A model generated the notes under the pieces. The model was not told where the DNA came from. It did not search any database and saw only the letters and a list, made by a program, of their open reading frames with translations. Below, piece by piece: positions 1 to 64,000 of a DNA stretch of 64,000 nucleotides. The DNA is taken from NCBI GenBank assembly GCA_019359675.1, contig JAHHGX010000085.1, positions 62,001 through 126,000 on the forward strand, written 5' to 3'. The stretch comes from Calothrix sp. FI2-JRJ7 (lineage in GTDB: Bacteria; Cyanobacteriota; Cyanobacteriia; Cyanobacteriales; Nostocaceae). Positions within the stretch are counted from its first letter, which is position 1, and every line of letters starts with the position of its first letter. The position numbers were made by a program, and so were the translations under genes.

Positions 1-72
1 ATTTATATTGGGCGCGAATAAAGAAAAAGATAAGTACATAGGTACGTATTAAAAAAAGGAGAACCAGTAACT

Positions 73-711
73 GTGTCTGTAGGTATTCTCGGCACCAAAC
101 TGGGCATGACTCAAATTTTTGACGAAGCAGGAGCTGCAATTCCTGTTACGGTCATTCAAGCGGGGCCATGCACTGTTACACAAGTAAAGACAAAACAGAC
201 CGACGGTTACTCTGCCATTCAGGTTGGCTATCGTGAAGTGAGACCCAAATCTTTGAATAAGCCAAAGTTGGGACATTTAGCAAAGTCGGAAGCGACTTCT
301 TTGCGTCACTTACGGGAATATCGCATTGAAAATTCTAGCGAGTATTCTTTAGGTCAACAGATTCTGGCAGATATTTTTAGCGCAGGTCAAATAGTTGACG
401 TATGCGGTACTAGTATTGGTCGAGGTTTTGCGGGTAACCAAAAACGCAATAACTTCGGTCGAGGACCCATGTCACACGGTTCTAAAAACCACCGTGAACC
501 AGGTTCGATTGGTGCGGGTACAACCCCTGGTCGTGTTTTTCCTGGTATGCGGATGGCTGGTCGTCTCGGTGGTAAGCAGGTAACTATTAAAAAGTTAACT
601 GTCATTAGAGTTGATACTGAACGTAATTTGTTGCTAATCAAGGGAGCTATTCCTGGCAAACCTGGAGCTTTAGTAAACGTCGTCCCTGCCAATTTAGTCG
701 GTAGACAATAG
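73..711 (+). CDS. rplC: 50S ribosomal protein L3
   Basis: This is large-subunit protein L3, which binds 23S rRNA early in assembly. The 212-residue length and the conserved central stretch around residues 130-165 ([20 protein letters not shown], then [18 protein letters not shown]) identify it clearly. The start is a GTG preceded by AAAGGAG about 12 bases upstream. It is the first gene of the + strand ribosomal cluster here. No rpsJ lies upstream within the window, as expected where cyanobacteria keep rpsJ with the str genes. Identification is certain; the start is very likely. Confidence 0.98.
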
Positions 712-736
712 TAGCTTTCTTACGAAGGAAACAGAA

Positions 737-1369
737 ATGTTTGAGTATACAGTCAAAAACTGGCAAGGTGAGCAAGTCGAGCAAAAGACGTTCGAGATGA
801 AGGTTGCTAAGGAATCATCAGCTTCTCACATCGTGCATCGCGCTTTGATTCGACAATTGCACAATTCGCGTAGCGGAACGGCAAATACTAAAACCCGTTC
901 GGAAGTACGAGGTGGTGGTCGCAAACCTTGGCGCCAAAAAGGAACTGGTCGCGCACGTGCTGGTTCGATACGTTCACCGTTGTGGCGTGGTGGTGGTGTC
1001 ATTTTCGGACCCAAACCGCGTGATTTTAACTTAGATATGAACCGCAAAGAGCGGAAGTTAGCACTGCGTACAGCATTTGCTAGTCGAATTGACGATTTAA
1101 TCGTTGTAGAAGAATTTGGCACCCAAATGTCTCGTCCTAAAACCAAAGAATTGGTGCAGGCAATAACTCGCTGGGGTTCAGAACCTGAGAACAAAACTTT
1201 ATTAATAACTTCGGAACGTGACGATAACGTTTATTACTCAGCTCGTAACGTTGAAAATTTAAAGTTGTTACCAGCAAATCAACTCAACGTTTACGACTTG
1301 TTAAACGCTGACAAAATTATTGTTACCGCCAATGCTTTAGAACAAATTCAGGAGGTCTACAGTGCCTAG
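737..1369 (+). CDS. rplD: 50S ribosomal protein L4
   Basis: This is large-subunit protein L4, 210 residues. The basic loop [20 protein letters not shown] (about residues 59-78), which lines the exit tunnel, is diagnostic. It lies 25 bases after rplC with an AAGGAA ribosome-binding site, and its 3' end overlaps rplW by 8 bases, so the two are probably translationally coupled. In some bacteria L4 represses its own operon; nothing in this sequence shows whether that happens here. Confidence 0.98.
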
Positions 1370-1676
1370 AATTGAGACCCGTGACTTACCTGATTTAGTA
1401 CGTCGCCCGATTGTGACTGAAAAAGCGACTATTAATATGGAGCAAAATAAATATACTTTTGAAGTTGCTCCAAAAGCTGACAAATTGCAAATTAGAGAAG
1501 CAATTGAAAGCTTATTTGATGTCAAAGTTGTAAAAGTCAACACTGCAAACCCACCACGTAAAAAACGTCGTGTAGGTAAGTTTGTTGGCTACAAGCCCCA
1601 TTACAAGCGTGCGATAGTCACTGTCGCTCCTGGGGATGAAGAGAAAATTAGAAAAGTCCTATTCCCAGAAGTGTAA
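1362..1676 (+). CDS. rplW: 50S ribosomal protein L23
   Basis: This is large-subunit protein L23 (104 residues), a docking site at the tunnel exit for trigger factor and SRP. The start is a GTG placed inside the end of rplD, with AGGAGG just upstream. Conserved features are [12 protein letters not shown] near the N terminus and the basic loop [22 protein letters not shown]. Ten bases separate it from rplB. Confidence 0.97.
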
Positions 1677-1685
1677 AAAAGCAAA

Positions 1686-2549
1686 ATGGGTACTCGTTCT
1701 TTCCGTCCCTATACTCCCAGTACGCGACAAGTCACAATTTCGGACTTCGCAGAAATTACTAAAAAAGACCCAGAAAAGTCTTTAACCGTCTACAAACACC
1801 GCGCTAAAGGTCGTAACAACCAAGGACGCATTACATGTCGTCATCGCGGTGGTGGACACAAAAGACTTTATCGGATTATCGATTTTAAACGCGACAAGCG
1901 CAATATTCCGGCAAACGTCATCGCTATTGAGTACGACCCAAACCGTAACGCTCGCATTGCGCTTGTGCAATACGAAGACGGCGAAAAGCGTTATATCATT
2001 CAACCTGCTGGTTTAGCAGTTGGAACAATTATAATCGCGGGTCCAACTTCTCCAATTGAAATTGGCAACGCATTACCTTTAGCTAATATTCCTTTGGGTA
2101 CTACAGTTCACAACGTAGAACTCAAAGCTGGTAAAGGTGGTCAAATCGTGCGTTCGGCAGGCGCCGCAGCTCAAGTAGTAGCTAAAGAAGGCGATTATGT
2201 AACTTTGAAATTACCTTCAACTGAAGTCCGTATGGTGCGTCGCGAATGCTACGCCACAATTGGACAAGTAGGTAACGTAGAAGCGCGTAACCTCAGTGCA
2301 GGTAAGGCAGGGCGTAATCGTTGGAAAGGGCGCCGTCCTACGGTTCGTGGTAGCGTAATGAACCCAGTAGACCACCCACATGGAGGTGGTGAAGGTCGGG
2401 CGCCTATCGGTCGTTCCGGGCCTGTTACACCTTGGGGTAAACCAGCGTTGGGTATGAAAACCCGTAAGCGTAAGAACCCAAGTTCTAAATATATAGTACG
2501 TCGTCGTCGTAAGACATCGAAACGTGGACGCGGCGGACGCGAATCATAA
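1686..2549 (+). CDS. rplB: 50S ribosomal protein L2
   Basis: This is large-subunit protein L2 (287 residues), needed for subunit joining and the peptidyl-transferase centre. The signature [21 protein letters not shown] near residues 228-248 contains the histidine important for activity. The C terminus is strongly basic. After its stop codon a perfect 30-base palindrome separates it from rpsS, unusual in such a compact operon. Confidence 0.98.
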
Positions 2550-2556
2550 ATTTGTT

Positions 2557-2586
2557 TGTAGAGACCGAATTAATTCGGTCTCTACA
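2557..2586. repeat. Perfect 30-bp palindrome, GTAGAGAC family
   Basis: Fifteen bases (TGTAGAGACCGAATT) are followed directly by their reverse complement. The outer GTAGAGAC...GTCTCTAC boxes match palindromes at 5896, 29271, 30654 and 62232, while the inner bases differ between copies. It lies in the rplB-rpsS spacer and would form a long RNA hairpin in the operon transcript. Confidence 0.9.
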
Positions 2587-2619
2587 CACCCCAACCCTAT
2601 CCAACTAAAAATTTTTGTT

Positions 2620-2898
2620 ATGGGTCGTTCTCTAAAAAAAGGTCCCTTTGTTGCAGACCATTTGCTGAAAAAAGTAGATAGGCTTAACGCTTCTAATAGA
2701 AAAGAAGTTATTAAAACTTGGTCGCGTGCTTCGACAATTCTGCCACAAATGGTTGGACATACAATTGCTGTACACAACGGTAGACAGCATGTGCCTGTGT
2801 TTGTAAGTGACCAAATGGTTGGTCATAAATTAGGCGAATTTGCTCCTACACGTACCTATCGTGGTCATGCTAAGAGCGATAAGAAAGGTGGGAGATAG
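2620..2898 (+). CDS. rpsS: 30S ribosomal protein S19
   Basis: This is small-subunit protein S19 (92 residues), located in the head next to S13 and the A-site finger. It starts at the ATG giving [19 protein letters not shown], the canonical N terminus. A longer reading frame opens upstream but would translate through the palindrome and rplB end, so it is rejected. The conserved segments [11 protein letters not shown] and [13 protein letters not shown] are present. Confidence 0.97.
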
Positions 2899-2906
2899 AA
2901 GAAACT

Positions 2907-3275
2907 ATGCCAAAAACTGAAGTTACTAGCCCAGAAGTCAAAGCTATCGCGCGCTTTGTACGCATGTCTCCTTTAAAAGTGCGACGTGTTCTCGACCAAA
3001 TACGCGGACGCTCTTACCGCGAAGCTTTGGTAATTCTAGAGTTTATGCCTTATCGCTCGTGCGACCCAGTTTTAAAGTTATTGCGAAGTGCAGCAGCTAA
3101 CGCTGAACATAACAATGGACTTAACCGTGCGGAACTAGTAATTACACAAGCTTTTGCTGACCAAGGCCCAGTTTTAAAGCGTTTTCAACCTAGAGCGCAA
3201 GGTCGAGCATACCAAATTCGCAAACCAACGTGTCATATAACTCTTGCTGTAGCTGCTGGTGCAGTTGCGGAATAA
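2907..3275 (+). CDS. rplV: 50S ribosomal protein L22
   Basis: This is large-subunit protein L22 (122 residues), whose hairpin loop reaches into the exit tunnel. The core [20 protein letters not shown] and the loop-end pattern [21 protein letters not shown] are typical. It follows rpsS by 8 bases. Length is normal for cyanobacteria. Confidence 0.97.
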
Positions 3276-3319
3276 GAAATGAAAAACTTCTACAGTAAGA
3301 AATTTTAGAGGAAGTATTT

Positions 3320-4108
3320 GTGGGACAGAAGATTCATCCAGTAGGTTTTCGCCTAGGGATTACACAAGAACATCAATCTCGTTGGTTTGCTGACCCCAGT
3401 CGTTACCCAGAGCTTCTGCAAGAAGATTATAAGCTTCGTAAATATATAGAAGAAAAACTGGGTAGATACGCACAAAACAACGCCGGAATTTCAGAAGTAC
3501 GGATTGAGCGTAAAGCCGATCAAATTGACCTTGAAGTTCGTACAGCTAGACCTGGTGTTGTTGTTGGTCGTGGTGGTCAAGGTATTGATTCACTCAGAAC
3601 CGGGTTACAACAACTTTTAGGCAGCAATCGTCAAATTCGTATCAACGTTGTTGAAGTACAGCGAGTTGACGCTAACGCTTTCTTAATTGCTGAGTATGTA
3701 GCACAGCAACTCGAACGTCGGGTTTCGTTCCGTCGTGTAGTTCGCCAAGCAATTCAGCGCGCGCAACGTGCGGGTGTACAAGGTATCAAAATTCAAGTAA
3801 GCGGTCGTCTCAACGGTGCTGAAATTGCACGTACAGAGGCTTCGCGTGAAGGTAGTGTGCCTTTACATACTTTACGTGCTGATATCGATTACTCTTATTG
3901 CACTGCGAAAACTATTTACGGAATCCTTGGTATCAAAGTTTGGGTATTCAAGGGAGAAATTATTCCTGGTCAAGAAGACCGCGAATTGCCGCCAGTAGCA
4001 CGTGACCGTGGAGACCGCGACCAGCGTGGAGACCGCGACCAGCGTCGTCGTGGTGGTGGTGCTGGGCGGCGCCGTCAACAGTTTGAAGACCGTTCAAATG
4101 AAGGATAA
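3320..4108 (+). CDS. rpsC: 30S ribosomal protein S3
   Basis: This is small-subunit protein S3 (262 residues), part of the mRNA entry channel. It has an N-terminal KH domain ([14 protein letters not shown] near residue 80) and the S3 C-terminal domain. The start is a GTG with GAGGAAG upstream. The C-terminal tail beyond about residue 225 is an Arg/Asp/Gly-rich extension in which RGDRDQ is repeated, from a tandem DNA repeat near 4006-4045. The tail varies between species and probably reflects slippage. Confidence 0.97.
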
Positions 4109-4152
4109 ATAGATTTTGGATTTCTAAAATCTAAAATGTTTGGTACCCAATT

Positions 4153-4662
4153 ATGTTAAGTCCAAGAAGAACTAAATTCCGCAAACAGCAACGCGGACGA
4201 ATGAAAGGGTTGGCATCGCGCGGTAGCTCTTTGTCGTTTGGAGATTTTGCACTTCAAGCACAAGAGCCATGCTGGATTACTTCCCGACAAATCGAAGCTT
4301 CACGCCGTGCGATGACTCGTTATATTCGTCGGGGTGGTAAAATCTGGATTCGTATTTTCCCTGACAAACCTGTAACAATGCGTCCTGCTGAAACCCGGAT
4401 GGGTTCTGGTAAGGGAAACCCAGAATTTTGGGTAGCTGTTGTGAAACCCGGTCGAATTTTGTTTGAAATTGCTGGTGTTAGTGAAGAAATTGCACGCGAA
4501 GCAATGCGTTTGGCATCATTTAAACTGCCAATCAAAACAAAATTTATTTCGCGTACTCAAATCGAACCATCTGTTGATATAGATGATAGCGAAGCCGTTG
4601 CAAATGAAGCAGTTGCAAATGAAGCAGTTGCCAGCGAGCCAGTTTTGAGTGAACAGGAGTAG
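4153..4662 (+). CDS. rplP: 50S ribosomal protein L16 with acidic C-terminal extension
   Basis: This is large-subunit protein L16, which helps organise the A-site tRNA elbow region. The first 138 or so residues ([19 protein letters not shown] ... [12 protein letters not shown]) are a complete, normal L16. About 30 extra residues follow, rich in Glu/Ala/Val, with the unit EAVAN repeated from near-identical 15-base DNA repeats at about 4592-4640. L16 is usually about 140 residues, so the tail is unusual. The stop codon lies 4 bases before rpmC. Confidence 0.97.
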
Positions 4663-4665
4663 GTA

Positions 4666-4881
4666 ATGGCACTTTCCAAAGTTTCAGAAGCAAGAGAATT
4701 GAGCGACGAGCAACTGTCAGAACAAATAACCGCAGTTAAAAAGCAGTTATTTCAGTTGCGTTTACAAAAAGCCACACGTCAGTTGGAAAAACCTCACCAG
4801 TTTCGTCATGCTCGTCACCGTCTCTCGCAGTTGTTAACTGTAGAAAACGAGCGTAAACGTGAAGCAGCGAAACAAAGTTAG
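4666..4881 (+). CDS. rpmC: 50S ribosomal protein L29
   Basis: This is large-subunit protein L29 (71 residues), near the tunnel exit beside L23. It is a two-helix protein with the typical [24 protein letters not shown] pattern. It begins 4 bases after rplP with AGGAG inside the end of that gene, and is followed 9 bases later by rpsQ. Confidence 0.95.
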
Positions 4882-4889
4882 GAGACATT

Positions 4890-5126
4890 ATGGCACTTAA
4901 AGAACGAGTTGGTTTAGTGGTTAGCGACAAAATGCAAAAGACGGTAGTTGTTGCCGTTGAAAACCGCGCTCCACATCCTAAGTACAAAAAAATTGTTGTG
5001 AAGACCAAGCGTTACAAAGCTCACGACGAAGAGAATCAGTGTAAAATTGGCGACCGTGTTCGCATTTCTGAAACTCGTCCTTTGAGCAAAACCAAACGCT
5101 GGAAAGTCACAGAAATCCTCAAATAA
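4890..5126 (+). CDS. rpsQ: 30S ribosomal protein S17
   Basis: This is small-subunit protein S17 (78 residues), an early 16S rRNA binder with an OB fold. Conserved segments are [18 protein letters not shown] at the N terminus and [19 protein letters not shown] near the end. A ribosome-binding site AGGAGA precedes the ATG. Confidence 0.97.
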
Positions 5127-5180
5127 GACTAAAAATGTAAATCGTGCTTTCACGGTTTCACAAGTTAAGGAGAACAAATC

Positions 5181-5549
5181 GTGATTCAGCAGCAAAGCTA
5201 TTTAAATGTCGCAGATAACAGCGGCGCCCGTAAATTAATGTGTATCCGCGTATTGGGTGCAGGTAACAGCCGTTACGGTTTCATTGGCGACCGCATTATC
5301 GCCGTCGTTAAAGATGCTTCACCCAACATGGCAGTTAAAAAGTCTGATGTTGTTGAAGCAGTTATCGTTCGGACTCGTCATACTATCCGTAGAGATAGTG
5401 GCATGAGTATTCGTTTTGACGACAACGCCGCAGTCATCATTAACAAAGATGGAAATCCTAGAGGTACTCGCGTTTTTGGACCAGTAGCTCGCGAACTGCG
5501 TGATAAAAGCTTTACCAAAATTGTATCGCTGGCGCCGGAGGTTCTGTAA
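5181..5549 (+). CDS. rplN: 50S ribosomal protein L14
   Basis: This is large-subunit protein L14 (122 residues), which contacts 16S rRNA in the intersubunit bridge. It starts at GTG with AAGGAG upstream; the N terminus [20 protein letters not shown] is canonical. Its stop codon TAA shares its last A with the ATG of rplX, indicating translational coupling. Confidence 0.98.
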
Positions 5550-5899
5550 TGGGTAAAACAAAAGAAAAACCCAAATTTCACAAGATGCACGTCAAAACAG
5601 GTGATACCGTTCAGGTAATCACAGGCAAAGACAAAGGCAAAGTAGGGGAAATCATGAAAGCGTTTCCTCAAGACAGCGAAGTCATTGTTAAAGGCGTAAA
5701 CATCAAAACAAAACACGTCAAACCCCAAGCAGAAGGGGAATCTGGACGTATTGTTACCCAAGAGTACCCCATTCACAGTTCCAACGTCATGCTGTACTCC
5801 ACGAAGCAAAACGTCGCTAGTCGCGTTTGCTACACAGTAACAGCCGAAGGAAAGAAAGTGCGGATGCTCAAGAAAACCGGGGAAATTGTTGACAAGTAG
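5549..5899 (+). CDS. rplX: 50S ribosomal protein L24
   Basis: This is large-subunit protein L24 (116 residues), an assembly initiator with a KOW motif ([20 protein letters not shown] near residues 15-34). It overlaps the rplN stop by one base. Its own TAG stop codon is formed by the left edge of a palindromic repeat (5896-5923), so insertion of the repeat may have set or replaced the end of the gene. Confidence 0.97.
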
Positions 5900-5923
5900 A
5901 GACGTGATTAATCACGTCTCTAC
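5896..5923. repeat. Perfect palindrome, GTAGAGAC family, at the rplX stop codon
   Basis: GTAGAGACGTGATT is followed by its exact reverse complement, giving a 28-bp palindrome. It shares the outer GTAGAGAC/GTCTCTAC boxes with the copy between rplB and rpsS. The first bases supply the TAG stop codon of rplX. Confidence 0.9.
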
Positions 5924-5986
5924 ACGACGAATTTATTACTTTTTTCCTGACCAAGACCAGGGACTAATACGACCCTTCTAAGATTT

Positions 5987-6532
5987 ATGGCAAATACACT
6001 CAAAACTACATATCAGGAAACAATTGTTCCTAAACTGATTAAACAGTTTGAATATACGAACGTTCACCAAGTTCCCAAGGTGATTAAAGTTACTGTTAAC
6101 CGAGGAATGGGAGAGGCAGCGCAAAACGCGAAATCTCTCGAAGCTTCATTGGCTGAAATTGCTTTGATTACGGGACAAAAGCCAGTTGTCACGCGCGCTA
6201 AAAAAGCGATTGCGGGCTTCAAAATTCGTCAGGGAATGCCCGTTGGTATCATGGTGACATTACGTGGTGAGCGGATGTACTCGTTTTTAGAACGATTCAT
6301 CAATTTGACATTGCCACGTATCCGTGACTTTCGTGGTGTTAGTCCAAAAAGTTTTGACGGACGCGGTAATTATACACTCGGTGTTCGTGAACAATTGATA
6401 TTCCCTGAAGTCGAATACGACAAAGTTGACCAAATTCGCGGGATGGATATTTCCATCATTACAACTGCGAAGAGCGACGAAGAAGGTCGCGCGTTGTTAA
6501 AAGAAATGGGTATGCCCTTTCGCGACCAGTAA
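5987..6532 (+). CDS. rplE: 50S ribosomal protein L5
   Basis: This is large-subunit protein L5 (181 residues), the 5S rRNA and P-site tRNA contact in the central protuberance. Conserved segments are [32 protein letters not shown] and [20 protein letters not shown]. The 87-base gap after rplX carries the palindrome and no gene; rpsN, which lies after rplE in E. coli, is absent here, as usual in cyanobacteria. Confidence 0.98.
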
Positions 6533-6553
6533 TTTAACCATTAGAGGGTAAAG

Positions 6554-6955
6554 ATGGCGGCAAACGATACAGTTGCAGATATGCTTACGCGCATCCGCAA
6601 TGCTAACATGGCGCGGCATCAGACTACAGAAGTGCCCGCAACCAGAATGACTCGCAGTATTGCAAAAGTTCTTCGTGAAGAAGGCTTTATTGGTGAGTTT
6701 GAAGAGAAAGGTGAAGGTATCAAAACGAACTTACTAATTGCCTTGAAGTATAAAGGCAAAAGTCGTCAACCTTTAATCACCGCTTTAAAAAGAGTTAGCA
6801 GACCCGGACTTCGCGTTTATTCAAACCGAAAAGACCTGCCACGAGTTTTAGGTGGTATTGGTATTGCGATTATTTCAACATCCAGTGGCATTATGACCGA
6901 CCGTGAAGCACGTCGTCAAAATGTTGGTGGTGAAGTACTTTGCTACGTTTGGTAA
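6554..6955 (+). CDS. rpsH: 30S ribosomal protein S8
   Basis: This is small-subunit protein S8 (133 residues), a primary 16S rRNA binder. The N terminus [18 protein letters not shown] and the C-terminal [27 protein letters not shown] are typical. It follows rplE by 21 bases and precedes rplF by 15. Confidence 0.98.
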
Positions 6956-6970
6956 AGAAAGGTAAACATT

Positions 6971-7516
6971 ATGTCTCGAATTGGTAAACGTCCAATTACG
7001 GTTCCTGCCAAAGTTCAAATAACTTTGGATGGCGCCAAAATAGTTGTCAAAGGTCCAAAAGGCGAACTGTCTCGTGAATTGCCAGTTAACATTCAGGTTG
7101 TCCAAGATGGAGAAACTCTTAATGTTAACCGTATAGATGATTCGCGCGTATCTCGCCAACTACACGGTTTGTGCCGGACACTTGTTGCCAACATGGTTGA
7201 AGGTGTCTCAACTGGTTTTCAACGGAAGTTGGAAATTCAAGGGGTTGGTTATCGTGCTGCTCTTTCCGGACGTAACTTAGTATTAAGCATGGGTTACAGT
7301 CACCAAGTACAAATACCACCACCAGATGGTATCCAATTTGCAGTAGAAAATCCCACAAACGTTGTAGTTAGCGGTTACGACAAAGAAATCGTTGGTAACA
7401 CTGCTGCGCGTATTCGTGCGGTTCGACCACCTGAACCTTACAAAGGTAAAGGTATTCGTTACGCCGGTGAGGTGGTTCTTCGTAAGGCTGGTAAGACTGG
7501 TAAGGGTAAGAAGTAA
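6971..7516 (+). CDS. rplF: 50S ribosomal protein L6
   Basis: This is large-subunit protein L6 (181 residues), near the factor-binding site. It begins [12 protein letters not shown] and contains the C-terminal signature [26 protein letters not shown]. It is followed after 3 bases by rplR. Confidence 0.98.
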
Positions 7517-7519
7517 AAT

Positions 7520-7882
7520 ATGAAACTGACTCGCAAAGAATCGAAACAACGGCGCCATCGTCGTGTTCGCGGCAAAGTAAATGGTTCACCCGAACGTCCA
7601 AGATTATCAGTCTTCCGCTCGAACGACCATATATATGCCCAAGTTATTGATGATGCTGCTCAACATACTTTAGTCGCAGCTTCAACAGTCGAACCTGAAA
7701 TTAAATCAAAAATAAGTTCAGGTGGAAATTGCTCTGCTTCAACCGAAGTCGGTAGGTTAATTGCCCTGCGTGCGCGAGAAAAAGGTATTACCCAAGTTGT
7801 GTTTGACAGAGGTGGAAACCTTTATCACGGTCGCATTAAAGCTCTCGCCGACGCTGCGCGCGAAGCTGGTTTAAGTTTTTAA
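7520..7882 (+). CDS. rplR: 50S ribosomal protein L18
   Basis: This is large-subunit protein L18 (120 residues), which binds 5S rRNA with L5. The pattern [34 protein letters not shown] and the C-terminal [24 protein letters not shown] are diagnostic. No rpmD follows rpsE downstream, consistent with the absence of L30 from cyanobacteria. Confidence 0.97.
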
Positions 7883-7918
7883 GACAGTCGCAAACAACAA
7901 AACGAGAGAGTAATACAT

Positions 7919-8449
7919 ATGGCTACAGGTGGTCGTCGTAAAACTAACAAAACGAAAAAAGAAGAAACCAACTGGCAAGAGCGGGTTATTCAAATTCGTC
8001 GCGTTAGCAAAGTTGTAAAAGGTGGTAAAAAACTCAGCTTCCGTGCCATTGTTGTTGTCGGCAACGAACGCGGTCAAGTTGGTGTTGGTGTTGGTAAAGC
8101 ATCTGATGTAATTGGTGCCGTCAAAAAAGGTGTTGCTGATGGCAAAAAGCACCTTGTTGATATTCCAATGAACAAAGCTAATTCCATCCCTCACCCAGTT
8201 AATGGAGTTGGTGGTAGTGCAAAAGTTCTCATGCGCCCAGCATCACCTGGTACAGGTGTAATTGCAGGTGGTGCCGTGCGTACTGTTTTGGAACTAGCCG
8301 GAATCCGCAATATATTGGCAAAACAACTCGGCTCGAACAATCCTTTAAATAATGCACGCGCCGCAGTTAATGCACTCTCGACTCTACGTACTTTCTCGGA
8401 AGTAGCAGAAGATAGAGGTGTGCCAATCGAAAATCTCTACGCCCAGTAG
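7919..8449 (+). CDS. rpsE: 30S ribosomal protein S5
   Basis: This is small-subunit protein S5 (176 residues), involved in decoding fidelity. It has the double-stranded-RNA-binding-like N domain ([23 protein letters not shown]) and the C-terminal domain with [24 protein letters not shown]. The ATG follows GAGAGAG upstream. Confidence 0.98.
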
Positions 8450-8489
8450 TAGATGAGTTTTAGTATAATTAAGGACTAAGTATATAGTC

Positions 8490-8936
8490 ATGAGACTTAA
8501 TGATTTAAAGCCGCAAGTCGGCTCGAAACAGCGTCCGCGCCGTCTAGGTCGCGGTATTTCTGCCGGACAAGGCGCCAGTTCAGGTAAGGGGATGCGCGGT
8601 CAAAATGCGCGTTCTGGTGGTGGTACCCGTCCAGGTTTTGAAGGTGGTCAACAACCTTTATACCGTCGTTTACCGAAATTGAAGGGTTTTCCCCTCGCTC
8701 CGCGCAAAGAATACACTACGATTAATGTAGAAAAGCTAGCATCGCTCCCCGCAAATACAGAGGTAACTTTGGAATCGCTCAAAGAAACTGGGATTCTCAC
8801 AAGTGGTAAAGCACCTTTGAAAATTTTGGGTAACGGAGAGTTAGGTGTTGCGCTTCAAGTTAAAGCCGCAGCCTTTACAGGTTCGGCACGCAGCAAAATT
8901 GAGGCTGCTGGTGGGAGCTGCGAAGTTATAGGGTGA
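8490..8936 (+). CDS. rplO: 50S ribosomal protein L15
   Basis: This is large-subunit protein L15 (148 residues), a late assembly protein. The glycine-rich start [28 protein letters not shown] and [18 protein letters not shown] are typical. A TATAAT lies 8464-8469, 20 bases upstream of the ATG, but with no convincing -35 box, so an internal promoter is only possible. Confidence 0.97.
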
Positions 8937-9015
8937 GCCTCGGCGCCCACTTCTTTGCTAAAAGCAAGCTCCGTGCATGTTGGCGCCTCCGTTCGTTCTC
9001 TAGGTAACACCCGCT

Positions 9016-10329
9016 ATGATTAGTCGAGATAAACCCCCAACCGCTCAAGAAACTTTTATGCAAATGGCGCAAGCAGCTGGACTAAGAGGTCGGCTGCTTG
9101 TCACGGTCGGTATTCTCATGTTGATTCGCCTTGGTATCCATTTACCAATTCCAGGAATCAATCGTGTAGAATTTGCCCGTGCCGTTGCCAGTAATAATCA
9201 GATATTAAGCTTTTTGGATATCTTTTCGGGTGGCGGACTTTCGGCGTTGGGAATCTTTGCTTTAGGGATTCTGCCCTATATTAATGCTTCGATTATTATC
9301 CAACTTTTGACTGCCGCCATTCCATCATTAGAAAATTTACAGAAAAACGAAGGTGAAGCCGGTAGACGCAAACTGTCTCAATATACACGTTACGTGTCAT
9401 TGGGATGGGGGATTGTACAAAGTGTTTTCCTCGCGTCATTCTGGTTGAAACCGTATGCTTACAACTTTGGGCCTTTATTTGTTGCCCAAACTGCAATTGC
9501 ATTAGTGGCTGGTTCAATGTTCGTAATGTGGGCTTCTGAGGTAATTACAGAACGTGGAGTTGGAAATGGCGCCTCTTTGTTGATTTTTGTCAACATTGTG
9601 TCAACACTGCCAAAATCATTAGGCGACACAATTCAATTTGTTGAATCTGGTGGTCGTGAAATTGTCGGTCGCGTCATCGTCTTACTACTGCTGTTTTTAG
9701 TAACAATCGTCGGTATCGTCTTCGTACAAGAAGGTGTTCGACGTATTCCCATTATCTCAGCACGGCGCCAAGTTGGTCGTAGGGTTCTAGCAGAACAACG
9801 CAGCTACTTACCTTTACGCCTTAACCAAGGTGGTGTAATGCCCATCATTTTCGCTGCGGCAATTCTCAGTTTGCCTCTATTAATAGCTAACTTTACTAAA
9901 AATGCTGAGTTAGCAAATATCGTCAATACTTATTTGAGTCCTGGTGGCAGTGGTTCTTGGGTTTATGCGCTCGTTTACCTTGTATCGATTGTTTTCTTTA
10001 GCTATTTCTATTCCTCATTAATTGTTAACCCAGTTGATGTGTCACAGAACTTAAAGAAAATGGGTTCCTCGATTCCTGGTATTCGTCCAGGTAAAGCTAC
10101 AAGCGAGTACATTGAGCGTGTATTAAATCGACTAACCTTTTTGGGTGCTATCTTTTTAGGCTTGATTGCGATTATTCCCACTGCAATTGAGCGCGCGCTA
10201 GGAGTTCCAACCTTTAAGGGATTGGGTGCTACTTCGTTATTAATTTTGGTTGGCGTAGCAATTGATACTGCCAAACAAGTACAAACCTACGTCATCTCTC
10301 AGCGCTATGAAGGAATGGTGAAACAATAG
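9016..10329 (+). CDS. secY: Protein translocase subunit SecY
   Basis: SecY is the channel of the SecYEG translocon in plasma and thylakoid membranes. The protein is 437 residues with ten predicted membrane spans. It carries the family signatures LPIPGINRVEF near residue 45 and the C-terminal SSLIVNPVDVSQNLKKMG followed by IPGIRPGKAT. The preceding 79-base spacer contains two GGCGCC palindromes. Its stop codon overlaps the GTG start of adk by one base. Confidence 0.98.
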   Translation: MISRDKPPTAQETFMQMAQAAGLRGRLLVTVGILMLIRLGIHLPIPGINRVEFARAVASNNQILSFLDIFSGGGLSALGIFALGILPYINASIIIQLLTAAIPSLENLQKNEGEAGRRKLSQYTRYVSLGWGIVQSVFLASFWLKPYAYNFGPLFVAQTAIALVAGSMFVMWASEVITERGVGNGASLLIFVNIVSTLPKSLGDTIQFVESGGREIVGRVIVLLLLFLVTIVGIVFVQEGVRRIPIISARRQVGRRVLAEQRSYLPLRLNQGGVMPIIFAAAILSLPLLIANFTKNAELANIVNTYLSPGGSGSWVYALVYLVSIVFFSYFYSSLIVNPVDVSQNLKKMGSSIPGIRPGKATSEYIERVLNRLTFLGAIFLGLIAIIPTAIERALGVPTFKGLGATSLLILVGVAIDTAKQVQTYVISQRYEGMVKQ

Positions 10330-10880
10330 TGACGCGACTTATCTTCTTGGGACCGCCTGGAGCTGGTAAAGGGACGCAAGCGAAAGCGTTAGCTGACCAC
10401 TGGCAAATTCCCCACATTTCGACGGGTGACATTTTACGTCAAGCATTAAAAGACCAAACTCCTTTAGGAATAAAAGCTAAAGGTTATATGGACAAGGGTG
10501 AGTTAGTGCCCGACCAGTTAGTACAAGACATGGTGGAGGAACGCTTAACTCAAGCTGATACCAAACATGGCTGGATTCTCGATGGTTTTCCTCGAACTGT
10601 TCAACAAGCTGGTTTTTTAGAAGCTTTGCTTGATAGGTTAGACCATCATGGAGAAAAGGTTGTTAATCTTGATGTTCCTGACGAAATTGTGATTGGGCGC
10701 CTGCTTGAGCGAGGACGTAAAGATGATACCGAAGAAGTAATACGGCGCCGTCTTGAAGTGTATCGTTCAGAAACAGCTCCTTTAATTGACTACTACACAG
10801 GCAAACAGCAACTAGTAATAGTCAATGGCAACCAGTCCCTAGAAGAAGTCACTGTTGAAATTGGTCAAGCTATTAGCTAG
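10329..10880 (+). CDS. adk: Adenylate kinase (short-lid form)
   Basis: This enzyme interconverts AMP and ATP with two ADP. The P-loop GPPGAGKGTQ lies at residues 8-17, the AMP-binding stretch STGDILRQ around 33-40, and DGFPRT near 85-90. The segment LLERGRKDDTEEVIRRR follows directly where long forms carry a lid domain, so this is the 183-residue short form common in cyanobacteria. The start is a GTG overlapping the secY stop, implying coupled translation. Confidence 0.97.
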   Translation: MTRLIFLGPPGAGKGTQAKALADHWQIPHISTGDILRQALKDQTPLGIKAKGYMDKGELVPDQLVQDMVEERLTQADTKHGWILDGFPRTVQQAGFLEALLDRLDHHGEKVVNLDVPDEIVIGRLLERGRKDDTEEVIRRRLEVYRSETAPLIDYYTGKQQLVIVNGNQSLEEVTVEIGQAIS

Positions 10881-10997
10881 CAACTTCATTGTTAAGTTAT
10901 TACATGTGAGGGGATATAAATTGTATTACCCTCACTACCCCACCCGAAGCTGCCAGTTCTTCATTAAATAAGATATATTAATAAACTATTAGTGTAT

Positions 10998-11027
10998 TTG
11001 ACAAAATTTATGTGCTTGTAGTATAGA
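10998..11027 (+). promoter_or_regulatory. Likely sigma70-type promoter ahead of infA
   Basis: TTGACA (10998-11003) is separated by 18 bases from TATAGA (11022-11027). It lies in the 228-base adk-infA spacer, about 80 bases upstream of the infA start, and would give the infA-rpmJ-alpha part of the cluster its own promoter. Apart from this the spacer shows nothing. The assignment rests only on match to consensus. Confidence 0.6.
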
Positions 11028-11108
11028 CGATACAGCAAGCCATTTTAAAAAATCCAACTTACGCTCGAAAAAGCGCAAAAATTAATTGATTGGAAAGAGG
11101 AAAGCAAC

Positions 11109-11333
11109 TTGTCTAAACAAGACTTAATAGAAATGGAAGGGACGGTAACAGAGTCATTGCCCAACGCGATGTTTCGTGTTGACCTGGACAATGGCTTTAA
11201 CGTCCTTGCTCACATTTCCGGCAAAATTCGCCGTAATTACATCAAAATTTTACCTGGTGACCGAGTCAAAGTGGAGCTTACTCCCTATGACTTAACGAAG
11301 GGTCGAATCACCTATCGATTGAGGAAAAAGTAG
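11109..11333 (+). CDS. infA: Translation initiation factor IF-1
   Basis: IF-1 (74 residues, OB fold) binds the 30S A site during initiation. The sequence [54 protein letters not shown] is unmistakable family sequence split across the fold. The start is a TTG preceded by AAAGAGGAAAG. Its position between adk and rpmJ is conserved in cyanobacteria. Confidence 0.97.
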
Positions 11334-11412
11334 ATTATGTAGAGGATTTTACCACAACAAAAATTTTTTGGGGTAATATCTACTCTGAAAACAGAATTTT
11401 TTTTCTTAAAAA

Positions 11413-11421
11413 TGGTATAAT
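11413..11421 (+). promoter_or_regulatory. Extended -10 element upstream of rpmJ
   Basis: TGGTATAAT is a perfect -10 hexamer with a TGn extension, 28 bases before the rpmJ ATG. No good -35 is visible. A leaderless-short promoter for rpmJ-rpsM-rpsK is possible but unproven. Confidence 0.4.
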
Positions 11422-11448
11422 TTAACATTTGGAGTTAAAGAGCGAAAC

Positions 11449-11562
11449 ATGAAAGTTAGAGCTTCAGTCAAGCGAATGTGCGAAAAGTGCAGCGTCATTA
11501 AGCGTCGCGGTCGCGTCATGGTAATTTGTGTAAACCCCAAGCACAAGCAACGTCAAGGTTAA
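11449..11562 (+). CDS. rpmJ: 50S ribosomal protein L36
   Basis: This is the tiny large-subunit protein L36 (37 residues). It begins [14 protein letters not shown] and ends NPKHKQRQG, with the zinc-binding set Cys-x2-Cys, a further Cys and His (C11, C14, C27, H32), so it is the zinc-containing form. GGAG lies about 14 bases upstream. It lies between infA and rpsM as in other cyanobacteria. Confidence 0.97.
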
Positions 11563-11666
11563 GACCCCAAGTGCAACCTTGCACTTTATTTTCTTCACTA
11601 AGTACATAGTATCAGCTGTATTTTGTACAGCGCAAAAAACAACGCAATCAATGGGAGATATTCATA

Positions 11667-12047
11667 GTGGCACGTATTGCCGGAGTAGACCTTCCGCGTG
11701 ACAAGCGGATTGAAATTGGTCTGACTTATATTTTTGGAATTGGTCTATCGCGGGCACAAGCGATATTGTCAGCAACTGGTGTTAATCCTGACACACGAGT
11801 TAAAGACTTAAGTGATGCTGATGTCACAGCATTACGGGGCGAAGTTGAAAGCAATTACCAAGTAGAAGGTGATTTGCGGCGCCTCGAAGCAATGAACATC
11901 AAGCGCTTAGTCGATATTGGCACCTACAGAGGGCGTCGTCACCGGATGGGATTACCAGTAAGGGGACAAAGAACTCGGACGAACGCTCGGACTCGACGCG
12001 GTAGACGTCAGACAGTAGCTGGTAAGAAAAAAGCACCAGGTAAATAA
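11667..12047 (+). CDS. rpsM: 30S ribosomal protein S13
   Basis: This is small-subunit protein S13 (126 residues), in the head contacting L5 and P-site tRNA. It starts at GTG with GGGAGA upstream and reads [22 protein letters not shown]. The C-terminal [21 protein letters not shown] and basic tail are typical. Confidence 0.98.
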
Positions 12048-12098
12048 ATTTCATCGCTTGCTCCATAGCAAGTTATACGCTTACTCAAACGAATTAAT

Positions 12099-12494
12099 AT
12101 GGCGCGTCAAACACCTAAAAAAGCCGGGAGCAAGAAAGCAAAACGTAACGTTCCCAACGGAGTTGCTTACATTCAATCGACTTTCAATAATAGTATTGTG
12201 ACTATTGCCGACCAAAACGGCGATGTCATATCGTGGGCAAGTGCAGGGTCAAGCGGCTTTAAAGGAGCCAAAAAAGGTACTCCCTTTGCCGCTCAAACCG
12301 CAGCAGAAAGTGCAGCACGCCGAGCAATTGACTCTGGTATGCGTCAAGTGGAAGTAATGGTTTCGGGTCCTGGAGCGGGTCGTGAAACAGCGATTCGAGC
12401 ATTACAAGGAGCAGGACTAGAGATTACATTGATTCGCGATATCACTCCTATACCCCACAATGGTTGTCGTCCTCCTAAGCGGCGCCGTGTATAG
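12099..12494 (+). CDS. rpsK: 30S ribosomal protein S11
   Basis: This is small-subunit protein S11 (131 residues), on the platform near the E site. Conserved segments are [35 protein letters not shown] and the C-terminal [18 protein letters not shown]. It follows rpsM by about 50 bases. Confidence 0.98.
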
Positions 12495-12505
12495 AGATAG
12501 TAGTA

Positions 12506-12526
12506 AATTGGGTTAAAACCCCAATT
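12506..12526 (+). terminator. Short hairpin between rpsK and rpoA
   Basis: AATTGGG pairs with CCCAATT across a 7-base loop. There is no long T-run directly after it, so it is at best a weak terminator or attenuator. Confidence 0.35.
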
Positions 12527-12705
12527 CGAGCGTTTTTGAAGTTCTCCTCACTCGCTATAGTGGCCGCAAATTAATTCGTATCGCCCAGTCTCAATAATAA
12601 GAACTCTGATAATTGAGCCAGAACTGGGCAACGTTTGTCAAAGAAAGAACTAGCAATTTTTACGCAGTTGCGAATTCAGGACTGTTATACAAGGGAGGCT
12701 GCTCC

Positions 12706-13653
12706 GTGGCGCAATTTCAAATTGAATGTGTAGAGTCCAATACAGAAGAAACTCGGAGCCATTACAGCAAGTTTGTCTTAGAACCTTTAGAAAGAGGTCA
12801 AGGAACAACGGTTGGTAACGCCCTTAGACGAGTATTACTCTCTAACTTAGAGGGTACGGCGGTTACTGCGGTACGAATTGCGGGCGTTACACATGAGTTT
12901 GCCACCGTTCCAGGTGTGCGGGAAGACGTTCTTGAAATCCTAATGCGGATGAAAGAAGTTATCCTCAAAAGCTATTCCTCTCAACCTCAAATCGGTCGCT
13001 TGCTTGTTACTGGCCCAGCGAACGTCACTTCAGCGCATTTTGATTTACCTAGTGAAGTTGAAGTGATTGACCAAACTCAGTATGTCGCTACTCTTGCAGA
13101 AGGCGCGAAACTGGAAATGGAGTTTCGGATTGAAAAGGGCAAAGGTTATCGTACAGTCGAACGTGGTCGTGAAGAAGCGACATCGTTAGATTTTTTACAG
13201 ATAGACTCTGTATTTATGCCAGTACGAAAAGTTAACTACAGTGTTGAAGAAACACGCGGTGAAAGCAACATACCCAAAGACAGACTTTTGTTAGAAGTTT
13301 GGACAAACGGTAGTCTTAGCCCACAAGAAGCTTTATCTTCAGCAGCAAGTATATTAGTGGATTTATTTAATCCATTAAAAGACTTCACTTACACTGAGCA
13401 AGATACAGGTATAGCTGAAGACTTAGACCCAACCGCACAAATTCCTATCGAAGAGTTACAACTTTCTGTACGCGCTTACAACTGTTTGAAGCGTGCCCAA
13501 GTCAACTCTGTAGCTGACTTATTGGATTATACTCAAGAAGACCTCTTAGAAATAAAGAATTTCGGTCAAAAGTCAGCTGAAGAAGTCGTAGAAGCTTTGC
13601 AGCGACGTTTGGGTATTACTCTACCTCAAGAGCGGGGTTCAAAGCATAGCTAG
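12706..13653 (+). CDS. rpoA: DNA-directed RNA polymerase subunit alpha
   Basis: The alpha subunit dimerises to nucleate RNA polymerase assembly and its C-terminal domain contacts activators and UP elements. The N domain contains LEPLERGQGTTVGNALRRVLLSN (near 24-46) and the C domain LSVRAYNCLKRAQVNSVADLLDYTQEDLLEIKNFGQKSAEEV. The start chosen is a GTG (MAQFQIECVES) after AAGGGAGG; the frame is open further upstream but that extension has no ribosome-binding site or conservation. 315 residues, a normal length. Confidence 0.97.
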   Translation: MAQFQIECVESNTEETRSHYSKFVLEPLERGQGTTVGNALRRVLLSNLEGTAVTAVRIAGVTHEFATVPGVREDVLEILMRMKEVILKSYSSQPQIGRLLVTGPANVTSAHFDLPSEVEVIDQTQYVATLAEGAKLEMEFRIEKGKGYRTVERGREEATSLDFLQIDSVFMPVRKVNYSVEETRGESNIPKDRLLLEVWTNGSLSPQEALSSAASILVDLFNPLKDFTYTEQDTGIAEDLDPTAQIPIEELQLSVRAYNCLKRAQVNSVADLLDYTQEDLLEIKNFGQKSAEEVVEALQRRLGITLPQERGSKHS

Positions 13654-13840
13654 TAACTAATGTAAATCTGAAGAATTAATAGTTAATAGTTATTTGCATA
13701 TGATTGGTAGTTGTTAGGTGCAAAGGGTAATAGTAGGAGCGTTACGAATAGCTTAACTATTACCCATTACCCGGTACCCACTAGCTATCAGCCGCTGATT
13801 CGGATATCAATTCCATTCTATTTTTCATGCGTCAATTATT

Positions 13841-14191
13841 ATGCGTCACCGTTGTCGAGTTAAACAACTAAGCAAACCAGCAGACCAGCGTCGTGCCCTT
13901 TTGCGCGCGCTCACAACCGAAGTAATTCGTCACGGTCGAATTACTACTACTTTAGTTCGTGCCAAAGTTGTACGAGCCGAAGTTGACAAAATGATTACCT
14001 TAGCAAAAGACGGTTCATTATCTAGTAGGCGCCAAGCACTAGGTTATATCTATGATAAAGACCTAGTACAAGCCTTATTCGAGCAGGCACCAAAACGATA
14101 TGAAAATCGTAATGGTGGTTACACCCGTATTTTGCGTACCGTACCACGCCGTGGCGACAATTGCGACATGGCAATTATTGAATTAGTATAA
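13841..14191 (+). CDS. rplQ: 50S ribosomal protein L17
   Basis: This is large-subunit protein L17 (116 residues). It begins [34 protein letters not shown] and ends [25 protein letters not shown]. The 187-base rpoA-rplQ spacer contains an imperfect inverted repeat built on GGGTAATAG...CTATTACCC and no gene. Confidence 0.97.
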
Positions 14192-14204
14192 AAATCCTAA
14201 TTCA

Positions 14205-15029
14205 ATGTTAACGTCTCAACCCATAGATTTGCAGCGTATAGCCATAGTAATTCAATACCTTGGCACTAATTTTCATGGGTGGCAAAGGCAAACACAACAC
14301 CGTACCGTACAAGAAGAAATTGAGAAAGCGATTGCGAGTATTGTGGGTTCACATATTAATTTGCATGGCGCCGGACGTACCGACAGTGGTGTACATGCAG
14401 CAGCACAAGTAGCACATTTTGATGTTGCAAGTCCGCTGCCACCACATAAATGGGCGCCTGTTCTCAACACTTACTTACCGAAAGATATATTGATAAGAGC
14501 CTCAATCGAAGTTGATAGCACATGGCATTCACGTTTTAGCGCATCGTACCGACGTTATCGTTATACGCTTTATACTGAAGCACGCCCAAATTTGTTTATC
14601 CAACCCTTTTGCTGGCATTATTATCAGGCGCCACTCGATGAATCATTAATCCAGACAGCGTTAGAACCTTTGGTAGGAAAGCATGACTTAAGTGCTTTTC
14701 GACGTGCAAACTCAAAGCGAGCGCACTCAATAGTAGAAGTCCAAGCAGCACAATGTAATCGCTCAGGTGCGTTTCTAAATATAGAAATACAAGCAGACGG
14801 CTTTTTGTACGGTATGGTGCGGTTGATTGTAGGGATGTTAGTACAGGTAGGAACAAAAGAAAGAACAGTTTCAAACTTCACAAATCTTTGGAAGAACCAA
14901 CTCCGAGAACAAGTGAAACATTCGGCGCCCGCACAAGGCTTATGCTTATTGCGAGTAGGCTATCCAGACTTTCCAGTTCCAAAAGAAATTTGGTACGACA
15001 CGCAGCCGAAATTTGTATTTGGGGAATAG
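14205..15029 (+). CDS. truA: tRNA pseudouridine(38-40) synthase TruA
   Basis: TruA isomerises uridines at positions 38-40 of the tRNA anticodon arm. The catalytic aspartate lies in GAGRTDSGVHA (about residues 55-65). Other family marks are QYLGTNFHGWQRQ near the N terminus and FLYGMVRLIVGMLVQVG near the C terminus. It lies between rplQ and rplM, its standard place in cyanobacteria. 274 residues, a normal length. Confidence 0.96.
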   Translation: MLTSQPIDLQRIAIVIQYLGTNFHGWQRQTQHRTVQEEIEKAIASIVGSHINLHGAGRTDSGVHAAAQVAHFDVASPLPPHKWAPVLNTYLPKDILIRASIEVDSTWHSRFSASYRRYRYTLYTEARPNLFIQPFCWHYYQAPLDESLIQTALEPLVGKHDLSAFRRANSKRAHSIVEVQAAQCNRSGAFLNIEIQADGFLYGMVRLIVGMLVQVGTKERTVSNFTNLWKNQLREQVKHSAPAQGLCLLRVGYPDFPVPKEIWYDTQPKFVFGE

Positions 15030-15071
15030 GGGATAATAAACCAATTCTCATAAACAAAGGAAATAAAAAAG

Positions 15072-15533
15072 ATGACAGCCCAAAAAACATATCTTCCACC
15101 AGTTAATACCCTTGAGGGTGACTGGTATGTAGTAGATGCTAAAGACCAACGTCTTGGTCGTTTAGCTAGCGAAATTGCAATGATTCTCAGAGGCAAAAAT
15201 AAGCCTACTTTTACTCCTCACTTAGATACAGGTGACTTTGTAATTGTAGTTAACGCTGAACAAGTTGCTGTAACAGGTAAAAAGCGCTCACAAAAGCTTT
15301 ACCGTCGCCACTCTGGGCGCCCAGGTGGGATGAAAACAGAAACCTTTGCTAAACTGCAAGAACGTATACCCGAACGGATTATCGAACAAGCAGTTAAGGG
15401 TATGCTTCCCAAAAATAGCCTTGGAAAAAGTCTATTTACAAAGCTTAAAGTTTACGCGGGTCCAACCCACCCCCATACCGCTCAAAAACCTAAAGAATTA
15501 ATAATCAATACAATTCCAGGAGCAGAAGGTTAA
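15072..15533 (+). CDS. rplM: 50S ribosomal protein L13
   Basis: This is large-subunit protein L13 (153 residues), an early assembly protein. Conserved segments are [35 protein letters not shown] and [13 protein letters not shown]. Its TAA stop shares an A with the ATG of rpsI. Confidence 0.97.
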
Positions 15534-15946
15534 TGCAAGCCACCGAAACCAGCGGTCGCGCGATGTACTTTGGTACAGGGCGCCGTAAATCAGCAGTAGC
15601 ACGAGTACGTCTCGTTCCAGGTACCGGACAACTAGTAGTCAACGGCAAACCTGGAGATTTGTATTTCCAATTCAACGCCAACTACCTAGGTATCATTAAA
15701 GCCCCCCTAGAAACACTAGGTATGGAAAATGACTACGACATCATGGTAAAAGCCGAAGGTGGTGGTCTTACAGGTCAATCAGACGCAGTACGTTTAGGCG
15801 TAGCGCGTGCTTTGTGCCAACTAGACCCAGGCAACCGTCCTCCACTCAAAACCGAAGGTTACTTAACCCGTGACCCTCGTGCAAAAGAGCGTAAAAAATA
15901 CGGTTTACACAAAGCTCGCAAAGCTCCTCAATACTCGAAACGATAA
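15533..15946 (+). CDS. rpsI: 30S ribosomal protein S9
   Basis: This is small-subunit protein S9 (137 residues), whose C-terminal Arg touches P-site tRNA. It shows [18 protein letters not shown], then [19 protein letters not shown] and the basic end [16 protein letters not shown]. It is coupled to rplM by a one-base overlap. Confidence 0.97.
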
Positions 15947-15948
15947 AG

Positions 15949-16018
15949 AGTTAGGAGTTAGGAGTTAGGAGTTGGAAGTTTATAACTCATAACTCATCAC
16001 TCATAACTCATAACTGAG
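15949..16018. repeat. GTTAGGA tandem repeat and AACTCATAACTCATA array
   Basis: GAGTTAGGAGTTAGGAGTTAG is followed about 15 bases later by repeated TAACTCAT units that are partly complementary to it, so the block can fold on itself. It lies in the rpsI-rpmE spacer; a TATAAT at 16020-16025 follows and could be a -10 element for rpmE. Confidence 0.7.
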
Positions 16019-16051
16019 TTATAATTTATATAGATTCACCACAACAGGAAA

Positions 16052-16297
16052 ATGGCAAAAGAAGGAATTCACCCTGAGTGGTATCCAGAAGCGAAAGTGT
16101 ATTGCAACGGAAAAGTTGTAATGACAGTAGGCTCCACCAAACCCGAATTACACGTAGACGTTTGGTCTGGAAACCACCCCTTTTACACAGGAACTCAAAA
16201 GATTATTGACACCGAAGGTCGCGTAGAGCGCTTCCTCCGTAAGTACGGTATGTTCGACCAATCAGCTGCCGCCGCTAAAGAAGAAGACCAGAAGTAG
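16052..16297 (+). CDS. rpmE: 50S ribosomal protein L31
   Basis: This is large-subunit protein L31 (81 residues), a bridge to the small subunit. It reads MAKEGIHPEWYPEAKVYCNGK and has the conserved DVWSGNHPFYTGTQKIIDTEGRVERF. Only one cysteine is present, so it belongs to the zinc-free type. It is followed by a good terminator-like hairpin. Confidence 0.96.
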   Translation: MAKEGIHPEWYPEAKVYCNGKVVMTVGSTKPELHVDVWSGNHPFYTGTQKIIDTEGRVERFLRKYGMFDQSAAAAKEEDQK

Positions 16298-16317
16298 CTG
16301 GTTAGCTTTGCTTTGAA

Positions 16318-16350
16318 CGACCCCGCACAGAGAAGTGCCGGGTCGATTTT
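16318..16350 (+). terminator. Hairpin terminator after rpmE
   Basis: CGACCCCGCAC (16318-16328) pairs with GTGCCGGGTCG (16335-16345) apart from one mismatch, with ATTTTGTG following. It lies 58 bases ahead of prfA and probably ends the ribosomal transcript. Confidence 0.6.
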
Positions 16351-16407
16351 GTGTTCTTTGCAATTGAGCTAATCAACTTATTTTTGAAGGAGCGTGAGGC
16401 ACGCATT

Positions 16408-17508
16408 ATGGCTGAACAATATTTGCTGGAGAAATTAAAATCTGTCGAACAAACTTTTAACGAGTTGACTCGGCGCCTAGGAGACCCAGATACCGCAAGA
16501 GACCAAGACGAGTATCAACAGATAGCCAAGGCACGGTCAGGTTTAGAAGAAGTAGTAAACACCTACGAAACTTGGAAACAAGCTACCGACGACTTAGTTG
16601 GAGCGCGTCAAATATATAAAGAGTCAGCGAGTGACCCAGAAATGCAAGAAATGGCAGGACTGGAAGTAAAAGAACTCGAAGAAAAAATTGAGTATTTAGA
16701 GAACCGCTTAAAATTACTACTACTACCACGCGACCCTAACGATGATAAAAACATCATGTTAGAAATTCGTGCGGGTACTGGAGGTGACGAAGCCAGTATT
16801 TGGGCTGGAGACTTAATGCGGATGTATACTCGTTATGCTCAAACCCAAGGTTGGAAAGTTTCGTTAATGAGTGAATCATTAGGAGACATGGGTGGATGGA
16901 AAGAAGTAATTCTAGAAATTAAAGGCGACGACGTATATAGCCAATTAAAATTTGAGGCAGGAGTACACAGAGTCCAGCGCGTCCCCCTCACCGAAGCAGG
17001 TGGAAGAGTACATACATCAACAGCGACAGTAGCAATAATGCCAGAAGTCGATGATGTAGAAGTACACATTGACCCCAAAGACATCGAAATGAAAACCGCG
17101 CGTTCGGGTGGTGCAGGTGGACAAAACGTCAACAAAGTAGAAACAGCCGCTGACTTATTACACAAACCAACTGGTATAAGAATCTTCTGTACAGAAGAAC
17201 GAAGCCAGTTACAAAACAAAGAACGAGCAATGCAAATCTTGCGCGCGAAATTGTATGAAATGAAACTGCAAGAACAACAAGCAGCCATCACTTCAGCAAG
17301 GCGCCTGCAAGTAGGAACAGGCGCCCGTTCCGAAAAAATCCGCACCTACAACTACAAAGACAACCGCGTCACCGACCATCGTCTCAACCAAAACTTCTCC
17401 TTAACCCCAGTTCTCGAAGGCGACCTAGAAACAGTAATACAATCTTGTATTTCCCAAGACCAACAAGATCAACTAGCCGAACTAGCCGCCAATGCTGGCA
17501 ACAACTAA
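16408..17508 (+). CDS. prfA: Peptide chain release factor 1
   Basis: RF1 recognises UAA and UAG stop codons and triggers peptide release. The GGQ motif lies in [15 protein letters not shown] (about residues 230-244). The start chosen is ATG ([11 protein letters not shown]) with GAAGGAGCG upstream; an upstream in-frame extension lacks support. 366 residues, normal. The gene ends the housekeeping block and is followed by a terminator. Confidence 0.97.
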
Positions 17509-17531
17509 TCTTGTGTTATTGCTACTCTTGT

Positions 17532-17564
17532 GGAACAGGCATCCCTGCCTGTTCCATTATTTTA
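17532..17564 (+). terminator. Strong hairpin terminator after prfA
   Basis: GGAACAGGCA (17532-17541) pairs perfectly with TGCCTGTTCC (17546-17555) across TCCC, followed by ATTATTTTA. The context CTTGTGG...GGCATCC is shared with hairpins at about 25513 and 28611, so it belongs to a dispersed family. Confidence 0.75.
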
Positions 17565-17625
17565 TGTAGGTTGGGTGGAGGCTTTGTGGAACCCAACATT
17601 TCATACACTGCTATAAGATAAAAAT

Positions 17626-17970
17626 TTAGGCGCCATTCCTCAATTGCTGTAACTGTCTTATACTTCCGCAGTTGTAAACTAATCTTTCAACGGCCTGTTG
17701 CCAGCGTGCAAAAATTCGATAGCTGAAAAACCCACTGCATACCCCACCTTTTGTATCCCAGTATGAAATGCTTACTTGGTGCTTGAGGTAGGAGATTTTC
17801 TTGATTTTTTTTACGTTGTAACCTTGAGCGTAGAGCGCTTCGATTAAATTACCTTCGCTCAGGCGCCAAACATGTGGTGTAATTTTGTTAGCGGCGATTA
17901 AGCTCTGAACCTTTTTGTTTGGAGCCTTATAGTAACTTTGCCTTACTCGCTTACGCATGATGCACCCCAT
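17626..17970 (-). CDS. Hypothetical protein, divergent from the Xre regulator
   Basis: I do not recognise this 114-residue protein. It is basic at the N terminus (MRKRVRQSYYKAPNKK from a second ATG at 17958, which may be the real start) and Tyr/Trp rich in the C-terminal half (SISYWDTKGG, FSYRIFARWQQAVERLVYNC). No signal peptide or membrane segment is visible. It shares a 155-base spacer with the Xre gene, containing a perfect inverted repeat with TTGACA at both ends, so both genes may be under that regulator. Confidence 0.5.
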   Translation of the reverse strand: MGCIMRKRVRQSYYKAPNKKVQSLIAANKITPHVWRLSEGNLIEALYAQGYNVKKIKKISYLKHQVSISYWDTKGGVCSGFFSYRIFARWQQAVERLVYNCGSIRQLQQLRNGA

Positions 17971-18010
17971 CTATATAATTCCAGCAGCAAACTACATTGG
18001 TAGTTATACA

Positions 18011-18056
18011 TTGACAACTTTCATTGTAAAATACATCTTCCAATGAAAGTTGTCAA
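18011..18056. promoter_or_regulatory. Perfect 16-bp inverted repeat between divergent genes (operator candidate)
   Basis: TTGACAACTTTCATTG (18011-18026) is repeated as its exact complement at 18041-18056 with a 14-base AT-rich centre. Each arm begins with a consensus -35 TTGACA pointing inwards, so a regulator bound here would cover both divergent promoters. A leftward -10 (TATTTT) sits at 17-18 bases from the right-hand TTGACA. Confidence 0.65.
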
Positions 18057-18125
18057 TATGCAACGAAACTTTTAGTAATTGATTACTAAACTAAATTTGT
18101 AAATGCTCTCTTAGTAACCACAGCA

Positions 18126-18485
18126 GTGAATATCGAAAGCAGGGAAAAACTGATTGAAATCATTAAGCAAGCTCGTGGTTCTATGAGTCAAAGAGCCTTT
18201 GGCAAACTTTTGGGTGTTTCTGCGACTGCTGTACAGTTGTGGGAAAAGGGCGTGAATGTGCCTGATACAGAGTATTTAGCAAAAATTGCACTTAGAGCAG
18301 GTTATACACTCGAAGAGTTGCTTGGCTGTTTGGAAGGCAAACCTGTACAAGAAGCTTCTGATTTGAGTTTGATTTTGAGGCAAATCAATCATATGCCTTT
18401 ATCTCAAGTTGCTCAGATTGTTCAAGCAGGCGCCAGTCGCTTGGCTGCGGCTGTTGAATCTTTGGAGGAACCAAAAGCTAGTTAG
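18126..18485 (+). CDS. Xre-family helix-turn-helix regulator
   Basis: This 119-residue protein starts at GTG with a Cro/C1-type DNA-binding domain: MSQRAFGKLLGVSATAVQLWEKGVNVPDTEYLAKIA at residues 19-54. The C-terminal half is helical and ends with PLSQVAQIVQAGASRLAAAVES. A C-terminal copy of the same family lies about 120 bases downstream as a remnant, and a DpnII-like restriction-modification pair follows. It is longer than typical restriction-modification C proteins; control of those genes is possible but not shown. Confidence 0.85.
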   Translation: MNIESREKLIEIIKQARGSMSQRAFGKLLGVSATAVQLWEKGVNVPDTEYLAKIALRAGYTLEELLGCLEGKPVQEASDLSLILRQINHMPLSQVAQIVQAGASRLAAAVESLEEPKAS

Positions 18486-18607
18486 CGGTATAAATAATCG
18501 CTGTGTACTTTACAATCACCGGAATTATTTACATGCAAGTTTAATGCTTAGGTTTTCCAGGCTAAAATCTTCTCGTCTGTACGGTTAGAAAAATATTACA
18601 GCAGTAG

Positions 18608-18802
18608 AGAGCAGGTTACACAATTGAGGAGCTTTTAAATTATTTGGGGATTAAGCCGCAATTTAATTCTTCAGATTTGAATCAGATTGTTAAGCAAATT
18701 AAGGTGATGCCATTGTCTGATGTGGCGGTTATTGGTCGTGTTGTTATGGATAGACTTGCTTCTTCGATTGAGTTGTCGGGTTCGGAGATTAAAGCTAGTT
18801 GA
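18608..18802 (+). pseudogene. C-terminal remnant of a second Xre-family regulator
   Basis: An open stretch without a start codon encodes RAGYTIEELLNYLGIKP ... LNQIVKQIKVMPLSDVAVIGRVVMDRLASSIELS and ends at TGA. It aligns along its length with residues from about 57 to the end of the intact Xre protein upstream (RAGYTLEELLG..., LRQINHMPLSQVAQIVQAG). The DNA-binding half is missing and a stop codon directly precedes the matching part. This looks like a tandem duplicate that has lost its N terminus. Confidence 0.8.
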
Positions 18803-19020
18803 GTCGGCGCCTTACGGATTTTAAGGCTTTATGTTGGGTTACGCTTACGCTCCACCCAACCTACTAATTACAGGGAGTTATTTTTTTGACAATAAGGTAT
18901 CTATATTGCCTGAATTTGCGCTGGCTAGTGGTAAAAACGAGTAAGATATTACACTGTTTTGTTTTGCAATTTTGCTCTTTGGAGTAAGGTAGAACAAGTA
19001 TTCTTTTTTCGTTTTTTTAA

Positions 19021-19034
19021 AGTACTATAGTACT
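19021..19034. promoter_or_regulatory. Perfect 14-bp palindrome upstream of the methyltransferase
   Basis: AGTACTATAGTACT reads identically on both strands and ends 22 bases before the methyltransferase ATG. It contains a TATAGT that could be a -10 box. Restriction-modification genes are often controlled by palindromes in this position; the binding protein is unknown. The rest of 18803-19020 holds a TTGGGTTACGC...CCACCCAA repeat and no gene. Confidence 0.45.
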
Positions 19035-19056
19035 AAACTAGATTCATCATAAATTA

Positions 19057-20097
19057 ATGGCTTATATAGTACGTAACAACTATGATGTGAAAGTAGGAAC
19101 TCATATAGCTTTGCAAAAAGGTGTGGCGAAGCGAGGTGTATTTGAGGCGCCTTCTAATTACAATGTTTATACAGCAAACCAGGCTCCAGCAAAACCATTT
19201 TTGAAATGGGCAGGAGGGAAGGGTCAGCTTCTAGAACAAATAAGTAGATATTTGCCGCAAGGCTTGTTAAATGGTTCAATCAAAAGGTATGTTGAGCCGT
19301 TTGTGGGAGGAGGGGCAATGTTTTTCTATCTTGCTTCTTCGGGTTATCAGTCGAGCATTGATGAGTTTTTTATTTATGATGTTAATCCTGAATTGATACT
19401 TGCCTATAAAACTATTAAACTTGATGTGTATGCATTGATTGATGCTTTATTAAAGATTCAATCTAAGTATTGGTCTATGTCAGATATTGAAAAAAGCCAG
19501 TATTTTTATCATGTGCGGCAATTATTTAATTCAAAGCGAAGAAGTATTGATTTTAATGTATTTAGTAGTAATTGGGTAGAGCGTGCAGCTAAGATTATTT
19601 TTTTGAACCGTACTTGTTTTAATGGCTTGTTTAGAGTTAATTCCAAAGGTGAGTTTAATGTTCCTTGTGGCAAGTATAAAAAGCCTTTAATTTGTAATGT
19701 GGATAATTTGAAGGCTATTTCTTTAGTACTGCAAAAAACTCATATTGAGTTGGGAGATTTTACGAAGTGCAAAGATTTTATTGATGATAAAACTTTTGTA
19801 TATTTTGACCCTCCTTACCGACCTATAAGCAGTACCGCTAATTTTACTGGTTATTCTCAAAATATATGGCATGATAGTGAGCAGTTAAGATTGAGGGACT
19901 TTTTTGCTGAGTTGGATGGTTTCGGCGCCAAGCTGTTATTGAGTAATTCAGACCCTAAAAACGAAAATATGAACGATAACTTCTTTGAACATGCCTATAA
20001 TGCCTATAGAATTGAGCGAGTAAAAGCTGCGCGTAAAATTAACTGTAACGCATCCAAACGCGGTCAAATTAACGAACTCTTAATTATGAATTACTAG
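19057..20097 (+). CDS. DNA adenine (N6) methyltransferase, Dam/DpnII family, GATC type
   Basis: The protein (346 residues) is an alpha-class N6-adenine methyltransferase. It has the SAM-binding motif PFLKWAGGKGQLLEQI (about residues 48-63), VEPFVGGGAMFFYL (about 79-92), and the catalytic motif DPPYRP (about 252-257) with NRTCFNGLFRVNSKGEFN between them. The partner endonuclease downstream is DpnII-like, so the target is most probably GATC. About 45 residues precede the first motif, longer than usual, and include a GGCGCC site; the true start could lie further in. Confidence 0.93.
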   Translation: MAYIVRNNYDVKVGTHIALQKGVAKRGVFEAPSNYNVYTANQAPAKPFLKWAGGKGQLLEQISRYLPQGLLNGSIKRYVEPFVGGGAMFFYLASSGYQSSIDEFFIYDVNPELILAYKTIKLDVYALIDALLKIQSKYWSMSDIEKSQYFYHVRQLFNSKRRSIDFNVFSSNWVERAAKIIFLNRTCFNGLFRVNSKGEFNVPCGKYKKPLICNVDNLKAISLVLQKTHIELGDFTKCKDFIDDKTFVYFDPPYRPISSTANFTGYSQNIWHDSEQLRLRDFFAELDGFGAKLLLSNSDPKNENMNDNFFEHAYNAYRIERVKAARKINCNASKRGQINELLIMNY

Positions 20098-20100
20098 TAG

Positions 20101-20159
20101 GGTGCGTGACGCCATGACAATCTAGCAACGAAGCAAGTAAACTAGTAGCGTCACGCACC
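20101..20159. repeat. GGTGCGTGACGC inverted repeat between the M and R genes
   Basis: GGTGCGTGACGC (20101-20112) is matched by GCGTCACGCACC (20148-20159), 12 perfect base pairs with a 35-base loop. The same element occurs at 50206-50264 and, as a variant, at 21672-21732. Here it would form a hairpin in the methyltransferase-endonuclease transcript and may lower endonuclease expression. Confidence 0.8.
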
Positions 20160-20183
20160 TTATTTATAATAAACAAGCAAAGT

Positions 20184-21110
20184 ATGAAAAATAGTCAGGT
20201 ATTTCATGATTTTTTGGGAAGCGCTGCTACCAAAGATGTATTTAAGCATTTGAAAAATACTTTGACTGACTCTATCACAATATGGGACTATTTTGTCAAT
20301 TGGCAAAAAGTCCTATCCAATTTTAAAAGCGTTGAAATACATTTGAATACTCTAAATTATTTAATTGGAAAAAATAATATAGAGCAAGAGTTTAGAGAAC
20401 TATTACAAACTTATCCAGGCATTTACAGCGCAATTCCAATTTTAATAGCTTGTCGAACAAAAAATTTTAGAATTCTAACTAGCTTTACAGAAGGACATTT
20501 TCAATATAAGGGGTTTAATTTTAGCAGTCAAAGTCTTTTATTTCCAGAAAATATTGATGCCGCAGTAGAGTTTGTCAGAGAAACTGGTGTGCTGGAACTA
20601 TTTAAAAACCGTACTATTAAGAGTATTCCAGATTATGTATTAGGAATAGAGGTGGGACTCGATAGTAACGGTAGAAAAAATCGTGCTGGGGATACGATGG
20701 AAATGATAGTTGAAGAATTAGTAAAGCCGATTTGTAATGCGAGTAATTTTACATATATTAAACAAGCTACTGCTGAGAAAATTTTGATTGAGTGGGATAT
20801 TGTAGTGGAAGTAGATAAATCAAGCAGAAGATTTGATTTTGCAATTAATAATCAAGAGTTGATTTATTTAATTGAAGTCAATTTCTATGGTGGAGGTGGT
20901 TCTAAGTTGAAAGCCACCGCAGGTGAGTATAAGGGTTTGTATGATTTTTTAACGGCGCAAAATCACAAATTTATTTGGATTACTGATGGTTTGGGTTGGA
21001 AGAGTACTTTAAAACCTTTGGAAGAGACTTTTAATTATATTGACTATACATTAAATTTGAATATGGCTTCTAGTGGGTTACTCGCTGAAATTATTAAACA
21101 ACAGCTTTAG
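20184..21110 (+). CDS. Type II restriction endonuclease, DpnII/MboI family (GATC)
   Basis: The 308-residue protein matches the DpnII family. The characteristic C-terminal half runs GLDSNGRKNRAGDTMEMIVE, then RRFDFAIN ... LIYLIEVNFYGGGGSKLKATAGEY, and FIWITDGLGWKSTLKPLEE. The PD-(D/E)xK-like core is D (RFDF), E (IEVN) and K (SKLK). It would cut unmethylated GATC. It follows the methyltransferase on the same strand and is intact. Its 3' end overlaps the convergent gene by 33 bases. Confidence 0.92.
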   Translation: MKNSQVFHDFLGSAATKDVFKHLKNTLTDSITIWDYFVNWQKVLSNFKSVEIHLNTLNYLIGKNNIEQEFRELLQTYPGIYSAIPILIACRTKNFRILTSFTEGHFQYKGFNFSSQSLLFPENIDAAVEFVRETGVLELFKNRTIKSIPDYVLGIEVGLDSNGRKNRAGDTMEMIVEELVKPICNASNFTYIKQATAEKILIEWDIVVEVDKSSRRFDFAINNQELIYLIEVNFYGGGGSKLKATAGEYKGLYDFLTAQNHKFIWITDGLGWKSTLKPLEETFNYIDYTLNLNMASSGLLAEIIKQQL

Positions 21111-21545
21111 TTCTTCAAGTGCCTTTATCTGTGTAGGTTGATGTTTTATCTGAAGCGCGGTTTTCGTTGCCTCGTTAAAGACTAAAAAAGCTTCCTCTGT
21201 ATACACAGTTCCCGCACTGGCTAATGCTTTTGCTAATTCTCCTAGTTCCTTCGTCTTGACAACTGGAGAATCTTTAACTTGCTTCAAAACTTCTTTGGCT
21301 TCATGATGGTGTCCCGCACGTGCGAAAACTGACGCTAAATATTTAAATGCTTCGATGCGCGCTTCCGAATCTTCGTCAATTAAATATGCAGCTTTCTTTG
21401 CCTCATCTAAAATAGCTGTATTTTGCCATAAGTTATGTTGAAGTGATTTGTGTATATTTAGTAAAGCCACAAATTTGGTAATTTCCAAACTGGTCGCAAA
21501 GGAAGTAGAAGCAAGTGGAGTATCTAGCCTAACGTTATTAATCAT
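21078..21545 (-). CDS. Hypothetical helical-repeat protein
   Basis: I do not recognise this 155-residue protein. It is alpha-helical with TPR-like spacing (EARIEAFKYLASVFARAGHHHEAKEVLKQV, LGELAKALASAGTVYTEEAFLVFNEA). The N-terminal ~30 residues are unlike the rest. It converges on and slightly overlaps the DpnII-like gene, which is unusual and suggests it may be a fragment of a longer TPR protein. Confidence 0.5.
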   Translation of the reverse strand: MINNVRLDTPLASTSFATSLEITKFVALLNIHKSLQHNLWQNTAILDEAKKAAYLIDEDSEARIEAFKYLASVFARAGHHHEAKEVLKQVKDSPVVKTKELGELAKALASAGTVYTEEAFLVFNEATKTALQIKHQPTQIKALEELKLLFNNFSE

Positions 21546-21671
21546 ATCTTAACCAGCAATAAAGTGTGTAAAATCAGAGAAAAAATTTAAAAAACTTTTT
21601 GCTCCCCTAATTAACATATAGGTGCTGGCGAAGAGAAATTATGCAAGCTCGCTTTACCAATTCAATCGTAA

Positions 21672-21732
21672 GGTGCGTGAAAGCAGTTTAATCTTGTGTT
21701 ACGTTGCTTAATCCTAATGCCTTTCACGCACC
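21672..21732. repeat. GGTGCGTGAAAG inverted repeat
   Basis: GGTGCGTGAAAG (21672-21683) pairs with CTTTCACGCACC (21721-21732). It is a sequence variant of the GGTGCGTGACGC element found at 20101 and 50206: both arms carry the same change, so pairing is conserved while sequence differs. Confidence 0.75.
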
Positions 21733-21765
21733 CTACGTCATTAAACTACCTCTATCCGTTGCGAA

Positions 21766-22092
21766 TTACTCCGCTGCAATACCAGTGGTAGATAGCACTG
21801 GATAGTTTTCTTGGGGATCAAACACAGGCGCCTTTTGAACATCCTGATAAGCAAAGTCATCATCACTACGTCCAAAGGCAAAGCGTAATGAGTTTATTAG
21901 AGTTTTGTTTGATAGAGTTAGAAAAATTATAATGGCTAAGAAAGTTAAGGCGCCTGCAATACCAAACATATTATGATAACTGACTTGTTCGGCAATCGAA
22001 CCTCCAAGCGGGCCAGCAATTGCAATACCCAAGTCAAACCCCACTACACATAGAGCAAAAATTCGTCCGCGAACAAAATCAGCATGTAATTA
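21766..22092 (-). pseudogene. C-terminal remnant of an MFS transporter
   Basis: The open frame reads HADFVRGRIFALCVVGFDLGIAIAGPLGGSIAEQ and then a membrane segment (FGIAGALTFLAIIIFLTL), typical of the last third of a major facilitator transporter. A stop codon lies just upstream of the matching region and there is no room for the other eight or so membrane spans. A GTG at 22044 could start a short product but it would not be a transporter. Confidence 0.7.
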
Positions 22093-22655
22093 CGTATCTT
22101 GGTGTCCAAGCGTAGAAGTACTTCCAATTGTCTTATCCTATTAATTTATATTGCGTGTAACTGTGGAGATATATTCAAGTTTCCACACTTTTAATACCAT
22201 TACCTTTGCATACTTATACAAACTCACGTTTCAGAAGCGCTACCGAATCGAGGCGCCTATACAAGGTTTATATATTACATGTACTAAATATAGTAGTATA
22301 GTGCGGTACTAGCCAAGTAAAAATACTTATAGCTTGATATTAAGCGATTTACGAACTTAAAACGCTGCATTTAGTTATATAATACGATTTTTAGCGTCTA
22401 AAAAGACTAATACTTTTTGTAGATTCTTTAAACTACTTGAATCGACGCATTTTATATAAAGTATAGCCACAAGAGCGGAAGACAAAATACTGAATAATAG
22501 AGTAGACTATATAGTTATGTTTTCATACGAGAGTTAATTTGCTTCTTAGAGTCAAGAAAGTTTTTTAGTATAAACAGTTACTTAGGAGCCAAAGGGGGCA
22601 TTTTTTGTAAGAGAGGCTATAACAGGTAAAGTCTTAACGTTTTACAGGTGCAGCC
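22093..22655. other. 563-base AT-rich stretch without a recognisable gene
   Basis: I see no open frame, RNA gene or long hairpin. It contains one GGCGCC, several TATAGTA-like words around 22287-22320 (TATAGTAGTATAGTGCGGTACT) and probably the promoter of the next gene. Confidence 0.5.
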
Positions 22656-23147
22656 ATGTCCGAATATCGCAATGAATCTACCGATTGGCAATTAGGTGTA
22701 CACGAAAGTTACATGCCTGTGTACTATAAAGGCGCCGTAGCTGGATTTTTCAAAAAAGGATATTCAGAAACGATAATCAAACAGTTAAATGAAGACGAAT
22801 TATTGAAAAAAGCATTGACTACAGCTTGTACCGATTTAATTAGGCAATCAGGCGGCGATACAAGTCAAGTCAAAGAGCTAATCAAAAAATATCTAAAAAG
22901 CAGCGAGCGTCCAAAATGCGGTACGTTCGCAATTGCAGGATTTCTACGTGAAAGACAGCAACAATTAGATTTAGGGGACAAAGAATTTGCTAAATTTTGC
23001 GATACTTTTAAAGTTTCACCAGTCGAGTTAAACAATATTTATGCAGGTGACAAAATTGAAGACGCATTGATGGCACCGCTCGCCCGCATTTTAGGAAAAT
23101 CTAAAGACGAATTACTAAAAGTCAGAGACGGTCAAGAAACTATTTAA
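22656..23147 (+). CDS. Hypothetical protein, 163 residues
   Basis: I do not recognise it. The N-terminal 35 residues (WQLGVHESYMPVYYKGAVAGFFKKGYSET) look folded and aromatic-rich. The rest is helical and charged, with a C-terminal segment (FAKFCDTFKVSPVELNNIYAGDKIEDALMAPLARILGKSKDELLK) that resembles a helix-turn-helix spacing, as in Xre-like proteins, though weakly. ATG with TACAGGTGCAG upstream. Translated sequence is rich and unbroken, so a real gene is likely. Confidence 0.65.
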   Translation: MSEYRNESTDWQLGVHESYMPVYYKGAVAGFFKKGYSETIIKQLNEDELLKKALTTACTDLIRQSGGDTSQVKELIKKYLKSSERPKCGTFAIAGFLRERQQQLDLGDKEFAKFCDTFKVSPVELNNIYAGDKIEDALMAPLARILGKSKDELLKVRDGQETI

Positions 23148-23214
23148 AAAAAGCAGGTACAAAACTGTCGGTTTAGTAATACATATATATCTAATTTGAA
23201 ATAATTGATAATTT

Positions 23215-23471
23215 GTGAAGACCGACAGCATATTTTATCGTTTGTTCAAAGAATTTCCCGGAACTTTCTTTGAACTCATTGGAGATGCATCTACTACTGC
23301 CAGTGCATACAACTTCAAATCAATCGAAGTCAAGCAAACAGCATTCCGTATTGATGGTGTTTTTATACCTAAAAGAGGTAAAGACAAACCAACTTATTTT
23401 ATAGAAGTGCCCTTGATATAAGTGTGGAACTGGTTAGACAAGTAGTACAAAAAGACGGTTCAGACTCCTAA
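23215..23471 (+). pseudogene. Remnant of a DUF2887/Rpn-like nuclease gene
   Basis: From a GTG the frame reads MKTDSIFYRLFKEFPGTFFELIGD ... IEVKQTAFRIDGVFIP ... PTYFIEVPLI and stops after 68 residues. This is the N-terminal quarter of the DUF2887 (PD-(D/E)xK, transposase-related) family. Just after the stop, in another frame, VELVRQVVQKDGSDS resembles a later part of the same family, so an internal deletion is likely. Such fragments are common in cyanobacteria. Confidence 0.75.
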
Positions 23472-23518
23472 CAGGCGCCTTATCTCTACAATCTCTCACC
23501 TCACATCTTGCACCTGGT

Positions 23519-23592
23519 CTAGAAACCGGGCTTCTTGCAAAATATTTGGCTAAAAAACCTTAATTAATCGTATAGAAGCCCGGTTTCTTTTG
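23519..23592. repeat. AGAAACCGGGCTTCT...AGAAGCCCGGTTTCT inverted repeat
   Basis: Two palindrome-like boxes (at about 23521 and 23573) are complementary to each other. They belong to the dispersed AGAAACCGGGTTTCT family seen also at 38168, 47041, 47527, 49096 and 54609. Confidence 0.75.
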
Positions 23593-23680
23593 GCTTGTTG
23601 ATAATGGTGCAAGATATAAGTCACCCTCTTGTCTGTATACGCTGTGTCTCTGTGGTAGAAATAAATATCAAAATCTTGTG

Positions 23681-23706
23681 GGGACGTTACATATAACGTC
23701 TCTACA
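23681..23706. repeat. Imperfect GTAGAGAC-family palindrome
   Basis: GGGACGTTA CATA TAACGTCTCTAC is a degraded copy of the family found intact at 29271-29300. It lies about 83 bases upstream of the ABC-F gene start. Confidence 0.65.
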
Positions 23707-23788
23707 ATTGCATTAATTTTTGTTAAGATTAGACACAATGCGGCTACGCGCGCATGTACCTACTCATTCCCTACCTTGGAGACACTGG

Positions 23789-25483
23789 ATGCTACGACTC
23801 GAACATATCAGTAAAATTTACCCGACTGGTGAAGTCCTCAAGGATGTCAATTGGGAGGTCAAAGCTGGCGACAGAATTGGTTTAGTTGGTGTAAACGGCG
23901 CCGGCAAGTCCACCCAGCTTAAGATTATCACAGGTGAAGTCGAGCCGACTTCGGGTGAAATTGTTCGTCCTTCGAGTTTACATATAGCTTACCTCAACCA
24001 AGAGTTTGAGGTAGACCCATCACACACTGTTAACGAAGAATTTTGGACGGTATTTAAGGAAGCAAACGAAGTACAGTTGGCGTTGGCACAAGTAACGCGC
24101 GAGATGGAAAGTGCCACACCCGAAGAACTCGATAAATTAATTAATAAATTAGACAAGTTACAGCGTCAGTTTGAAGCACTCGATGGTTACGGGTTGGATG
24201 CGCGCATCGGTAAGATTTTACCAGAAATGGGTTTTCAAATCGAAGATGGGGAGCGTTTAGTAAGTGCTTTCAGTGGTGGCTGGCAAATGCGAATGGGTTT
24301 AGGTAAGATTTTACTGCAAGAACCTGATTTGTTACTGCTGGACGAACCTACGAACCACTTAGATTTGGAAACTATCGAGTGGTTAGAAGGTTATCTCAAG
24401 AAACTTACTACCCCGATGGTGATTGTATCGCATGACCGGGAGTTTCTTGACCGTTTGTGTACTCAAATAGTCGAAACTGAACGTGGTGTTTCTTCTACTT
24501 ATTTAGGTAATTATTCTTCGTACCTACAACAAAAAGCTGAAAATCAGTCAGCGCAGCTTAGTGCTTTTGAACGTCAGCAAAAAGAACTCGAAAAGCAACA
24601 AGCGTTTGTAGAAAAATTCCGTGCTAGTGCGACTCGTAGTACTCAAGCGAAAAGCCGAGAAAAATTGCTTGATAAAATTGAACGTATTGAGGCGCCTACA
24701 AGTTCAGTACGTACTTTACACTTCCAGTTTCCTCCTGCACCTCGTAGCGGACGCGAAGTTGTAATTATTGATGAGTTGACACATACATATGACGACAAAA
24801 TTCTGTTCTTAGGCGCCAGTTTAATAGTCGAGCGCGGTGATAGAATTGCCTTCGTAGCTCCGAATGGTGCAGGTAAGTCTACATTGCTACGTTTGATTAT
24901 GGGAATGGAGGCGCCGAGTGAAGGTATTGTAAAACTAGGCGACCATAATGTTCTTCCAGGTTACTTTGAACAGAACCAAGCAGAAGCACTTGATTTAAGT
25001 AAAAGCGTTATGGAAACTATCCATGACGAAGTGCCTACCTGGACAAACGAAGAAGTTCGGACAATTTTAGGACGATTTTTGTTTAGTGGTGACACTGTAT
25101 TTAAAAATGTCTCAGCATTAAGCGGTGGTGAAAAGGCACGCTTGGCATTAGCTAAGATGCTCCTACGTCCAGCGAATTTATTAATTCTAGATGAGCCGAC
25201 AAACCATTTAGACATTCCTGCCAAGGAAATGCTCGAAGATGCGCTGCAAAATTATGATGGTAGCGTAATTGTTGTATCACACGACCGTTATTTTGTTTCG
25301 CAGATAGCAAATAAAATCGTCGAAATTCGCGATGGTGAGTTTCGTGTTTATTTGGGTGATTACCATTACTATCTCAGCAAGCTTGAAGAAGAAAAAGAAG
25401 CCGCACGTCTGGCTGATATCGAGAAAGAAAAAGCTGCGAAGAAAGCTGCTAAAAGCGCTAAATCTACCGCAAAGAAAAAGTAG
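23789..25483 (+). CDS. ABC-F family ATPase (ribosome-associated type)
   Basis: This soluble twin-ATPase protein (564 residues) has no membrane domain. Site one has Walker A GVNGAGKST (about 36-44), signature FSGGWQMR and Walker B LLLLDEPTNHLD; site two has APNGAGKST, LSGGEKAR and LLILDEPTNHLD. The linker after the first domain is charged and helical, as in ribosome-binding ABC-F factors such as YheS/Uup, and the C terminus is Lys/Ala rich. The start chosen (MLRLEHISKIYPTG) has TTGGAGA upstream; a 23-residue upstream extension is unlikely. Exact subfamily is not settled. Confidence 0.93.
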   Translation: MLRLEHISKIYPTGEVLKDVNWEVKAGDRIGLVGVNGAGKSTQLKIITGEVEPTSGEIVRPSSLHIAYLNQEFEVDPSHTVNEEFWTVFKEANEVQLALAQVTREMESATPEELDKLINKLDKLQRQFEALDGYGLDARIGKILPEMGFQIEDGERLVSAFSGGWQMRMGLGKILLQEPDLLLLDEPTNHLDLETIEWLEGYLKKLTTPMVIVSHDREFLDRLCTQIVETERGVSSTYLGNYSSYLQQKAENQSAQLSAFERQQKELEKQQAFVEKFRASATRSTQAKSREKLLDKIERIEAPTSSVRTLHFQFPPAPRSGREVVIIDELTHTYDDKILFLGASLIVERGDRIAFVAPNGAGKSTLLRLIMGMEAPSEGIVKLGDHNVLPGYFEQNQAEALDLSKSVMETIHDEVPTWTNEEVRTILGRFLFSGDTVFKNVSALSGGEKARLALAKMLLRPANLLILDEPTNHLDIPAKEMLEDALQNYDGSVIVVSHDRYFVSQIANKIVEIRDGEFRVYLGDYHYYLSKLEEEKEAARLADIEKEKAAKKAAKSAKSTAKKK

Positions 25484-25512
25484 AAATTGTTTGTGGAATC
25501 ACAATCTTGTGG

Positions 25513-25538
25513 GGTGGGCATCCTTGCCCGCCCTTTTT
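25513..25538 (+). terminator. Hairpin terminator after the ABC-F gene
   Basis: GGTGGGCA pairs with TGCCCGCC (one wobble) across TCCT and is followed by CTTTTTAA. The 5' context CTTGTGGGG...GGCATCC matches the hairpin after prfA. Confidence 0.7.
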
Positions 25539-25539
25539 A

Positions 25540-25912
25540 AATACAGCTTGCATTAGAATTATAATCATTATTGATAAATGAGAATTTATTGCAATTAGTG
25601 CAAATAAATAAAAAACTAATTTGAAATTACTAATTGGTTACAGTAAATTGCATTAGAAAATATAATTTAAAAATGTCGAGATTATTACTTAAGAGTTGGC
25701 GCCGATACAGTCAAGCAAGATATAAATAAATTGCATCTATCTAGTGACAGTATTGAAAGATCGTAAATATGTCTGTAAGTGTTGAATAATTAAGAAATGT
25801 CTAAAAAAACAGATATTTATAATAAGAGAAGCTAATAAGCAGAAATTCACTTGCTAACAGGGGTAGCAGTGGTATTATTCGGATATTACAAAAAGTAAAG
25901 GGCAGTTTTATT
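25540..25912. other. AT-rich spacer upstream of gpmI
   Basis: This 373-base stretch holds no open frame of note. It contains one GGCGCC (25698) and one of the rare GATC sites (25758). A promoter for gpmI must lie here but no clear -35/-10 pair stands out. Confidence 0.5.
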
Positions 25913-27511
25913 ATGACCAAGGCACCTGTTGCTCCCGTGGTGCTAGTCATTTTAGACGGATGGGGCTACTGCGAGGAGACGAAAGGAAATGCAATTGCAC
26001 AGGCTAAGACTCCAGTCATGAATAGCCTATGGTCGGCATATCCGCACACGCTCATTCGCACGTCAGGAAAAGCCGTCGGTTTGCCAGAAGGTCAAATGGG
26101 TAACTCAGAAGTTGGTCATTTGAATATTGGCGCTGGTCGAGTGGTACCGCAAGAGTTAGTACGCATTTCAGATGCGGTAGAAGACGGTTCCATTAATAAA
26201 AATCCAGCGTTAATAAAGATTTGTCAGGAAGTCCTGAGTCGAAACGGCAAACTGCATATGGTCGGGCTTTGTTCTGAGGGAGGTGTACACTCCCACATTA
26301 GCCACCTGTTTGGACTACTTGACTTAGCTAAAGCACAAGGTATTTCCCAAGTCTGTATTCACGCTATCACTGATGGTCGTGATACTGCACCTAAAGAGAG
26401 TGTAGAAGCAGTAGGACTGATTCAAAATTATATAGACCGTATCGGCGTTGGTAAAATAGCGACAGTTAGCGGTCGTTACTACGCAATGGATAGAGATCGT
26501 CGTTGGGATAGAGTCAAACTTGCCTACGATGTGATGACTATTGATGGTGAGGGTAATGGACTCTCGGCAATGGAAACTGTCAAAGCTTGTTATGCTGCCG
26601 ACATAACCGACGAGTTTATTGTTCCCGTGCGGTTAGCACCTGGAGCAATTGAAGCTGGCGATGGTGTTATATTTTATAACTTCCGCCCTGACCGCGCGCG
26701 GCAGCTAACTCATGCTTTGGTGAGTCCTAATTTTAATAGTTTTGAGAGACAGTTAATTGCGCCACTGTCTTTTGTTACTTTTACTCAATACGACCCTGAA
26801 CTACCAGTTAGTGTTGCATTTGAGCCACAAAATCTTAGTAACATTTTGGGGGAAGTAATATCAAACCGGGGTTTAAAACAGTTCCGCACTTCCGAAACTG
26901 AAAAATACGCCCATGTAACTTATTTCTTCAACGGTGGTTTGGAAGACCCCTACCCAGGTGAAGACCGTGAACTCGTATCGAGTCCAATGGTGGCAACTTA
27001 TGACCAGGCGCCTAAAATGTCCGCCGAAGCCCTCACCGATGTAGCGACTTCTGCTATAGGGAAGCAAATTTATTCACTAGTGGTAATAAATTATGCCAAC
27101 CCAGATATGGTAGGTCATACGGGTCAAATTCCAGCCACAGTGCAAGCTATTGAAACAGTAGACCGTTGTGTGGGGCACCTGCTAGAGGGTGTAATAAAAG
27201 CAGGTGGCACGGCAATTATTACAGCCGACCACGGCAACGCAGAACATATGTTAGACGATTCGGGTAATCCTTGGACTGCCCACACTACAAACCCAGTACC
27301 CCTGATACTAGTCGAAGGCGAAGGAGCAAAAATTCCTGGACACGGTACAGATGTTAACTTACGCTCAGATGGTAAGCTAGCGGACATTGCGCCAACAATT
27401 TTAGAGATTTTGCAAATTCCCCAACCAGCAGAAATGACCGGGAAATCCCTAGTAGTATCTGCTGACTACGAAGTGCGAAACAACCGCACACCCGCACAAG
27501 TGGGAATGTAG
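25913..27511 (+). CDS. gpmI: 2,3-bisphosphoglycerate-independent phosphoglycerate mutase
   Basis: This glycolytic enzyme interconverts 3- and 2-phosphoglycerate using two Mn ions. The protein is 532 residues. The metal-binding VILDGWGYCEE lies near residue 10, the phospho-acceptor serine in MGNSEVGHLNIGAGRVV near 62-78, the substrate pocket in TDGRDT and GRYYAMDRDRRWDR, and the second metal set in NYANPDMVGHTG and TADHGNAE. It is followed by a hairpin and secG. Confidence 0.97.
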   Translation: MTKAPVAPVVLVILDGWGYCEETKGNAIAQAKTPVMNSLWSAYPHTLIRTSGKAVGLPEGQMGNSEVGHLNIGAGRVVPQELVRISDAVEDGSINKNPALIKICQEVLSRNGKLHMVGLCSEGGVHSHISHLFGLLDLAKAQGISQVCIHAITDGRDTAPKESVEAVGLIQNYIDRIGVGKIATVSGRYYAMDRDRRWDRVKLAYDVMTIDGEGNGLSAMETVKACYAADITDEFIVPVRLAPGAIEAGDGVIFYNFRPDRARQLTHALVSPNFNSFERQLIAPLSFVTFTQYDPELPVSVAFEPQNLSNILGEVISNRGLKQFRTSETEKYAHVTYFFNGGLEDPYPGEDRELVSSPMVATYDQAPKMSAEALTDVATSAIGKQIYSLVVINYANPDMVGHTGQIPATVQAIETVDRCVGHLLEGVIKAGGTAIITADHGNAEHMLDDSGNPWTAHTTNPVPLILVEGEGAKIPGHGTDVNLRSDGKLADIAPTILEILQIPQPAEMTGKSLVVSADYEVRNNRTPAQVGM

Positions 27512-27538
27512 AATAATAGAGAGTTATAAGGCGCGTAG

Positions 27539-27555
27539 GGTGGGCATTGCCCACC
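27539..27555. terminator. Small hairpin between gpmI and secG
   Basis: GGTGGGC and GCCCACC pair around a 3-base loop, with GTA/TAC able to extend the stem. Only a short T-rich stretch follows, so termination is uncertain; gpmI and secG may be co-transcribed. Confidence 0.4.
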
Positions 27556-27597
27556 TTACAGACTATTAACTATTAACCTTTTTATGTAATTTTGATC

Positions 27598-27831
27598 ATG
27601 ACCGTCACTAATATTGTTCAAGGAATCTGGACATTCTCTGCTGTTGGCTTAATTATTCTGGTACTACTTCATAGTCCCAAAGGTGATGGTATTGGCGCCA
27701 TTGGTGGACAAGCTCAATTATTTAGCAGTGCCAAAAGCGCTGAAAGTACTCTTAACCGAGTGACTTGGGCATTAACTGCTATATTTATGGGCTTGACAGT
27801 TGTGTTAAGCGCTGGTTGGTTGCCTAAATAA
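27598..27831 (+). CDS. secG: Preprotein translocase subunit SecG
   Basis: SecG is the small two-span partner of SecYE. The protein (77 residues) has spans at about 5-24 and 54-73, separated by the conserved cytoplasmic loop SPKGDGIGAIGGQAQLFSSAKSAESTLNR. The ATG at 27598 gives MTVTNIVQGIW; a TTG two codons earlier is less likely. It lies directly after gpmI, a common cyanobacterial neighbour. Confidence 0.93.
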   Translation: MTVTNIVQGIWTFSAVGLIILVLLHSPKGDGIGAIGGQAQLFSSAKSAESTLNRVTWALTAIFMGLTVVLSAGWLPK

Positions 27832-27861
27832 TTAGTAAAACATTATAGGGAGGATAGGGGA

Positions 27862-28590
27862 ATGGGAACGGAACAAAAATACTATAACCGTAACCCTAGA
27901 CCCAATATCCCAACCCGCATATTTATATTTTTAGGAATATTATTAACCACTTGGCTGCTAGTTCTAATTAACTCGCAGTTTATTGTTGTTGGGCAAACAC
28001 CTTCAACACTTACACATCCTCTACCGTCAACACTCATGCGTTGGCAAGACGTGAGAAACAGTGGTGATTATTTTGATGCAGTGAAACCAACAGAAGTAGG
28101 ATACTTAGTCTGGTCAAATTTTCCTGTTAAAGTTTATATCGAAACGCCAAAAAATCTTAATAAGAATCAAGCAGATACATGGGTAAAAACTGTATCATCG
28201 ACTGTTCAAGAATGGAATGCTTATTTACCATTACAGATAGTTGAGCAATCAGAGTCAGCCGATATTACAATTTTAAGAAAGGCGCCTCCACTTCAAGGAA
28301 ACCCACCGCGTGCGCGTTCAGCACAAACAACATATAATTTGTATACAAAAAATAATATTTTATACCATAGATTTAGTATTTTATTGAGTCCGAGTCAAAT
28401 GGGTAAATACCTTACTGCTGCCGCACGGCACGAACTTGGGCACGCATTAGGTATTTGGGGACATAGCCCACTACAAAGCGACGCTTTATACTTTTCACAG
28501 GTACGTAACCCACCATTAATTTCAGCTAGAGATGTGAACACCCTAAAAAAGGTATATGAACAACCAACTAAATTAGGATGGCAAAAATAA
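27862..28590 (+). CDS. Predicted membrane-anchored zinc metallopeptidase (M10-like)
   Basis: The 242-residue protein has one N-terminal membrane anchor (IFIFLGILLTTWLLVLI, about 18-35) and an extracytoplasmic domain. The zinc site is HELGHALGIWGHS (about 196-208), the metzincin HExxHxxGxxH form with the catalytic Glu. The upstream part (VKVYIETPKN ... WVKTVSSTVQEWNAYLPLQIVE) is like matrixin-type proteases. It follows secG by 30 bases with AGGGAGGA upstream. Substrate is unknown. Confidence 0.8.
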   Translation: MGTEQKYYNRNPRPNIPTRIFIFLGILLTTWLLVLINSQFIVVGQTPSTLTHPLPSTLMRWQDVRNSGDYFDAVKPTEVGYLVWSNFPVKVYIETPKNLNKNQADTWVKTVSSTVQEWNAYLPLQIVEQSESADITILRKAPPLQGNPPRARSAQTTYNLYTKNNILYHRFSILLSPSQMGKYLTAAARHELGHALGIWGHSPLQSDALYFSQVRNPPLISARDVNTLKKVYEQPTKLGWQK

Positions 28591-28610
28591 TTCATTCTTG
28601 TAGATAAATT

Positions 28611-28676
28611 CTTGTGGAGCGGGCATCCCGAACCGCCTGTATAGATGTGTAAGGACGGGCAAGGATGCCCATCCCA
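28611..28676. repeat. CTTGTGG...GGGCATCC hairpin repeat
   Basis: CTTGTGGAGCGGGCATCCC is followed about 40 bases later by GGGCAAGGATGCCCATCCC, partly self-complementary. It belongs to the family at 17532 and 25513 and sits between two convergent genes, so may act as a two-way terminator. Confidence 0.55.
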
Positions 28677-28690
28677 AAAGATAGTTAATT

Positions 28691-29185
28691 TTACCATCCC
28701 CAACTGCCGGGAATTCCTTTAAATGGCCCAACGATATCTTTGGTTATCCAACCACCATAAAAATTTCCTGGTTGCGGCGCCACTTTTTCACCATCTACAT
28801 AACATGCATCCATTGGATGTGCATAAAACGCCACATAATCTTTCATAGATTCAAATTGAGGTGTGGGGTTAGGATAGAACCAAGCAACGTTTTGCAATTC
28901 TTTATCACCTACGCGCAGTGTGTAATATCCTGCTGCCCCTTTCCACTCGCAAAAACTAGATTGAGGCATTTTTATGAGATATTCCATTTTAATATCGGCA
29001 GGTGGAATATAGTAAACTGGAGGATGACTTGTTTCTAATACTCGCTTTGCACTGTGGGTATCAGCGATTGTTTCAGCATTAAAAATAATCTGAATGTGCT
29101 TGCTGACATCTTCCAAACGTGGTGGACGTGGATAGTCCCATACTGACTCTTGTCCAGGTTGAGGTTCAATGCGTTGCGGTCTCAT
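28691..29185 (-). CDS. DUF427 domain-containing protein
   Basis: The 164-residue protein carries the DUF427 fold (about 35-150) with the family motif VAWFYPNPTPQFESMKDYVAFYAHPMDACYVDGEKV. The end FYGGWITKDIVGPFKGIPGSWGW is also typical. The biochemical role of DUF427 is not established. It is a stand-alone gene convergent with the metallopeptidase. Confidence 0.88.
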   Translation of the reverse strand: MRPQRIEPQPGQESVWDYPRPPRLEDVSKHIQIIFNAETIADTHSAKRVLETSHPPVYYIPPADIKMEYLIKMPQSSFCEWKGAAGYYTLRVGDKELQNVAWFYPNPTPQFESMKDYVAFYAHPMDACYVDGEKVAPQPGNFYGGWITKDIVGPFKGIPGSWGW

Positions 29186-29270
29186 AAAGCTATAACCATA
29201 GGTATAATTACTCTAATCTTATATTAACAACTAAGCTTTATTACCAATAGATATTGACCAATAGATATAT

Positions 29271-29300
29271 TGTAGAGACGTTACATGTAACGTCTCTACA
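29271..29300. repeat. Perfect 30-bp palindrome, GTAGAGAC family
   Basis: TGTAGAGACGTTACA is followed by its exact complement. It lies 4 bases beyond the stop codon of the minus-strand methyltransferase, where the hairpin could terminate transcription or protect the mRNA end. Confidence 0.9.
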
Positions 29301-29303
29301 TTA

Positions 29304-30140
29304 TTATATTTTTGCTGCTGTAACAAAAAATATTGATGCATCACACCAGGCGCCTTTTTCAGTAACTGGTAACGCTTGGACTTCTTTTATATATTCTGCA
29401 AAACATTCTTGCAGTTTTTCGGGTGCCAGTTGTTGAACTTGGTAGCCAAATACATTTTTAGCGTTAACTTCCCATATTTGTTCTGCACTGTCTACATTAG
29501 GTGTGAAATACCAGCCAAACTGATCTTGTTGAATTATAATATTTTTATTTTCAAAACCTGCTGCTGACAATAATTGCTGGCATTTTTGCGATGTACCTAG
29601 CGGTGCATTTGGATTAGTCACAATAATACCATATCTAGCTGCGACTTCTCGAAATAAAACACTTGTTGTAAATGCGTTTTCTGTCCAAGCGTTAAATACA
29701 AGTTTTCCACCTGGTTTGAGAAAACTATGCCATTTATATAAAGCTTTTTGGATATCAGTTAGATAACAAATTGCTAGAGAGCATAATATTACATCAAAAC
29801 TGTTTTGCTCAAAGTCTATTAATTCGGCATCAGCTTCGATAAATTCTACATTTTGTAAACCAGAAACAGCTAGTTTTTCTCTAGCGTTACTTAGCATCCC
29901 CGCAGAAATATCTATACCAATTACTTTGGATTGGGCGCCTACTTTTTCTGCTGCTGCTAATGCTACTATTCCTGTACCTGTGGCAACGTCTAATATTTTG
30001 CGCGCGCTTTGCAGGTTTGCCACTTCTATTAATCGCTGGGCAATTGGTATATAAAATCTACCGTTGTCATAATTGGTACGAGAATTAAAGTCAGCGAGTA
30101 GTTGCTGTTTGTATTCTTTTATTTGTTCTAGTTTTGACAT
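29304..30140 (-). CDS. Class I SAM-dependent methyltransferase
   Basis: The 278-residue protein has a standard Rossmann methyltransferase core. Motif I is ILDVATGTGIVALAAAE (about 48-64), motif II VIGIDIS, then FDVILCSLAICYLTDIQKAL and LKPGGKLVFNAW. It resembles the UbiE-like group, but the substrate cannot be read from sequence. A GTAGAGAC palindrome lies just after it. Confidence 0.85.
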   Translation of the reverse strand: MSKLEQIKEYKQQLLADFNSRTNYDNGRFYIPIAQRLIEVANLQSARKILDVATGTGIVALAAAEKVGAQSKVIGIDISAGMLSNAREKLAVSGLQNVEFIEADAELIDFEQNSFDVILCSLAICYLTDIQKALYKWHSFLKPGGKLVFNAWTENAFTTSVLFREVAARYGIIVTNPNAPLGTSQKCQQLLSAAGFENKNIIIQQDQFGWYFTPNVDSAEQIWEVNAKNVFGYQVQQLAPEKLQECFAEYIKEVQALPVTEKGAWCDASIFFVTAAKI

Positions 30141-30237
30141 GGATATGCTTCAAAATTTCTCTATGTTAGAGTAGTAATTATTTTTTTACCATAGAAGCGC
30201 AGAGGAGCCACTGCGTTGCAGGGGTTCCCCAAACTAT

Positions 30238-30501
30238 ATGGAAGAAAATAAATCTAACAAGTTGCCTAAGTTTAATTCTACAGAAGAACTGGTAGATTTT
30301 TTTGATACTCATGACATGGGCGAGTATGAGGAAGATATGCCAGAAGTACATTTCGATGTTAATATCAAGCACAACCACTATTTGATTTCAGTTGATAAAT
30401 ATTTGATGAACAAGCTATTAGAGATTGCCTCTGAGCAGCAGGTCTCAGTTGATATGCTTGTAGACTCGTGGTTGAAAGAGAAGGTTTTGAAAGTAAGTTG
30501 A
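30238..30501 (+). CDS. CopG-type antitoxin (orphan)
   Basis: The 87-residue protein matches the CopG antitoxin family paired with BrnT-like toxins: FNSTEELVDFFDTHDMGEYEEDMPEVHFDVN at the N terminus and ISVDKYLMNKLLEIASEQQVSVDMLVDSWLKEKV as the ribbon-helix-helix end. A partner toxin gene would normally lie just upstream, but that space holds only a GAAGCGCAGAGGAGCC repeat fragment, so the antitoxin seems alone. Confidence 0.75.
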   Translation: MEENKSNKLPKFNSTEELVDFFDTHDMGEYEEDMPEVHFDVNIKHNHYLISVDKYLMNKLLEIASEQQVSVDMLVDSWLKEKVLKVS

Positions 30502-30653
30502 TGTCGCAAACGCATTCCTACATAAATGTCCCAGGTAATGGATAATCTAATGGGAACAAATTGTTCCCAAATGAAATTTAAGTTTTAAAATTGTTGTTTT
30601 TATTAGTAATGCTTGGAGCAATAAAATATTATCCGTATAGACATTAAATACAC

Positions 30654-30681
30654 GTAGAGACGAAACATGTTTCATCTCTAC
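30654..30681. repeat. GTAGAGAC-family palindrome (one mismatch)
   Basis: GTAGAGACGAAACA pairs with TGTTTCATCTCTAC apart from one position. It lies 24 bases beyond the 3' end of the minus-strand PPK2 gene. Confidence 0.8.
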
Positions 30682-30705
30682 AAGGTTTTAGAAGTTCAAA
30701 CTTAA

Positions 30706-31656
30706 TCAATCAATCACAATACTTTCTAGACCTACTTCTGCTGGAGGGAATTGGGGGTTCATTGATTCAAGTGTATCAGCGATAGTACGGGCAACTACTA
30801 AGTTGCGATACCACTTTTTGTTTGCTGGCACTACATACCACGGAGCATAAGCTGTTGAGCAATTATTAATTGCATCCTCAAACGCTGTTTGGTAATCATC
30901 CCAATATTTACGCTCTTTTATATCATTGCTCGAAAATTTCCAATGCTTAGTTGGGTCTTCCAACCGACTTTCTAGGCGCCGTTTTTGTTCATCTTTGGAA
31001 ATGTGGAGAAAAAACTTAATTACTCTAATGTTATTGAGAGTGAGCATATGCTCGAACTCATTAATTAAGTGATAGCGCTCTTGCCAAACTTCTTTGGGTA
31101 CTAACTCTTTCACCCGCACTACTAGTACATCTTCATAGTGGGAGCGGTTGAAAATAGAAATCATACCCCGCTGTGGCGCCCGTTGATGATAACGCCACAA
31201 AAAATCATGACTTGACTCGTCTTCACTAGGCTTTTTGAAAGACCACACCTGGCAACCTTGAGGATTAAGTCCGCCAAAAACGTGTTTGATTGTACCATCT
31301 TTGCCACCTGTGTCCATTGCTTGCAGCACAATCAGTAAACTACGCTGATGTTCTGCATACAAACGTTCTTGTAAATTTTGAATGCGCTGACGTTGGTATT
31401 CAAGTTCCTCTTCAACATGCTTCTTTTTTTCGTAACCCTCACACTCGTTTGGGTCAAGAGCAGCTAAAATAATTGGGTGTTCTGGTCGAACTCGATAGCG
31501 GGGATAATCTGGCTTTGGTGGCAACTTGTCTACTACAGTTTTCTCTGGTTGCATTTCTGAAGCTACATCGGTTGTTGCTTTTGTTACCGCTTGTTTAACT
31601 TCAGATGTATTAGAGGTCGTAGTCGGAATATTTGGTAGATTGCTTTGCATACCCAT
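30706..31656 (-). CDS. Polyphosphate kinase 2 family protein
   Basis: PPK2 enzymes transfer phosphate between polyphosphate and nucleotides. The 316-residue protein has the Walker A-like VLQAMDTGGKDGTIKHVFGG (about 110-129), the Asp/Arg-bearing FNRSHYEDVLVVRV (about 170-183) and the lid region FFLHISKDEQKRRLESRLEDPTKHWKFSSND. This is the single-domain PPK2 type; whether it prefers AMP, ADP or GDP is not decided. The first ~55 residues are low-complexity. The gene lies alone on the minus strand. Confidence 0.92.
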   Translation of the reverse strand: MGMQSNLPNIPTTTSNTSEVKQAVTKATTDVASEMQPEKTVVDKLPPKPDYPRYRVRPEHPIILAALDPNECEGYEKKKHVEEELEYQRQRIQNLQERLYAEHQRSLLIVLQAMDTGGKDGTIKHVFGGLNPQGCQVWSFKKPSEDESSHDFLWRYHQRAPQRGMISIFNRSHYEDVLVVRVKELVPKEVWQERYHLINEFEHMLTLNNIRVIKFFLHISKDEQKRRLESRLEDPTKHWKFSSNDIKERKYWDDYQTAFEDAINNCSTAYAPWYVVPANKKWYRNLVVARTIADTLESMNPQFPPAEVGLESIVID

Positions 31657-31782
31657 AAGAGTTTTGTTAGTGGAGGCTTTTATTGTTTATTACCCTAAGA
31701 GAGATGGATGAACATTGCCTCTGCCTAGAGCATATTTACGCACGTTTTGAAACAATTTGTAATCATTTATAATACAGGCTTA

Positions 31783-31947
31783 TTCGTCGCAACAGTATGC
31801 AGGAATATCTGGTATGGCGGGTTATGGATGAAGTTTTGATTCGTTTGTTTTGCAAAAAGGTGCCTAGGAAAGACTCAGGACATGCTTGGTTACGGCAAAC
31901 CCTGGTAGATATCGTAAACGCAGGTATGGTAGGGCGGATATCGTAAG
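31783..31947 (+). pseudogene. Uma2-family endonuclease remnant
   Basis: A short frame without a credible start encodes IRRNSMQEYLVWRVMDEVLIRLFCKKV and ends at a TAA near 31947. IRRN-QEYLVWRVMD matches the core motif of Uma2 (DUF820) proteins. Only this strip survives and its end runs into tandem TATCGTAAG-GCGGG repeats (about 31913-31970). The remainder of 31657-32058 shows no gene. Confidence 0.55.
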
Positions 31948-32058
31948 AGCGGGTATCGTAAGGGCGGGTTAACCCAAAATCAATCTTGACTACGATATAG
32001 TAAACCCGCCCCTCTTTTGTGCAGGCACATGCGCTTATGTCAAGCTACAATCGTAGAT

Positions 32059-32646
32059 ATGAAATTAATACTCGTGGCGCCTGACTACTCGCTATATACT
32101 GCGTTCCAAGAATACTTTGCTTACTTCCCTAATGTTGAAATAGTTAATAGTTACTTTGAGCAGCTAACAGAATTTGATTGCTTAGTAAGTCCTGCCAACT
32201 CGTTTGGTATGATGGACGGTGGTATGGATGCAGCAATTATCAAGTTCTTTGGTCTTTCTCTAGAAAATAGAGTACAAGAGCGAATACTTGAAGATTACCT
32301 AGGTGAACAACCAGTTGGTACATCATTTATTATTGAAACTGGACATCCAAAGCATCCTTTTTTGGCACATACTCCTACAATGCGGGTGCCAATGATTATT
32401 AAAAATACTGATGTACCATATATAGCAATGTGGGCAATGCTATTAGCAATTCGACAACATAACAAGAATTCCAATCATCCAATCAACACCGTAGTTTGTC
32501 CTGGTTTAGGAACAGGAATTGGAACAGTACCTTATTGTGAAGCAGCAAGACTGATGGCACTTGCTTACGACCATTTTATTTATCCACCAAAGGTTATTAA
32601 CTGCTTTGTTGCAGCATCTAGGCAACTACAAATTTGGGAGGGATAA
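32059..32646 (+). CDS. Macro domain-containing protein
   Basis: Macro domains bind ADP-ribose or related nucleotides. This 195-residue protein begins MKLILVAPDYSLYTAF; a 14-codon upstream extension is less likely. The ligand loops are CLVSPANSFGMMDGGMDAAI (about 41-60) and VVCPGLGTGIGTVP (about 147-160). Whether it hydrolyses ADP-ribose or is only a binder is unknown. No ADP-ribosyltransferase is nearby. Confidence 0.85.
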   Translation: MKLILVAPDYSLYTAFQEYFAYFPNVEIVNSYFEQLTEFDCLVSPANSFGMMDGGMDAAIIKFFGLSLENRVQERILEDYLGEQPVGTSFIIETGHPKHPFLAHTPTMRVPMIIKNTDVPYIAMWAMLLAIRQHNKNSNHPINTVVCPGLGTGIGTVPYCEAARLMALAYDHFIYPPKVINCFVAASRQLQIWEG

Positions 32647-32687
32647 GACGCGATATATTCCCTGCGGGACACTGCGTGAACGCGTCT

Positions 32688-34226
32688 CTACATTTGTGAA
32701 TCAACGGGAATTGTGATTGCAAATGTTGTACCTGTACCAAGATTACTTGTTACGTTTATTTCACCTTGATGTAATTCTACTGCTTGTTTAACAATCGCTA
32801 ATCCTAACCCTGTACCGGGAATATTGCCAACATTTTTGGCTCTATAGAATGATTCAAATAAGTTTTGCTGGTCTTCTGTAGAAATACCGATGCCTTTATC
32901 TTCAATTTTAAATGTTATTGCTTTATCTTGATAAGTGAGTTCAAATAAAATATCTCCTCCTTGCGGTGAGTATTTTATGGCGTTTGACAATAAATTAGTC
33001 AACATTTGTTGTAACGCTTTTTCATCTAAATTAACTTCAATTTCTTGTTCTGGCGCCAGTAAGCAAATTTGGTGTTTGGGGTTAGCGACCAATTGCATTT
33101 CGGCAACTAAGTTTTGACAAAATTGCTTCAGATTTATTGTAGTTGGATTGAATGCTTGGCTGGTAATTTCTCCTTTACTAATTACTAACACATCATCTAA
33201 TAAACCAACTACATTATTAACGGATTTTCTTATCTTTTGTAATACTTCTGCTTGTTTTTCTTGTGACCATCCGGCGCCTTGTTTTTCGAGTAAAGCAGTG
33301 TAACCCTGTATAATATTAAGAGGATTACGAAACTCGTGGCTGACCATTGAAACAAAGCGAGATTTGAGATTGTTAAGTTCTTTTTCTTGTTCTAAAGCTT
33401 TTTTAGTTTCGAGTTCGGCAATTTTACGTTCTGTAATTTCAAGGATAAAAGCAATAGTCTTTGGCTGTTCTGGTTCAATTTGTATAGAACCAATTAATAC
33501 TGGAACGCGACTGCCGTCTTTACGAATATACTCTTTTTCATACACGGTATAATCACCCGTTGCTTTGATTTGCTCAATCGCCCGTTCATCGAGTGGCAAA
33601 TACTCGCTTGGTGTTATATCAATCCAACTAATTTTGCCAGCTTCTAAGTCTTGTCGTGTATAACCAATTATTTGCAAAAAAGTATCGTTTGCTTCGTAAA
33701 TATTACCATTAAAATCTGCAATGACAATACCAACAATGCTCGATTGAACAATACGTCGAAAACGCAGTTCACTTTGACGCAACTGTGATAAAGCTTGTTC
33801 ACGTTCGATGATTTCCTGCTGTAGTTTTATATTAGTAGCACTAAGCTCTAAGGAAAGTTGACGCGAGCGTAACAGCATTTCTACACGTGCGTGTAATTCT
33901 CGCTTTTCAACTGGTTTAGTAATTAATTCGTCAATGCTTTGCCATAAGTCACGGGTAAGTAATTTTACATCAGAACACATTGTACATAGAAGAAAGGGAA
34001 GAAAAACAGGGGATTCTGCTTGTTTTCTTGCCCGTACCCATTCCCATAGATGGTTCAAAGCAACACCATCCATTATACATAGGTCAAATTTATCATCAAG
34101 CAAAGGAACTGCATGTCGTGTCAGTACAATCGCATCTCCAATTATTACCTCGTGGTAACGCTCTAACCATTCAGATAGCAGGCGCCGATTCTCTGTATGC
34201 TCTAATAAAAGTAGAATGCGACTCAT
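32688..34226 (-). CDS. Hybrid sensor histidine kinase (receiver-PAS-HisKA-HATPase)
   Basis: This 512-residue cytosolic kinase begins with a receiver-like domain (MSRILLLLEHTENRRLL ... DDKFDLCIMDG, LITKPVEKRELHARV); the usual N-terminal acidic pair is missing although a phospho-acceptor Asp remains. Then come a coiled coil, a PAS domain (about 155-275), HisKA with VSHEFRNPLN, and HATPase_c with NLLSNAIKYSP, DKGIGIS and GTGLGLAIV. It starts 41 bases after the KaiC-like gene and is probably in one transcript with it. Confidence 0.92.
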   Translation of the reverse strand: MSRILLLLEHTENRRLLSEWLERYHEVIIGDAIVLTRHAVPLLDDKFDLCIMDGVALNHLWEWVRARKQAESPVFLPFLLCTMCSDVKLLTRDLWQSIDELITKPVEKRELHARVEMLLRSRQLSLELSATNIKLQQEIIEREQALSQLRQSELRFRRIVQSSIVGIVIADFNGNIYEANDTFLQIIGYTRQDLEAGKISWIDITPSEYLPLDERAIEQIKATGDYTVYEKEYIRKDGSRVPVLIGSIQIEPEQPKTIAFILEITERKIAELETKKALEQEKELNNLKSRFVSMVSHEFRNPLNIIQGYTALLEKQGAGWSQEKQAEVLQKIRKSVNNVVGLLDDVLVISKGEITSQAFNPTTINLKQFCQNLVAEMQLVANPKHQICLLAPEQEIEVNLDEKALQQMLTNLLSNAIKYSPQGGDILFELTYQDKAITFKIEDKGIGISTEDQQNLFESFYRAKNVGNIPGTGLGLAIVKQAVELHQGEINVTSNLGTGTTFAITIPVDSQM

Positions 34227-34266
34227 ATAAGCATTTTTACCAGCTATCTGCACAAAAAATAAATAA

Positions 34267-35715
34267 TTATTTCAAATCGGACGAATCTAAAATATCGGGT
34301 ACACCTTTGAGAATACCACGTAAATTCGTAAGCGGCTTGCCAACTTTAATCCCGTAGCGGCTAATCTCAAACTCGCGCAAAGTTTTCTCAAAGTTAGTTA
34401 ACCGTTTTTTTAGTACTCCAATGACGCGTCGCATTTCCCCTTTAATTTCGACATAGCGTAAAAATAAAATATTGTCAGCTAAATAACTAATATTATTTTC
34501 CGTTACTTTAAATTCACCTGCTATGCTTTCTACTTCGTTGATTAATAATACTGCAACACCCATATTTTGTAAATACTTACATAGTGCGTGGATATGGGTA
34601 ACTAAATCATTACCCCGTAATGACAAACGATAACCAGAGATACTATCAATCATTACAATCTTTGTTTCGTGTAGCTCCACTTCATGACGAACCAAATTTG
34701 CTAGTTCATCAGGAGTATAGTGTAACGGTTCCACCTGAACAATCGAAAGTGTACCACGCTGCATCATAATGCGAACGGGAATATTAATTGATTCACATCG
34801 ATGTAATAGCGTTTCTCTCCACTCTTCAAATGTGTAAACAACCGAACGTTCACCTCGCCCTGCTGCTTCTTTCATAAACTGAAGTCCTAGCGTTGTTTTA
34901 CCTACACCACTAGGACCTGTAATTATAGTTATAGTCCCGCGCTCTAATCCACCGTGCAGTAATTCATCGATTTCTACCACCCCTGAAGAAATTGTCTCTT
35001 TAACAAACTCTTGTCGGTATTTTTCAGGAACCAAATGCTTAAAGACTTGCATTCCGGTTTGAGTCAAGCGCATTGAGTGTAAACCGTTTTGAAAGTTAGA
35101 ACCACGAAACTTGCTAACGCACAGTGTTCGTTCTTGGTTAGAGAAGCTGAGATTAATGACTCCATCGCTTATAAATTGTAAATCTTCGTCAGGCGCCTCT
35201 TCACTGCTTTCGGAAGTGAATAATACCGTGGCGCCTTGTTCGATCAGAAAACGTAGAAACGATAGTGCTTGCTTGCGAAACAAAAACGCATCACTAACGA
35301 GATAGCGTAATTGCGTCATTGAGTCAAGAAAAACACGTTGAGGTTTAAGGGTCTGTACCTGCTCAACAATTCTTTGCGTCGTCGGTTCTCGCTCTACTTC
35401 TGCTGGAGAGAATATATCATAGGTTTGTATCTCGGAAAAAAAGTTTGAAGTTGGGCTAAGGTCGAGAAAGGTGACACTATCTGTATCGAAACCTAAGTTT
35501 TGAGCATTTTCAAATATCTGTTCCGCTGGTTCCGCTAGTGTAATTAACAGCGTTCGTTCTCCTTGAGCGGCACCTGCAGTAAGAAAATGTAACCCTAATG
35601 TGGTCTTACCTGTACCTGGTCCACCACGCAATAGATAAGCGCGATTAGCAATGAAACCACCCTCTAAAACTTCATCCAAACCTACAATACTTGTAGATAG
35701 CCGATTTTCAGACAT
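34267..35715 (-). CDS. KaiC-like double-domain RecA-fold ATPase
   Basis: The 482-residue protein has two KaiC domains: P-loops GGPGTGKTT (about 32-40) and GPSGVGKTT (about 265-273), followed by YTFEEWRETLLHRC, where the EE pair marks the catalytic glutamates, and FLDSMTQLR / MIDSISGYR as Walker B strands. It is not the clock protein KaiC itself, since no kaiA/kaiB is adjacent and it is coupled to a histidine kinase. Such KaiC homologues are often signalling partners of kinases; this one's role is unknown. Confidence 0.9.
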   Translation of the reverse strand: MSENRLSTSIVGLDEVLEGGFIANRAYLLRGGPGTGKTTLGLHFLTAGAAQGERTLLITLAEPAEQIFENAQNLGFDTDSVTFLDLSPTSNFFSEIQTYDIFSPAEVEREPTTQRIVEQVQTLKPQRVFLDSMTQLRYLVSDAFLFRKQALSFLRFLIEQGATVLFTSESSEEAPDEDLQFISDGVINLSFSNQERTLCVSKFRGSNFQNGLHSMRLTQTGMQVFKHLVPEKYRQEFVKETISSGVVEIDELLHGGLERGTITIITGPSGVGKTTLGLQFMKEAAGRGERSVVYTFEEWRETLLHRCESINIPVRIMMQRGTLSIVQVEPLHYTPDELANLVRHEVELHETKIVMIDSISGYRLSLRGNDLVTHIHALCKYLQNMGVAVLLINEVESIAGEFKVTENNISYLADNILFLRYVEIKGEMRRVIGVLKKRLTNFEKTLREFEISRYGIKVGKPLTNLRGILKGVPDILDSSDLK

Positions 35716-35875
35716 TTTTTAAATTGTTCTGAGCATTTATACTTATTGCAAGTCGGAACTAGACGGTTGTTAGTTTTGACCCACATGATTCTCTCATATT
35801 TTTGGTCATATCGATACAAATAAAATCCCCCCTTATTAAGAGGGGATTAATTCTATTAAATCTTATTTATTGAAG

Positions 35876-37057
35876 CTACCCTTTTACACATACAACTTGC
35901 TTCAAAGTGGCAACTACTTCTACAAGGTCTGTTTGTTGATTCATTACTTGCTCTATTGGCTTATAGGCGCCGGGAATTTCATCTAAAACATCTTCATCTT
36001 TACGACATTCTACACCCTCAGTTTGTTTAATTAAATCATCGAGTGTATAAACGTTTTTAGCTTTGTTTCGAGATAGTAGACGCCCTGCTCCGTGGCTGCA
36101 CGAGCAAAAGCTTTCAGTACAACCTTTACCTTTAACAATGTAAGATTTTGCTCCCATTGAACCAGGAATAATACCGAAATCATCTTGTTGTGCGCGCACG
36201 GCGCCTTTACGAGTTACTATAACTTCTTCACCAAAATGCACTTCTTTTTCAGCGTAGTTGTGGTGACAATTTACTTCAAGTAAAGGTTTTGTAACTTTAC
36301 CACCCGTCAAATGCTTCTCAATAATTCGCTTAAAGCGTGCCATCATCACATCGCGGTTCATTTTGGCATATTCTTGTGCCCATTGTAAATCTCGCCAGTA
36401 AGCTTCAAATTCAGGTGTCCCAGCAATAAAGTAAGCTAAGTCAGGGTCAGGCAAATTAATAAGAGCCAATTTTGCTAAGTCTTTAGCTGTATTAATATGA
36501 CAGCTAGCTAGCTTATTACCAATATTACGTGAACCAGAATGTAGCATTAGCCAAACTTGGTTATCTGTATCAATACAAACCTCGATAAAATGATTACCAC
36601 CACCAAGCGTACCTAACTGACGCATTGCTTTAGTTTCCAAGTCTTGTACACCTGGATGCAAATCATGAAACTGGCGCCAGTGTTGCCAATTAACAACAGC
36701 TTTTTCAACGTCTTTGTTTTCGTTGAAACCTGTAGGAATAGCAGCTTCAATATCAAGACGAATCTTTTTAAGTTTACCTTCAAGCTTATTACCCTTAAAT
36801 GGCATCTTAATTGCAGCCATACCGCAACCCACATCAACGCCCACAGCAGCAGGAATTATAGCTTCCTTCGTAGCAACTACCGAGCCAACTAAGGCGCCTT
36901 TACCCAAATGAACATCAGGCATTAACGCCACATGTTTAAAAACAAACGGCAGCGAAGCCACATTTTGCGCCATCTTAGATTCATCCTTCCCTAAAGGATG
37001 ACCAGCCCAAGATAAAACAGGTGTAGGTGTAGAAAGTTCTAATTTTTCGTAAGCCAT
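35876..37057 (-). CDS. rtcB: RNA-splicing ligase RtcB
   Basis: RtcB joins 2',3'-cyclic phosphate and 5'-OH RNA ends using GTP and Mn. The 393-residue protein shows the metal-site motifs GVDVGCGMAAIK (about 72-83), GGGNHFIEV, HSGSRNIGNK (about 173-182), NCHHNYAEKE and the guanylylated histidine motif HGAGRLLSRNKAK (about 323-335). No archease or RtcA gene is adjacent. In bacteria it is usually linked to RNA repair. Confidence 0.95.
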   Translation of the reverse strand: MAYEKLELSTPTPVLSWAGHPLGKDESKMAQNVASLPFVFKHVALMPDVHLGKGALVGSVVATKEAIIPAAVGVDVGCGMAAIKMPFKGNKLEGKLKKIRLDIEAAIPTGFNENKDVEKAVVNWQHWRQFHDLHPGVQDLETKAMRQLGTLGGGNHFIEVCIDTDNQVWLMLHSGSRNIGNKLASCHINTAKDLAKLALINLPDPDLAYFIAGTPEFEAYWRDLQWAQEYAKMNRDVMMARFKRIIEKHLTGGKVTKPLLEVNCHHNYAEKEVHFGEEVIVTRKGAVRAQQDDFGIIPGSMGAKSYIVKGKGCTESFCSCSHGAGRLLSRNKAKNVYTLDDLIKQTEGVECRKDEDVLDEIPGAYKPIEQVMNQQTDLVEVVATLKQVVCVKG

Positions 37058-37274
37058 AGATTTTCAATTTTAGATATTTTTATTTTTATCTATATATTTA
37101 GCCTGCTCCCGGCAGGCTTTGTTCGTATAGCCACACCTTTTAAGGTGTTATCTTAATGTAGTACATGTAATACAAAAACGTCAACAAGCAACACAAAGCA
37201 GAATTTAGAGACATCCGTTACAATTTGTAAAAGAACTAATTGTCTACACAGCAGTGCAGGAAACCTAAAACCCT

Positions 37275-38165
37275 ATGACAACACGTCAAGATACAATCTG
37301 GGAAAAGTTTTTATCACCTGTATTCAGGCTTTTTATAGACGAGAAAGCGTTACGTGAATATAACGATAGTGTTGACTGGGAAAAGGAATGCAGCTACATC
37401 CGGCGCCCAGATGTAATTACCCCTACATACTACAGTAGCCAAAACTTTCACGGAATCAAGGGTGGTTACCTCACTTCAGGCGCCGCAGTTACCTACGACC
37501 CAATAACACAGTATGTAGTACCACCGAATGAAACATGGGTTCGTCAAACTTTAATAGACGCAGTATGTGTTCAACCACGACGGATTCTTGATATAGGTTG
37601 TGGAACGGGTACGGGTACCATAATGTTGAAGCGCGCATACCCAGAAGCAGAAGTAATTGGTTTAGACTTATCACCGTATATGTTGGTGAGGTCACAACAC
37701 AAAGCGGCGGAAGCCGGACTAAATATAAACTGGCGCCACGGAGATGCTGAAAAAACAGGTTTCCCAGATGCATCGTTTGATTTAATTACAGCATCACTAC
37801 TATTTCATGAAACACCACCTGCGGTAACAGTAGGAATTTTACGTGAATGCTTCCGCTTGCTAACTGTAGGAGGGCAAGTACTAGTTTTAGACGGTAATCA
37901 AAAGACAATCCGCCAGTTAGAATTTTTGCATAACGTCTTTGAAGAACCATATATTCGAGACTTCAGCGCAGGTAGCGTTGATGCTTGGATGGGTGCTGCT
38001 GGTTTTGAAGCAGTGCAAACGCAAGATATTTTGCTGATACATCAAGTTACAAGTGGTGTAAAACCCATAGTCAACGGAGAAGTTGCCGCAAATCAAAACG
38101 TGCGAACCTATACAGCATCCGTTAGTGATAACACTGAATTACAAGGCTTTCCCTCACCCGCGTAA
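37275..38165 (+). CDS. Class I SAM-dependent methyltransferase
   Basis: This 296-residue protein has an N-terminal segment of about 95 residues and then the SAM core: ILDIGCGTGTGTIMLKRAYPEAEVIGLDLSPYM (about 110-142), GDAEKTGFPDASFDLITASLLFHETPP and LTVGGQVLVLDGN. The substrate is unknown. It is followed by an AGAAACCGGG inverted repeat that may act as terminator. Confidence 0.87.
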   Translation: MTTRQDTIWEKFLSPVFRLFIDEKALREYNDSVDWEKECSYIRRPDVITPTYYSSQNFHGIKGGYLTSGAAVTYDPITQYVVPPNETWVRQTLIDAVCVQPRRILDIGCGTGTGTIMLKRAYPEAEVIGLDLSPYMLVRSQHKAAEAGLNINWRHGDAEKTGFPDASFDLITASLLFHETPPAVTVGILRECFRLLTVGGQVLVLDGNQKTIRQLEFLHNVFEEPYIRDFSAGSVDAWMGAAGFEAVQTQDILLIHQVTSGVKPIVNGEVAANQNVRTYTASVSDNTELQGFPSPA

Positions 38166-38167
38166 AG

Positions 38168-38241
38168 TCCCAGAAACCGGGTTTCCCCATCACTAAGCAC
38201 AACAATCTTCAACAGAAACCAAAGGAAACCCGGTTTCTTGT
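38168..38241. repeat. AGAAACCGGGTTTCC...GGAAACCCGGTTTCT inverted repeat
   Basis: Two boxes of the AGAAACCGGGTTTCT family about 55 bases apart are complementary to each other, flanking the end of the methyltransferase gene. A truncated GTAGAGAC-family copy (ACACGATAAATCGTGTCTCTAC) follows at about 38298-38319. Confidence 0.75.
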
Positions 38242-38338
38242 CATAAATAACAAATGACAAAAGGTGCCTCATTGCTGTACTATTTCACTCAGCACAGACA
38301 CGATAAATCGTGTCTCTACACTTAACACTCAAAATACA

Positions 38339-39052
38339 GTGAGTTTAAAAGCGGTTCTATTTGACTTTAATGGCGTAATAATAAACGACGAGCCAATTCA
38401 TAAGCGACTCGTCGAAGAGATACTCATTGGTGAAAACGTCACAAATCTAAGAAAGGGTGAATTTGAGCAAGTTTGTTTAGGACGCAGTGACCGTGTTTGT
38501 TTACGAGAGCTACTAAATAATCGCGGTCGAATCCTCACTGAAGATTCATTGAATAAAATAATACAGAACAAAGCAGTTTTATACTTAAAGGAACTCGATA
38601 AACTGGAAAAATTGCCATTATATCCTGGGATAGATGACATAATTTTCCAAATACGCTCAAAAGGTTTAAAATTAGCGTTAGTTACAGGCGCCGTTCGTAA
38701 CGAAGTTGAGATAGTACTCGAACGGGGTAAGTTAAAAGAATATTTTTCAGTTATAGTAGCAGGCGACGATATTACAACCAGCAAACCTGACCCGTTTGGA
38801 TATCTCTTAGCAGTAGAACGTTTGAATCAAGAATACCCTGATTTAAATCTTAAAGCAAACGAATGTTTAGTTATCGAAGATACTCCTGCTGGTATCCAAG
38901 CTGCTAAAAGTGCAGGAATGCAAGTAGTGGGAATTGCTAATACGTACCCATTCCACATGCTTCAACGAGTTAGCAACTGGACTGTTGATTATTTTTCAGA
39001 CTTAGAACTCGATAGAGTTGCTGAAGTATTTATACAAAAATCAGCAGCTTAG
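38339..39052 (+). CDS. HAD-superfamily phosphatase (beta-phosphoglucomutase-like)
   Basis: The 237-residue protein has all HAD motifs: nucleophile AVLFDFNGVIIND (residues 5-17), where FNG replaces the usual FDG/FDxD second Asp with Asn, then motif II LVTGAVRNE, Lys in TTSKPDPFGYLL and motif IV VIEDTPAGIQAAKSAG. The start chosen is GTG (VSLKAVLFDF) because the upstream open frame crosses a palindromic repeat. The D-x-N change at the acid/base position is notable and could reduce phosphatase activity. Substrate unknown. Confidence 0.87.
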   Translation: MSLKAVLFDFNGVIINDEPIHKRLVEEILIGENVTNLRKGEFEQVCLGRSDRVCLRELLNNRGRILTEDSLNKIIQNKAVLYLKELDKLEKLPLYPGIDDIIFQIRSKGLKLALVTGAVRNEVEIVLERGKLKEYFSVIVAGDDITTSKPDPFGYLLAVERLNQEYPDLNLKANECLVIEDTPAGIQAAKSAGMQVVGIANTYPFHMLQRVSNWTVDYFSDLELDRVAEVFIQKSAA

Positions 39053-39075
39053 ATGCGCTTACTCCCGGAAAAACT

Positions 39076-39738
39076 TTATTTTGTTATGCTTCCAAACGTA
39101 GTAGTGAGCATCGCAAGACGTTTTTCTAATTGAAGAATTTGCTCATTGATCGTTAATATATTTACGTTTGTGGAAGTGTAGATATTTCTCAATCGCGCGT
39201 TTTCTGCCTTTAATTCGGCAATTTTTATTTTAATTGATTGTGATGCAGCAGAATTAATTACAGCTTGAGAGTTTCGAGGTTGAATTTGTGCAAAGCGTTT
39301 TCGCAAGCTTTTTATATCATTTTCAATAGTTTGTATAACAGGACTTTGAATGATATAATATGCACCTTTAATTCCCCGCTCTACTTCTAATTCGGCAATT
39401 TTCGTTTTGATCGCCTTTGCAATAGCAGTATTTAGTTGCATTGTCTTATTAGGCTGTACCTGCACCAGTTGTTTCCGTAAGTTTTGCAATTGTTGATTAA
39501 CGCTTTCAACTTCTGGTGAATTCAATAGATATCTTGAAGATAATAATACATGTTTTACTTCTAAATCTGCTATTTGCAGTATTAATTTATCTTCTCTAGT
39601 TTGGCTTTCATATCTGGGATTATTCATGTTATCTGAACTTCTATTGACCGGAAGTTGGGCTGAAACTTGATTAAGTGTAACCCATCCAGAAAAGAAAATA
39701 GTTGTGAGTGAAAAGTAAACAAATAGCTTATTTTTCAT
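39076..39738 (-). CDS. Secreted coiled-coil protein with internal repeats
   Basis: This 220-residue protein has a signal peptide (MKNKLFVYFSLTTIFFSGWVTLNQVSAQ). The mature part is helical and contains three related units of about 50 residues: DLEVKHVLLSSRYL...QNLRKQL, ELEVERGIKGAYYI...KSLRKRF and ELKAENARLRNIYT...LQLEKRL, each preceded by K-I-AEL-like heptads. I recognise no family. The ATG at 39738 is chosen over one 18 bases upstream because it directly starts the signal peptide. Confidence 0.7.
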   Translation of the reverse strand: MKNKLFVYFSLTTIFFSGWVTLNQVSAQLPVNRSSDNMNNPRYESQTREDKLILQIADLEVKHVLLSSRYLLNSPEVESVNQQLQNLRKQLVQVQPNKTMQLNTAIAKAIKTKIAELEVERGIKGAYYIIQSPVIQTIENDIKSLRKRFAQIQPRNSQAVINSAASQSIKIKIAELKAENARLRNIYTSTNVNILTINEQILQLEKRLAMLTTTFGSITK

Positions 39739-40010
39739 GATGAATAAGTCAAGCATTTTGTGTCAATTGACTGTTTTTTATTCTTTTAGTTCCTAAATAA
39801 TCAATAAAAATAACTTATGTTGACTCTAGATATATAGCGTTGCTAAATCATATCGCTCAAATTTAGATGCAATATTTTCTACAATAAAACATAAATATTT
39901 ACTTGTCTCTACATTTAGGAACATAATGTATAAATTCAAAGTCATACGATTGGTCATTTGTAATATATCTTGAATAGACCAACTCTTAATAAAAATTTAA
40001 GATAGCCAAC

Positions 40011-41219
40011 ATGCAGAAAAGAAAAATAATTATATCAGCTTTTTTGGGAGTAGTTAGCAGCTTAACCTTACACCCCATAACATCAAGATCACCTGCTAAT
40101 GCCACCACACGAATAAAAAACTCCTTTAAATATCAAGGGATTGTGCAAGAGAATATGGCACAGCTATTAGGAGTTGAAGCAAAACAAATCAAACTGACTA
40201 AAGCAGAACGAGCTACTTGGCAAGATTGTTTACCAACTTCTGGTTCGCAAGCTCAAACTTGCAAAGCTGTACCGCGTTTTGGTTGGCGTGTCACAATGAG
40301 CGGTAAAAGCGAAAACTGGGTTTACTATGTGACAGATAACGGTTTTATAACTCTTGATGCTCGTGCTAGTTTAAATAAGACGATTCGCTCGACTTTAGCA
40401 AAAGAATTAGCTATACAAACTAATCAACTTCAACTTACAGCAGTTCAACTCATTAGAACTACTGCTTCCTGTCCTAGAAATACAACTGCTTGCAAACCTC
40501 AACCTAGTGTAGAATGGCGAATTCTTGCCAGTGGACGTGAAAAACCATTCCAACTGCAACTTAACGGAAAACCCTTAAATCTTCCAAATTCTCTTAAAGG
40601 ATTTGTACCTCAAGATACCGCAAAAATGCCCAGAGAGTTAGCGATACAAGTACTGCAAGATGTTATAAGTCGCGATGGTATAATAACTGCCAATTTGCGA
40701 GTTGAAAGCATCAAAGCAACAACTTGGAACTGGTGTCGAGGAAAAGGTCCAGGTCCAACACCACCAGATATGGGAGCTTGTTTAGATGCTGACAAATCAG
40801 GTTGGCAAATGATTGTTGTGAGTGGAAGTAATCGTTATTTTTATTACATATCCCACGAAAATTCTACAAACGCAATTAGGAGTTATATGGTAGTTGATTC
40901 ACCAGATGGTATGCAAAGTCTACCTAAATCAGCAATAGAAACAGTACAAAAAGATGCAGCAAAACGCGCGAAAGTTTCACCAAACATGATTAGCATCAAG
41001 TTTGCACAGCCTACGTTTTTTGACGGTTGTTTAAATTTTGACAAGCAAAAAATCAGTTGTGGTAATTCAATTCAAGCAGGATGGCAAGTCACAGCGATTG
41101 GAGGGAAACCACCAGTTAATTCTCCTCGAGTATCTGATGCAGCTTGGGTTTACAATGTTAATTTAACAGGTAATAATGCTCGGTTTATACAGTCCTCTAC
41201 ATGGCTACCTAGACCTTAA
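40011..41219 (+). CDS. Secreted protein with three Trp/Cys-rich repeat units
   Basis: The 402-residue protein has a signal peptide (about 1-32). It consists of three or four similar blocks of about 95 residues, each with a helix (VQENMAQLLGVEAKQIKLTKAERATWQDC; LQDVISRDG...KATTWNWC; VQKDAAKRAKVSPNMISIKFAQPTFFDGC), a Cys pair spanning a loop, and a strand pair (GWRVTMSGKSENWVYYV; GWQMIVVSGSNRYFYYI; GWQVTAIGG...AWVYNV). The pattern suggests disulfide-tied PepSY-like modules, but the function is unknown. Confidence 0.7.
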   Translation: MQKRKIIISAFLGVVSSLTLHPITSRSPANATTRIKNSFKYQGIVQENMAQLLGVEAKQIKLTKAERATWQDCLPTSGSQAQTCKAVPRFGWRVTMSGKSENWVYYVTDNGFITLDARASLNKTIRSTLAKELAIQTNQLQLTAVQLIRTTASCPRNTTACKPQPSVEWRILASGREKPFQLQLNGKPLNLPNSLKGFVPQDTAKMPRELAIQVLQDVISRDGIITANLRVESIKATTWNWCRGKGPGPTPPDMGACLDADKSGWQMIVVSGSNRYFYYISHENSTNAIRSYMVVDSPDGMQSLPKSAIETVQKDAAKRAKVSPNMISIKFAQPTFFDGCLNFDKQKISCGNSIQAGWQVTAIGGKPPVNSPRVSDAAWVYNVNLTGNNARFIQSSTWLPRP

Positions 41220-41441
41220 CTAAAATTGAGATATCTTACTTGCTTAACGCAGGTACAATCTCAACAATATATTAATACCAATTTAATATGAGGCTGCAAC
41301 AAATTAGATCCCCCCAACCCGCGCCACTTTGCAAGGGCGGGGGAAACCCTCCGAAGTTTCGAGCATAAAAGCAAATCCTTTGGATTACGGTGGACGCCCT
41401 TCGGGTTCGCCAGTCCCCTCTGTTACAAAGTTGGGCGGGAC

Positions 41442-41544
41442 TCAAACCTTCCGCAAGCGGAAGTCATTAATTTGAAAGGTGAGAATACTTGCTGGGCAAG
41501 GTGTCGGCACAGTGTTTCAATACCGCAAGCGGAAGTCATTAATA
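41442..41544. CRISPR. Degenerate two-unit CRISPR remnant
   Basis: A 37-base unit at 41442-41478 (core CCGCAAGCGGAAGTCATTAA, ending TTTGAAAG) and a second at about 41514-41544 sharing that core are exactly 72 bases apart, leaving one spacer of about 35 bases. The second unit breaks off where it runs into the truncated cas4 frame. The hairpin-forming core CCGCAAGCGG and the TTTCAA/TTGAAA ends are typical of CRISPR repeats. Only one spacer remains. Confidence 0.65.
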
Positions 41545-41768
41545 CCGTGGATCAAATAAAGCTCACTCCACACCCACTGATGACGATAAGTTACGGTATC
41601 ATCAACAGTATGCTTACCTTCAGAGTCAACGTTGCGGTGAAGATGGCGCCCAAGAATAATGTGTTCATTCTCTGCGTTTTCTCCAAGTTGGTATTCCAAA
41701 TAGAAGCGACGTGGGCAATATTCCCATGCATTTAAATAAGCCAAAGGAAGATAATATTGTTCGTTCAT
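41517..41768 (-). pseudogene. cas4: Cas4 N-terminal fragment
   Basis: The frame starts MNEQYYLPLAYLNAWEYCPRRFYLEYQLGENAENEHIILGRHLH, the N terminus of Cas4 including its first iron-sulfur cysteine. After VWSELYLIHGI it ends NDFRLRY, which is translated from a CRISPR repeat unit. Cas4 is normally about 190-200 residues; here the nuclease core and the last three cysteines are missing. A deletion has joined cas4 to the array and removed the region where cas1 and cas2 would stand. Confidence 0.85.
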
Positions 41769-41818
41769 AGTTCGTAGTAAGCGCTGAAGCGCTTTCCAAT
41801 AAAGCTTGCGTATTTTGC

Positions 41819-41898
41819 GTAGGTTGGGTGTAACGAAGAGGAACCCAACGTTATTGTGATCTTGGGTGTTGGCTTCGCTTACGCTTCACCCAACCTAC
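41819..41898. repeat. GTAGGTTGGGTG inverted repeat
   Basis: GTAGGTTGGGTG (41819-41830) pairs with CACCCAACCTAC (41887-41898), with AACCCAACG inside. Related partial copies lie near 17568, 18832 and 45253. It sits between the cas6 and cas4 fragments. Confidence 0.75.
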
Positions 41899-41901
41899 CT
41901 T

Positions 41902-42528
41902 TCATTGCTTTTTGGGTTTGGATAGTGCGCTGGTTGTGGCAAGTTGTGTTTGTCCCATTCCCATTGAGGTTTTACGCCCGACGCCTGCGAAAAAGGCGAA
42001 ATTTGCTAATACGGTGGCAATTCGGGCTATTTCCAAGTCTTGAAAACGATAGCTTGCCCATCCCTGTGCCCCAATTTCGGCGCCTCCTTCCATTTTCAGG
42101 GCGTAGGTTTTGAGTTCATATGCTGATACATAAGCGTTCCATTCACAATCTGGAAGTTGGTACTGTTCTGGGGCAAAGGTATTCCAACGTCGGTGCAATG
42201 AGTTAAATACTAGTTCGGGAAGTGGAAAGGTTTGCACGTTTTTGTTTTGTTTGAAACTCGTAGGTGAGAGAAATTGCAGTTCGATATCAGTCAATACCTG
42301 TAGGGGATGAGACAATAACCCATAATCTGCGGCGCCTGCTAGTTTATGCGTTCCAGGTATTGCGTACATGTTGCGTAACACAAACGGGAAATCAGCTAGT
42401 AGCAAAGATTGAGTTTCTAATTTTTCAAATCCGCGCATCAACGGTTGAATTAAACTACCGTCCAAAAGCCCAATCCGAAAATAAAAATAATCACCAACTT
42501 GCGTTCCGCGCGGACGACGGTCATAGTA
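41902..42528 (-). pseudogene. cas6: Cas6 fragment lacking its N terminus
   Basis: Cas6 cuts the CRISPR precursor RNA. The frame reads YYDRRPRGTQVGDYFYFRIGLLDGSLIQPLM ... ELQFLSPTSFKQ ... ELVFNSLHRRW and ends with the glycine-rich FFAGVGRKTSMGMGQTQ typical of the C-terminal Cas6 domain. No proper start exists: at about 42528 the frame runs straight into csc2 sequence in another frame. A TTG at 42465 could give a 187-residue product. Roughly the first fifth of the protein is gone. Confidence 0.85.
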
Positions 42529-42995
42529 CCACCTTCAAAGGGAGCATTAAAAGTAAAACTACGATGGGATTGCTCATAGGCACCAAGGGAAAACGCTGAA
42601 TCAGAGTATATTTTAGACCGTTCAGAGCCACCATCACCAATAGCAAAACCGTATATAATACAGTCTGGGCATTTTTTACACGACTTCTCGCCGTTGTATT
42701 CGCAATATTTATCTTTATTTGATTCACAAGCACTTGTGAGATTAAGTGCGCGAAGTAATTCACGCCCTGCAAGACGTTCAGGTGTGGTTTGTTTGCGTTT
42801 AAACATTACCAAACGGCTGATTTTATCTATATTTTGGAGTCCTGCTTGGGTGCGCGCAGTATTGAGAACTCCATCTGTTTGAAATACTGGAAATGATTGG
42901 CTATGACGCACCATTATAAAGTGTATGTACTGCCCGGATGCTAAACGAGGAAAAGCTGTTGAGAATTTTGATTTTAATGTTTCTAAAATACTCAT
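42450..42995 (-). pseudogene. csc2: Csc2 (type I-D Cas7) N-terminal half
   Basis: The frame begins MSILETLKSKFSTAFPRLASGQYIHFIMVRHSQSFPVFQTDGVLNTART and contains the zinc cluster CEYNGEKSCKKCPDCIIYGFAIGD, both typical of Csc2, the type I-D backbone subunit. After FNAPFEGGTM (about 42529) the sequence changes to the cas6 gene read in the wrong frame and stops at 42450. About half of Csc2 and the whole of csc1 are missing. Its start overlaps the csc3 stop by 4 bases, as in intact loci. Confidence 0.87.
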
Positions 42996-43854
42996 AATCT
43001 TACTCCTGATTGTGCGGACTTAGATGTATTTTCTTGTAATGCTAACCAGCGATAAGCAAATTCAACACCTGATTTAATACGGTTCTGATTTTCTTGTAAC
43101 AGCGCACGATCTCTTTTGTAAACCTTATGGAACATTTCTGTAACACACGTGTTTGCAAAAGTATAAATCGCCTCTAATTCTTTTGCTTCACGAATATGAT
43201 AATCAATTAATTTATCCATAATACAAGGACGTTTATAAACTTCTTGACGGTCTAAAGTATCTTTGATCTGTCCTGCACATTGCAAAATCAAACTTTCATC
43301 AGAATTTACTATCTCTTGCGGAACAGTAAGAATTACTTCCAGTGCTTTGGAAATCGGCAGTAGTATCGTGTAGCTTGATTCACTCAATTTTGCACGATAA
43401 AATATACGATATTGTTGAACTAATTTTGTTATCCATTCCATTGTATATTGACCTCGCTTATTATTGAACGCATGTGATATATATTGATTTACACTGATTC
43501 CTACCCAAATTTGGGCATATTTCCAGTAACGCTGAACCTCCTCTAACGTTGGTATTTCTTTCTCATGGCGCCGCATTCCTTCATAAGCTAAACTAAAAAT
43601 ATTAAGAATATCCGTGTTTATTTCTCGAATTGTTTTAGTTAAATCCCGCCATTTTTCATCTCGTGGAGGAACACTACGAATATCCAAATGCAAGCTATAA
43701 GCCGTCAGTAATTTCTGAGTTGCGCTCTGAAAATCTTGAATTCGTAAGGAAGTAGATAAACCCAATAAACTCCAAAATTCTGGAATTCCATCTAGAATAA
43801 CTGATTCTCGGAAGTCGTTATCGCTGTTATAAATAGGTACTGAACTACTAGTTG
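42992..43854 (-). pseudogene. csc3: C-terminal remnant of Cas10d/Csc3 (type I-D)
   Basis: The frame is open from the edge of a short tandem repeat (about 43855) and encodes VPIYNSDNDFRESVILDGIPEFWSLLG ... LLTAYSLHLDIRSVPPRDEKW ... and a helical C terminus. Its position directly ahead of csc2 with a 4-base overlap, and the sequence, fit the last 250-280 residues of Csc3, the type I-D large subunit (normally about 900 or more). No start codon is retained except a TTG at 43765. Confidence 0.75.
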
Positions 43855-43916
43855 TGACGTGTAGATGCTTGGTTTCTCAGCATGACATGTAGATGCTTCG
43901 TTCCTCAGCATGACAT
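43855..43916. repeat. Two 28-bp direct repeats at the truncated csc3 end
   Basis: TGACGTGTAGATGCTTGGTT... (43855-43882) and TGACATGTAGATGCTTCGTT... (43883-43910) are near-identical units ending CTCAGCA, followed by a third TGACAT. The csc3 frame meets a stop inside the first. This looks like the scar where the 5' part of csc3 was lost. Confidence 0.75.
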
Positions 43917-43932
43917 TATAGTTTGTAGTATG

Positions 43933-45135
43933 TTAATTTAAGGCTTGTTGCCGTTGTCCGTTGTCTTGGGGTTGTGCGATGACTCGGCAATTTAGTTGAG
44001 ATAGTTTTTGGATTTGGCGCCCACTAAGTTTATTCTTTGAGATGTTGAGGGTGTGAAGTTGGTTTATGGTTGGGCATTTTAGTAGAGTTTCGGCGCCAAT
44101 ATCGGTTAAAGTTCCTTGGGAAAGGTCTAGTACTGCAAGATGTTCGAGTAGGGGTGAGTTGACTATTAAGAAGGCTATGTTATCTGTATAGTCACTACTT
44201 TTGAGTCCTAAGTATTTTAAGTTGGGAAATAGTTTCCCTGATAAGATAGGCGCCAGTTGCTCGGTACTTATATCTTGTCCGTGGTGGAAACTTTCGGCAA
44301 GCCATATTTCTAAATATTCGAGTGCTGGTAAGTCGAGGTTGGTAATGTCTTTTAAGGTTTGCGCTTGTACTAGTGTATAACCTGTTTGAATCATTAGGGT
44401 TTTTAGGTTTTCATGTCGAACTTTATCGAATTTCAAACCCCAACCACCCCGAAATTGTAATACTTCTAAGTTCGGATATGCTTTTAATATTGGTGTGCTA
44501 TCACCTAGTAAAAGCCGAGATTTCATATAATTTGCTTCTTGTGCGTCTCCGTCTCCTATAAATAAGGCTTTTAAATTTGGTAATTTATCACAGGCGCCGC
44601 ACATAACATTACTAAAATCTTTATACTGTGTGTCATGCTGCCAGTAATCATCCCACATTTTACATGCTAAGACTTCTATTTGTGTGGTTTGATTACTTTG
44701 AAGGAAGGTTTGCAACTGAGTTAAGTCAAATTTGTCTGGTTTGTTGGCTTGAATACGATTAAGATTAATGCTATACCCAGTATGTGTAATGCTAAGTTGA
44801 GGGTTGTAGGTTTGAATATCTCAATGCTGTAAAGTTGTAAAAAACAGCTTTGGGTCGTAGTCTAGTAAAGCTTGTTTACCTTTGGCGCCGCCTTTATGTA
44901 GTAGTATTTGTATAGCATAACGTTGGACTTGTTCTACATCTTGTAAGCTTTTTATAATTAAATCTATACCTGCATCACCGTAATTTAACGCACTAGTTAG
45001 CGCTGATATTCGTACTTCGAGTATTGAACTATTTAGACGAATTTTTACACCTGCGAGTCCTCCTAATATGGCGCCTTCTTTTGGAGGTAAGGAGTTGCTA
45101 AGTACTGCGTCAAATTCTCTTGGTTCTTGTGACAT
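43933..45135 (-). pseudogene. HEAT/LRR protein interrupted by one in-frame TGA
   Basis: One 401-codon frame starts MSQEPREFDAVLSNSLPPKEGAILGGLAGVKIRL (N-terminal HEAT-like part) and continues into a leucine-rich-repeat part (LKALFIGDGDAQE ... YPNLEVLQFRGG ... LNISKNKLSGRQIQ). It is cut only by a TGA at 44821-44823, after FFTTLQH. On both sides the frame matches the intact paralogue at 45351-46634. Relatives often have Trp at such a place, so a TGG to TGA change is likely. It may yield two fragments or be read through at low level. Confidence 0.8.
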
Positions 45136-45181
45136 TTTGTTATATTATTTGATTAAGTTATTTTAGTTAAGTAAGAATTTT

Positions 45182-45346
45182 GATCCCCCCAACCCCCCTT
45201 AATAAGGGGGACTATAGATTTTTATAAAAAAATTATTTTATTTTTAGTTGTTTATGTTGAATTACGCGAAGCGTAACCCAACCTACAAATTATTAACAAA
45301 TTTTACTTACTCCGGTTCCCCCCTTATTAAGGGGGGTTAGGGGGGA
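45182..45346. repeat. Large inverted repeat GATCCCCCC...GGGGGGATC
   Basis: GATCCCCCCAACCCCCCTTA (45182 onward, about 29 bases) and its near-exact complement ending GGGGGGATC (45317-45346) face each other across about 106 bases that contain a GTAACCCAACCTAC repeat piece. The layout is like a very small transposon-derived element. Related GATCCCCCCAACCC is at 41308, and CCCCCCTTATTAAGAGGGG at 35828. Confidence 0.7.
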
Positions 45347-45350
45347 TCAA

Positions 45351-46634
45351 CTACTCAGCTACCGAACAATAACGATAATCTTCTTCTTCATAATCATCTT
45401 TCTTTTGCTCATTCGTCATGACACTAACGTTGAAATTACCTCTGGATTGCTGTAAAGATAATAAAGCAACTTTGTCATCAGAAAGATAATTTTCACTAAT
45501 ATTCAAAATATCAAGCTGTCTTACTCCTGGACTTGTAAGTAAAATATCGGCGCCTTTATCAGTAAGTGTTCCCATTGATAAGTCTAAAATTTTAATCGAG
45601 TCTATCAAGGGTGAATTAATTACAGTTGTTGCAATATCATTAGAGTATGTGCTGTTTCGCAAACCTAAGTATACTAAGTTTGGAAATACTAATTCAGTTA
45701 GTATTGACCCTAAATCACAAGTTGAGGAATTTCCACCATACTCTGCTGAACCTAACCATAATTCTAAATGTGTTAGGTTTGGGAAATTACAAGTGCATAT
45801 TTGAGCGATTGTATCAGCATTTAATCCACCTGTTTCAATTATTAATGCTTCTAAGTTATCGTGCTGCACTGAACTAAATTCTAAACCAGTGCCTCCGCGA
45901 ACTTGTAATATCTCTAAATTGGGGTATGCTTGTAAAATTGGACTAATATTGCTTTGTAAAATCCAAGAGATTTCTGATTCTTGATAGTGGATATCGCCGA
46001 TAAATAACGCTTTAAGATTTATAAGTTTATAGGAGGCAGCAACTAACGCTTCGATAATAGCACTAGAACTATAATCGGTCACTTCTCCACTCCAGGCGCC
46101 TATAATTAAAGCTTCAAGTTCACCAGAAGACGGATGTTGTAACAATTCTTCTAACTTATCTACTGCACTTTCTTCTTCGTCGTATTCACACCGCAATGCA
46201 TACGCTGTATCAATTGGGTCTGTAATACCGACTTCGGGAACAAAATTTACTACTTGTCGATTTGCAAATATTGATACGTTGTCTCCCCTATATCCTGGGT
46301 AACGTCGTAAACGCTCTTCGAGATTCCAAGGTTTATAGTTTTGTAACGCTTGCTTAACTTTTTCTTCGTCTCTTATCCTTAATAACGAATAAGCTGTGCG
46401 TTGAAGTTGCTTTGATTCAGCTTGTAATGCTTGAATTACAAGGTCTAAACCAGGTTCACCATAATTGATTGCTTCCGAAAGCGCAGAAATGCGAACTTTG
46501 ATATCTGGACTTAATAGACGAATTTTGGCGCCTTCAATTCCTCCTAATACAATACCATCAATAGGAGGAGGCGCCGTTTTTGTACTAAGTACTGCATCAA
46601 AGTCCCTAGGTTGGTTTGATTTGCTCATTTTCAA
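45351..46634 (-). CDS. HEAT/leucine-rich repeat protein (intact paralogue)
   Basis: The 427-residue protein begins KSNQPRDFDAVLSTKTAPPPIDGIVLGGIEGAKIRL, a conserved N-terminal block found in several cyanobacterial repeat proteins, followed by HEAT-like helices (VRISALSEAINYGEPGLDLVIQALQAES). From about residue 175 it has LRRs (LINLKALFIGD, YPNLEILQVRGG, FPNLTHLELWLG, FPNLVYLGLRNS, VRQLDILNISENYLS), similar to the STM4015 family. It is probably a protein-binding scaffold; its partner is unknown. A degenerate copy follows downstream, indicating tandem duplication. Confidence 0.8.
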   Translation of the reverse strand: MKMSKSNQPRDFDAVLSTKTAPPPIDGIVLGGIEGAKIRLLSPDIKVRISALSEAINYGEPGLDLVIQALQAESKQLQRTAYSLLRIRDEEKVKQALQNYKPWNLEERLRRYPGYRGDNVSIFANRQVVNFVPEVGITDPIDTAYALRCEYDEEESAVDKLEELLQHPSSGELEALIIGAWSGEVTDYSSSAIIEALVAASYKLINLKALFIGDIHYQESEISWILQSNISPILQAYPNLEILQVRGGTGLEFSSVQHDNLEALIIETGGLNADTIAQICTCNFPNLTHLELWLGSAEYGGNSSTCDLGSILTELVFPNLVYLGLRNSTYSNDIATTVINSPLIDSIKILDLSMGTLTDKGADILLTSPGVRQLDILNISENYLSDDKVALLSLQQSRGNFNVSVMTNEQKKDDYEEEDYRYCSVAE

Positions 46635-46680
46635 ATCAAGGAGTTAAGTATATTGTTGTAATTAGTTTGGCACACTTATT

Positions 46681-47001
46681 TTACCTATAAACACTTACCA
46701 GGTGCCTGTGTCGAAGAATTGCTCCAAAATTAGCTAATACACAAATAGTTGCCAAACTTAATAAAATGTACGTAGGCGCCATCACTACTCCAATCATAAA
46801 CCAAGCAAGTACATGTAGTATCATCAGTGAAGCAAAGACACTGGCAATTGCGGCAGATTGCCAAATTTGAACAGATGGACGATGTAGCAGTGTTAAAATT
46901 ATTGTCGATGAGGTAGCGAGCAAATTAGCTGGAATTAGAAAGGCACAAATGCCTATACAGTAAGTGCTTGAGAATTGAATTAAAGCGTTAAGGTCAAACA
47001 T
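46681..47001 (-). CDS. Small membrane protein of unknown function
   Basis: Starting at the ATG giving MFDLNALIQFSSTYC, the 106-residue product has three hydrophobic spans (about 15-40, 50-70 and 75-95). A longer frame begins further upstream but would pass through an AGAAACCGGGTTTCT repeat (ETRFLGFLE), so it is rejected. No family is recognised. It ends 47 bases before the HEAT/LRR gene on the same strand. Confidence 0.6.
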   Translation of the reverse strand: MFDLNALIQFSSTYCIGICAFLIPANLLATSSTIILTLLHRPSVQIWQSAAIASVFASLMILHVLAWFMIGVVMAPTYILLSLATICVLANFGAILRHRHLVSVYR

Positions 47002-47040
47002 TATTTTTACGGATTGGTTTTCATCAAATTCTAGAAACCC

Positions 47041-47115
47041 TAGAAACCGGGTTTCTTTATTTAAACATTGTAACAAAACGATAATTTTGCCTAGAAACCG
47101 GGTTTCTTTATGTAG
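47041..47115. repeat. Composite repeat: two AGAAACCGGGTTTCT boxes with conserved interior
   Basis: TAGAAACCGGGTTTCTTTA occurs at both ends with about 35 bases between them (CATTGTAACAAAACGATAATTTTGC). The interior resembles those of 47527-47594 and 54609-54678 in sequence and orientation. Confidence 0.8.
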
Positions 47116-47317
47116 GAAAAACAGGCATTTCTTGGTAACAATGACTACAGCGCCAGTAAACTCCTCTCAAGCTGATATGGCGAAGCAAAGTGTAAGAGCA
47201 GCTAGGACAGGTGGAATTACTGAGCATAAGTTGCTTGGTATGTATGGCAGCATCTTTCTGGCTAATTCTAGTTGCAGAACTAGATAGCTCTTGAAGAGAT
47301 TTATTTAATAATTGCAT
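47108..47317 (-). CDS. Small zinc-ribbon protein
   Basis: The 69-residue protein carries a four-cysteine zinc ribbon: CPSCSYTLLRHISLRGVYWRCSHCYQEMP at about residues 37-65 (Cys-x2-Cys, 16 residues, Cys-x2-Cys). The N-terminal half (MQLLNKSLQELSSSATRIS) is helical. Its 3' end enters the flanking repeat. The function is unknown; small proteins of this kind are frequent in cyanobacteria. Confidence 0.65.
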   Translation of the reverse strand: MQLLNKSLQELSSSATRISQKDAAIHTKQLMLSNSTCPSCSYTLLRHISLRGVYWRCSHCYQEMPVFPT

Positions 47318-47526
47318 ATTTACCTCATTTTTGTTAAAAATGGCTCAATCACTCTAAATACCAACAATCTTGCGATTCAGCCTACGGAGATTTTATTTTT
47401 GAAATTTTAAAATTTTTGATTTTAGCTTCTATAAACTTCTCTAAGCGTTGAGCTACATTTTTTTGCTGGAAATAACTCTCTTTGTTTTAATTATAGCACA
47501 AAATCTATTATTATGATTTTACCCAA

Positions 47527-47594
47527 AGAAACCCGGTTTCTTGGTTGAGATATTGTAATCAAAATGACGATTTTGCGTAGAAACCGGGTTTCTA
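47527..47594. repeat. Composite AGAAACCGGGTTTCT repeat, second copy
   Basis: GAAACCCGGTTTCTTGG and TAGAAACCGGGTTTCTA flank GATATTGTAATCAAAATGACGATTTTGC. It lies in the 328-base spacer between two divergent genes; the rest of 47318-47526 is AT-rich with no gene. Confidence 0.8.
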
Positions 47595-47645
47595 AGATTT
47601 AAACGACGTAAAATTAAAAGTTGTTCGCCGCACCTGGCAATATTT

Positions 47646-48698
47646 ATGAGTACATCAACAACTGTAAAAGACTTTGACCTTAAATTTACTGCAACGCTGT
47701 CAGATTATATAACGTCTGTGACTTGGGCGCCTGTTGGTTCTACGCTTGCTGTTGTTTCTGCTGCGGGAGAAGTTGCTTTATGGCAGAATCATGAATTGGA
47801 AATTTTGCAAGTTGCTACGGGTAAGTCTGTTGACTGTGTAAAATTTTCTTATGATGGTAAGTTTTTAGCTGCTGGGGGGCAAGATGGACGAGTGACTATT
47901 TGGCAAGGAAGTGAAATCGTTACGACGTTGGAAAATGCTCCTGCTTGGGTAGATAAGCTTGTTTGGAACCCAACCAGCAACCAGCTAGCTTTTTGCTTGA
48001 ACCGTTATATCCAAATTTGGGATGCTTCTAAAAACGAAGTTGTCGCTACACTCAACTTTGAAGATTCTTCCCCGTTAGGTATGGGGTGGTCTAGCAATGG
48101 TAAAAATTTGGCTGCTGGTGGCAATAAAGGTGTTAAAGTTTGGAACTGTGAAAACTGGAACGAAGAACCTTATGTATGGGAAATGCCTACAGTTAGTGTT
48201 GCACTCGCATGGTCAAAGGATGGAAAATTTTTGGCTTCGGGCAATATGGACCGTTCTGTGGGTGTAATGGAATGGGGTAATTCTGAGCCTTGGTTAATGC
48301 GCGGTTTCCCTGGTAAGATTCGACAAGTTGCTTGGTCTGATGTTAATACACCAATAGGCGCCCCATTACTTGCAACATCGAGTATCGAAGGTATGGTAGT
48401 GTGGGAAAAACTCGAAGACGAATCTCAAGGATGGGAAGCACGAGTTCTAACTAACCACGTTGACGTTATTCAGGGTATTCAGTTTGCACCAAATAGTTTT
48501 CTACTAGCTTCTGCTGCTAGTGATGGATGGTTATGTTTATGGAAGGGAGCAAAACAAGTTTCCCAAGTTCTTACAACCGAAGCAGGTTTTTCTTGTTTAG
48601 CTTGGCATCCGGAAGGTAAACTCCTCGCAGCAGGAGCTGATAATGGTAAAGTTATAATTTGGGCAAAATCCTCGCGTGGTCAAGGTTTTGGCAACTAA
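47646..48698 (+). CDS. WD40 repeat protein
   Basis: The 350-residue protein is a seven-bladed WD40 propeller with no other domain. Blades are visible as TSVTWAPVGSTLAVVSAAGEVALWQ, DCVKFSYDGKFLAAGGQDGRVTIWQ, DKLVWNPTSNQLAFCLNRYIQIWD, GMGWSSNGKNLAAGGNKGVKVWN, ALAWSKDGKFLASGNMDRSVGVMEW, QGIQFAPNSFLLASAASDGWLCLWK and SCLAWHPEGKLLAAGADNGKVIIWA. It is likely a scaffold. The two genes downstream on the same strand encode a small Cys-rich secreted protein and a ZnuA-like lipoprotein. Confidence 0.88.
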   Translation: MSTSTTVKDFDLKFTATLSDYITSVTWAPVGSTLAVVSAAGEVALWQNHELEILQVATGKSVDCVKFSYDGKFLAAGGQDGRVTIWQGSEIVTTLENAPAWVDKLVWNPTSNQLAFCLNRYIQIWDASKNEVVATLNFEDSSPLGMGWSSNGKNLAAGGNKGVKVWNCENWNEEPYVWEMPTVSVALAWSKDGKFLASGNMDRSVGVMEWGNSEPWLMRGFPGKIRQVAWSDVNTPIGAPLLATSSIEGMVVWEKLEDESQGWEARVLTNHVDVIQGIQFAPNSFLLASAASDGWLCLWKGAKQVSQVLTTEAGFSCLAWHPEGKLLAAGADNGKVIIWAKSSRGQGFGN

Positions 48699-48805
48699 GG
48701 AACCAAACTGTATACAAAAAAGTCTTTACACGTAGCTTGCGATTAATGACTAATTGCTGCGAATTCGTTATGCTTTATCACAAATGCCTTATTTAGGTCT
48801 ACACC

Positions 48806-49072
48806 ATGAAGTTGACTAAATTGATTTTATTTACTTTTCCGGTATTGCTAGCTTCGCTGCTTCTCATTAGTCCAGCAACAGCAGAAGTTATTCAACCTGC
48901 TCAATACCAACGTGTTGAACTAGTATCCAGTCACCCGACTTTTGCAACGGTTACTCCAAAATTCTCACAAAAATCCAATCCTATTAATGATGCGATGGGT
49001 TGTAGCTGTTCAGCTTGTGTTAAAGCTAAACTTCAACTCGAAGGCAAATTATCACTTTCTAGTTTATTATAA
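48806..49072 (+). CDS. Small secreted Cys-rich protein
   Basis: The 88-residue precursor has a signal peptide ending SPATA-EV (about residue 26). The mature part holds three clustered cysteines in MGCSCSACVKAKLQLEG, suggesting metal or disulfide chemistry. No family is recognised. It is followed by a strong terminator hairpin, so it is probably a short transcript of its own or with the WD40 gene. Confidence 0.65.
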   Translation: MKLTKLILFTFPVLLASLLLISPATAEVIQPAQYQRVELVSSHPTFATVTPKFSQKSNPINDAMGCSCSACVKAKLQLEGKLSLSSLL

Positions 49073-49095
49073 GAATAACTTATAAATGTATGGTA

Positions 49096-49128
49096 AAAAA
49101 CCTGGTTTCTTGAAGAAACCAGGTTTTT
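49096..49128 (+). terminator. Perfect 15-bp hairpin terminator
   Basis: AAAAACCTGGTTTCT pairs with AGAAACCAGGTTTTT across TGA, and the 3' arm ends in a T-run. It is a member of the AGAAACC(G/A)GGTTTCT family serving as a terminator. Confidence 0.8.
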
Positions 49129-49187
49129 AATTGCTACAATACCTCGTAAATATCATTAAACTGTAGTTTAAAAAAGTTTAAAAAATT

Positions 49188-50201
49188 ATGGGGAAGTTGC
49201 TGATATCGCTTTTAACACTTCATATTTTATTATCAGCTTGTAGCAATCAAAACAATGTTAATAATACAACATCTTTAACTATTAGAACAACGGCGCCGCA
49301 AAATACGCAAAAACCGAATCTTCCTCAAGTTGTCGTAACTACAAGTGTATTGTGTGACCTCACAAAGCAAGTTGCAGGAAACACAGTTGATATAAATTGC
49401 CTTATTCCATCAAATACTAATCCCCGTAACTATCAACCACAACTAAAAGACCGTCAAGCTATTGATAGAGCAAAATTAGTTCTTTACAACGGTTATAATC
49501 TTGAACCGGGTGTATTTAATACAATCAAAGCCAGTAAAAACCCGGCGCCAAAAATCGCAGTTGCCCAAGTAGCAGTTCCTAAACCTCGTTTGAGTATTCA
49601 GCAAGGCGACAAAAAACAAATTAATCCATATTTATGGCATAATACAAAAAATACTACTGCAATGGTAGATGTTATCAGTAATAACCTCAAAAAAGTGGTG
49701 CCGCAAAATGCTAAGTTGTATACGGCAAATAGTAATAAACTCAAAAATCAAATAGCTGCATTAGATAAATGGATTAAATCGCGAATTGCTAGTATTCCAT
49801 CTTATCAACGCACGCTAATTACCAATAATGTACAAATGGGCTACTATACAACAGCTTATGGTCTCACATATCAAACAGCGTTTTTGACCACCAACCCTTC
49901 CGAGAACCCAAATTCTCCACAATTAAAGCCTTTAATCACTAATATTAGAAAGACCCGTGTACCATCTATTTTTATAAGTAATGCCACAAATCCTCAAGTA
50001 GTTCAAAGCGTAGCTAAACAAGCAAATGTCAGAGTATCCGAACGGTCGCTTTTGACGAATAATTTAGGCGCCAAGGGAAGTGAAAGCGATAATTATCAAA
50101 AAATGATGATTGCAAACACACGTACTATTGTGGAAGGATTAGGAGGAACGTATTTGATATTTAGACCTGCTACAGCAAAAGGGGGGAACTCTAATTCGTA
50201 A
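49188..50201 (+). CDS. ZnuA-like metal-binding lipoprotein with altered ligands
   Basis: The 337-residue protein starts with a lipoprotein signal (LLISLLTLHILLSACSN) and has the cluster A-I substrate-binding fold of zinc/manganese ABC transporters: VVTTSVLCDLTKQVAGNTVDINCLIP, NPYLWHNTKNTTAMVDVIS, LKPLITNIRKTRVPSIFI, MMIANTRTIVEGL. Of the usual ligands only the WH histidine is retained; the PHxYEP site is PRNYQP, the SHDAF histidine is NNVQM, and the last acidic ligand is replaced by Asn (LLTNNLG). No transporter permease or ATPase gene is adjacent, so metal transport is doubtful. Confidence 0.8.
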   Translation: MGKLLISLLTLHILLSACSNQNNVNNTTSLTIRTTAPQNTQKPNLPQVVVTTSVLCDLTKQVAGNTVDINCLIPSNTNPRNYQPQLKDRQAIDRAKLVLYNGYNLEPGVFNTIKASKNPAPKIAVAQVAVPKPRLSIQQGDKKQINPYLWHNTKNTTAMVDVISNNLKKVVPQNAKLYTANSNKLKNQIAALDKWIKSRIASIPSYQRTLITNNVQMGYYTTAYGLTYQTAFLTTNPSENPNSPQLKPLITNIRKTRVPSIFISNATNPQVVQSVAKQANVRVSERSLLTNNLGAKGSESDNYQKMMIANTRTIVEGLGGTYLIFRPATAKGGNSNS

Positions 50202-50205
50202 ATAA

Positions 50206-50264
50206 GGTGCGTGACGCTAGAAGACTTGCGCTTCGTTTAATAATTTTTGGTAGCGTCACGCACC
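50206..50264. repeat. GGTGCGTGACGCTA inverted repeat
   Basis: GGTGCGTGACGCTA (50206-50219) pairs perfectly with TAGCGTCACGCACC (50251-50264). It lies between convergent genes and may terminate both. Same family as 20101-20159. Confidence 0.8.
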
Positions 50265-50882
50265 CTACTTTTTCTGTTGCCAATACAAATAATTGTATAT
50301 GTTGACGGCACGGCTGACTATTTCTTTGTTTGGGTGTGTGAAAAGTTCTTTGAGATGAGGCATTGCAGCAGGTATACTCGATAATGGTGTAGCACAATCA
50401 CGACAATGTAATATAGTTTCTGGAGTTAGCTGTAATGTTTCTAATATACGATTTTGGTAATAGGAGTTTGAGCATTCTGTAGCTAACCCTCCTAAGCCGA
50501 TATCTGCTGCATTGTAAGCAGGTTCCCAGGTTACAAGCATAAATGGTTGGTTGACAACGCTAGCTTTAACTTGCTTTTTTGATGATTGTTTGAGCCATAG
50601 TTTACCTCGGCGCCGCATAAAGTCAGGAATATTTTGAGAAAATGGGCGTGAGGGAAGCATTAAACGCTTTTCACCTTCTGTTATGTCATGAACGTTTGGC
50701 TCAAACCCAATAACAGTGGAAACTAAATTTTGCCCCGTCTGTGAAGGTAGACAAATATGGTCGCGCAGCTTAATAACTCCAGAACGAAGAATACCTATTA
50801 GTAAAGTCCAGTGACGGTAACTGTCTCCTCCAAAGTCGCGATGTACTTCACGGGTAGCAATAATTTCAAAAGCAAAGGGCAT
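50265..50882 (-). CDS. Hypothetical protein with a possible EF-Tu domain-2-like barrel
   Basis: I do not recognise this 205-residue protein as a known family. The segment SGVIKLRDHICLPSQTGQNLVSTVIGFEPN (about 33-62) has the pattern of the beta-barrel domain 2 of translational GTPases, preceded by FEIIATREVHRDFGG. The C-terminal part is helical with a Cys pair (HCRDC) and HEAT-like end (MPHLKELFTHPNKEIVSRAVNIYNYLYW). It has no GTPase motifs. Confidence 0.55.
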   Translation of the reverse strand: MPFAFEIIATREVHRDFGGDSYRHWTLLIGILRSGVIKLRDHICLPSQTGQNLVSTVIGFEPNVHDITEGEKRLMLPSRPFSQNIPDFMRRRGKLWLKQSSKKQVKASVVNQPFMLVTWEPAYNAADIGLGGLATECSNSYYQNRILETLQLTPETILHCRDCATPLSSIPAAMPHLKELFTHPNKEIVSRAVNIYNYLYWQQKK

Positions 50883-50964
50883 ATTGTATATAGCAAGCCA
50901 AGCTTTAACTTAGTTTAATGTTTAACCTCTAAATATACATACAAATTCCCAGTTTCTCCACCGT

Positions 50965-51399
50965 TTACTCTTCTTGCGGTTCTCGCTGTGGTTGCCTTTG
51001 AATTACTACTGGTTCTGAGGCTGGTAAAATTATTTCATCGATTAAACTCAGTAATACGTATATATTAGAAATTAAACCAACTTGTATAGTCCATGTATTC
51101 TTTTTGGTATAAATGTATAGTAAGCCTTGGTGGAGTTTAATATTTTTAATATCTGTCCAAGGTAATATTTTTCTTTCAAATAAGAATTTTTCTTGATTCA
51201 GTGTTATGCAACCGAAATTAATTAGTTTGCCTCTATGAAACGCATCATGTACAATCGGATATTTACAATCAAAATTTGAGACTGTAAATAGGCGCCAATT
51301 CGTTTTATATCTTTTACTCTGGCTATATATATAGTTCCCAAAAAGTTGCTGAAACATCTCTGCCCTCTGTGAACTAAGCGTGCCTGGTAAGTAGGGCAT
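50965..51399 (-). CDS. Hypothetical protein, 144 residues
   Basis: No family is recognised with confidence. The protein has no membrane span; beta-rich stretches (WRLFTVSNFDCKYPIV, FLFERKILPWTDIKNIKLHQGLLYIYTKKNTWTIQVG) suggest a PH-like fold, and the C terminus is Pro/Gln/Glu-rich (VIQRQPQREPQEE). It lies 14 bases downstream of the CSP41-like gene's stop, on the same strand, so they may share a transcript. Confidence 0.55.
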   Translation of the reverse strand: MPYLPGTLSSQRAEMFQQLFGNYIYSQSKRYKTNWRLFTVSNFDCKYPIVHDAFHRGKLINFGCITLNQEKFLFERKILPWTDIKNIKLHQGLLYIYTKKNTWTIQVGLISNIYVLLSLIDEIILPASEPVVIQRQPQREPQEE

Positions 51400-51413
51400 A
51401 GCCCCACCTACTC

Positions 51414-52346
51414 CTAACTTTTAATAATTTCGTCGTCGCAAGAAAAGTCAATTTCTTTTTTGTCTCTTCCGGATGGGATAAAATCCTGAACGTAAGCGTC
51501 TTTCAATCCTGATACTAAATCGTATTCAGGTTGCCACCCTAACTCGGTTCTGGCTTTGCTAACTGAGGCAAAGAAGTGTTGAACTCGCATTGGGAATGCT
51601 TTACGTTTGCCGAAATCGAATTTTTTGGGGTCGTAGTGGACTATTTGAATATCGTCTAATGATTTTCCTGCAGCAACTGCACACGCACGTGCTAGACCAT
51701 CAAATGTAACAAAACGGTCTCCTGAAACGTTATAAGTTTGTCTAATTGCGCTTGAGTTACCCAATACTGAACACATAGCTTTTGCTAAATCTTTGACGTG
51801 TCCTAACTGCGTGATGTGCATCCCGTTACCTGGAATAGGGATGGGACGATTCCTGACTATTCGGTCAAAAAACCACGCTTCTAGGTCGTTGTAGTTTTGT
51901 GGACCGTAAATATAAGTTGGACGAATTAATGTATACGGAACGTTTTGTTTCATTAAGTAGTCTTCTGTATCAAATTTGCCTTTGTGGCGACTTTTTGGGT
52001 CAATGGCATCGCCTTCTCTGTGGGGCATTTGGTCAGATTTTAAATACACACCAGCGGAACTCATATATATAAAATGTTGCACACTATCTTGAAAAATTTC
52101 CGCTAATGGTTGAGTATCAGTAAGTTCTCTACCGTTATTGTCGAAGATGGCATCAAATTTTTCGCCTTTTAGTTTTTGCTGTAATTGCTCTGGGTTAGTA
52201 CGGTCACCTGTTATTACTTGTACCCCGGACACAGGTGCAGGACGATTACCGCGATTAAACAAAACAACTTCATGTCCTTGTTCTACTAACTGTTGCGTGA
52301 GGTAAATACCAATGAAGCGGGTGCCACCCATAATTAAGATTCGCAT
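51414..52346 (-). CDS. NAD-dependent epimerase/dehydratase, CSP41-like
   Basis: The 310-residue protein starts MRILIMGGTRFIGIYLTQQLVEQGHEVVLFNRGN, a Rossmann nucleotide site. The body (VQHFIYMSSAGVYLKSDQMPH, LIRPTYIYGPQNYNDLEAWFFDRI, NVSGDRFVTFDGLARACA) matches the atypical short-chain dehydrogenase group that includes chloroplast stem-loop-binding protein 41. The usual YxxxK catalytic pair is not evident (DTEDYLMKQ follows instead), consistent with that group being RNA-binding rather than catalytic. The upstream long frame extension is rejected. Confidence 0.83.
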   Translation of the reverse strand: MRILIMGGTRFIGIYLTQQLVEQGHEVVLFNRGNRPAPVSGVQVITGDRTNPEQLQQKLKGEKFDAIFDNNGRELTDTQPLAEIFQDSVQHFIYMSSAGVYLKSDQMPHREGDAIDPKSRHKGKFDTEDYLMKQNVPYTLIRPTYIYGPQNYNDLEAWFFDRIVRNRPIPIPGNGMHITQLGHVKDLAKAMCSVLGNSSAIRQTYNVSGDRFVTFDGLARACAVAAGKSLDDIQIVHYDPKKFDFGKRKAFPMRVQHFFASVSKARTELGWQPEYDLVSGLKDAYVQDFIPSGRDKKEIDFSCDDEIIKS

Positions 52347-52551
52347 AAATACCCTTTGTATGTTTATGTATTTGGCTTGAGGTCGGAGCGTGTTCCCAAC
52401 AACTAATCCCAACAACGAGGTTATCAGGTTGTGGTATACCTCTGGAACTAGTAAAAGCAGAATCACGTCTTTGGCATTGGGTAAACCTTTGACTCTAGTC
52501 AAGTCACGCACATTATTCTTTTACACCATCGTTAATTTTTCCATCAAGAAT

Positions 52552-53706
52552 GTGTCATCAAAATATGCTCTAGTACATGAATGGCTTACACCGAAAGCCA
52601 CTGGGGGGTCAGAACTCGTTGTTCGCGAAATTCTGAATTCCTTTGATGCGGACTTATACGCTCTAATTGATTTTGAATCTCGTAACCCCAATAGTTATTT
52701 ATATAAACGTCAAGTCGGCGCCACTTTTCTCCAACATTTTCCTGGTTCCGAGAAAGGCGTACAAAAATACTTGCCTCTAATGCCATTAGCGATTGAGCAA
52801 TTGGACTTGCGCTCCTATGACGTAATACTCTCTTCATCACACGCGGTTGCGAAAGGTATATTAACGACTCCAAACCAGTTGCATATTTGCTACTGCCATA
52901 GTCCAATGCGTTACGCTTGGGACTTAACTTTCGATTACTTAAATGCAAGTAATGTTGGAAAGGGTGCCGCTGGGTGGATATCTCGTTATATACTGCACCG
53001 TCTACGTCAGTGGGATGTGTTAAGTGCAAATAGAGTGGATTACTTTATCGCCAACTCTCATCATACACGCGCACGCATTTGGCGGTGCTATCGCCGTGAA
53101 GCCGAAGTTATCTATCCACCCGTCAATGTTGATGATTTTCCGTTTTCAGCCCAAAAAGAAGACTTTTACGTTATTGTGTCCCGTTTAGTAAGCTATAAAC
53201 AAGTATCTTTAATTGTCAAAGCTTTCAATGAGCTTCAAAAACCTTTGGTTATTATCGGCACAGGGCCAGAAATGAACAAAATACGACAGATATCAAAACC
53301 AAATATAAATATACTGGGATGGCAACCAGATGATGTAGTAAAAAAATATATGTCCACTGCTAAAGCTTTCGTGTATGCAGCATGTGAAGATTTTGGCATT
53401 GCTCTGGTTGAAGCTCAGGCTTGCGGCACCCCGGTTATCGCTTTTGGTGCTGGAGGCGCCTTAGAAACTGTGCGCGATATACGCTCCTCACCTCTCACTG
53501 GTACTGGCGTACTTTTTAAAACTCAAACCATTGCGGCAATAATTGAAGCAGTAAGGGAATTTGAAACATGTATCGGTAAATTCGATTCAGAGTATACAAA
53601 GGAACATGCTGCTCAATTTGGCGCACAAGTATTTGCGCGTCGCTATGTTGAGTTTGTAAATGGGTGCGAAGAAAAAAGTAAGGAAACCTGGTCTATGAAG
53701 TCTTGA
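52552..53706 (+). CDS. Glycosyltransferase family 4 (exopolysaccharide type)
   Basis: The 384-residue GT-B enzyme starts at GTG (VSSKYALVHEWLTPKATGGSELVV). Key features are SSHAVAKGIL, HICYCHSPMRYAWDL, the donor-site YVIVSRLVSYKQVSLIVKAFNEL and the acidic motif EDFGIALVEAQACGTPVIAFGAGGALETV, typical of GT4. It resembles mannosyl/rhamnosyl transferases of cell-surface polysaccharide pathways; the sugar is not decided. A sugar-1-phosphate transferase and GDP-fucose genes follow on the same strand. Confidence 0.88.
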   Translation: MSSKYALVHEWLTPKATGGSELVVREILNSFDADLYALIDFESRNPNSYLYKRQVGATFLQHFPGSEKGVQKYLPLMPLAIEQLDLRSYDVILSSSHAVAKGILTTPNQLHICYCHSPMRYAWDLTFDYLNASNVGKGAAGWISRYILHRLRQWDVLSANRVDYFIANSHHTRARIWRCYRREAEVIYPPVNVDDFPFSAQKEDFYVIVSRLVSYKQVSLIVKAFNELQKPLVIIGTGPEMNKIRQISKPNINILGWQPDDVVKKYMSTAKAFVYAACEDFGIALVEAQACGTPVIAFGAGGALETVRDIRSSPLTGTGVLFKTQTIAAIIEAVREFETCIGKFDSEYTKEHAAQFGAQVFARRYVEFVNGCEEKSKETWSMKS

Positions 53707-53796
53707 TTGGTATGCTTTTGGTAATAAGTCCTTTCGGAGGCGCCAACCAAAAAGCTTTAAGATTGGGACTATGTGTGGTGTGGATAATAAAGGAGT

Positions 53797-54549
53797 ATGA
53801 TGACAGCCCAGAGCTCACTCCTCTCCGGTTCGCGAAACCAAAGGCAAACAACTGGCGCGTCACCTACGCGCAGTATAATAAAGCGGGGTCAACCAAAAAA
53901 GACACCACCGCCTTTGCGATTTGAGAGCATCAACGGAGAGTTAGCCAAGCGATTGTTTGATATAGCGTTCTCGCTATTCATGCTAGTAGCTTTTTCCCCT
54001 GTATACCTACTGTTAGCTTTGCTGATTGCAATTAGCTCAACTGGCCCGATTTTTTATATCCAAGAACGAGTCGGGAAAAACTATAAACGTTTTAATTGTA
54101 TAAAATTTCGTACAATGGTGAGCAATGCTGACGAGGTTCTGGTGCAAATGATGCAAACCTCACCGCAATTACAGCAGGAGTTTGAGTCAAATTTTAAACT
54201 TAAACACGACCCTAGAATTACGCTTATTGGTCGATGGCTACGAATAACTAGCTTAGATGAATTTCCTCAGTTCTGGAATGTGCTGATGGGAGACATGAGT
54301 GTTGTTGGCCCGCGACCATTAGTAGAGGAGGAACTACCAAAGTATGGCTGCCACATCGAACAAATTTTAACTATTCGTCCTGGTATTACAGGGTTGTGGC
54401 AAGTTTCTGGACGTAATGATATTCCTTACCCTAGGCGAGTTCAGATTGACCTGCATTATGTAAAATTTAGAACATTCTGGCTTGATTTGTGGATTGTTTT
54501 AAAGACTGTTGGGGTGGTCGTTATTCCCAAAGATAACGGTGCATACTGA
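53797..54549 (+). CDS. Undecaprenyl-phosphate sugar-1-phosphate transferase
   Basis: This 250-residue membrane enzyme begins lipid-linked polysaccharide synthesis by loading sugar-1-phosphate onto undecaprenyl phosphate. It has only the catalytic C-terminal bacterial sugar transferase domain: KRLFDIAFSLFMLVAFSPVYLLLALLI, the YIQERVGKNYKRFNCIKFRTM site, then SLDEFPQFWNVLMGDMSVVGPRP and RPGITGLWQVSGRN. The N-terminal ~45 residues are basic and disordered. AGGAG stands 4 bases before the ATG. Sugar specificity (Glc, Gal) is unknown. Confidence 0.92.
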   Translation: MMTAQSSLLSGSRNQRQTTGASPTRSIIKRGQPKKTPPPLRFESINGELAKRLFDIAFSLFMLVAFSPVYLLLALLIAISSTGPIFYIQERVGKNYKRFNCIKFRTMVSNADEVLVQMMQTSPQLQQEFESNFKLKHDPRITLIGRWLRITSLDEFPQFWNVLMGDMSVVGPRPLVEEELPKYGCHIEQILTIRPGITGLWQVSGRNDIPYPRRVQIDLHYVKFRTFWLDLWIVLKTVGVVVIPKDNGAY

Positions 54550-54608
54550 CTCATTTAAATGTATATTTTTAATTATATCTGTAGAGCATTTGCTTTACAG
54601 ATATTTAT

Positions 54609-54678
54609 TAGAAACCTGGTTTCTTTGCCGATATCTTGTAATCAAAATCACAATCTTGCTTAGAAACCAGGTTTCTTT
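54609..54678. repeat. Composite AGAAACC(A)GGTTTCT repeat, third copy
   Basis: TAGAAACCTGGTTTCTTTG and TAGAAACCAGGTTTCTTTG flank GATATCTTGTAATCAAAATCACAATCTTGC. It lies in the 414-base gap between the sugar transferase and gmd; the rest of the gap (to 54963) is AT-rich and shows no gene, and probably holds the gmd promoter. Confidence 0.8.
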
Positions 54679-54963
54679 GGTTTCTTATATTTAATAAACT
54701 CTTCATAAATGTATAAATAATATAAAGTTTTGATGAATATAAACATAACGTCACTGAGTTACTTAACATTTCGTAGTTAAGCTTATAGGGTTATGTAAGT
54801 AGGCTACTACTAGTGGATTTACTGAGATATTTTTCGATATACGACTAATAACTAGTAGCTTTCCCATTGAGGAATGTAGTTAGCACTTGCTAGCTTATAT
54901 CAGGTTGTATATATCTATGACTTTCATCAGTAAATATAAAGCAGATAACAAGGGATATAGAGC

Positions 54964-57086
<2,123 letters not shown>

Positions 57087-57110
57087 ATGTCCACAGCACT
57101 TGATATATAA

Positions 57111-57141
57111 AAAATGTCCACAATTTGTGGACATTTTTTAT
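57111..57141 (+). terminator. Rho-independent terminator after fcl
   Basis: AAAATGTCCACA (57111-57122) pairs perfectly with TGTGGACATTTT (57126-57137) across ATT, followed by further T residues. This ends the GDP-fucose transcript. Confidence 0.85.
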
Positions 57142-57247
57142 ATTCATACCACTTATAGAAACTGTCCAATCCTTTAATAAATCTTAACCTTGCTAATATA
57201 TTTCTAAAGTTAGTTGAAAAAATAACAAACTTGAGGACTAGAAAACC

Positions 57248-58576
57248 GTGCGCTTAATTAATCGAGTTATCAGTTCAGTATTTTTAAGCTTTTTGGCTTT
57301 AGGTGGTTGCGCTCCCAGAAATACTTCGGGTCAAGGTAACGTGATATTCATTCACCCCGACGGTACAAGTCCCTCCCACTGGGGCGCTGGACGCATGTTA
57401 CATTATGGTCCAGATGGCAGGTTGAATTGGGATAAGATGTCCAACCTAGGTGTGTACTTAGGACATATGAAAAACCAACTTACTGGTACTTCCAACGCAG
57501 GTGCAGTGACTCATGCGACGGGGGTAAAGGTAAACGCTGACTCATTTGGCTTAGATGAAAATTTTAGACCTGTGGTTGCAGCATCAGGGAAAAGTGAGAC
57601 TATCGTTCAGGAAGCAGTTAAAGCTGGGAAAAGTACGGCTATCATTAACTCAGGTATGATTCATGAACCGGGTACAGGTGCTTTTGTTGCCAGGGTTCCC
57701 ACTAGACGCAATTTTGCCGAAATTACCAAGCAAATTGTTGAGTCGAATGTGGATATTATTTTGGGTGGTGGTGAGATGTGGTATTTACCCAAAGGAACCG
57801 CAGGTAGACACACCGCAGCAGATCAAAGTCAGCGGGCGGATGGGGTAAATTTAATTGAAGTTGCCAAGCAGAAAGGGTATACGGTTGTATATACTCGCGA
57901 TGAATTATTAAAGTTACCACCTGATACCAAGAAAATACTGGGTGTATTTGCAGCAGATGATACTTACAATGATGCACCAGAAGAGCAATTAAAGTTGGAA
58001 AATAAAGGTTTCTACGTACCAACGGCGCCTACTGTTGCGGAGATGCTTGACGTAACTTTGAAAAATCTTGCTGCGAAGAATAAGAATTTTATAGTAGTGT
58101 TGGAAGAAGAAGGTACCGATAACTTTTCTAACTTTAACAATGCTGGAGGCGCCTTGGAAGCACTCAAGCGTGCGGATGATGCTGTTGGTGTCGGAATCAA
58201 GTTTATTGAGAATAACCCAAATACTCTCATGGTTACTGCTGCTGATAGTGATGCGGGTGGTTTGGAAGTTGTAGGTGTCACTGAAAATAGTTTCCCCTTC
58301 GATAAACCGCTACCCGACAAAAGCGAAAATGGGGCGCCTTGGGATGGTAAAGATGGTACAGCAACTACACCCTTTGTTTCGGCGCCGGATAAACAAGGAA
58401 AACGTTTTCCGTTTGCTGTCGGTTGGTCAACCGGAGGAGATAATACAGGTTCAATAGTTTCTAAAGCACATGGTTTGAATGCTGATAAGTTACCCAAGAC
58501 TTTAGATAATACAGATATCTACCGTTTAATGTATTTTACATTGTTCGGAAAGGAGATTGCACCATACACTAAGTAG
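57248..58576 (+). CDS. Alkaline phosphatase-like lipoprotein
   Basis: The 442-residue protein starts at GTG with a lipoprotein signal (VFLSFLALGGCAPRN). It has the alkaline phosphatase fold: FIHPDGTSPSHWGAGRML, the nucleophile region TGTSNAGAVTHATGVKVN, INSGMIHEPGTGAF, and TAADSDAGGLEVV. Compared with E. coli PhoA, the DSA nucleophile motif reads TSN and the DHxxGG zinc motif lacks its histidines, so it belongs to a divergent branch. It is probably periplasmic or surface-bound and releases phosphate; regulation by phosphate is not visible. Confidence 0.87.
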   Translation: MRLINRVISSVFLSFLALGGCAPRNTSGQGNVIFIHPDGTSPSHWGAGRMLHYGPDGRLNWDKMSNLGVYLGHMKNQLTGTSNAGAVTHATGVKVNADSFGLDENFRPVVAASGKSETIVQEAVKAGKSTAIINSGMIHEPGTGAFVARVPTRRNFAEITKQIVESNVDIILGGGEMWYLPKGTAGRHTAADQSQRADGVNLIEVAKQKGYTVVYTRDELLKLPPDTKKILGVFAADDTYNDAPEEQLKLENKGFYVPTAPTVAEMLDVTLKNLAAKNKNFIVVLEEEGTDNFSNFNNAGGALEALKRADDAVGVGIKFIENNPNTLMVTAADSDAGGLEVVGVTENSFPFDKPLPDKSENGAPWDGKDGTATTPFVSAPDKQGKRFPFAVGWSTGGDNTGSIVSKAHGLNADKLPKTLDNTDIYRLMYFTLFGKEIAPYTK

Positions 58577-58652
58577 AAGCTCCGTCTCTATTTACAGCAA
58601 TTGATTAAGGGTTGGCTTACCAATTTTTATAAGCCAACCAAATTATTTTTAT

Positions 58653-59171
58653 TTACTGATTGGGTAGCTTAACACGTAATAATTCTCGAAATTCATTAAT
58701 CTGTTCATCATCGCTAAAAGCCCGTTTGGGGAATAAATTAAAGCAGTTGCTAGATTGATAAACCATAAATAAATTAGGAGTTTCTCGCCAGTGTGTATAA
58801 ATCAACCATTTCATTTTTGACTCTGATAATGCTGTATTAATCTGTAATCCATCTTCAAATGTTTCTACACTCATTTCACTTTTCATGCCAGTTTGACTAT
58901 TCCAAGCGCGTTTAATTGCAAAATTTCGAGCAATACTGATACCGAAATATACAGTAGCTAATAACAATAAATTAGGCAGAAGGACACTTATTAAAATTTC
59001 ACTGATAGAGGCGCCTCCTTGTATAATTAAAGGAAGTATTGATATTAATAGGAGAATTCCAATCAAGACTAAGTAATATCTCAATAATCCTTTTTGGCAG
59101 TGCGTTTGATTTGCTTCTTGAATGTCATTTACATTCAGGCGATATTCAAATTTAATGACAATAATTATCAC
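58653..59171 (-). CDS. YcxB-like membrane protein
   Basis: The 172-residue protein has two hydrophobic spans (LVLIGILLLISILPLIIQ and ISEILISVLLPNLLLLATVYFGI, about 34-80) and a C-terminal domain with pattern SVETFEDGLQINTALSESKMKWLIYTHWRETPNLFMVYQSSNCFNLFPKRAFSDDEQINEFRELL, typical of YcxB-like proteins. Its function is unknown. It stands alone, convergent with the phosphatase. Confidence 0.75.
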   Translation of the reverse strand: MIIIVIKFEYRLNVNDIQEANQTHCQKGLLRYYLVLIGILLLISILPLIIQGGASISEILISVLLPNLLLLATVYFGISIARNFAIKRAWNSQTGMKSEMSVETFEDGLQINTALSESKMKWLIYTHWRETPNLFMVYQSSNCFNLFPKRAFSDDEQINEFRELLRVKLPNQ

Positions 59172-59288
59172 TTATATATTGGATTGACGGAAAATCATAG
59201 CTTTGTTATATACGTTATAGATTAGAATTTTATGCAGTGAGTGGATGGCAAGATTCCGCAGGGCGGATAAAAAATATTAGTGTAGTTC

Positions 59289-60810
59289 TTACAGCCCATT
59301 TCCAATCAAAATGAAAGGCGCCCAGTAGTAAGGATGTGAAAAGCGAGTGGAGTTTTCCCCATGCAATAAACTGAGTTGCGCCTGTCGTAAAGCCTGAACC
59401 TTTGTGGGTTGAGTGTTGCTAGCTAAATTACTATAAAATTGCTGCATTAATTGGCTGGTGCTGCTATCGTTGACTGACCATAGAGATGCTAGCACTGCTT
59501 TAGCTCCTTTCTTAATAAAGTAGAAACCAACACCATTAATTTCCACCCCATCCTGTCCTTTCTCACCAAGTCCAGTTTGGCAAGCAGATAGAACAACCAG
59601 ATGTACATCCGCCAAATCTTGTAAGGTTTCAATCTGAGGAATGGTTAACTTTTCACCAGTACCTAACATTAAAAAGGAATCATCACGACTTCCAGGTAAG
59701 AAGACTCCGTGAGTAGCCATATGTAAAATTTTATGACCCCGCAAATTATTTCTTAAAGCAGGAAAATCAAAAGCCTTATTAAGGAATTTTTCACCAGGAT
59801 AAATGCCTTTGGTATCGGTAGGCTTTTGCTTGACAATTGTATCTAATTCTGATGGTACATTGAGTAAGGCTCTAAACCCAGGCACAGCTTCAGATAAACC
59901 CATGCCTAGTACAAGGGTATTTTGAATTCCAGGTGGTAAACGGTCTTTGGTATCTGTCAAGCTAGCAGATAGTATTGTCGAAACAGTATAGTTTTCTACG
60001 ACATATTTTTTACCATCAAATAAGGCACTGATGGGAATGTAGCGCGTTGCTCGATCTAAAGAAAAGACCAAATTTTGTACTTTGTTTTGTTTGAGTTCTG
60101 CTTCAACGGGTTTAATCAACCAGTTTATCGCCTGCTGATACTGTCCTGATTTGCGGTACAAATAACCAAGGTTTGCTAGAGAAGATGTCTCTAATCCTCG
60201 GTTTTTTAAATTTCTGATACCGAGAGAATACAACTCAATAGATTGACAATTGAGTTGATTAATCTCTAAATTATTCTTGGCAAACTGTTGAAAGTATTCA
60301 AGCGCTTTTGGTTTATCTTCCAAAGACTTGTAAGCGTTGCCAAGGTGAGACAAAAGCCTTGATTCAATTTTTTTATCTTTTAGTTCTCGCGCGACAAGCA
60401 AAGCTTGCTGATAATAATTTAGTGATTCTTGGTACTTTTTTACTTTATAGTTATAAGCGTTACCAATATATTCTAAATTTATGGCTTGATAATCGCATTT
60501 TTTAATTGACTTTGCAATTTCTAAAGATTGTTGCCAATAATCAATTGCCTTTTGATTATCATTGAGAGAATTATAGTATAAATTACCTATATTATTCAGA
60601 ATATTAGATTCAACGTCTTGCCGTTTAATTTCCCGTGACACGACTAAAGCTTGTTGAAAATAATCAATTGCTTTTGGGAAGTCACTCAATGCTTCATAAG
60701 TCTGACCTAGAGAAATTAATGCTCCCGTTTCACTTTGGCGATGTTGAATTTCTTTTGCTAATTTTAATAATTGCTGATAGTAGCTAATAGCTTTTTGGTA
60801 ATCTTGGATT
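59289..60810 (-). pseudogene. TPR-CHAT protease gene, 5'-truncated
   Basis: The frame is open from a stop near 60815 and encodes at least six tetratricopeptide repeats (YQKAISYYQQLLKLAKEI, FPKAIDYFQQALVVSREI, NQKAIDYWQQSLEIAKSI, YQESLNYYQQALLVAREL) followed by a CHAT (caspase-like) domain with the His in LHMATHGVFLPGS and the Cys in LVVLSACQTGLGEKG. The catalytic half is complete. The N terminus is missing: a TTG at 60689 could start a 466-residue product, but TPR sequence continues upstream and stops dead where an opposing gene begins. The link between TPR and CHAT (INWLIKPVEAEL) also looks shortened. Confidence 0.75.
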
Positions 60811-62740
60811 TTTTAGCGCTACTGATAAAAACGTCCCTTCACCTTTATTGACGGTAAACCCTTCGGCTTTTCTGTTTAATCAAATGAATGCGGTGCCAAT
60901 AGTAAATAAATCAGTTGCACCAGCAGGACAAACTCCGGCAGGAAGTTCTCTGTTTGGACTGAGAGTTAAAGACGGACAAAGTTTGCGACTGGTAGGTGGT
61001 GATGTAGACAGCAGCGATGGAGATTTAATTGCTTTAGGTGGCCAGGTAGAGATTTCGGGAAAGAACATAGTAGCAGTTAAAAATATTGGTACTATTGGTT
61101 ATTTTGGTAGTCCTGCTGGCACCATTACTCTCAAGGCTACTGGCAATATTACCGTTTCTGGTGAGCTAGATTCCTTTGCTTTTGCTCGACTTGGCAATGC
61201 AGGTAATGGCGCCCCTATTTCCCTTAATACCTCAAATGGCACTATCAATATTACAGGTGATTTAAATTCTTGGCCTTTCACACAATCTGGTAATACAGGC
61301 GATACACAGGATATCTTCGCTTTTTCAGTTAGCAACGAATCGCCAATTAACCCGAACGGTATCTCAAAAAAGGGAGGAGCTATTGCTTTAACAGCGCTTC
61401 ATGACATAACTACAGGTTCGCTTATCAGCTACGGTGGCACTGAGTCAAACAATATTACTGTCACGACTAACGGAGCTTTTGAAGCCGCTAACAGTATTAT
61501 TTCTACAAGTACAAATGGTGCAGGTAAAAGCGGTGATATCGAAATTCGCGTGCGGTCAGTCGCTTTGAAAGATGGAACACAAGTATCAACTTCTACACCA
61601 ACTCAGGGTACTGGAGGCAATTTAACAATAATTGCTCCCGAATTTGTGCGTTTGAGTGGTTCTAGCCCAGAACTTGTACGTTATTTCTATCGATACGTAG
61701 TTAATAAATCACAGCGTGAAGTAGAAAGTATTTTAGCAGAACTACGCGAGTATCTTTTAGAACCTGATAGAACAGAGGAAGTACTGGCGCTCTCAAAAAT
61801 AGTCCATGACTGGTCAATACCATCAAAAATTGAATCAAATTTAGTAAATAGTCAAGTTAATACTCAAGTTAATACTCTCGTTTTTGTACTAGATGGCGCC
61901 TTACGAAATATACCAATGGCTGCATTGTATGACGGTCAGAAATATTTGGTGGAAAAATACGCTGTTGCTTTAAGCTTAGGACTTCAGTTAATTGCCCCTA
62001 AACCTTTAGCAAAAACACAATTCAACGTCTTAGCAGCAGGGTTAGTACAACCACCAAAAGAATTCTCAAAATTTCCACCTCTACCAGAAATTAAGTCTGA
62101 GTTTAATTTGATTGCCCAAGCAGGAGTTTCTACAAAACAATTGATAGATAAGGACTTTACCAGCAGTGCCCTAGAGAAAAATATACAGCGAATTTTAGGT
62201 AAATGAGGCACACACATAATGCCCGAATCCTTGTAGAGACGCGATTAATCGCGTCTCTACACGTACCGCATGAACGAGCAATCTGCTGTAAATACAACAA
62301 CCTTTAATATCCTGCATTTAGCAACCCACGGTCAATTTAGCTCTCGTCCTGAAAATACTTTTATCCTAGCGGCAGATGGTCCAATAAATGTCTTACAGTT
62401 CGATAACTTACTGCGTCATCAAGATGAAACTCGCTCAGAAGGTTTGTCGATGCTTATTTTAAGTGCTTGTCAAACAGCAGCAGGGGATAACCGTGCAGCA
62501 TTGGGTTTGGCAGGGGTATCTGTGAAAGCAGGAGCGCGTAGTACCCTGGCTTCACTGTGGCACATTAGCGATAAATCTACCGCTATCTTAGTCGGCGAAT
62601 TTTACCGTGAATTAGTGCAAAATAAGGTAACAAAAGCTGAAGCCTTGCGTAATGCCCAAATCAAATTGTTAAGAGATTACCCAAATTACAGTCGTCCTGG
62701 ATATTGGGCGCCTTATGTTTTAGTTGGCAACTGGCTTTGA
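60811..62740 (+). pseudogene. Hemagglutinin-like/CHAT gene, 5'-truncated and interrupted by a palindrome
   Basis: The frame starts abruptly with TDKNVPSPLLTVNPSAFLFN and runs through a filamentous-hemagglutinin-like beta-helix (RVKDGQSLRLVGGDVDSSDGDLIALGGQVEISG) into a CHAT domain. An insertion of about 60 bases at 62204-62269 brings in-frame stops (TGA at 62204, TAG and TAA in the palindrome) between LEKNIQRILGK and NEQSAVNTTTFNILHLATHGQFSS. After it the same frame continues with the catalytic HLATHG and LILSACQTAAGDNRAALG. An ATG at 62270 could yield a 156-residue catalytic fragment. Confidence 0.8.
62232..62261. repeat. Perfect 30-bp GTAGAGAC palindrome inside a CHAT gene
   Basis: TGTAGAGACGCGATT is followed by its exact complement. 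It interrupts the CHAT-domain reading frame, adding TAG and TAA stops, with reading frame otherwise preserved on both sides. It is the clearest evidence here that this repeat family is mobile. Confidence 0.9.
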
Positions 62741-62764
62741 TAATTCAGGAATACTGCTCCCAAC

Positions 62765-62817
62765 CTCTGTGTCTTTGTGGTAATAATATTTACCACAGAG
62801 GCGCAGAGGGCACAGAG
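62765..62817. repeat. CTCTGTG...CACAGAG hairpin repeat
   Basis: CTCTGTGTCTTTGTGGTA faces TACCACAGAGGCGCAGAGGG...CACAGAG as an imperfect hairpin between convergent genes. Fragments of the same element occur at about 23641 and 30190. Confidence 0.6.
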
Positions 62818-62837
62818 AAGGAAGTTTGTTAGTGTTG

Positions 62838-64000
62838 TCATTTATTAGAAAGAGGCGCCCCCACATTTTTGAAACGTTCTTTAGCTTCTTGGAATGCTGT
62901 TTGCATAACAGATTGAATTTGTTTCGGGTCAGGTTTTTTGCCTCCCACTACATCACCGAAATAAACACAAGCAGCTTCACCTAATGCCCATGTATATGAA
63001 GCAGCCCAATATGCAGCAATTACACTACCAAAACCAGGTATAAATTTAACTAGTTCTCGTCCTATTACTTGCGCCAGAAAACCACCGGCAATTGCACTAA
63101 CGATACCTCCAGCTTGTGATTGCGTTAAATTTTGACCGTATAATTTTCCTAATAATCCAACCATTGATACTTGTAGTGCCGTTAATACTGGCATGGTCGC
63201 AAATGGTAACGGAACTGCGGCAAGTGTCGCTGCCATTACACAAAAAGCATACATATAGCGTCGCGCGACATTCCGATACAAGTTGCCAATTTGATTACTT
63301 GCTTGTTTATCTAAATCTAATAATTGGTAAATAGCGCGTGCTTCAGCATCGGGTAATAAATCAGCTAAAGTATCGCGTAATGTTTCTAGACCATAAAATA
63401 TTGGCTCGTAACCGTCTTCTTCTAAGGTAAAGTCAATTAAAATTGACGCATCGTACAAACCTTTAAAGTCTTCTTTAATAGCTGTATACGCGCGGTTGAC
63501 TTCTTCATAGTCAGGGGGATAGGCAGGATGATTATCTACACTCTGTGGATAAATTTCGTGTAAACAGGTGACAGCAAGTAAAAACGGAATATCTTTGTAC
63601 TCGTCTCGTAATTGTTTGGCGATTTGCCGTAATGTATCGGTGGCAAAATCGTTTATTTTTATAGTTAATATCAAAACTCTGGCGCCACGAGCTTGTTGCT
63701 GTAAATCGCCAATAAGCTCTTGAATAATACTTTGAGTATCCTGATTAACATCACCTAAGCCGACTGTATCAGTAAAAATCAACAAAGGTAAATCGTTAGA
63801 AGGGTAAGCATAACGTTCTGTATGCTGCGTATGCGGTCGAAATCCTTGTCCGACAATTTCAGGGGAGACACCCGTCAAACCTCTAACTATCGAGCTTTTA
63901 CCAGCTTGCGGTTTACCAATTAGCAAAGCTTCTGTTGTCGGTAATTGCGCCTTGACGGTTTTCAATATTTCTGCTATCTGCGTATCGCTAACGTTAAATA
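62838..64000 (-). CDS. GTPase with DUF697-like membrane domain (5' end beyond window)
   Basis: The protein has an Era/YcjX-like G domain with P-loop LIGKPQAGKSSIVRGLTG and G3 motif FTDTVGLGDV; the base-specifying NKxD motif is not evident (TCLHEIYP is in its place). The C-terminal half contains hydrophobic segments (AFCVMAATLAAVPLPFATMPVL, GGIVSAIAGGFLAQVIG, FGSVIAAYWAASYTWALG) as in DUF697 proteins. The frame is still open at base 64000 (FNVSDTQIAEIL), so the true start lies outside; a TTG at 63965 is the only internal option. Its role is unknown. Confidence 0.82.
   Translation of the reverse strand, partial: FNVSDTQIAEILKTVKAQLPTTEALLIGKPQAGKSSIVRGLTGVSPEIVGQGFRPHTQHTERYAYPSNDLPLLIFTDTVGLGDVNQDTQSIIQELIGDLQQQARGARVLILTIKINDFATDTLRQIAKQLRDEYKDIPFLLAVTCLHEIYPQSVDNHPAYPPDYEEVNRAYTAIKEDFKGLYDASILIDFTLEEDGYEPIFYGLETLRDTLADLLPDAEARAIYQLLDLDKQASNQIGNLYRNVARRYMYAFCVMAATLAAVPLPFATMPVLTALQVSMVGLLGKLYGQNLTQSQAGGIVSAIAGGFLAQVIGRELVKFIPGFGSVIAAYWAASYTWALGEAACVYFGDVVGGKKPDPKQIQSVMQTAFQEAKERFKNVGAPLSNK

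Follow-up and report, generated by a model that had tools for sequence, protein, structure and literature searches.

Why is one six-base palindrome, GGCGCC, so frequent in a stretch of cyanobacterial DNA that lacks HIP1 (GCGATCGC), the highly iterated palindrome (HIP) of most cyanobacteria, and what keeps it there? The window, meaning the whole stretch of 64,000 nucleotides analysed from Calothrix sp. FI2-JRJ7, contains 105 copies of GGCGCC, compared to a mean of 6.5 and a maximum of 12 in 100 dinucleotide-preserving shuffles. Among all 6-base palindromes of the window, GGCGCC has a z-score of 37.9 and the runner-up, CGCGCG, one of 6.5. The first-pass annotation had counted about 105 copies spaced some 600 bases apart and no HIP1, and these counts stand. 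The sites extend over nearly the whole window:

930..63686, both strands (palindromic): GGCGCC sites, n = 105, the first at 930-935 and the last at 63681-63686

In the whole genome of 8,663,394 bases there are 14,889 copies of GGCGCC, which corresponds to 1 per 582 bases or 1,719 per million, against 31 copies of HIP1. GGCGCC is thus a genome-wide highly iterated palindrome, enriched far beyond the window, and HIP1 is scarce outside the window as well as within it. For HIP1 the window alone says little (0 copies, 0.5 expected); in the genome, its reversed-word control has 51 copies, so that there is no over-representation. In a 739-kb genome sample, GGCGCC is 18.8-fold over-represented. The spread that had been described as nearly even is random instead, with a coefficient of variation of 0.98 for 1,034 spacings and a variance to mean ratio of 1.08 across 308 bins of 2 kb (both in a 619-kb genome sample), and sites are denser inside ORFs of at least 100 amino acids than outside them (1.86 vs 1.21 per kb, 739-kb sample). 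The density is similar to that of the DNA-uptake signals of Haemophilus and Neisseria and the sites lie throughout genes and spacers, so by analogy GGCGCC could serve as such a signal. However, the word is nothing more than a 6-base palindrome of the kind that methyltransferases recognise, and known uptake signals are longer and non-palindromic, which makes this role highly improbable.

CCGCGG was considered as a neutral reversed-word control and rejected, as the genome encodes an Eco29kI-type restriction gene (together with an m5C methyltransferase) and the word is rare genus-wide, with 8 copies in this genome and 1-8 copies in all seven genomes of the genus. The target of Eco29kI is CCGCGG, and the avoidance of the word is probably due to this restriction gene.

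The first-pass annotation had left open whether GGCGCC was already described as a HIP variant. In the parts of Elhai 2015 (PMC4390886) that deal with alternate HIPs, it is described as the alternate HIP of Calothrix PCC 7103, a member of the same genus in which GATC is low and a GATC restriction enzyme is putatively encoded. Alternate HIPs are characterised there as clear outliers among the palindromes, with about 1000-2000 copies per million bases, which are confined to genomes with little or almost no HIP1 and which go together with an encoded methyltransferase predicted to recognise the word (PMC4390886). The word studied here is likewise an outlier in over-representation, at 1,719 per million and with low HIP1 (31 copies). 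An alternate HIP of this kind was already known; what is added here is its occurrence in seven out of seven genomes of the genus.

GGCGCC density in these seven genomes is 1.15-1.72 per kb, and the over-representation in their sampled DNA is about 12- to 22-fold. In the 16 further family members sampled, GGCGCC counts are 0-283 and HIP1 counts 1,285-6,449. Fixation of GGCGCC probably dates back to the common ancestor of the genus that comprises Calothrix PCC 7103 and Dulcicalothrix desertica. Three genomes with high GGCGCC counts (G244, G049 and G096) were rejected as carriers of a GGCGCC HIP, since ratios of 0.8-1.2 in the sampled stretches indicate that composition accounts for the counts there. 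Raw GGCGCC counts are also high in others, for example G119, G255 and G013.

A probable cause for the scarcity of HIP1 lies in the window itself. GATC occurs 20 times in the window with 143 expected, and samples of three other genus genomes have 1, 4 and 2 copies of CGATCG with 27.5, 27.6 and 16.8 expected. Two adjacent genes in the window are relevant:

19057..20097, + strand: Dam-family (D12 class) N6-adenine methyltransferase, 346 aa (Pfam: PF02086, 2.7e-59; NCBIfam: TIGR00571 dam, 2.6e-82)
20184..21110, + strand: DpnII-family restriction endonuclease, 308 aa (Pfam: PF04556, 4.7e-95)

The target of DpnII is GATC. Judging by these family matches, the first product is probably the GATC methyltransferase of a DpnII pair and the second a probable GATC cutter. 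The pair is present in all seven genus genomes; in the six others a Dam-family protein of 85-97% identity adjoins DpnII. Outside the genus, where every genome has it, the DpnII gene turned up in one of the 11 genomes searched. Avoidance of GATC, and hence of HIP1, is probably due to this pair. The first-pass annotation had argued that a lineage avoiding GATC could not keep HIP1: the avoidance itself is evident and its probable cause is at hand. G087, however, has a DpnII gene and yet keeps 4,660 copies of HIP1. A GATC restriction gene alone therefore does not remove HIP1. The suggestion that GGCGCC had taken over the role of HIP1 found no support in rpoB, rpoC1 and rpoC2, where 23 GGCGCC and 5 HIP1 places gave 0 overlaps with 0.18 expected, a comparison of low power.

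Which enzyme might act on GGCGCC? The genome encodes the m5C methyltransferases A and B, which are related to each other; A lies outside the window. Methyltransferase A is found in all seven genus genomes and forms one clade with support 100/99, in a tree that leaves out G245, whose partial frame failed the filter, and in which the row G293_B is identical to G293_A (the loci overlap) and adds no separate evidence. Two genomes, G291 and G295, have a single methyltransferase copy each, which shows that GGCGCC can be kept up without the second copy. The closest relatives of A outside the genus adjoin HindVP genes, and A shares 66-69% identity with the HindVP-adjacent methyltransferases of six family members. 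The target of HindVP is GRCGYC. Based on this homology and on the specificity of the related enzymes, A and B probably recognise the wider GRCGYC, and A is the probable enzyme responsible for GGCGCC. Other GRCGYC words are depleted in this genome, with GACGCC at 0.30 and GACGTC at 0.15 of expected. The proposed search for a solitary methyltransferase of GGCGCC specificity was thus answered in part: the m5C methyltransferases present lack a restriction partner, and none was identified as GGCGCC-specific.

A search of 38 selected genomes for HindVP (Pfam: PF09519) gave no match in the seven genus genomes and none in G231. In the 27 other carriers of the methyltransferase among them it was found as a gene or remnant, and GGCGCC occurs 0-152 times in these. 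With tblastn no HindVP remnant was found near A in six loci, nor near A and B in the genome studied here. Losing the restriction enzyme does not by itself lead to a GGCGCC HIP, as in G266 and G271 only HindVP residues 1-71 were found and both genomes are GGCGCC-poor (152 and 131 copies) and have kept HIP1. A HindVP homologue is absent from the examined flanks of the loci L099, L101, L103 and L110, the last three from Hassallia, Tolypothrix and Nostoc sp. NMS2, and there is no GGCGCC excess there. The eight sampled family members without a detected homologue of A are likewise poor in GGCGCC (1-283 copies), which means that a low count outside the genus is no specific mark of the restriction system.

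Besides the genus, there is one further lineage, G231, that has lost HIP1, gained a GGCGCC-cored word and carries a homologue of the methyltransferase but no HindVP match. The element enriched in G231 is CRGCGCCG, with 342 copies of CGGCGCCG (14.0 expected) and 339 of CAGCGCCG (13.9 expected) in 288 kb, and AGCGCC is more over-represented (5.8-fold) than GGCGCC (3.9-fold). G231 was not accepted as a plain second GGCGCC HIP, since its word is related but different, nor as an intermediate stage of Elhai's model, since other NNCGCC words are raised both there and in its sisters.

The abundance could be a coding artefact, if GGCGCC were merely the preferred spelling of Gly-Ala, and 569 of the 1,060 within-ORF sites are indeed in the Gly-Ala frame. 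However, codon usage predicts that 24, not 569, of the 1,011 Gly-Ala codon pairs in the 739-kb sample are written GGCGCC, while 491 sites fall in the remaining two reading frames and 206 are not within any ORF of 100 or more amino acids. These counts contradict a coding artefact, to which we give practically no credence.

GGCGCC is unchanged in three sisters at 209 of 241, 196 of 226 and 79 of 95 sites, with BLAST pieces below 300 bases left out and gapped hexamers scored as changed. Where Gly-Ala is written GGCGCC, the hexamer is wholly kept in 157/177, 126/139 and 40/43 cases, compared to 72/110, 53/87 and 10/18 for other Gly-Ala hexamers. GGCGCC is conserved beyond other Gly-Ala pairs, synonymous positions included. 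This conservation above comparable words, as well as the persistence across the whole genus, would suit direct selection, in which the methylated or protein-bound word is functional, for instance in chromosome organisation, recombination or repair signalling, without any biased repair. Selection should lower loss, however, and the central CG loses its C to T no more and no less often than background (22/484 vs twice 0.0234 per site), with no sign of strong protection or of excess deamination. The random spacing likewise gives no sign of a spacing requirement. Weak selection is still compatible with both observations; overall we consider direct selection unlikely, though a serious candidate.

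Gains and losses were polarised with the sisters G291 and G296, leaving out BLAST pieces of less than 300 bases and gapped hexamers. GGCGCC has 6 gains vs 42 losses, the lowest ratio among 100 abundant hexamers; we neither claim nor dismiss net erosion, as short-lived neighbour words yield the same pattern at equilibrium. GGTGCC or GGCACC changed to GGCGCC in 4 of 18 cases, compared to a background of 0.017 (P=2e-4). Very-short-patch repair restores T:G mismatches from deaminated methyl-C to C:G, and the raised return would be expected if a similar repair overshoots and converts ordinary GGTGCC to GGCGCC. Such overshoot should deplete GGTGCC most, yet this word is at 1.07 of expected and most other one-base neighbours are at 0.21-0.87. 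We regard this mechanism as improbable.

The explanation we favour, with moderate confidence, is that GGCGCC is an alternate HIP which arose after a GATC system had purged HIP1, when an orphaned m5C methyltransferase came to favour the word. The GATC restriction-modification pair still present in the window would have driven down GATC, and HIP1 with it. The m5C methyltransferase of a HindVP-type (GRCGYC) system would have outlived its restriction enzyme and would methylate GGCGCC. Without cutting, the methylated word may then have been favoured until sites occurred about every 600 bases. This could happen by resolving mismatches and near-miss words towards the methylated site, as in the methyl-C-directed mismatch repair of Elhai's model, whose set point is roughly 1 per kb (PMC4390886), or because the methyl mark serves the cell. 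Weighing against this account are G266, G271 and the four loci lacking HindVP, the low GGCGCC counts in family members with no homologue of A, the HIP1-rich G087, and the background rate of C-to-T loss.

More tentatively, a lost restriction enzyme, a surviving methyltransferase and a purged HIP1 may together allow a once forbidden site to become a HIP and to stay one throughout a genus, and this may have happened at least two times with one methyltransferase family, for GGCGCC in the genus of Calothrix PCC 7103 and for CRGCGCCG in G231. We hold this two-origin reading lower because the G231 word differs and because G266 and G271 stay GGCGCC-poor. If it is true, alternate HIPs would persist stably at the level of clades, with conversion towards a methylated site as the driving force, which would contradict the inference that only HIP1 persists, as given in the relevant parts of Elhai 2015 (PMC4390886). 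There, exceptional HIPs are described as sporadic and not clade-wise, and this serves as one of two arguments that HIP1 itself is under selection (PMC4390886). The genus-wide trait weakens this argument from sporadic, non-persisting words. The purpose of HIP1 has long been open, and a genus with a swapped word and identifiable probable enzymes amounts to a natural experiment, in which seven related genomes and a second, independent lineage can be consulted. A methyltransferase without its restriction enzyme offers a candidate cause amenable to laboratory tests.

Among known systems, the pair at 19057-21110 resembles a DpnII-type GATC restriction-modification system, with a Dam-family methyltransferase beside a DpnII-family endonuclease; nothing unusual was seen in it, and it is one part of the setting. 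Methyltransferase A resembles those beside HindVP genes, but unlike in a HindVP-type system, the genus has no HindVP gene in the seven genomes searched and GGCGCC is abundant rather than rare. GGCGCC shares with the HIP1 of most cyanobacteria that it is a GC-rich palindrome with hundreds to thousands of copies genome-wide; the word is another one, and HIP1 has 31 copies here compared to the thousands in the 16 family members. The closest match is the GGCGCC HIP of Calothrix PCC 7103, as far as it is described in Elhai 2015 (PMC4390886), with the same word, the same genus, a nearly lost HIP1, depletion of GATC, GACGCC and GACGTC, and m5C methyltransferases whose type is probably GRCGYC. The present genome differs in being another species, in a genus where all seven genomes carry the word rather than showing the paper's sporadic occurrence, and the density across the genus exceeds the set point of the published model (PMC4390886).

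GGCGCC is found 105 times in the window, against a mean of 6.5 and a maximum of 12 in dinucleotide-shuffled sequence, while HIP1, the standard cyanobacterial highly iterated palindrome, is found 0 times, in agreement with the approximate counts of the first-pass annotation. Comparing observed with expected numbers for all 6-base palindromes of the window, GGCGCC is the most over-represented by a wide margin. The enrichment is also present beyond the window and HIP1 is scarce there too, with 14,889 GGCGCC and 31 HIP1 in the whole genome (8,663,394 bases, 91 contigs). The sites had been described as spread nearly evenly, but their placement is random (spacing CV 0.98, variance/mean 1.08), at a density of 1.86/kb within ORFs vs 1.21/kb outside ORFs.

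Other words also deviate. CGCGCG is enriched 3.4-fold in the window, 3.9-fold in 739 kb of samples from the same genome and 9.7-fold in Calothrix sp. NIES-4105. TTCGAA, TGCGCA, GCATGC and GTGCAC are almost or entirely missing from the window and the samples of our genome, which suggests additional restriction systems. The repeated words GTCTCTACA (eight times in the window) and AGAAACCGGG (five times) look like pieces of interspersed repeats.

All seven sampled genomes of the genus contain 7,475-20,380 GGCGCC each (~1.15-1.72/kb), and the word is 12- to 22-fold over-represented in samples of 20 kb to 739 kb from each of them. Among the 291 genomes of the class, the 16 others of the same family have 0-283 GGCGCC and 1,285-6,449 HIP1.

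Further genomes of the genus
G291: Dulcicalothrix desertica PCC 7102
G292: Calothrix sp. PCC 7103
G293: Calothrix sp. HK-06
G294: Calothrix sp. NIES-4105
G295: MAG Calothrix sp. C42_A2020_038
G296: Calothrix sp. PCC 7716

The word is conserved between these genomes. For the GGCGCC sites on contig C79 of our genome, the same word is found in three sisters at 209 of 241, 196 of 226 and 79 of 95 sites; other GC-only hexamers are kept at fractions of 0.66, 0.70 and 0.54. Out of 1,011 Gly-Ala codon pairs in ORFs, 569 are written GGCGCC vs 24 predicted by codon usage. Where Gly-Ala is retained, the three sisters show the identical GGCGCC hexamer in 157/177, 126/139 and 40/43 cases, and identical hexamers for other Gly-Ala pairs in 72/110, 53/87 and 10/18. 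Protein coding thus does not account for the conservation of GGCGCC.

G291 and G296 are sisters, with our genome outside (534 informative sites vs 309 and 206). On their two branches GGCGCC was lost at 42 of 484 opportunities (0.087), vs 0.132 for other GC-only hexamers. C-to-T changes at the central CG account for 22 of the 42 losses and occur at the background rate (22/484 vs twice 0.0234), with no visible suppression of this path. Four of the six gains came from GGTGCC/GGCACC; with 4 of 18 opportunities used vs a background of 0.017 (P=2e-4), the return from GGTGCC is therefore favoured, although so few gains and losses cannot tell repair bias from selection. This return is a one-round path named by Elhai 2015 (PMC4390886).

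Five of the m5C methyltransferase genes in our genome are long. Three others are short fragments, of which one scores under the family cut-off. Two related methyltransferases, A, which lies outside the window, and B, share 61% identity (G000 is our genome):

G000:C79:135478-136428, methyltransferase A
G000:C38:10026-10931, methyltransferase B

An orthologue of A is found in all seven genus genomes, forming a single clade with support 100/99. Elhai 2015 considers a second methyltransferase copy possibly critical; G291 and G295 show one match each (E 1e-30), so the second copy is dispensable for GGCGCC upkeep. A RuBisCO-like (mtnW-like) gene adjoins A in our genome (C79, locus L015, 10512-11705), and five further genomes of the genus have a related gene in this position, all falling in one cluster; HK-06 (L095) has different genes around A. 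Elsewhere in our genome (C61, L018, 7788-11131) lies a small defence island, in which an m5C methyltransferase adjoins an Eco29kI-type restriction endonuclease, with a gene for a pPIWI-RE-associated nuclease alongside; the Eco29kI-type pair is probably the cause of the near-absence of CCGCGG.

Homologues of A (E 1e-40 or better) occur in 29 of 291 class genomes, namely our genome, G231 from another lineage and 27 others. In all five non-genus relatives that were scanned, the ORF conserved directly upstream of the homologue is a HindVP-family endonuclease (Pfam: PF09519). PF09519 is present in 27 of 38 chosen genomes, exactly these 27 other carriers, which have 0-152 GGCGCC each. It was not found in the seven genus genomes and G231, all GGCGCC-rich, nor in the G231 sisters G065, G218 and G259, in which no A homologue was found either. 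Searches around A at six loci of the genus, and around both A and B in our genome, revealed no HindVP remnant. GGCGCC-enriched surroundings are found at 6 of 80 named loci with an A homologue, all from this genus. Six of the 27 HindVP genes are damaged or partial: G289 has it split in two pieces, G288 has a partial gene, G245 and G105 contain a stop, and in G266 and G271 only residues 1-71 remain, joined to the methyltransferase in one open frame of 416 aa, so that the restriction part has been lost naturally:

G266:C1:3860360-3861445, HindVP-methyltransferase fusion
G271:C72:4550-5635, HindVP-methyltransferase fusion

Although HindVP is effectively lost in G266 and G271, both are GGCGCC-poor and retain HIP1 (1,393 and 1,657). 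Likewise, at L099, L101, L103 and L110 no HindVP homologue was found in the fetched flanks and there is no GGCGCC excess. GGCGCC is also scarce (1-283) in eight family members without a found A homologue, so its rarity elsewhere is not specific to the HindVP-type system. A methyltransferase without nuclease may be required but is insufficient, and the second condition may be HIP1 loss, as Elhai proposed. HIP1 and HindVP are both lost in our genome and in G231, in contrast to G120, which lost HIP1 (45 left), kept HindVP and has 45 GGCGCC.

The absence of HIP1, which contains GATC, had been ascribed to GATC avoidance. GATC is indeed depleted, with 20 vs 143 expected in the window and 204 vs 1,709 in the 739 kb sample, and the window contains two adjacent, stop-free genes of a putative GATC system:

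19057-20097, Dam-family methyltransferase
20184-21110, DpnII-family endonuclease

The pair is found in all seven genus genomes. Among 11 other genomes searched, only G087 has DpnII and it retains 4,660 HIP1, so the DpnII gene alone is insufficient to remove HIP1. The pair probably explains the GATC shortage and contributed to HIP1 loss.

G231, of a different family in the same order, has 74 HIP1 and 9,489 GGCGCC; its congeners G218 and G259 are HIP1-rich (3,110 and 3,424). Its homologue of A (54% identity), in a genome without a PF09519 match, clusters with those of G008 and seven genomes of genus g45, all eight carrying HindVP, and apart from A, which indicates independent acquisition. The enriched element is the imperfect palindrome CRGCGCCG, with CGGCGCCG and CAGCGCCG each ~24-fold and GGCGCC itself only 3.9-fold (17 stretches, 288 kb; L070-L074, L258-L269), thus a word related to GGCGCC but not identical. 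The sister G065 has also lost HIP1 (134 left) and has 343 GGCGCC, and its top enriched 8-mers are non-palindromic and contain GGCC, e.g. CAGGGCCA, up to 9.8-fold (5 stretches, 100 kb).

We aligned rpoB, rpoC1 and rpoC2 by codon across 17 genomes (without rpoC1 for four). Together, four genus genomes have GGCGCC at 23 distinct places and nine relatives have HIP1 at 5, with 0 overlaps vs 0.18 expected by shifting, a comparison of low power. At GGCGCC places the relatives often have other Gly-Ala codons, e.g. GGTGCA or GGTGCT, and six exact places are common to G231 and the genus vs 0.36 expected. Hence GGCGCC seems to arise where the protein permits, not at former HIP1 places.

A literature search of a limited collection brought up no later paper recognisably dealing with GGCGCC in this genus. 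The available part of Elhai 2015 contains no description of its genus-wide occurrence, of HindVP being unseen in 7/7 genus genomes with a gene or remnant in 27/27 other carriers apart from G231, of the synonymous-position conservation or favoured return from GGTGCC, or of the G231 lineage. For Calothrix PCC 7103, the paper reports GGCGCC as an alternate HIP, two GRCGYC-type methyltransferases with depletion of GACGCC and GACGTC, and GATC at 16% of expectation with a putative GATC restriction enzyme; methyl-C-directed mismatch repair is proposed there as the word-creating process. The GGCGCC excess is thus real, strong and genome-wide, and its kind is known, having been reported before from a strain of this genus.
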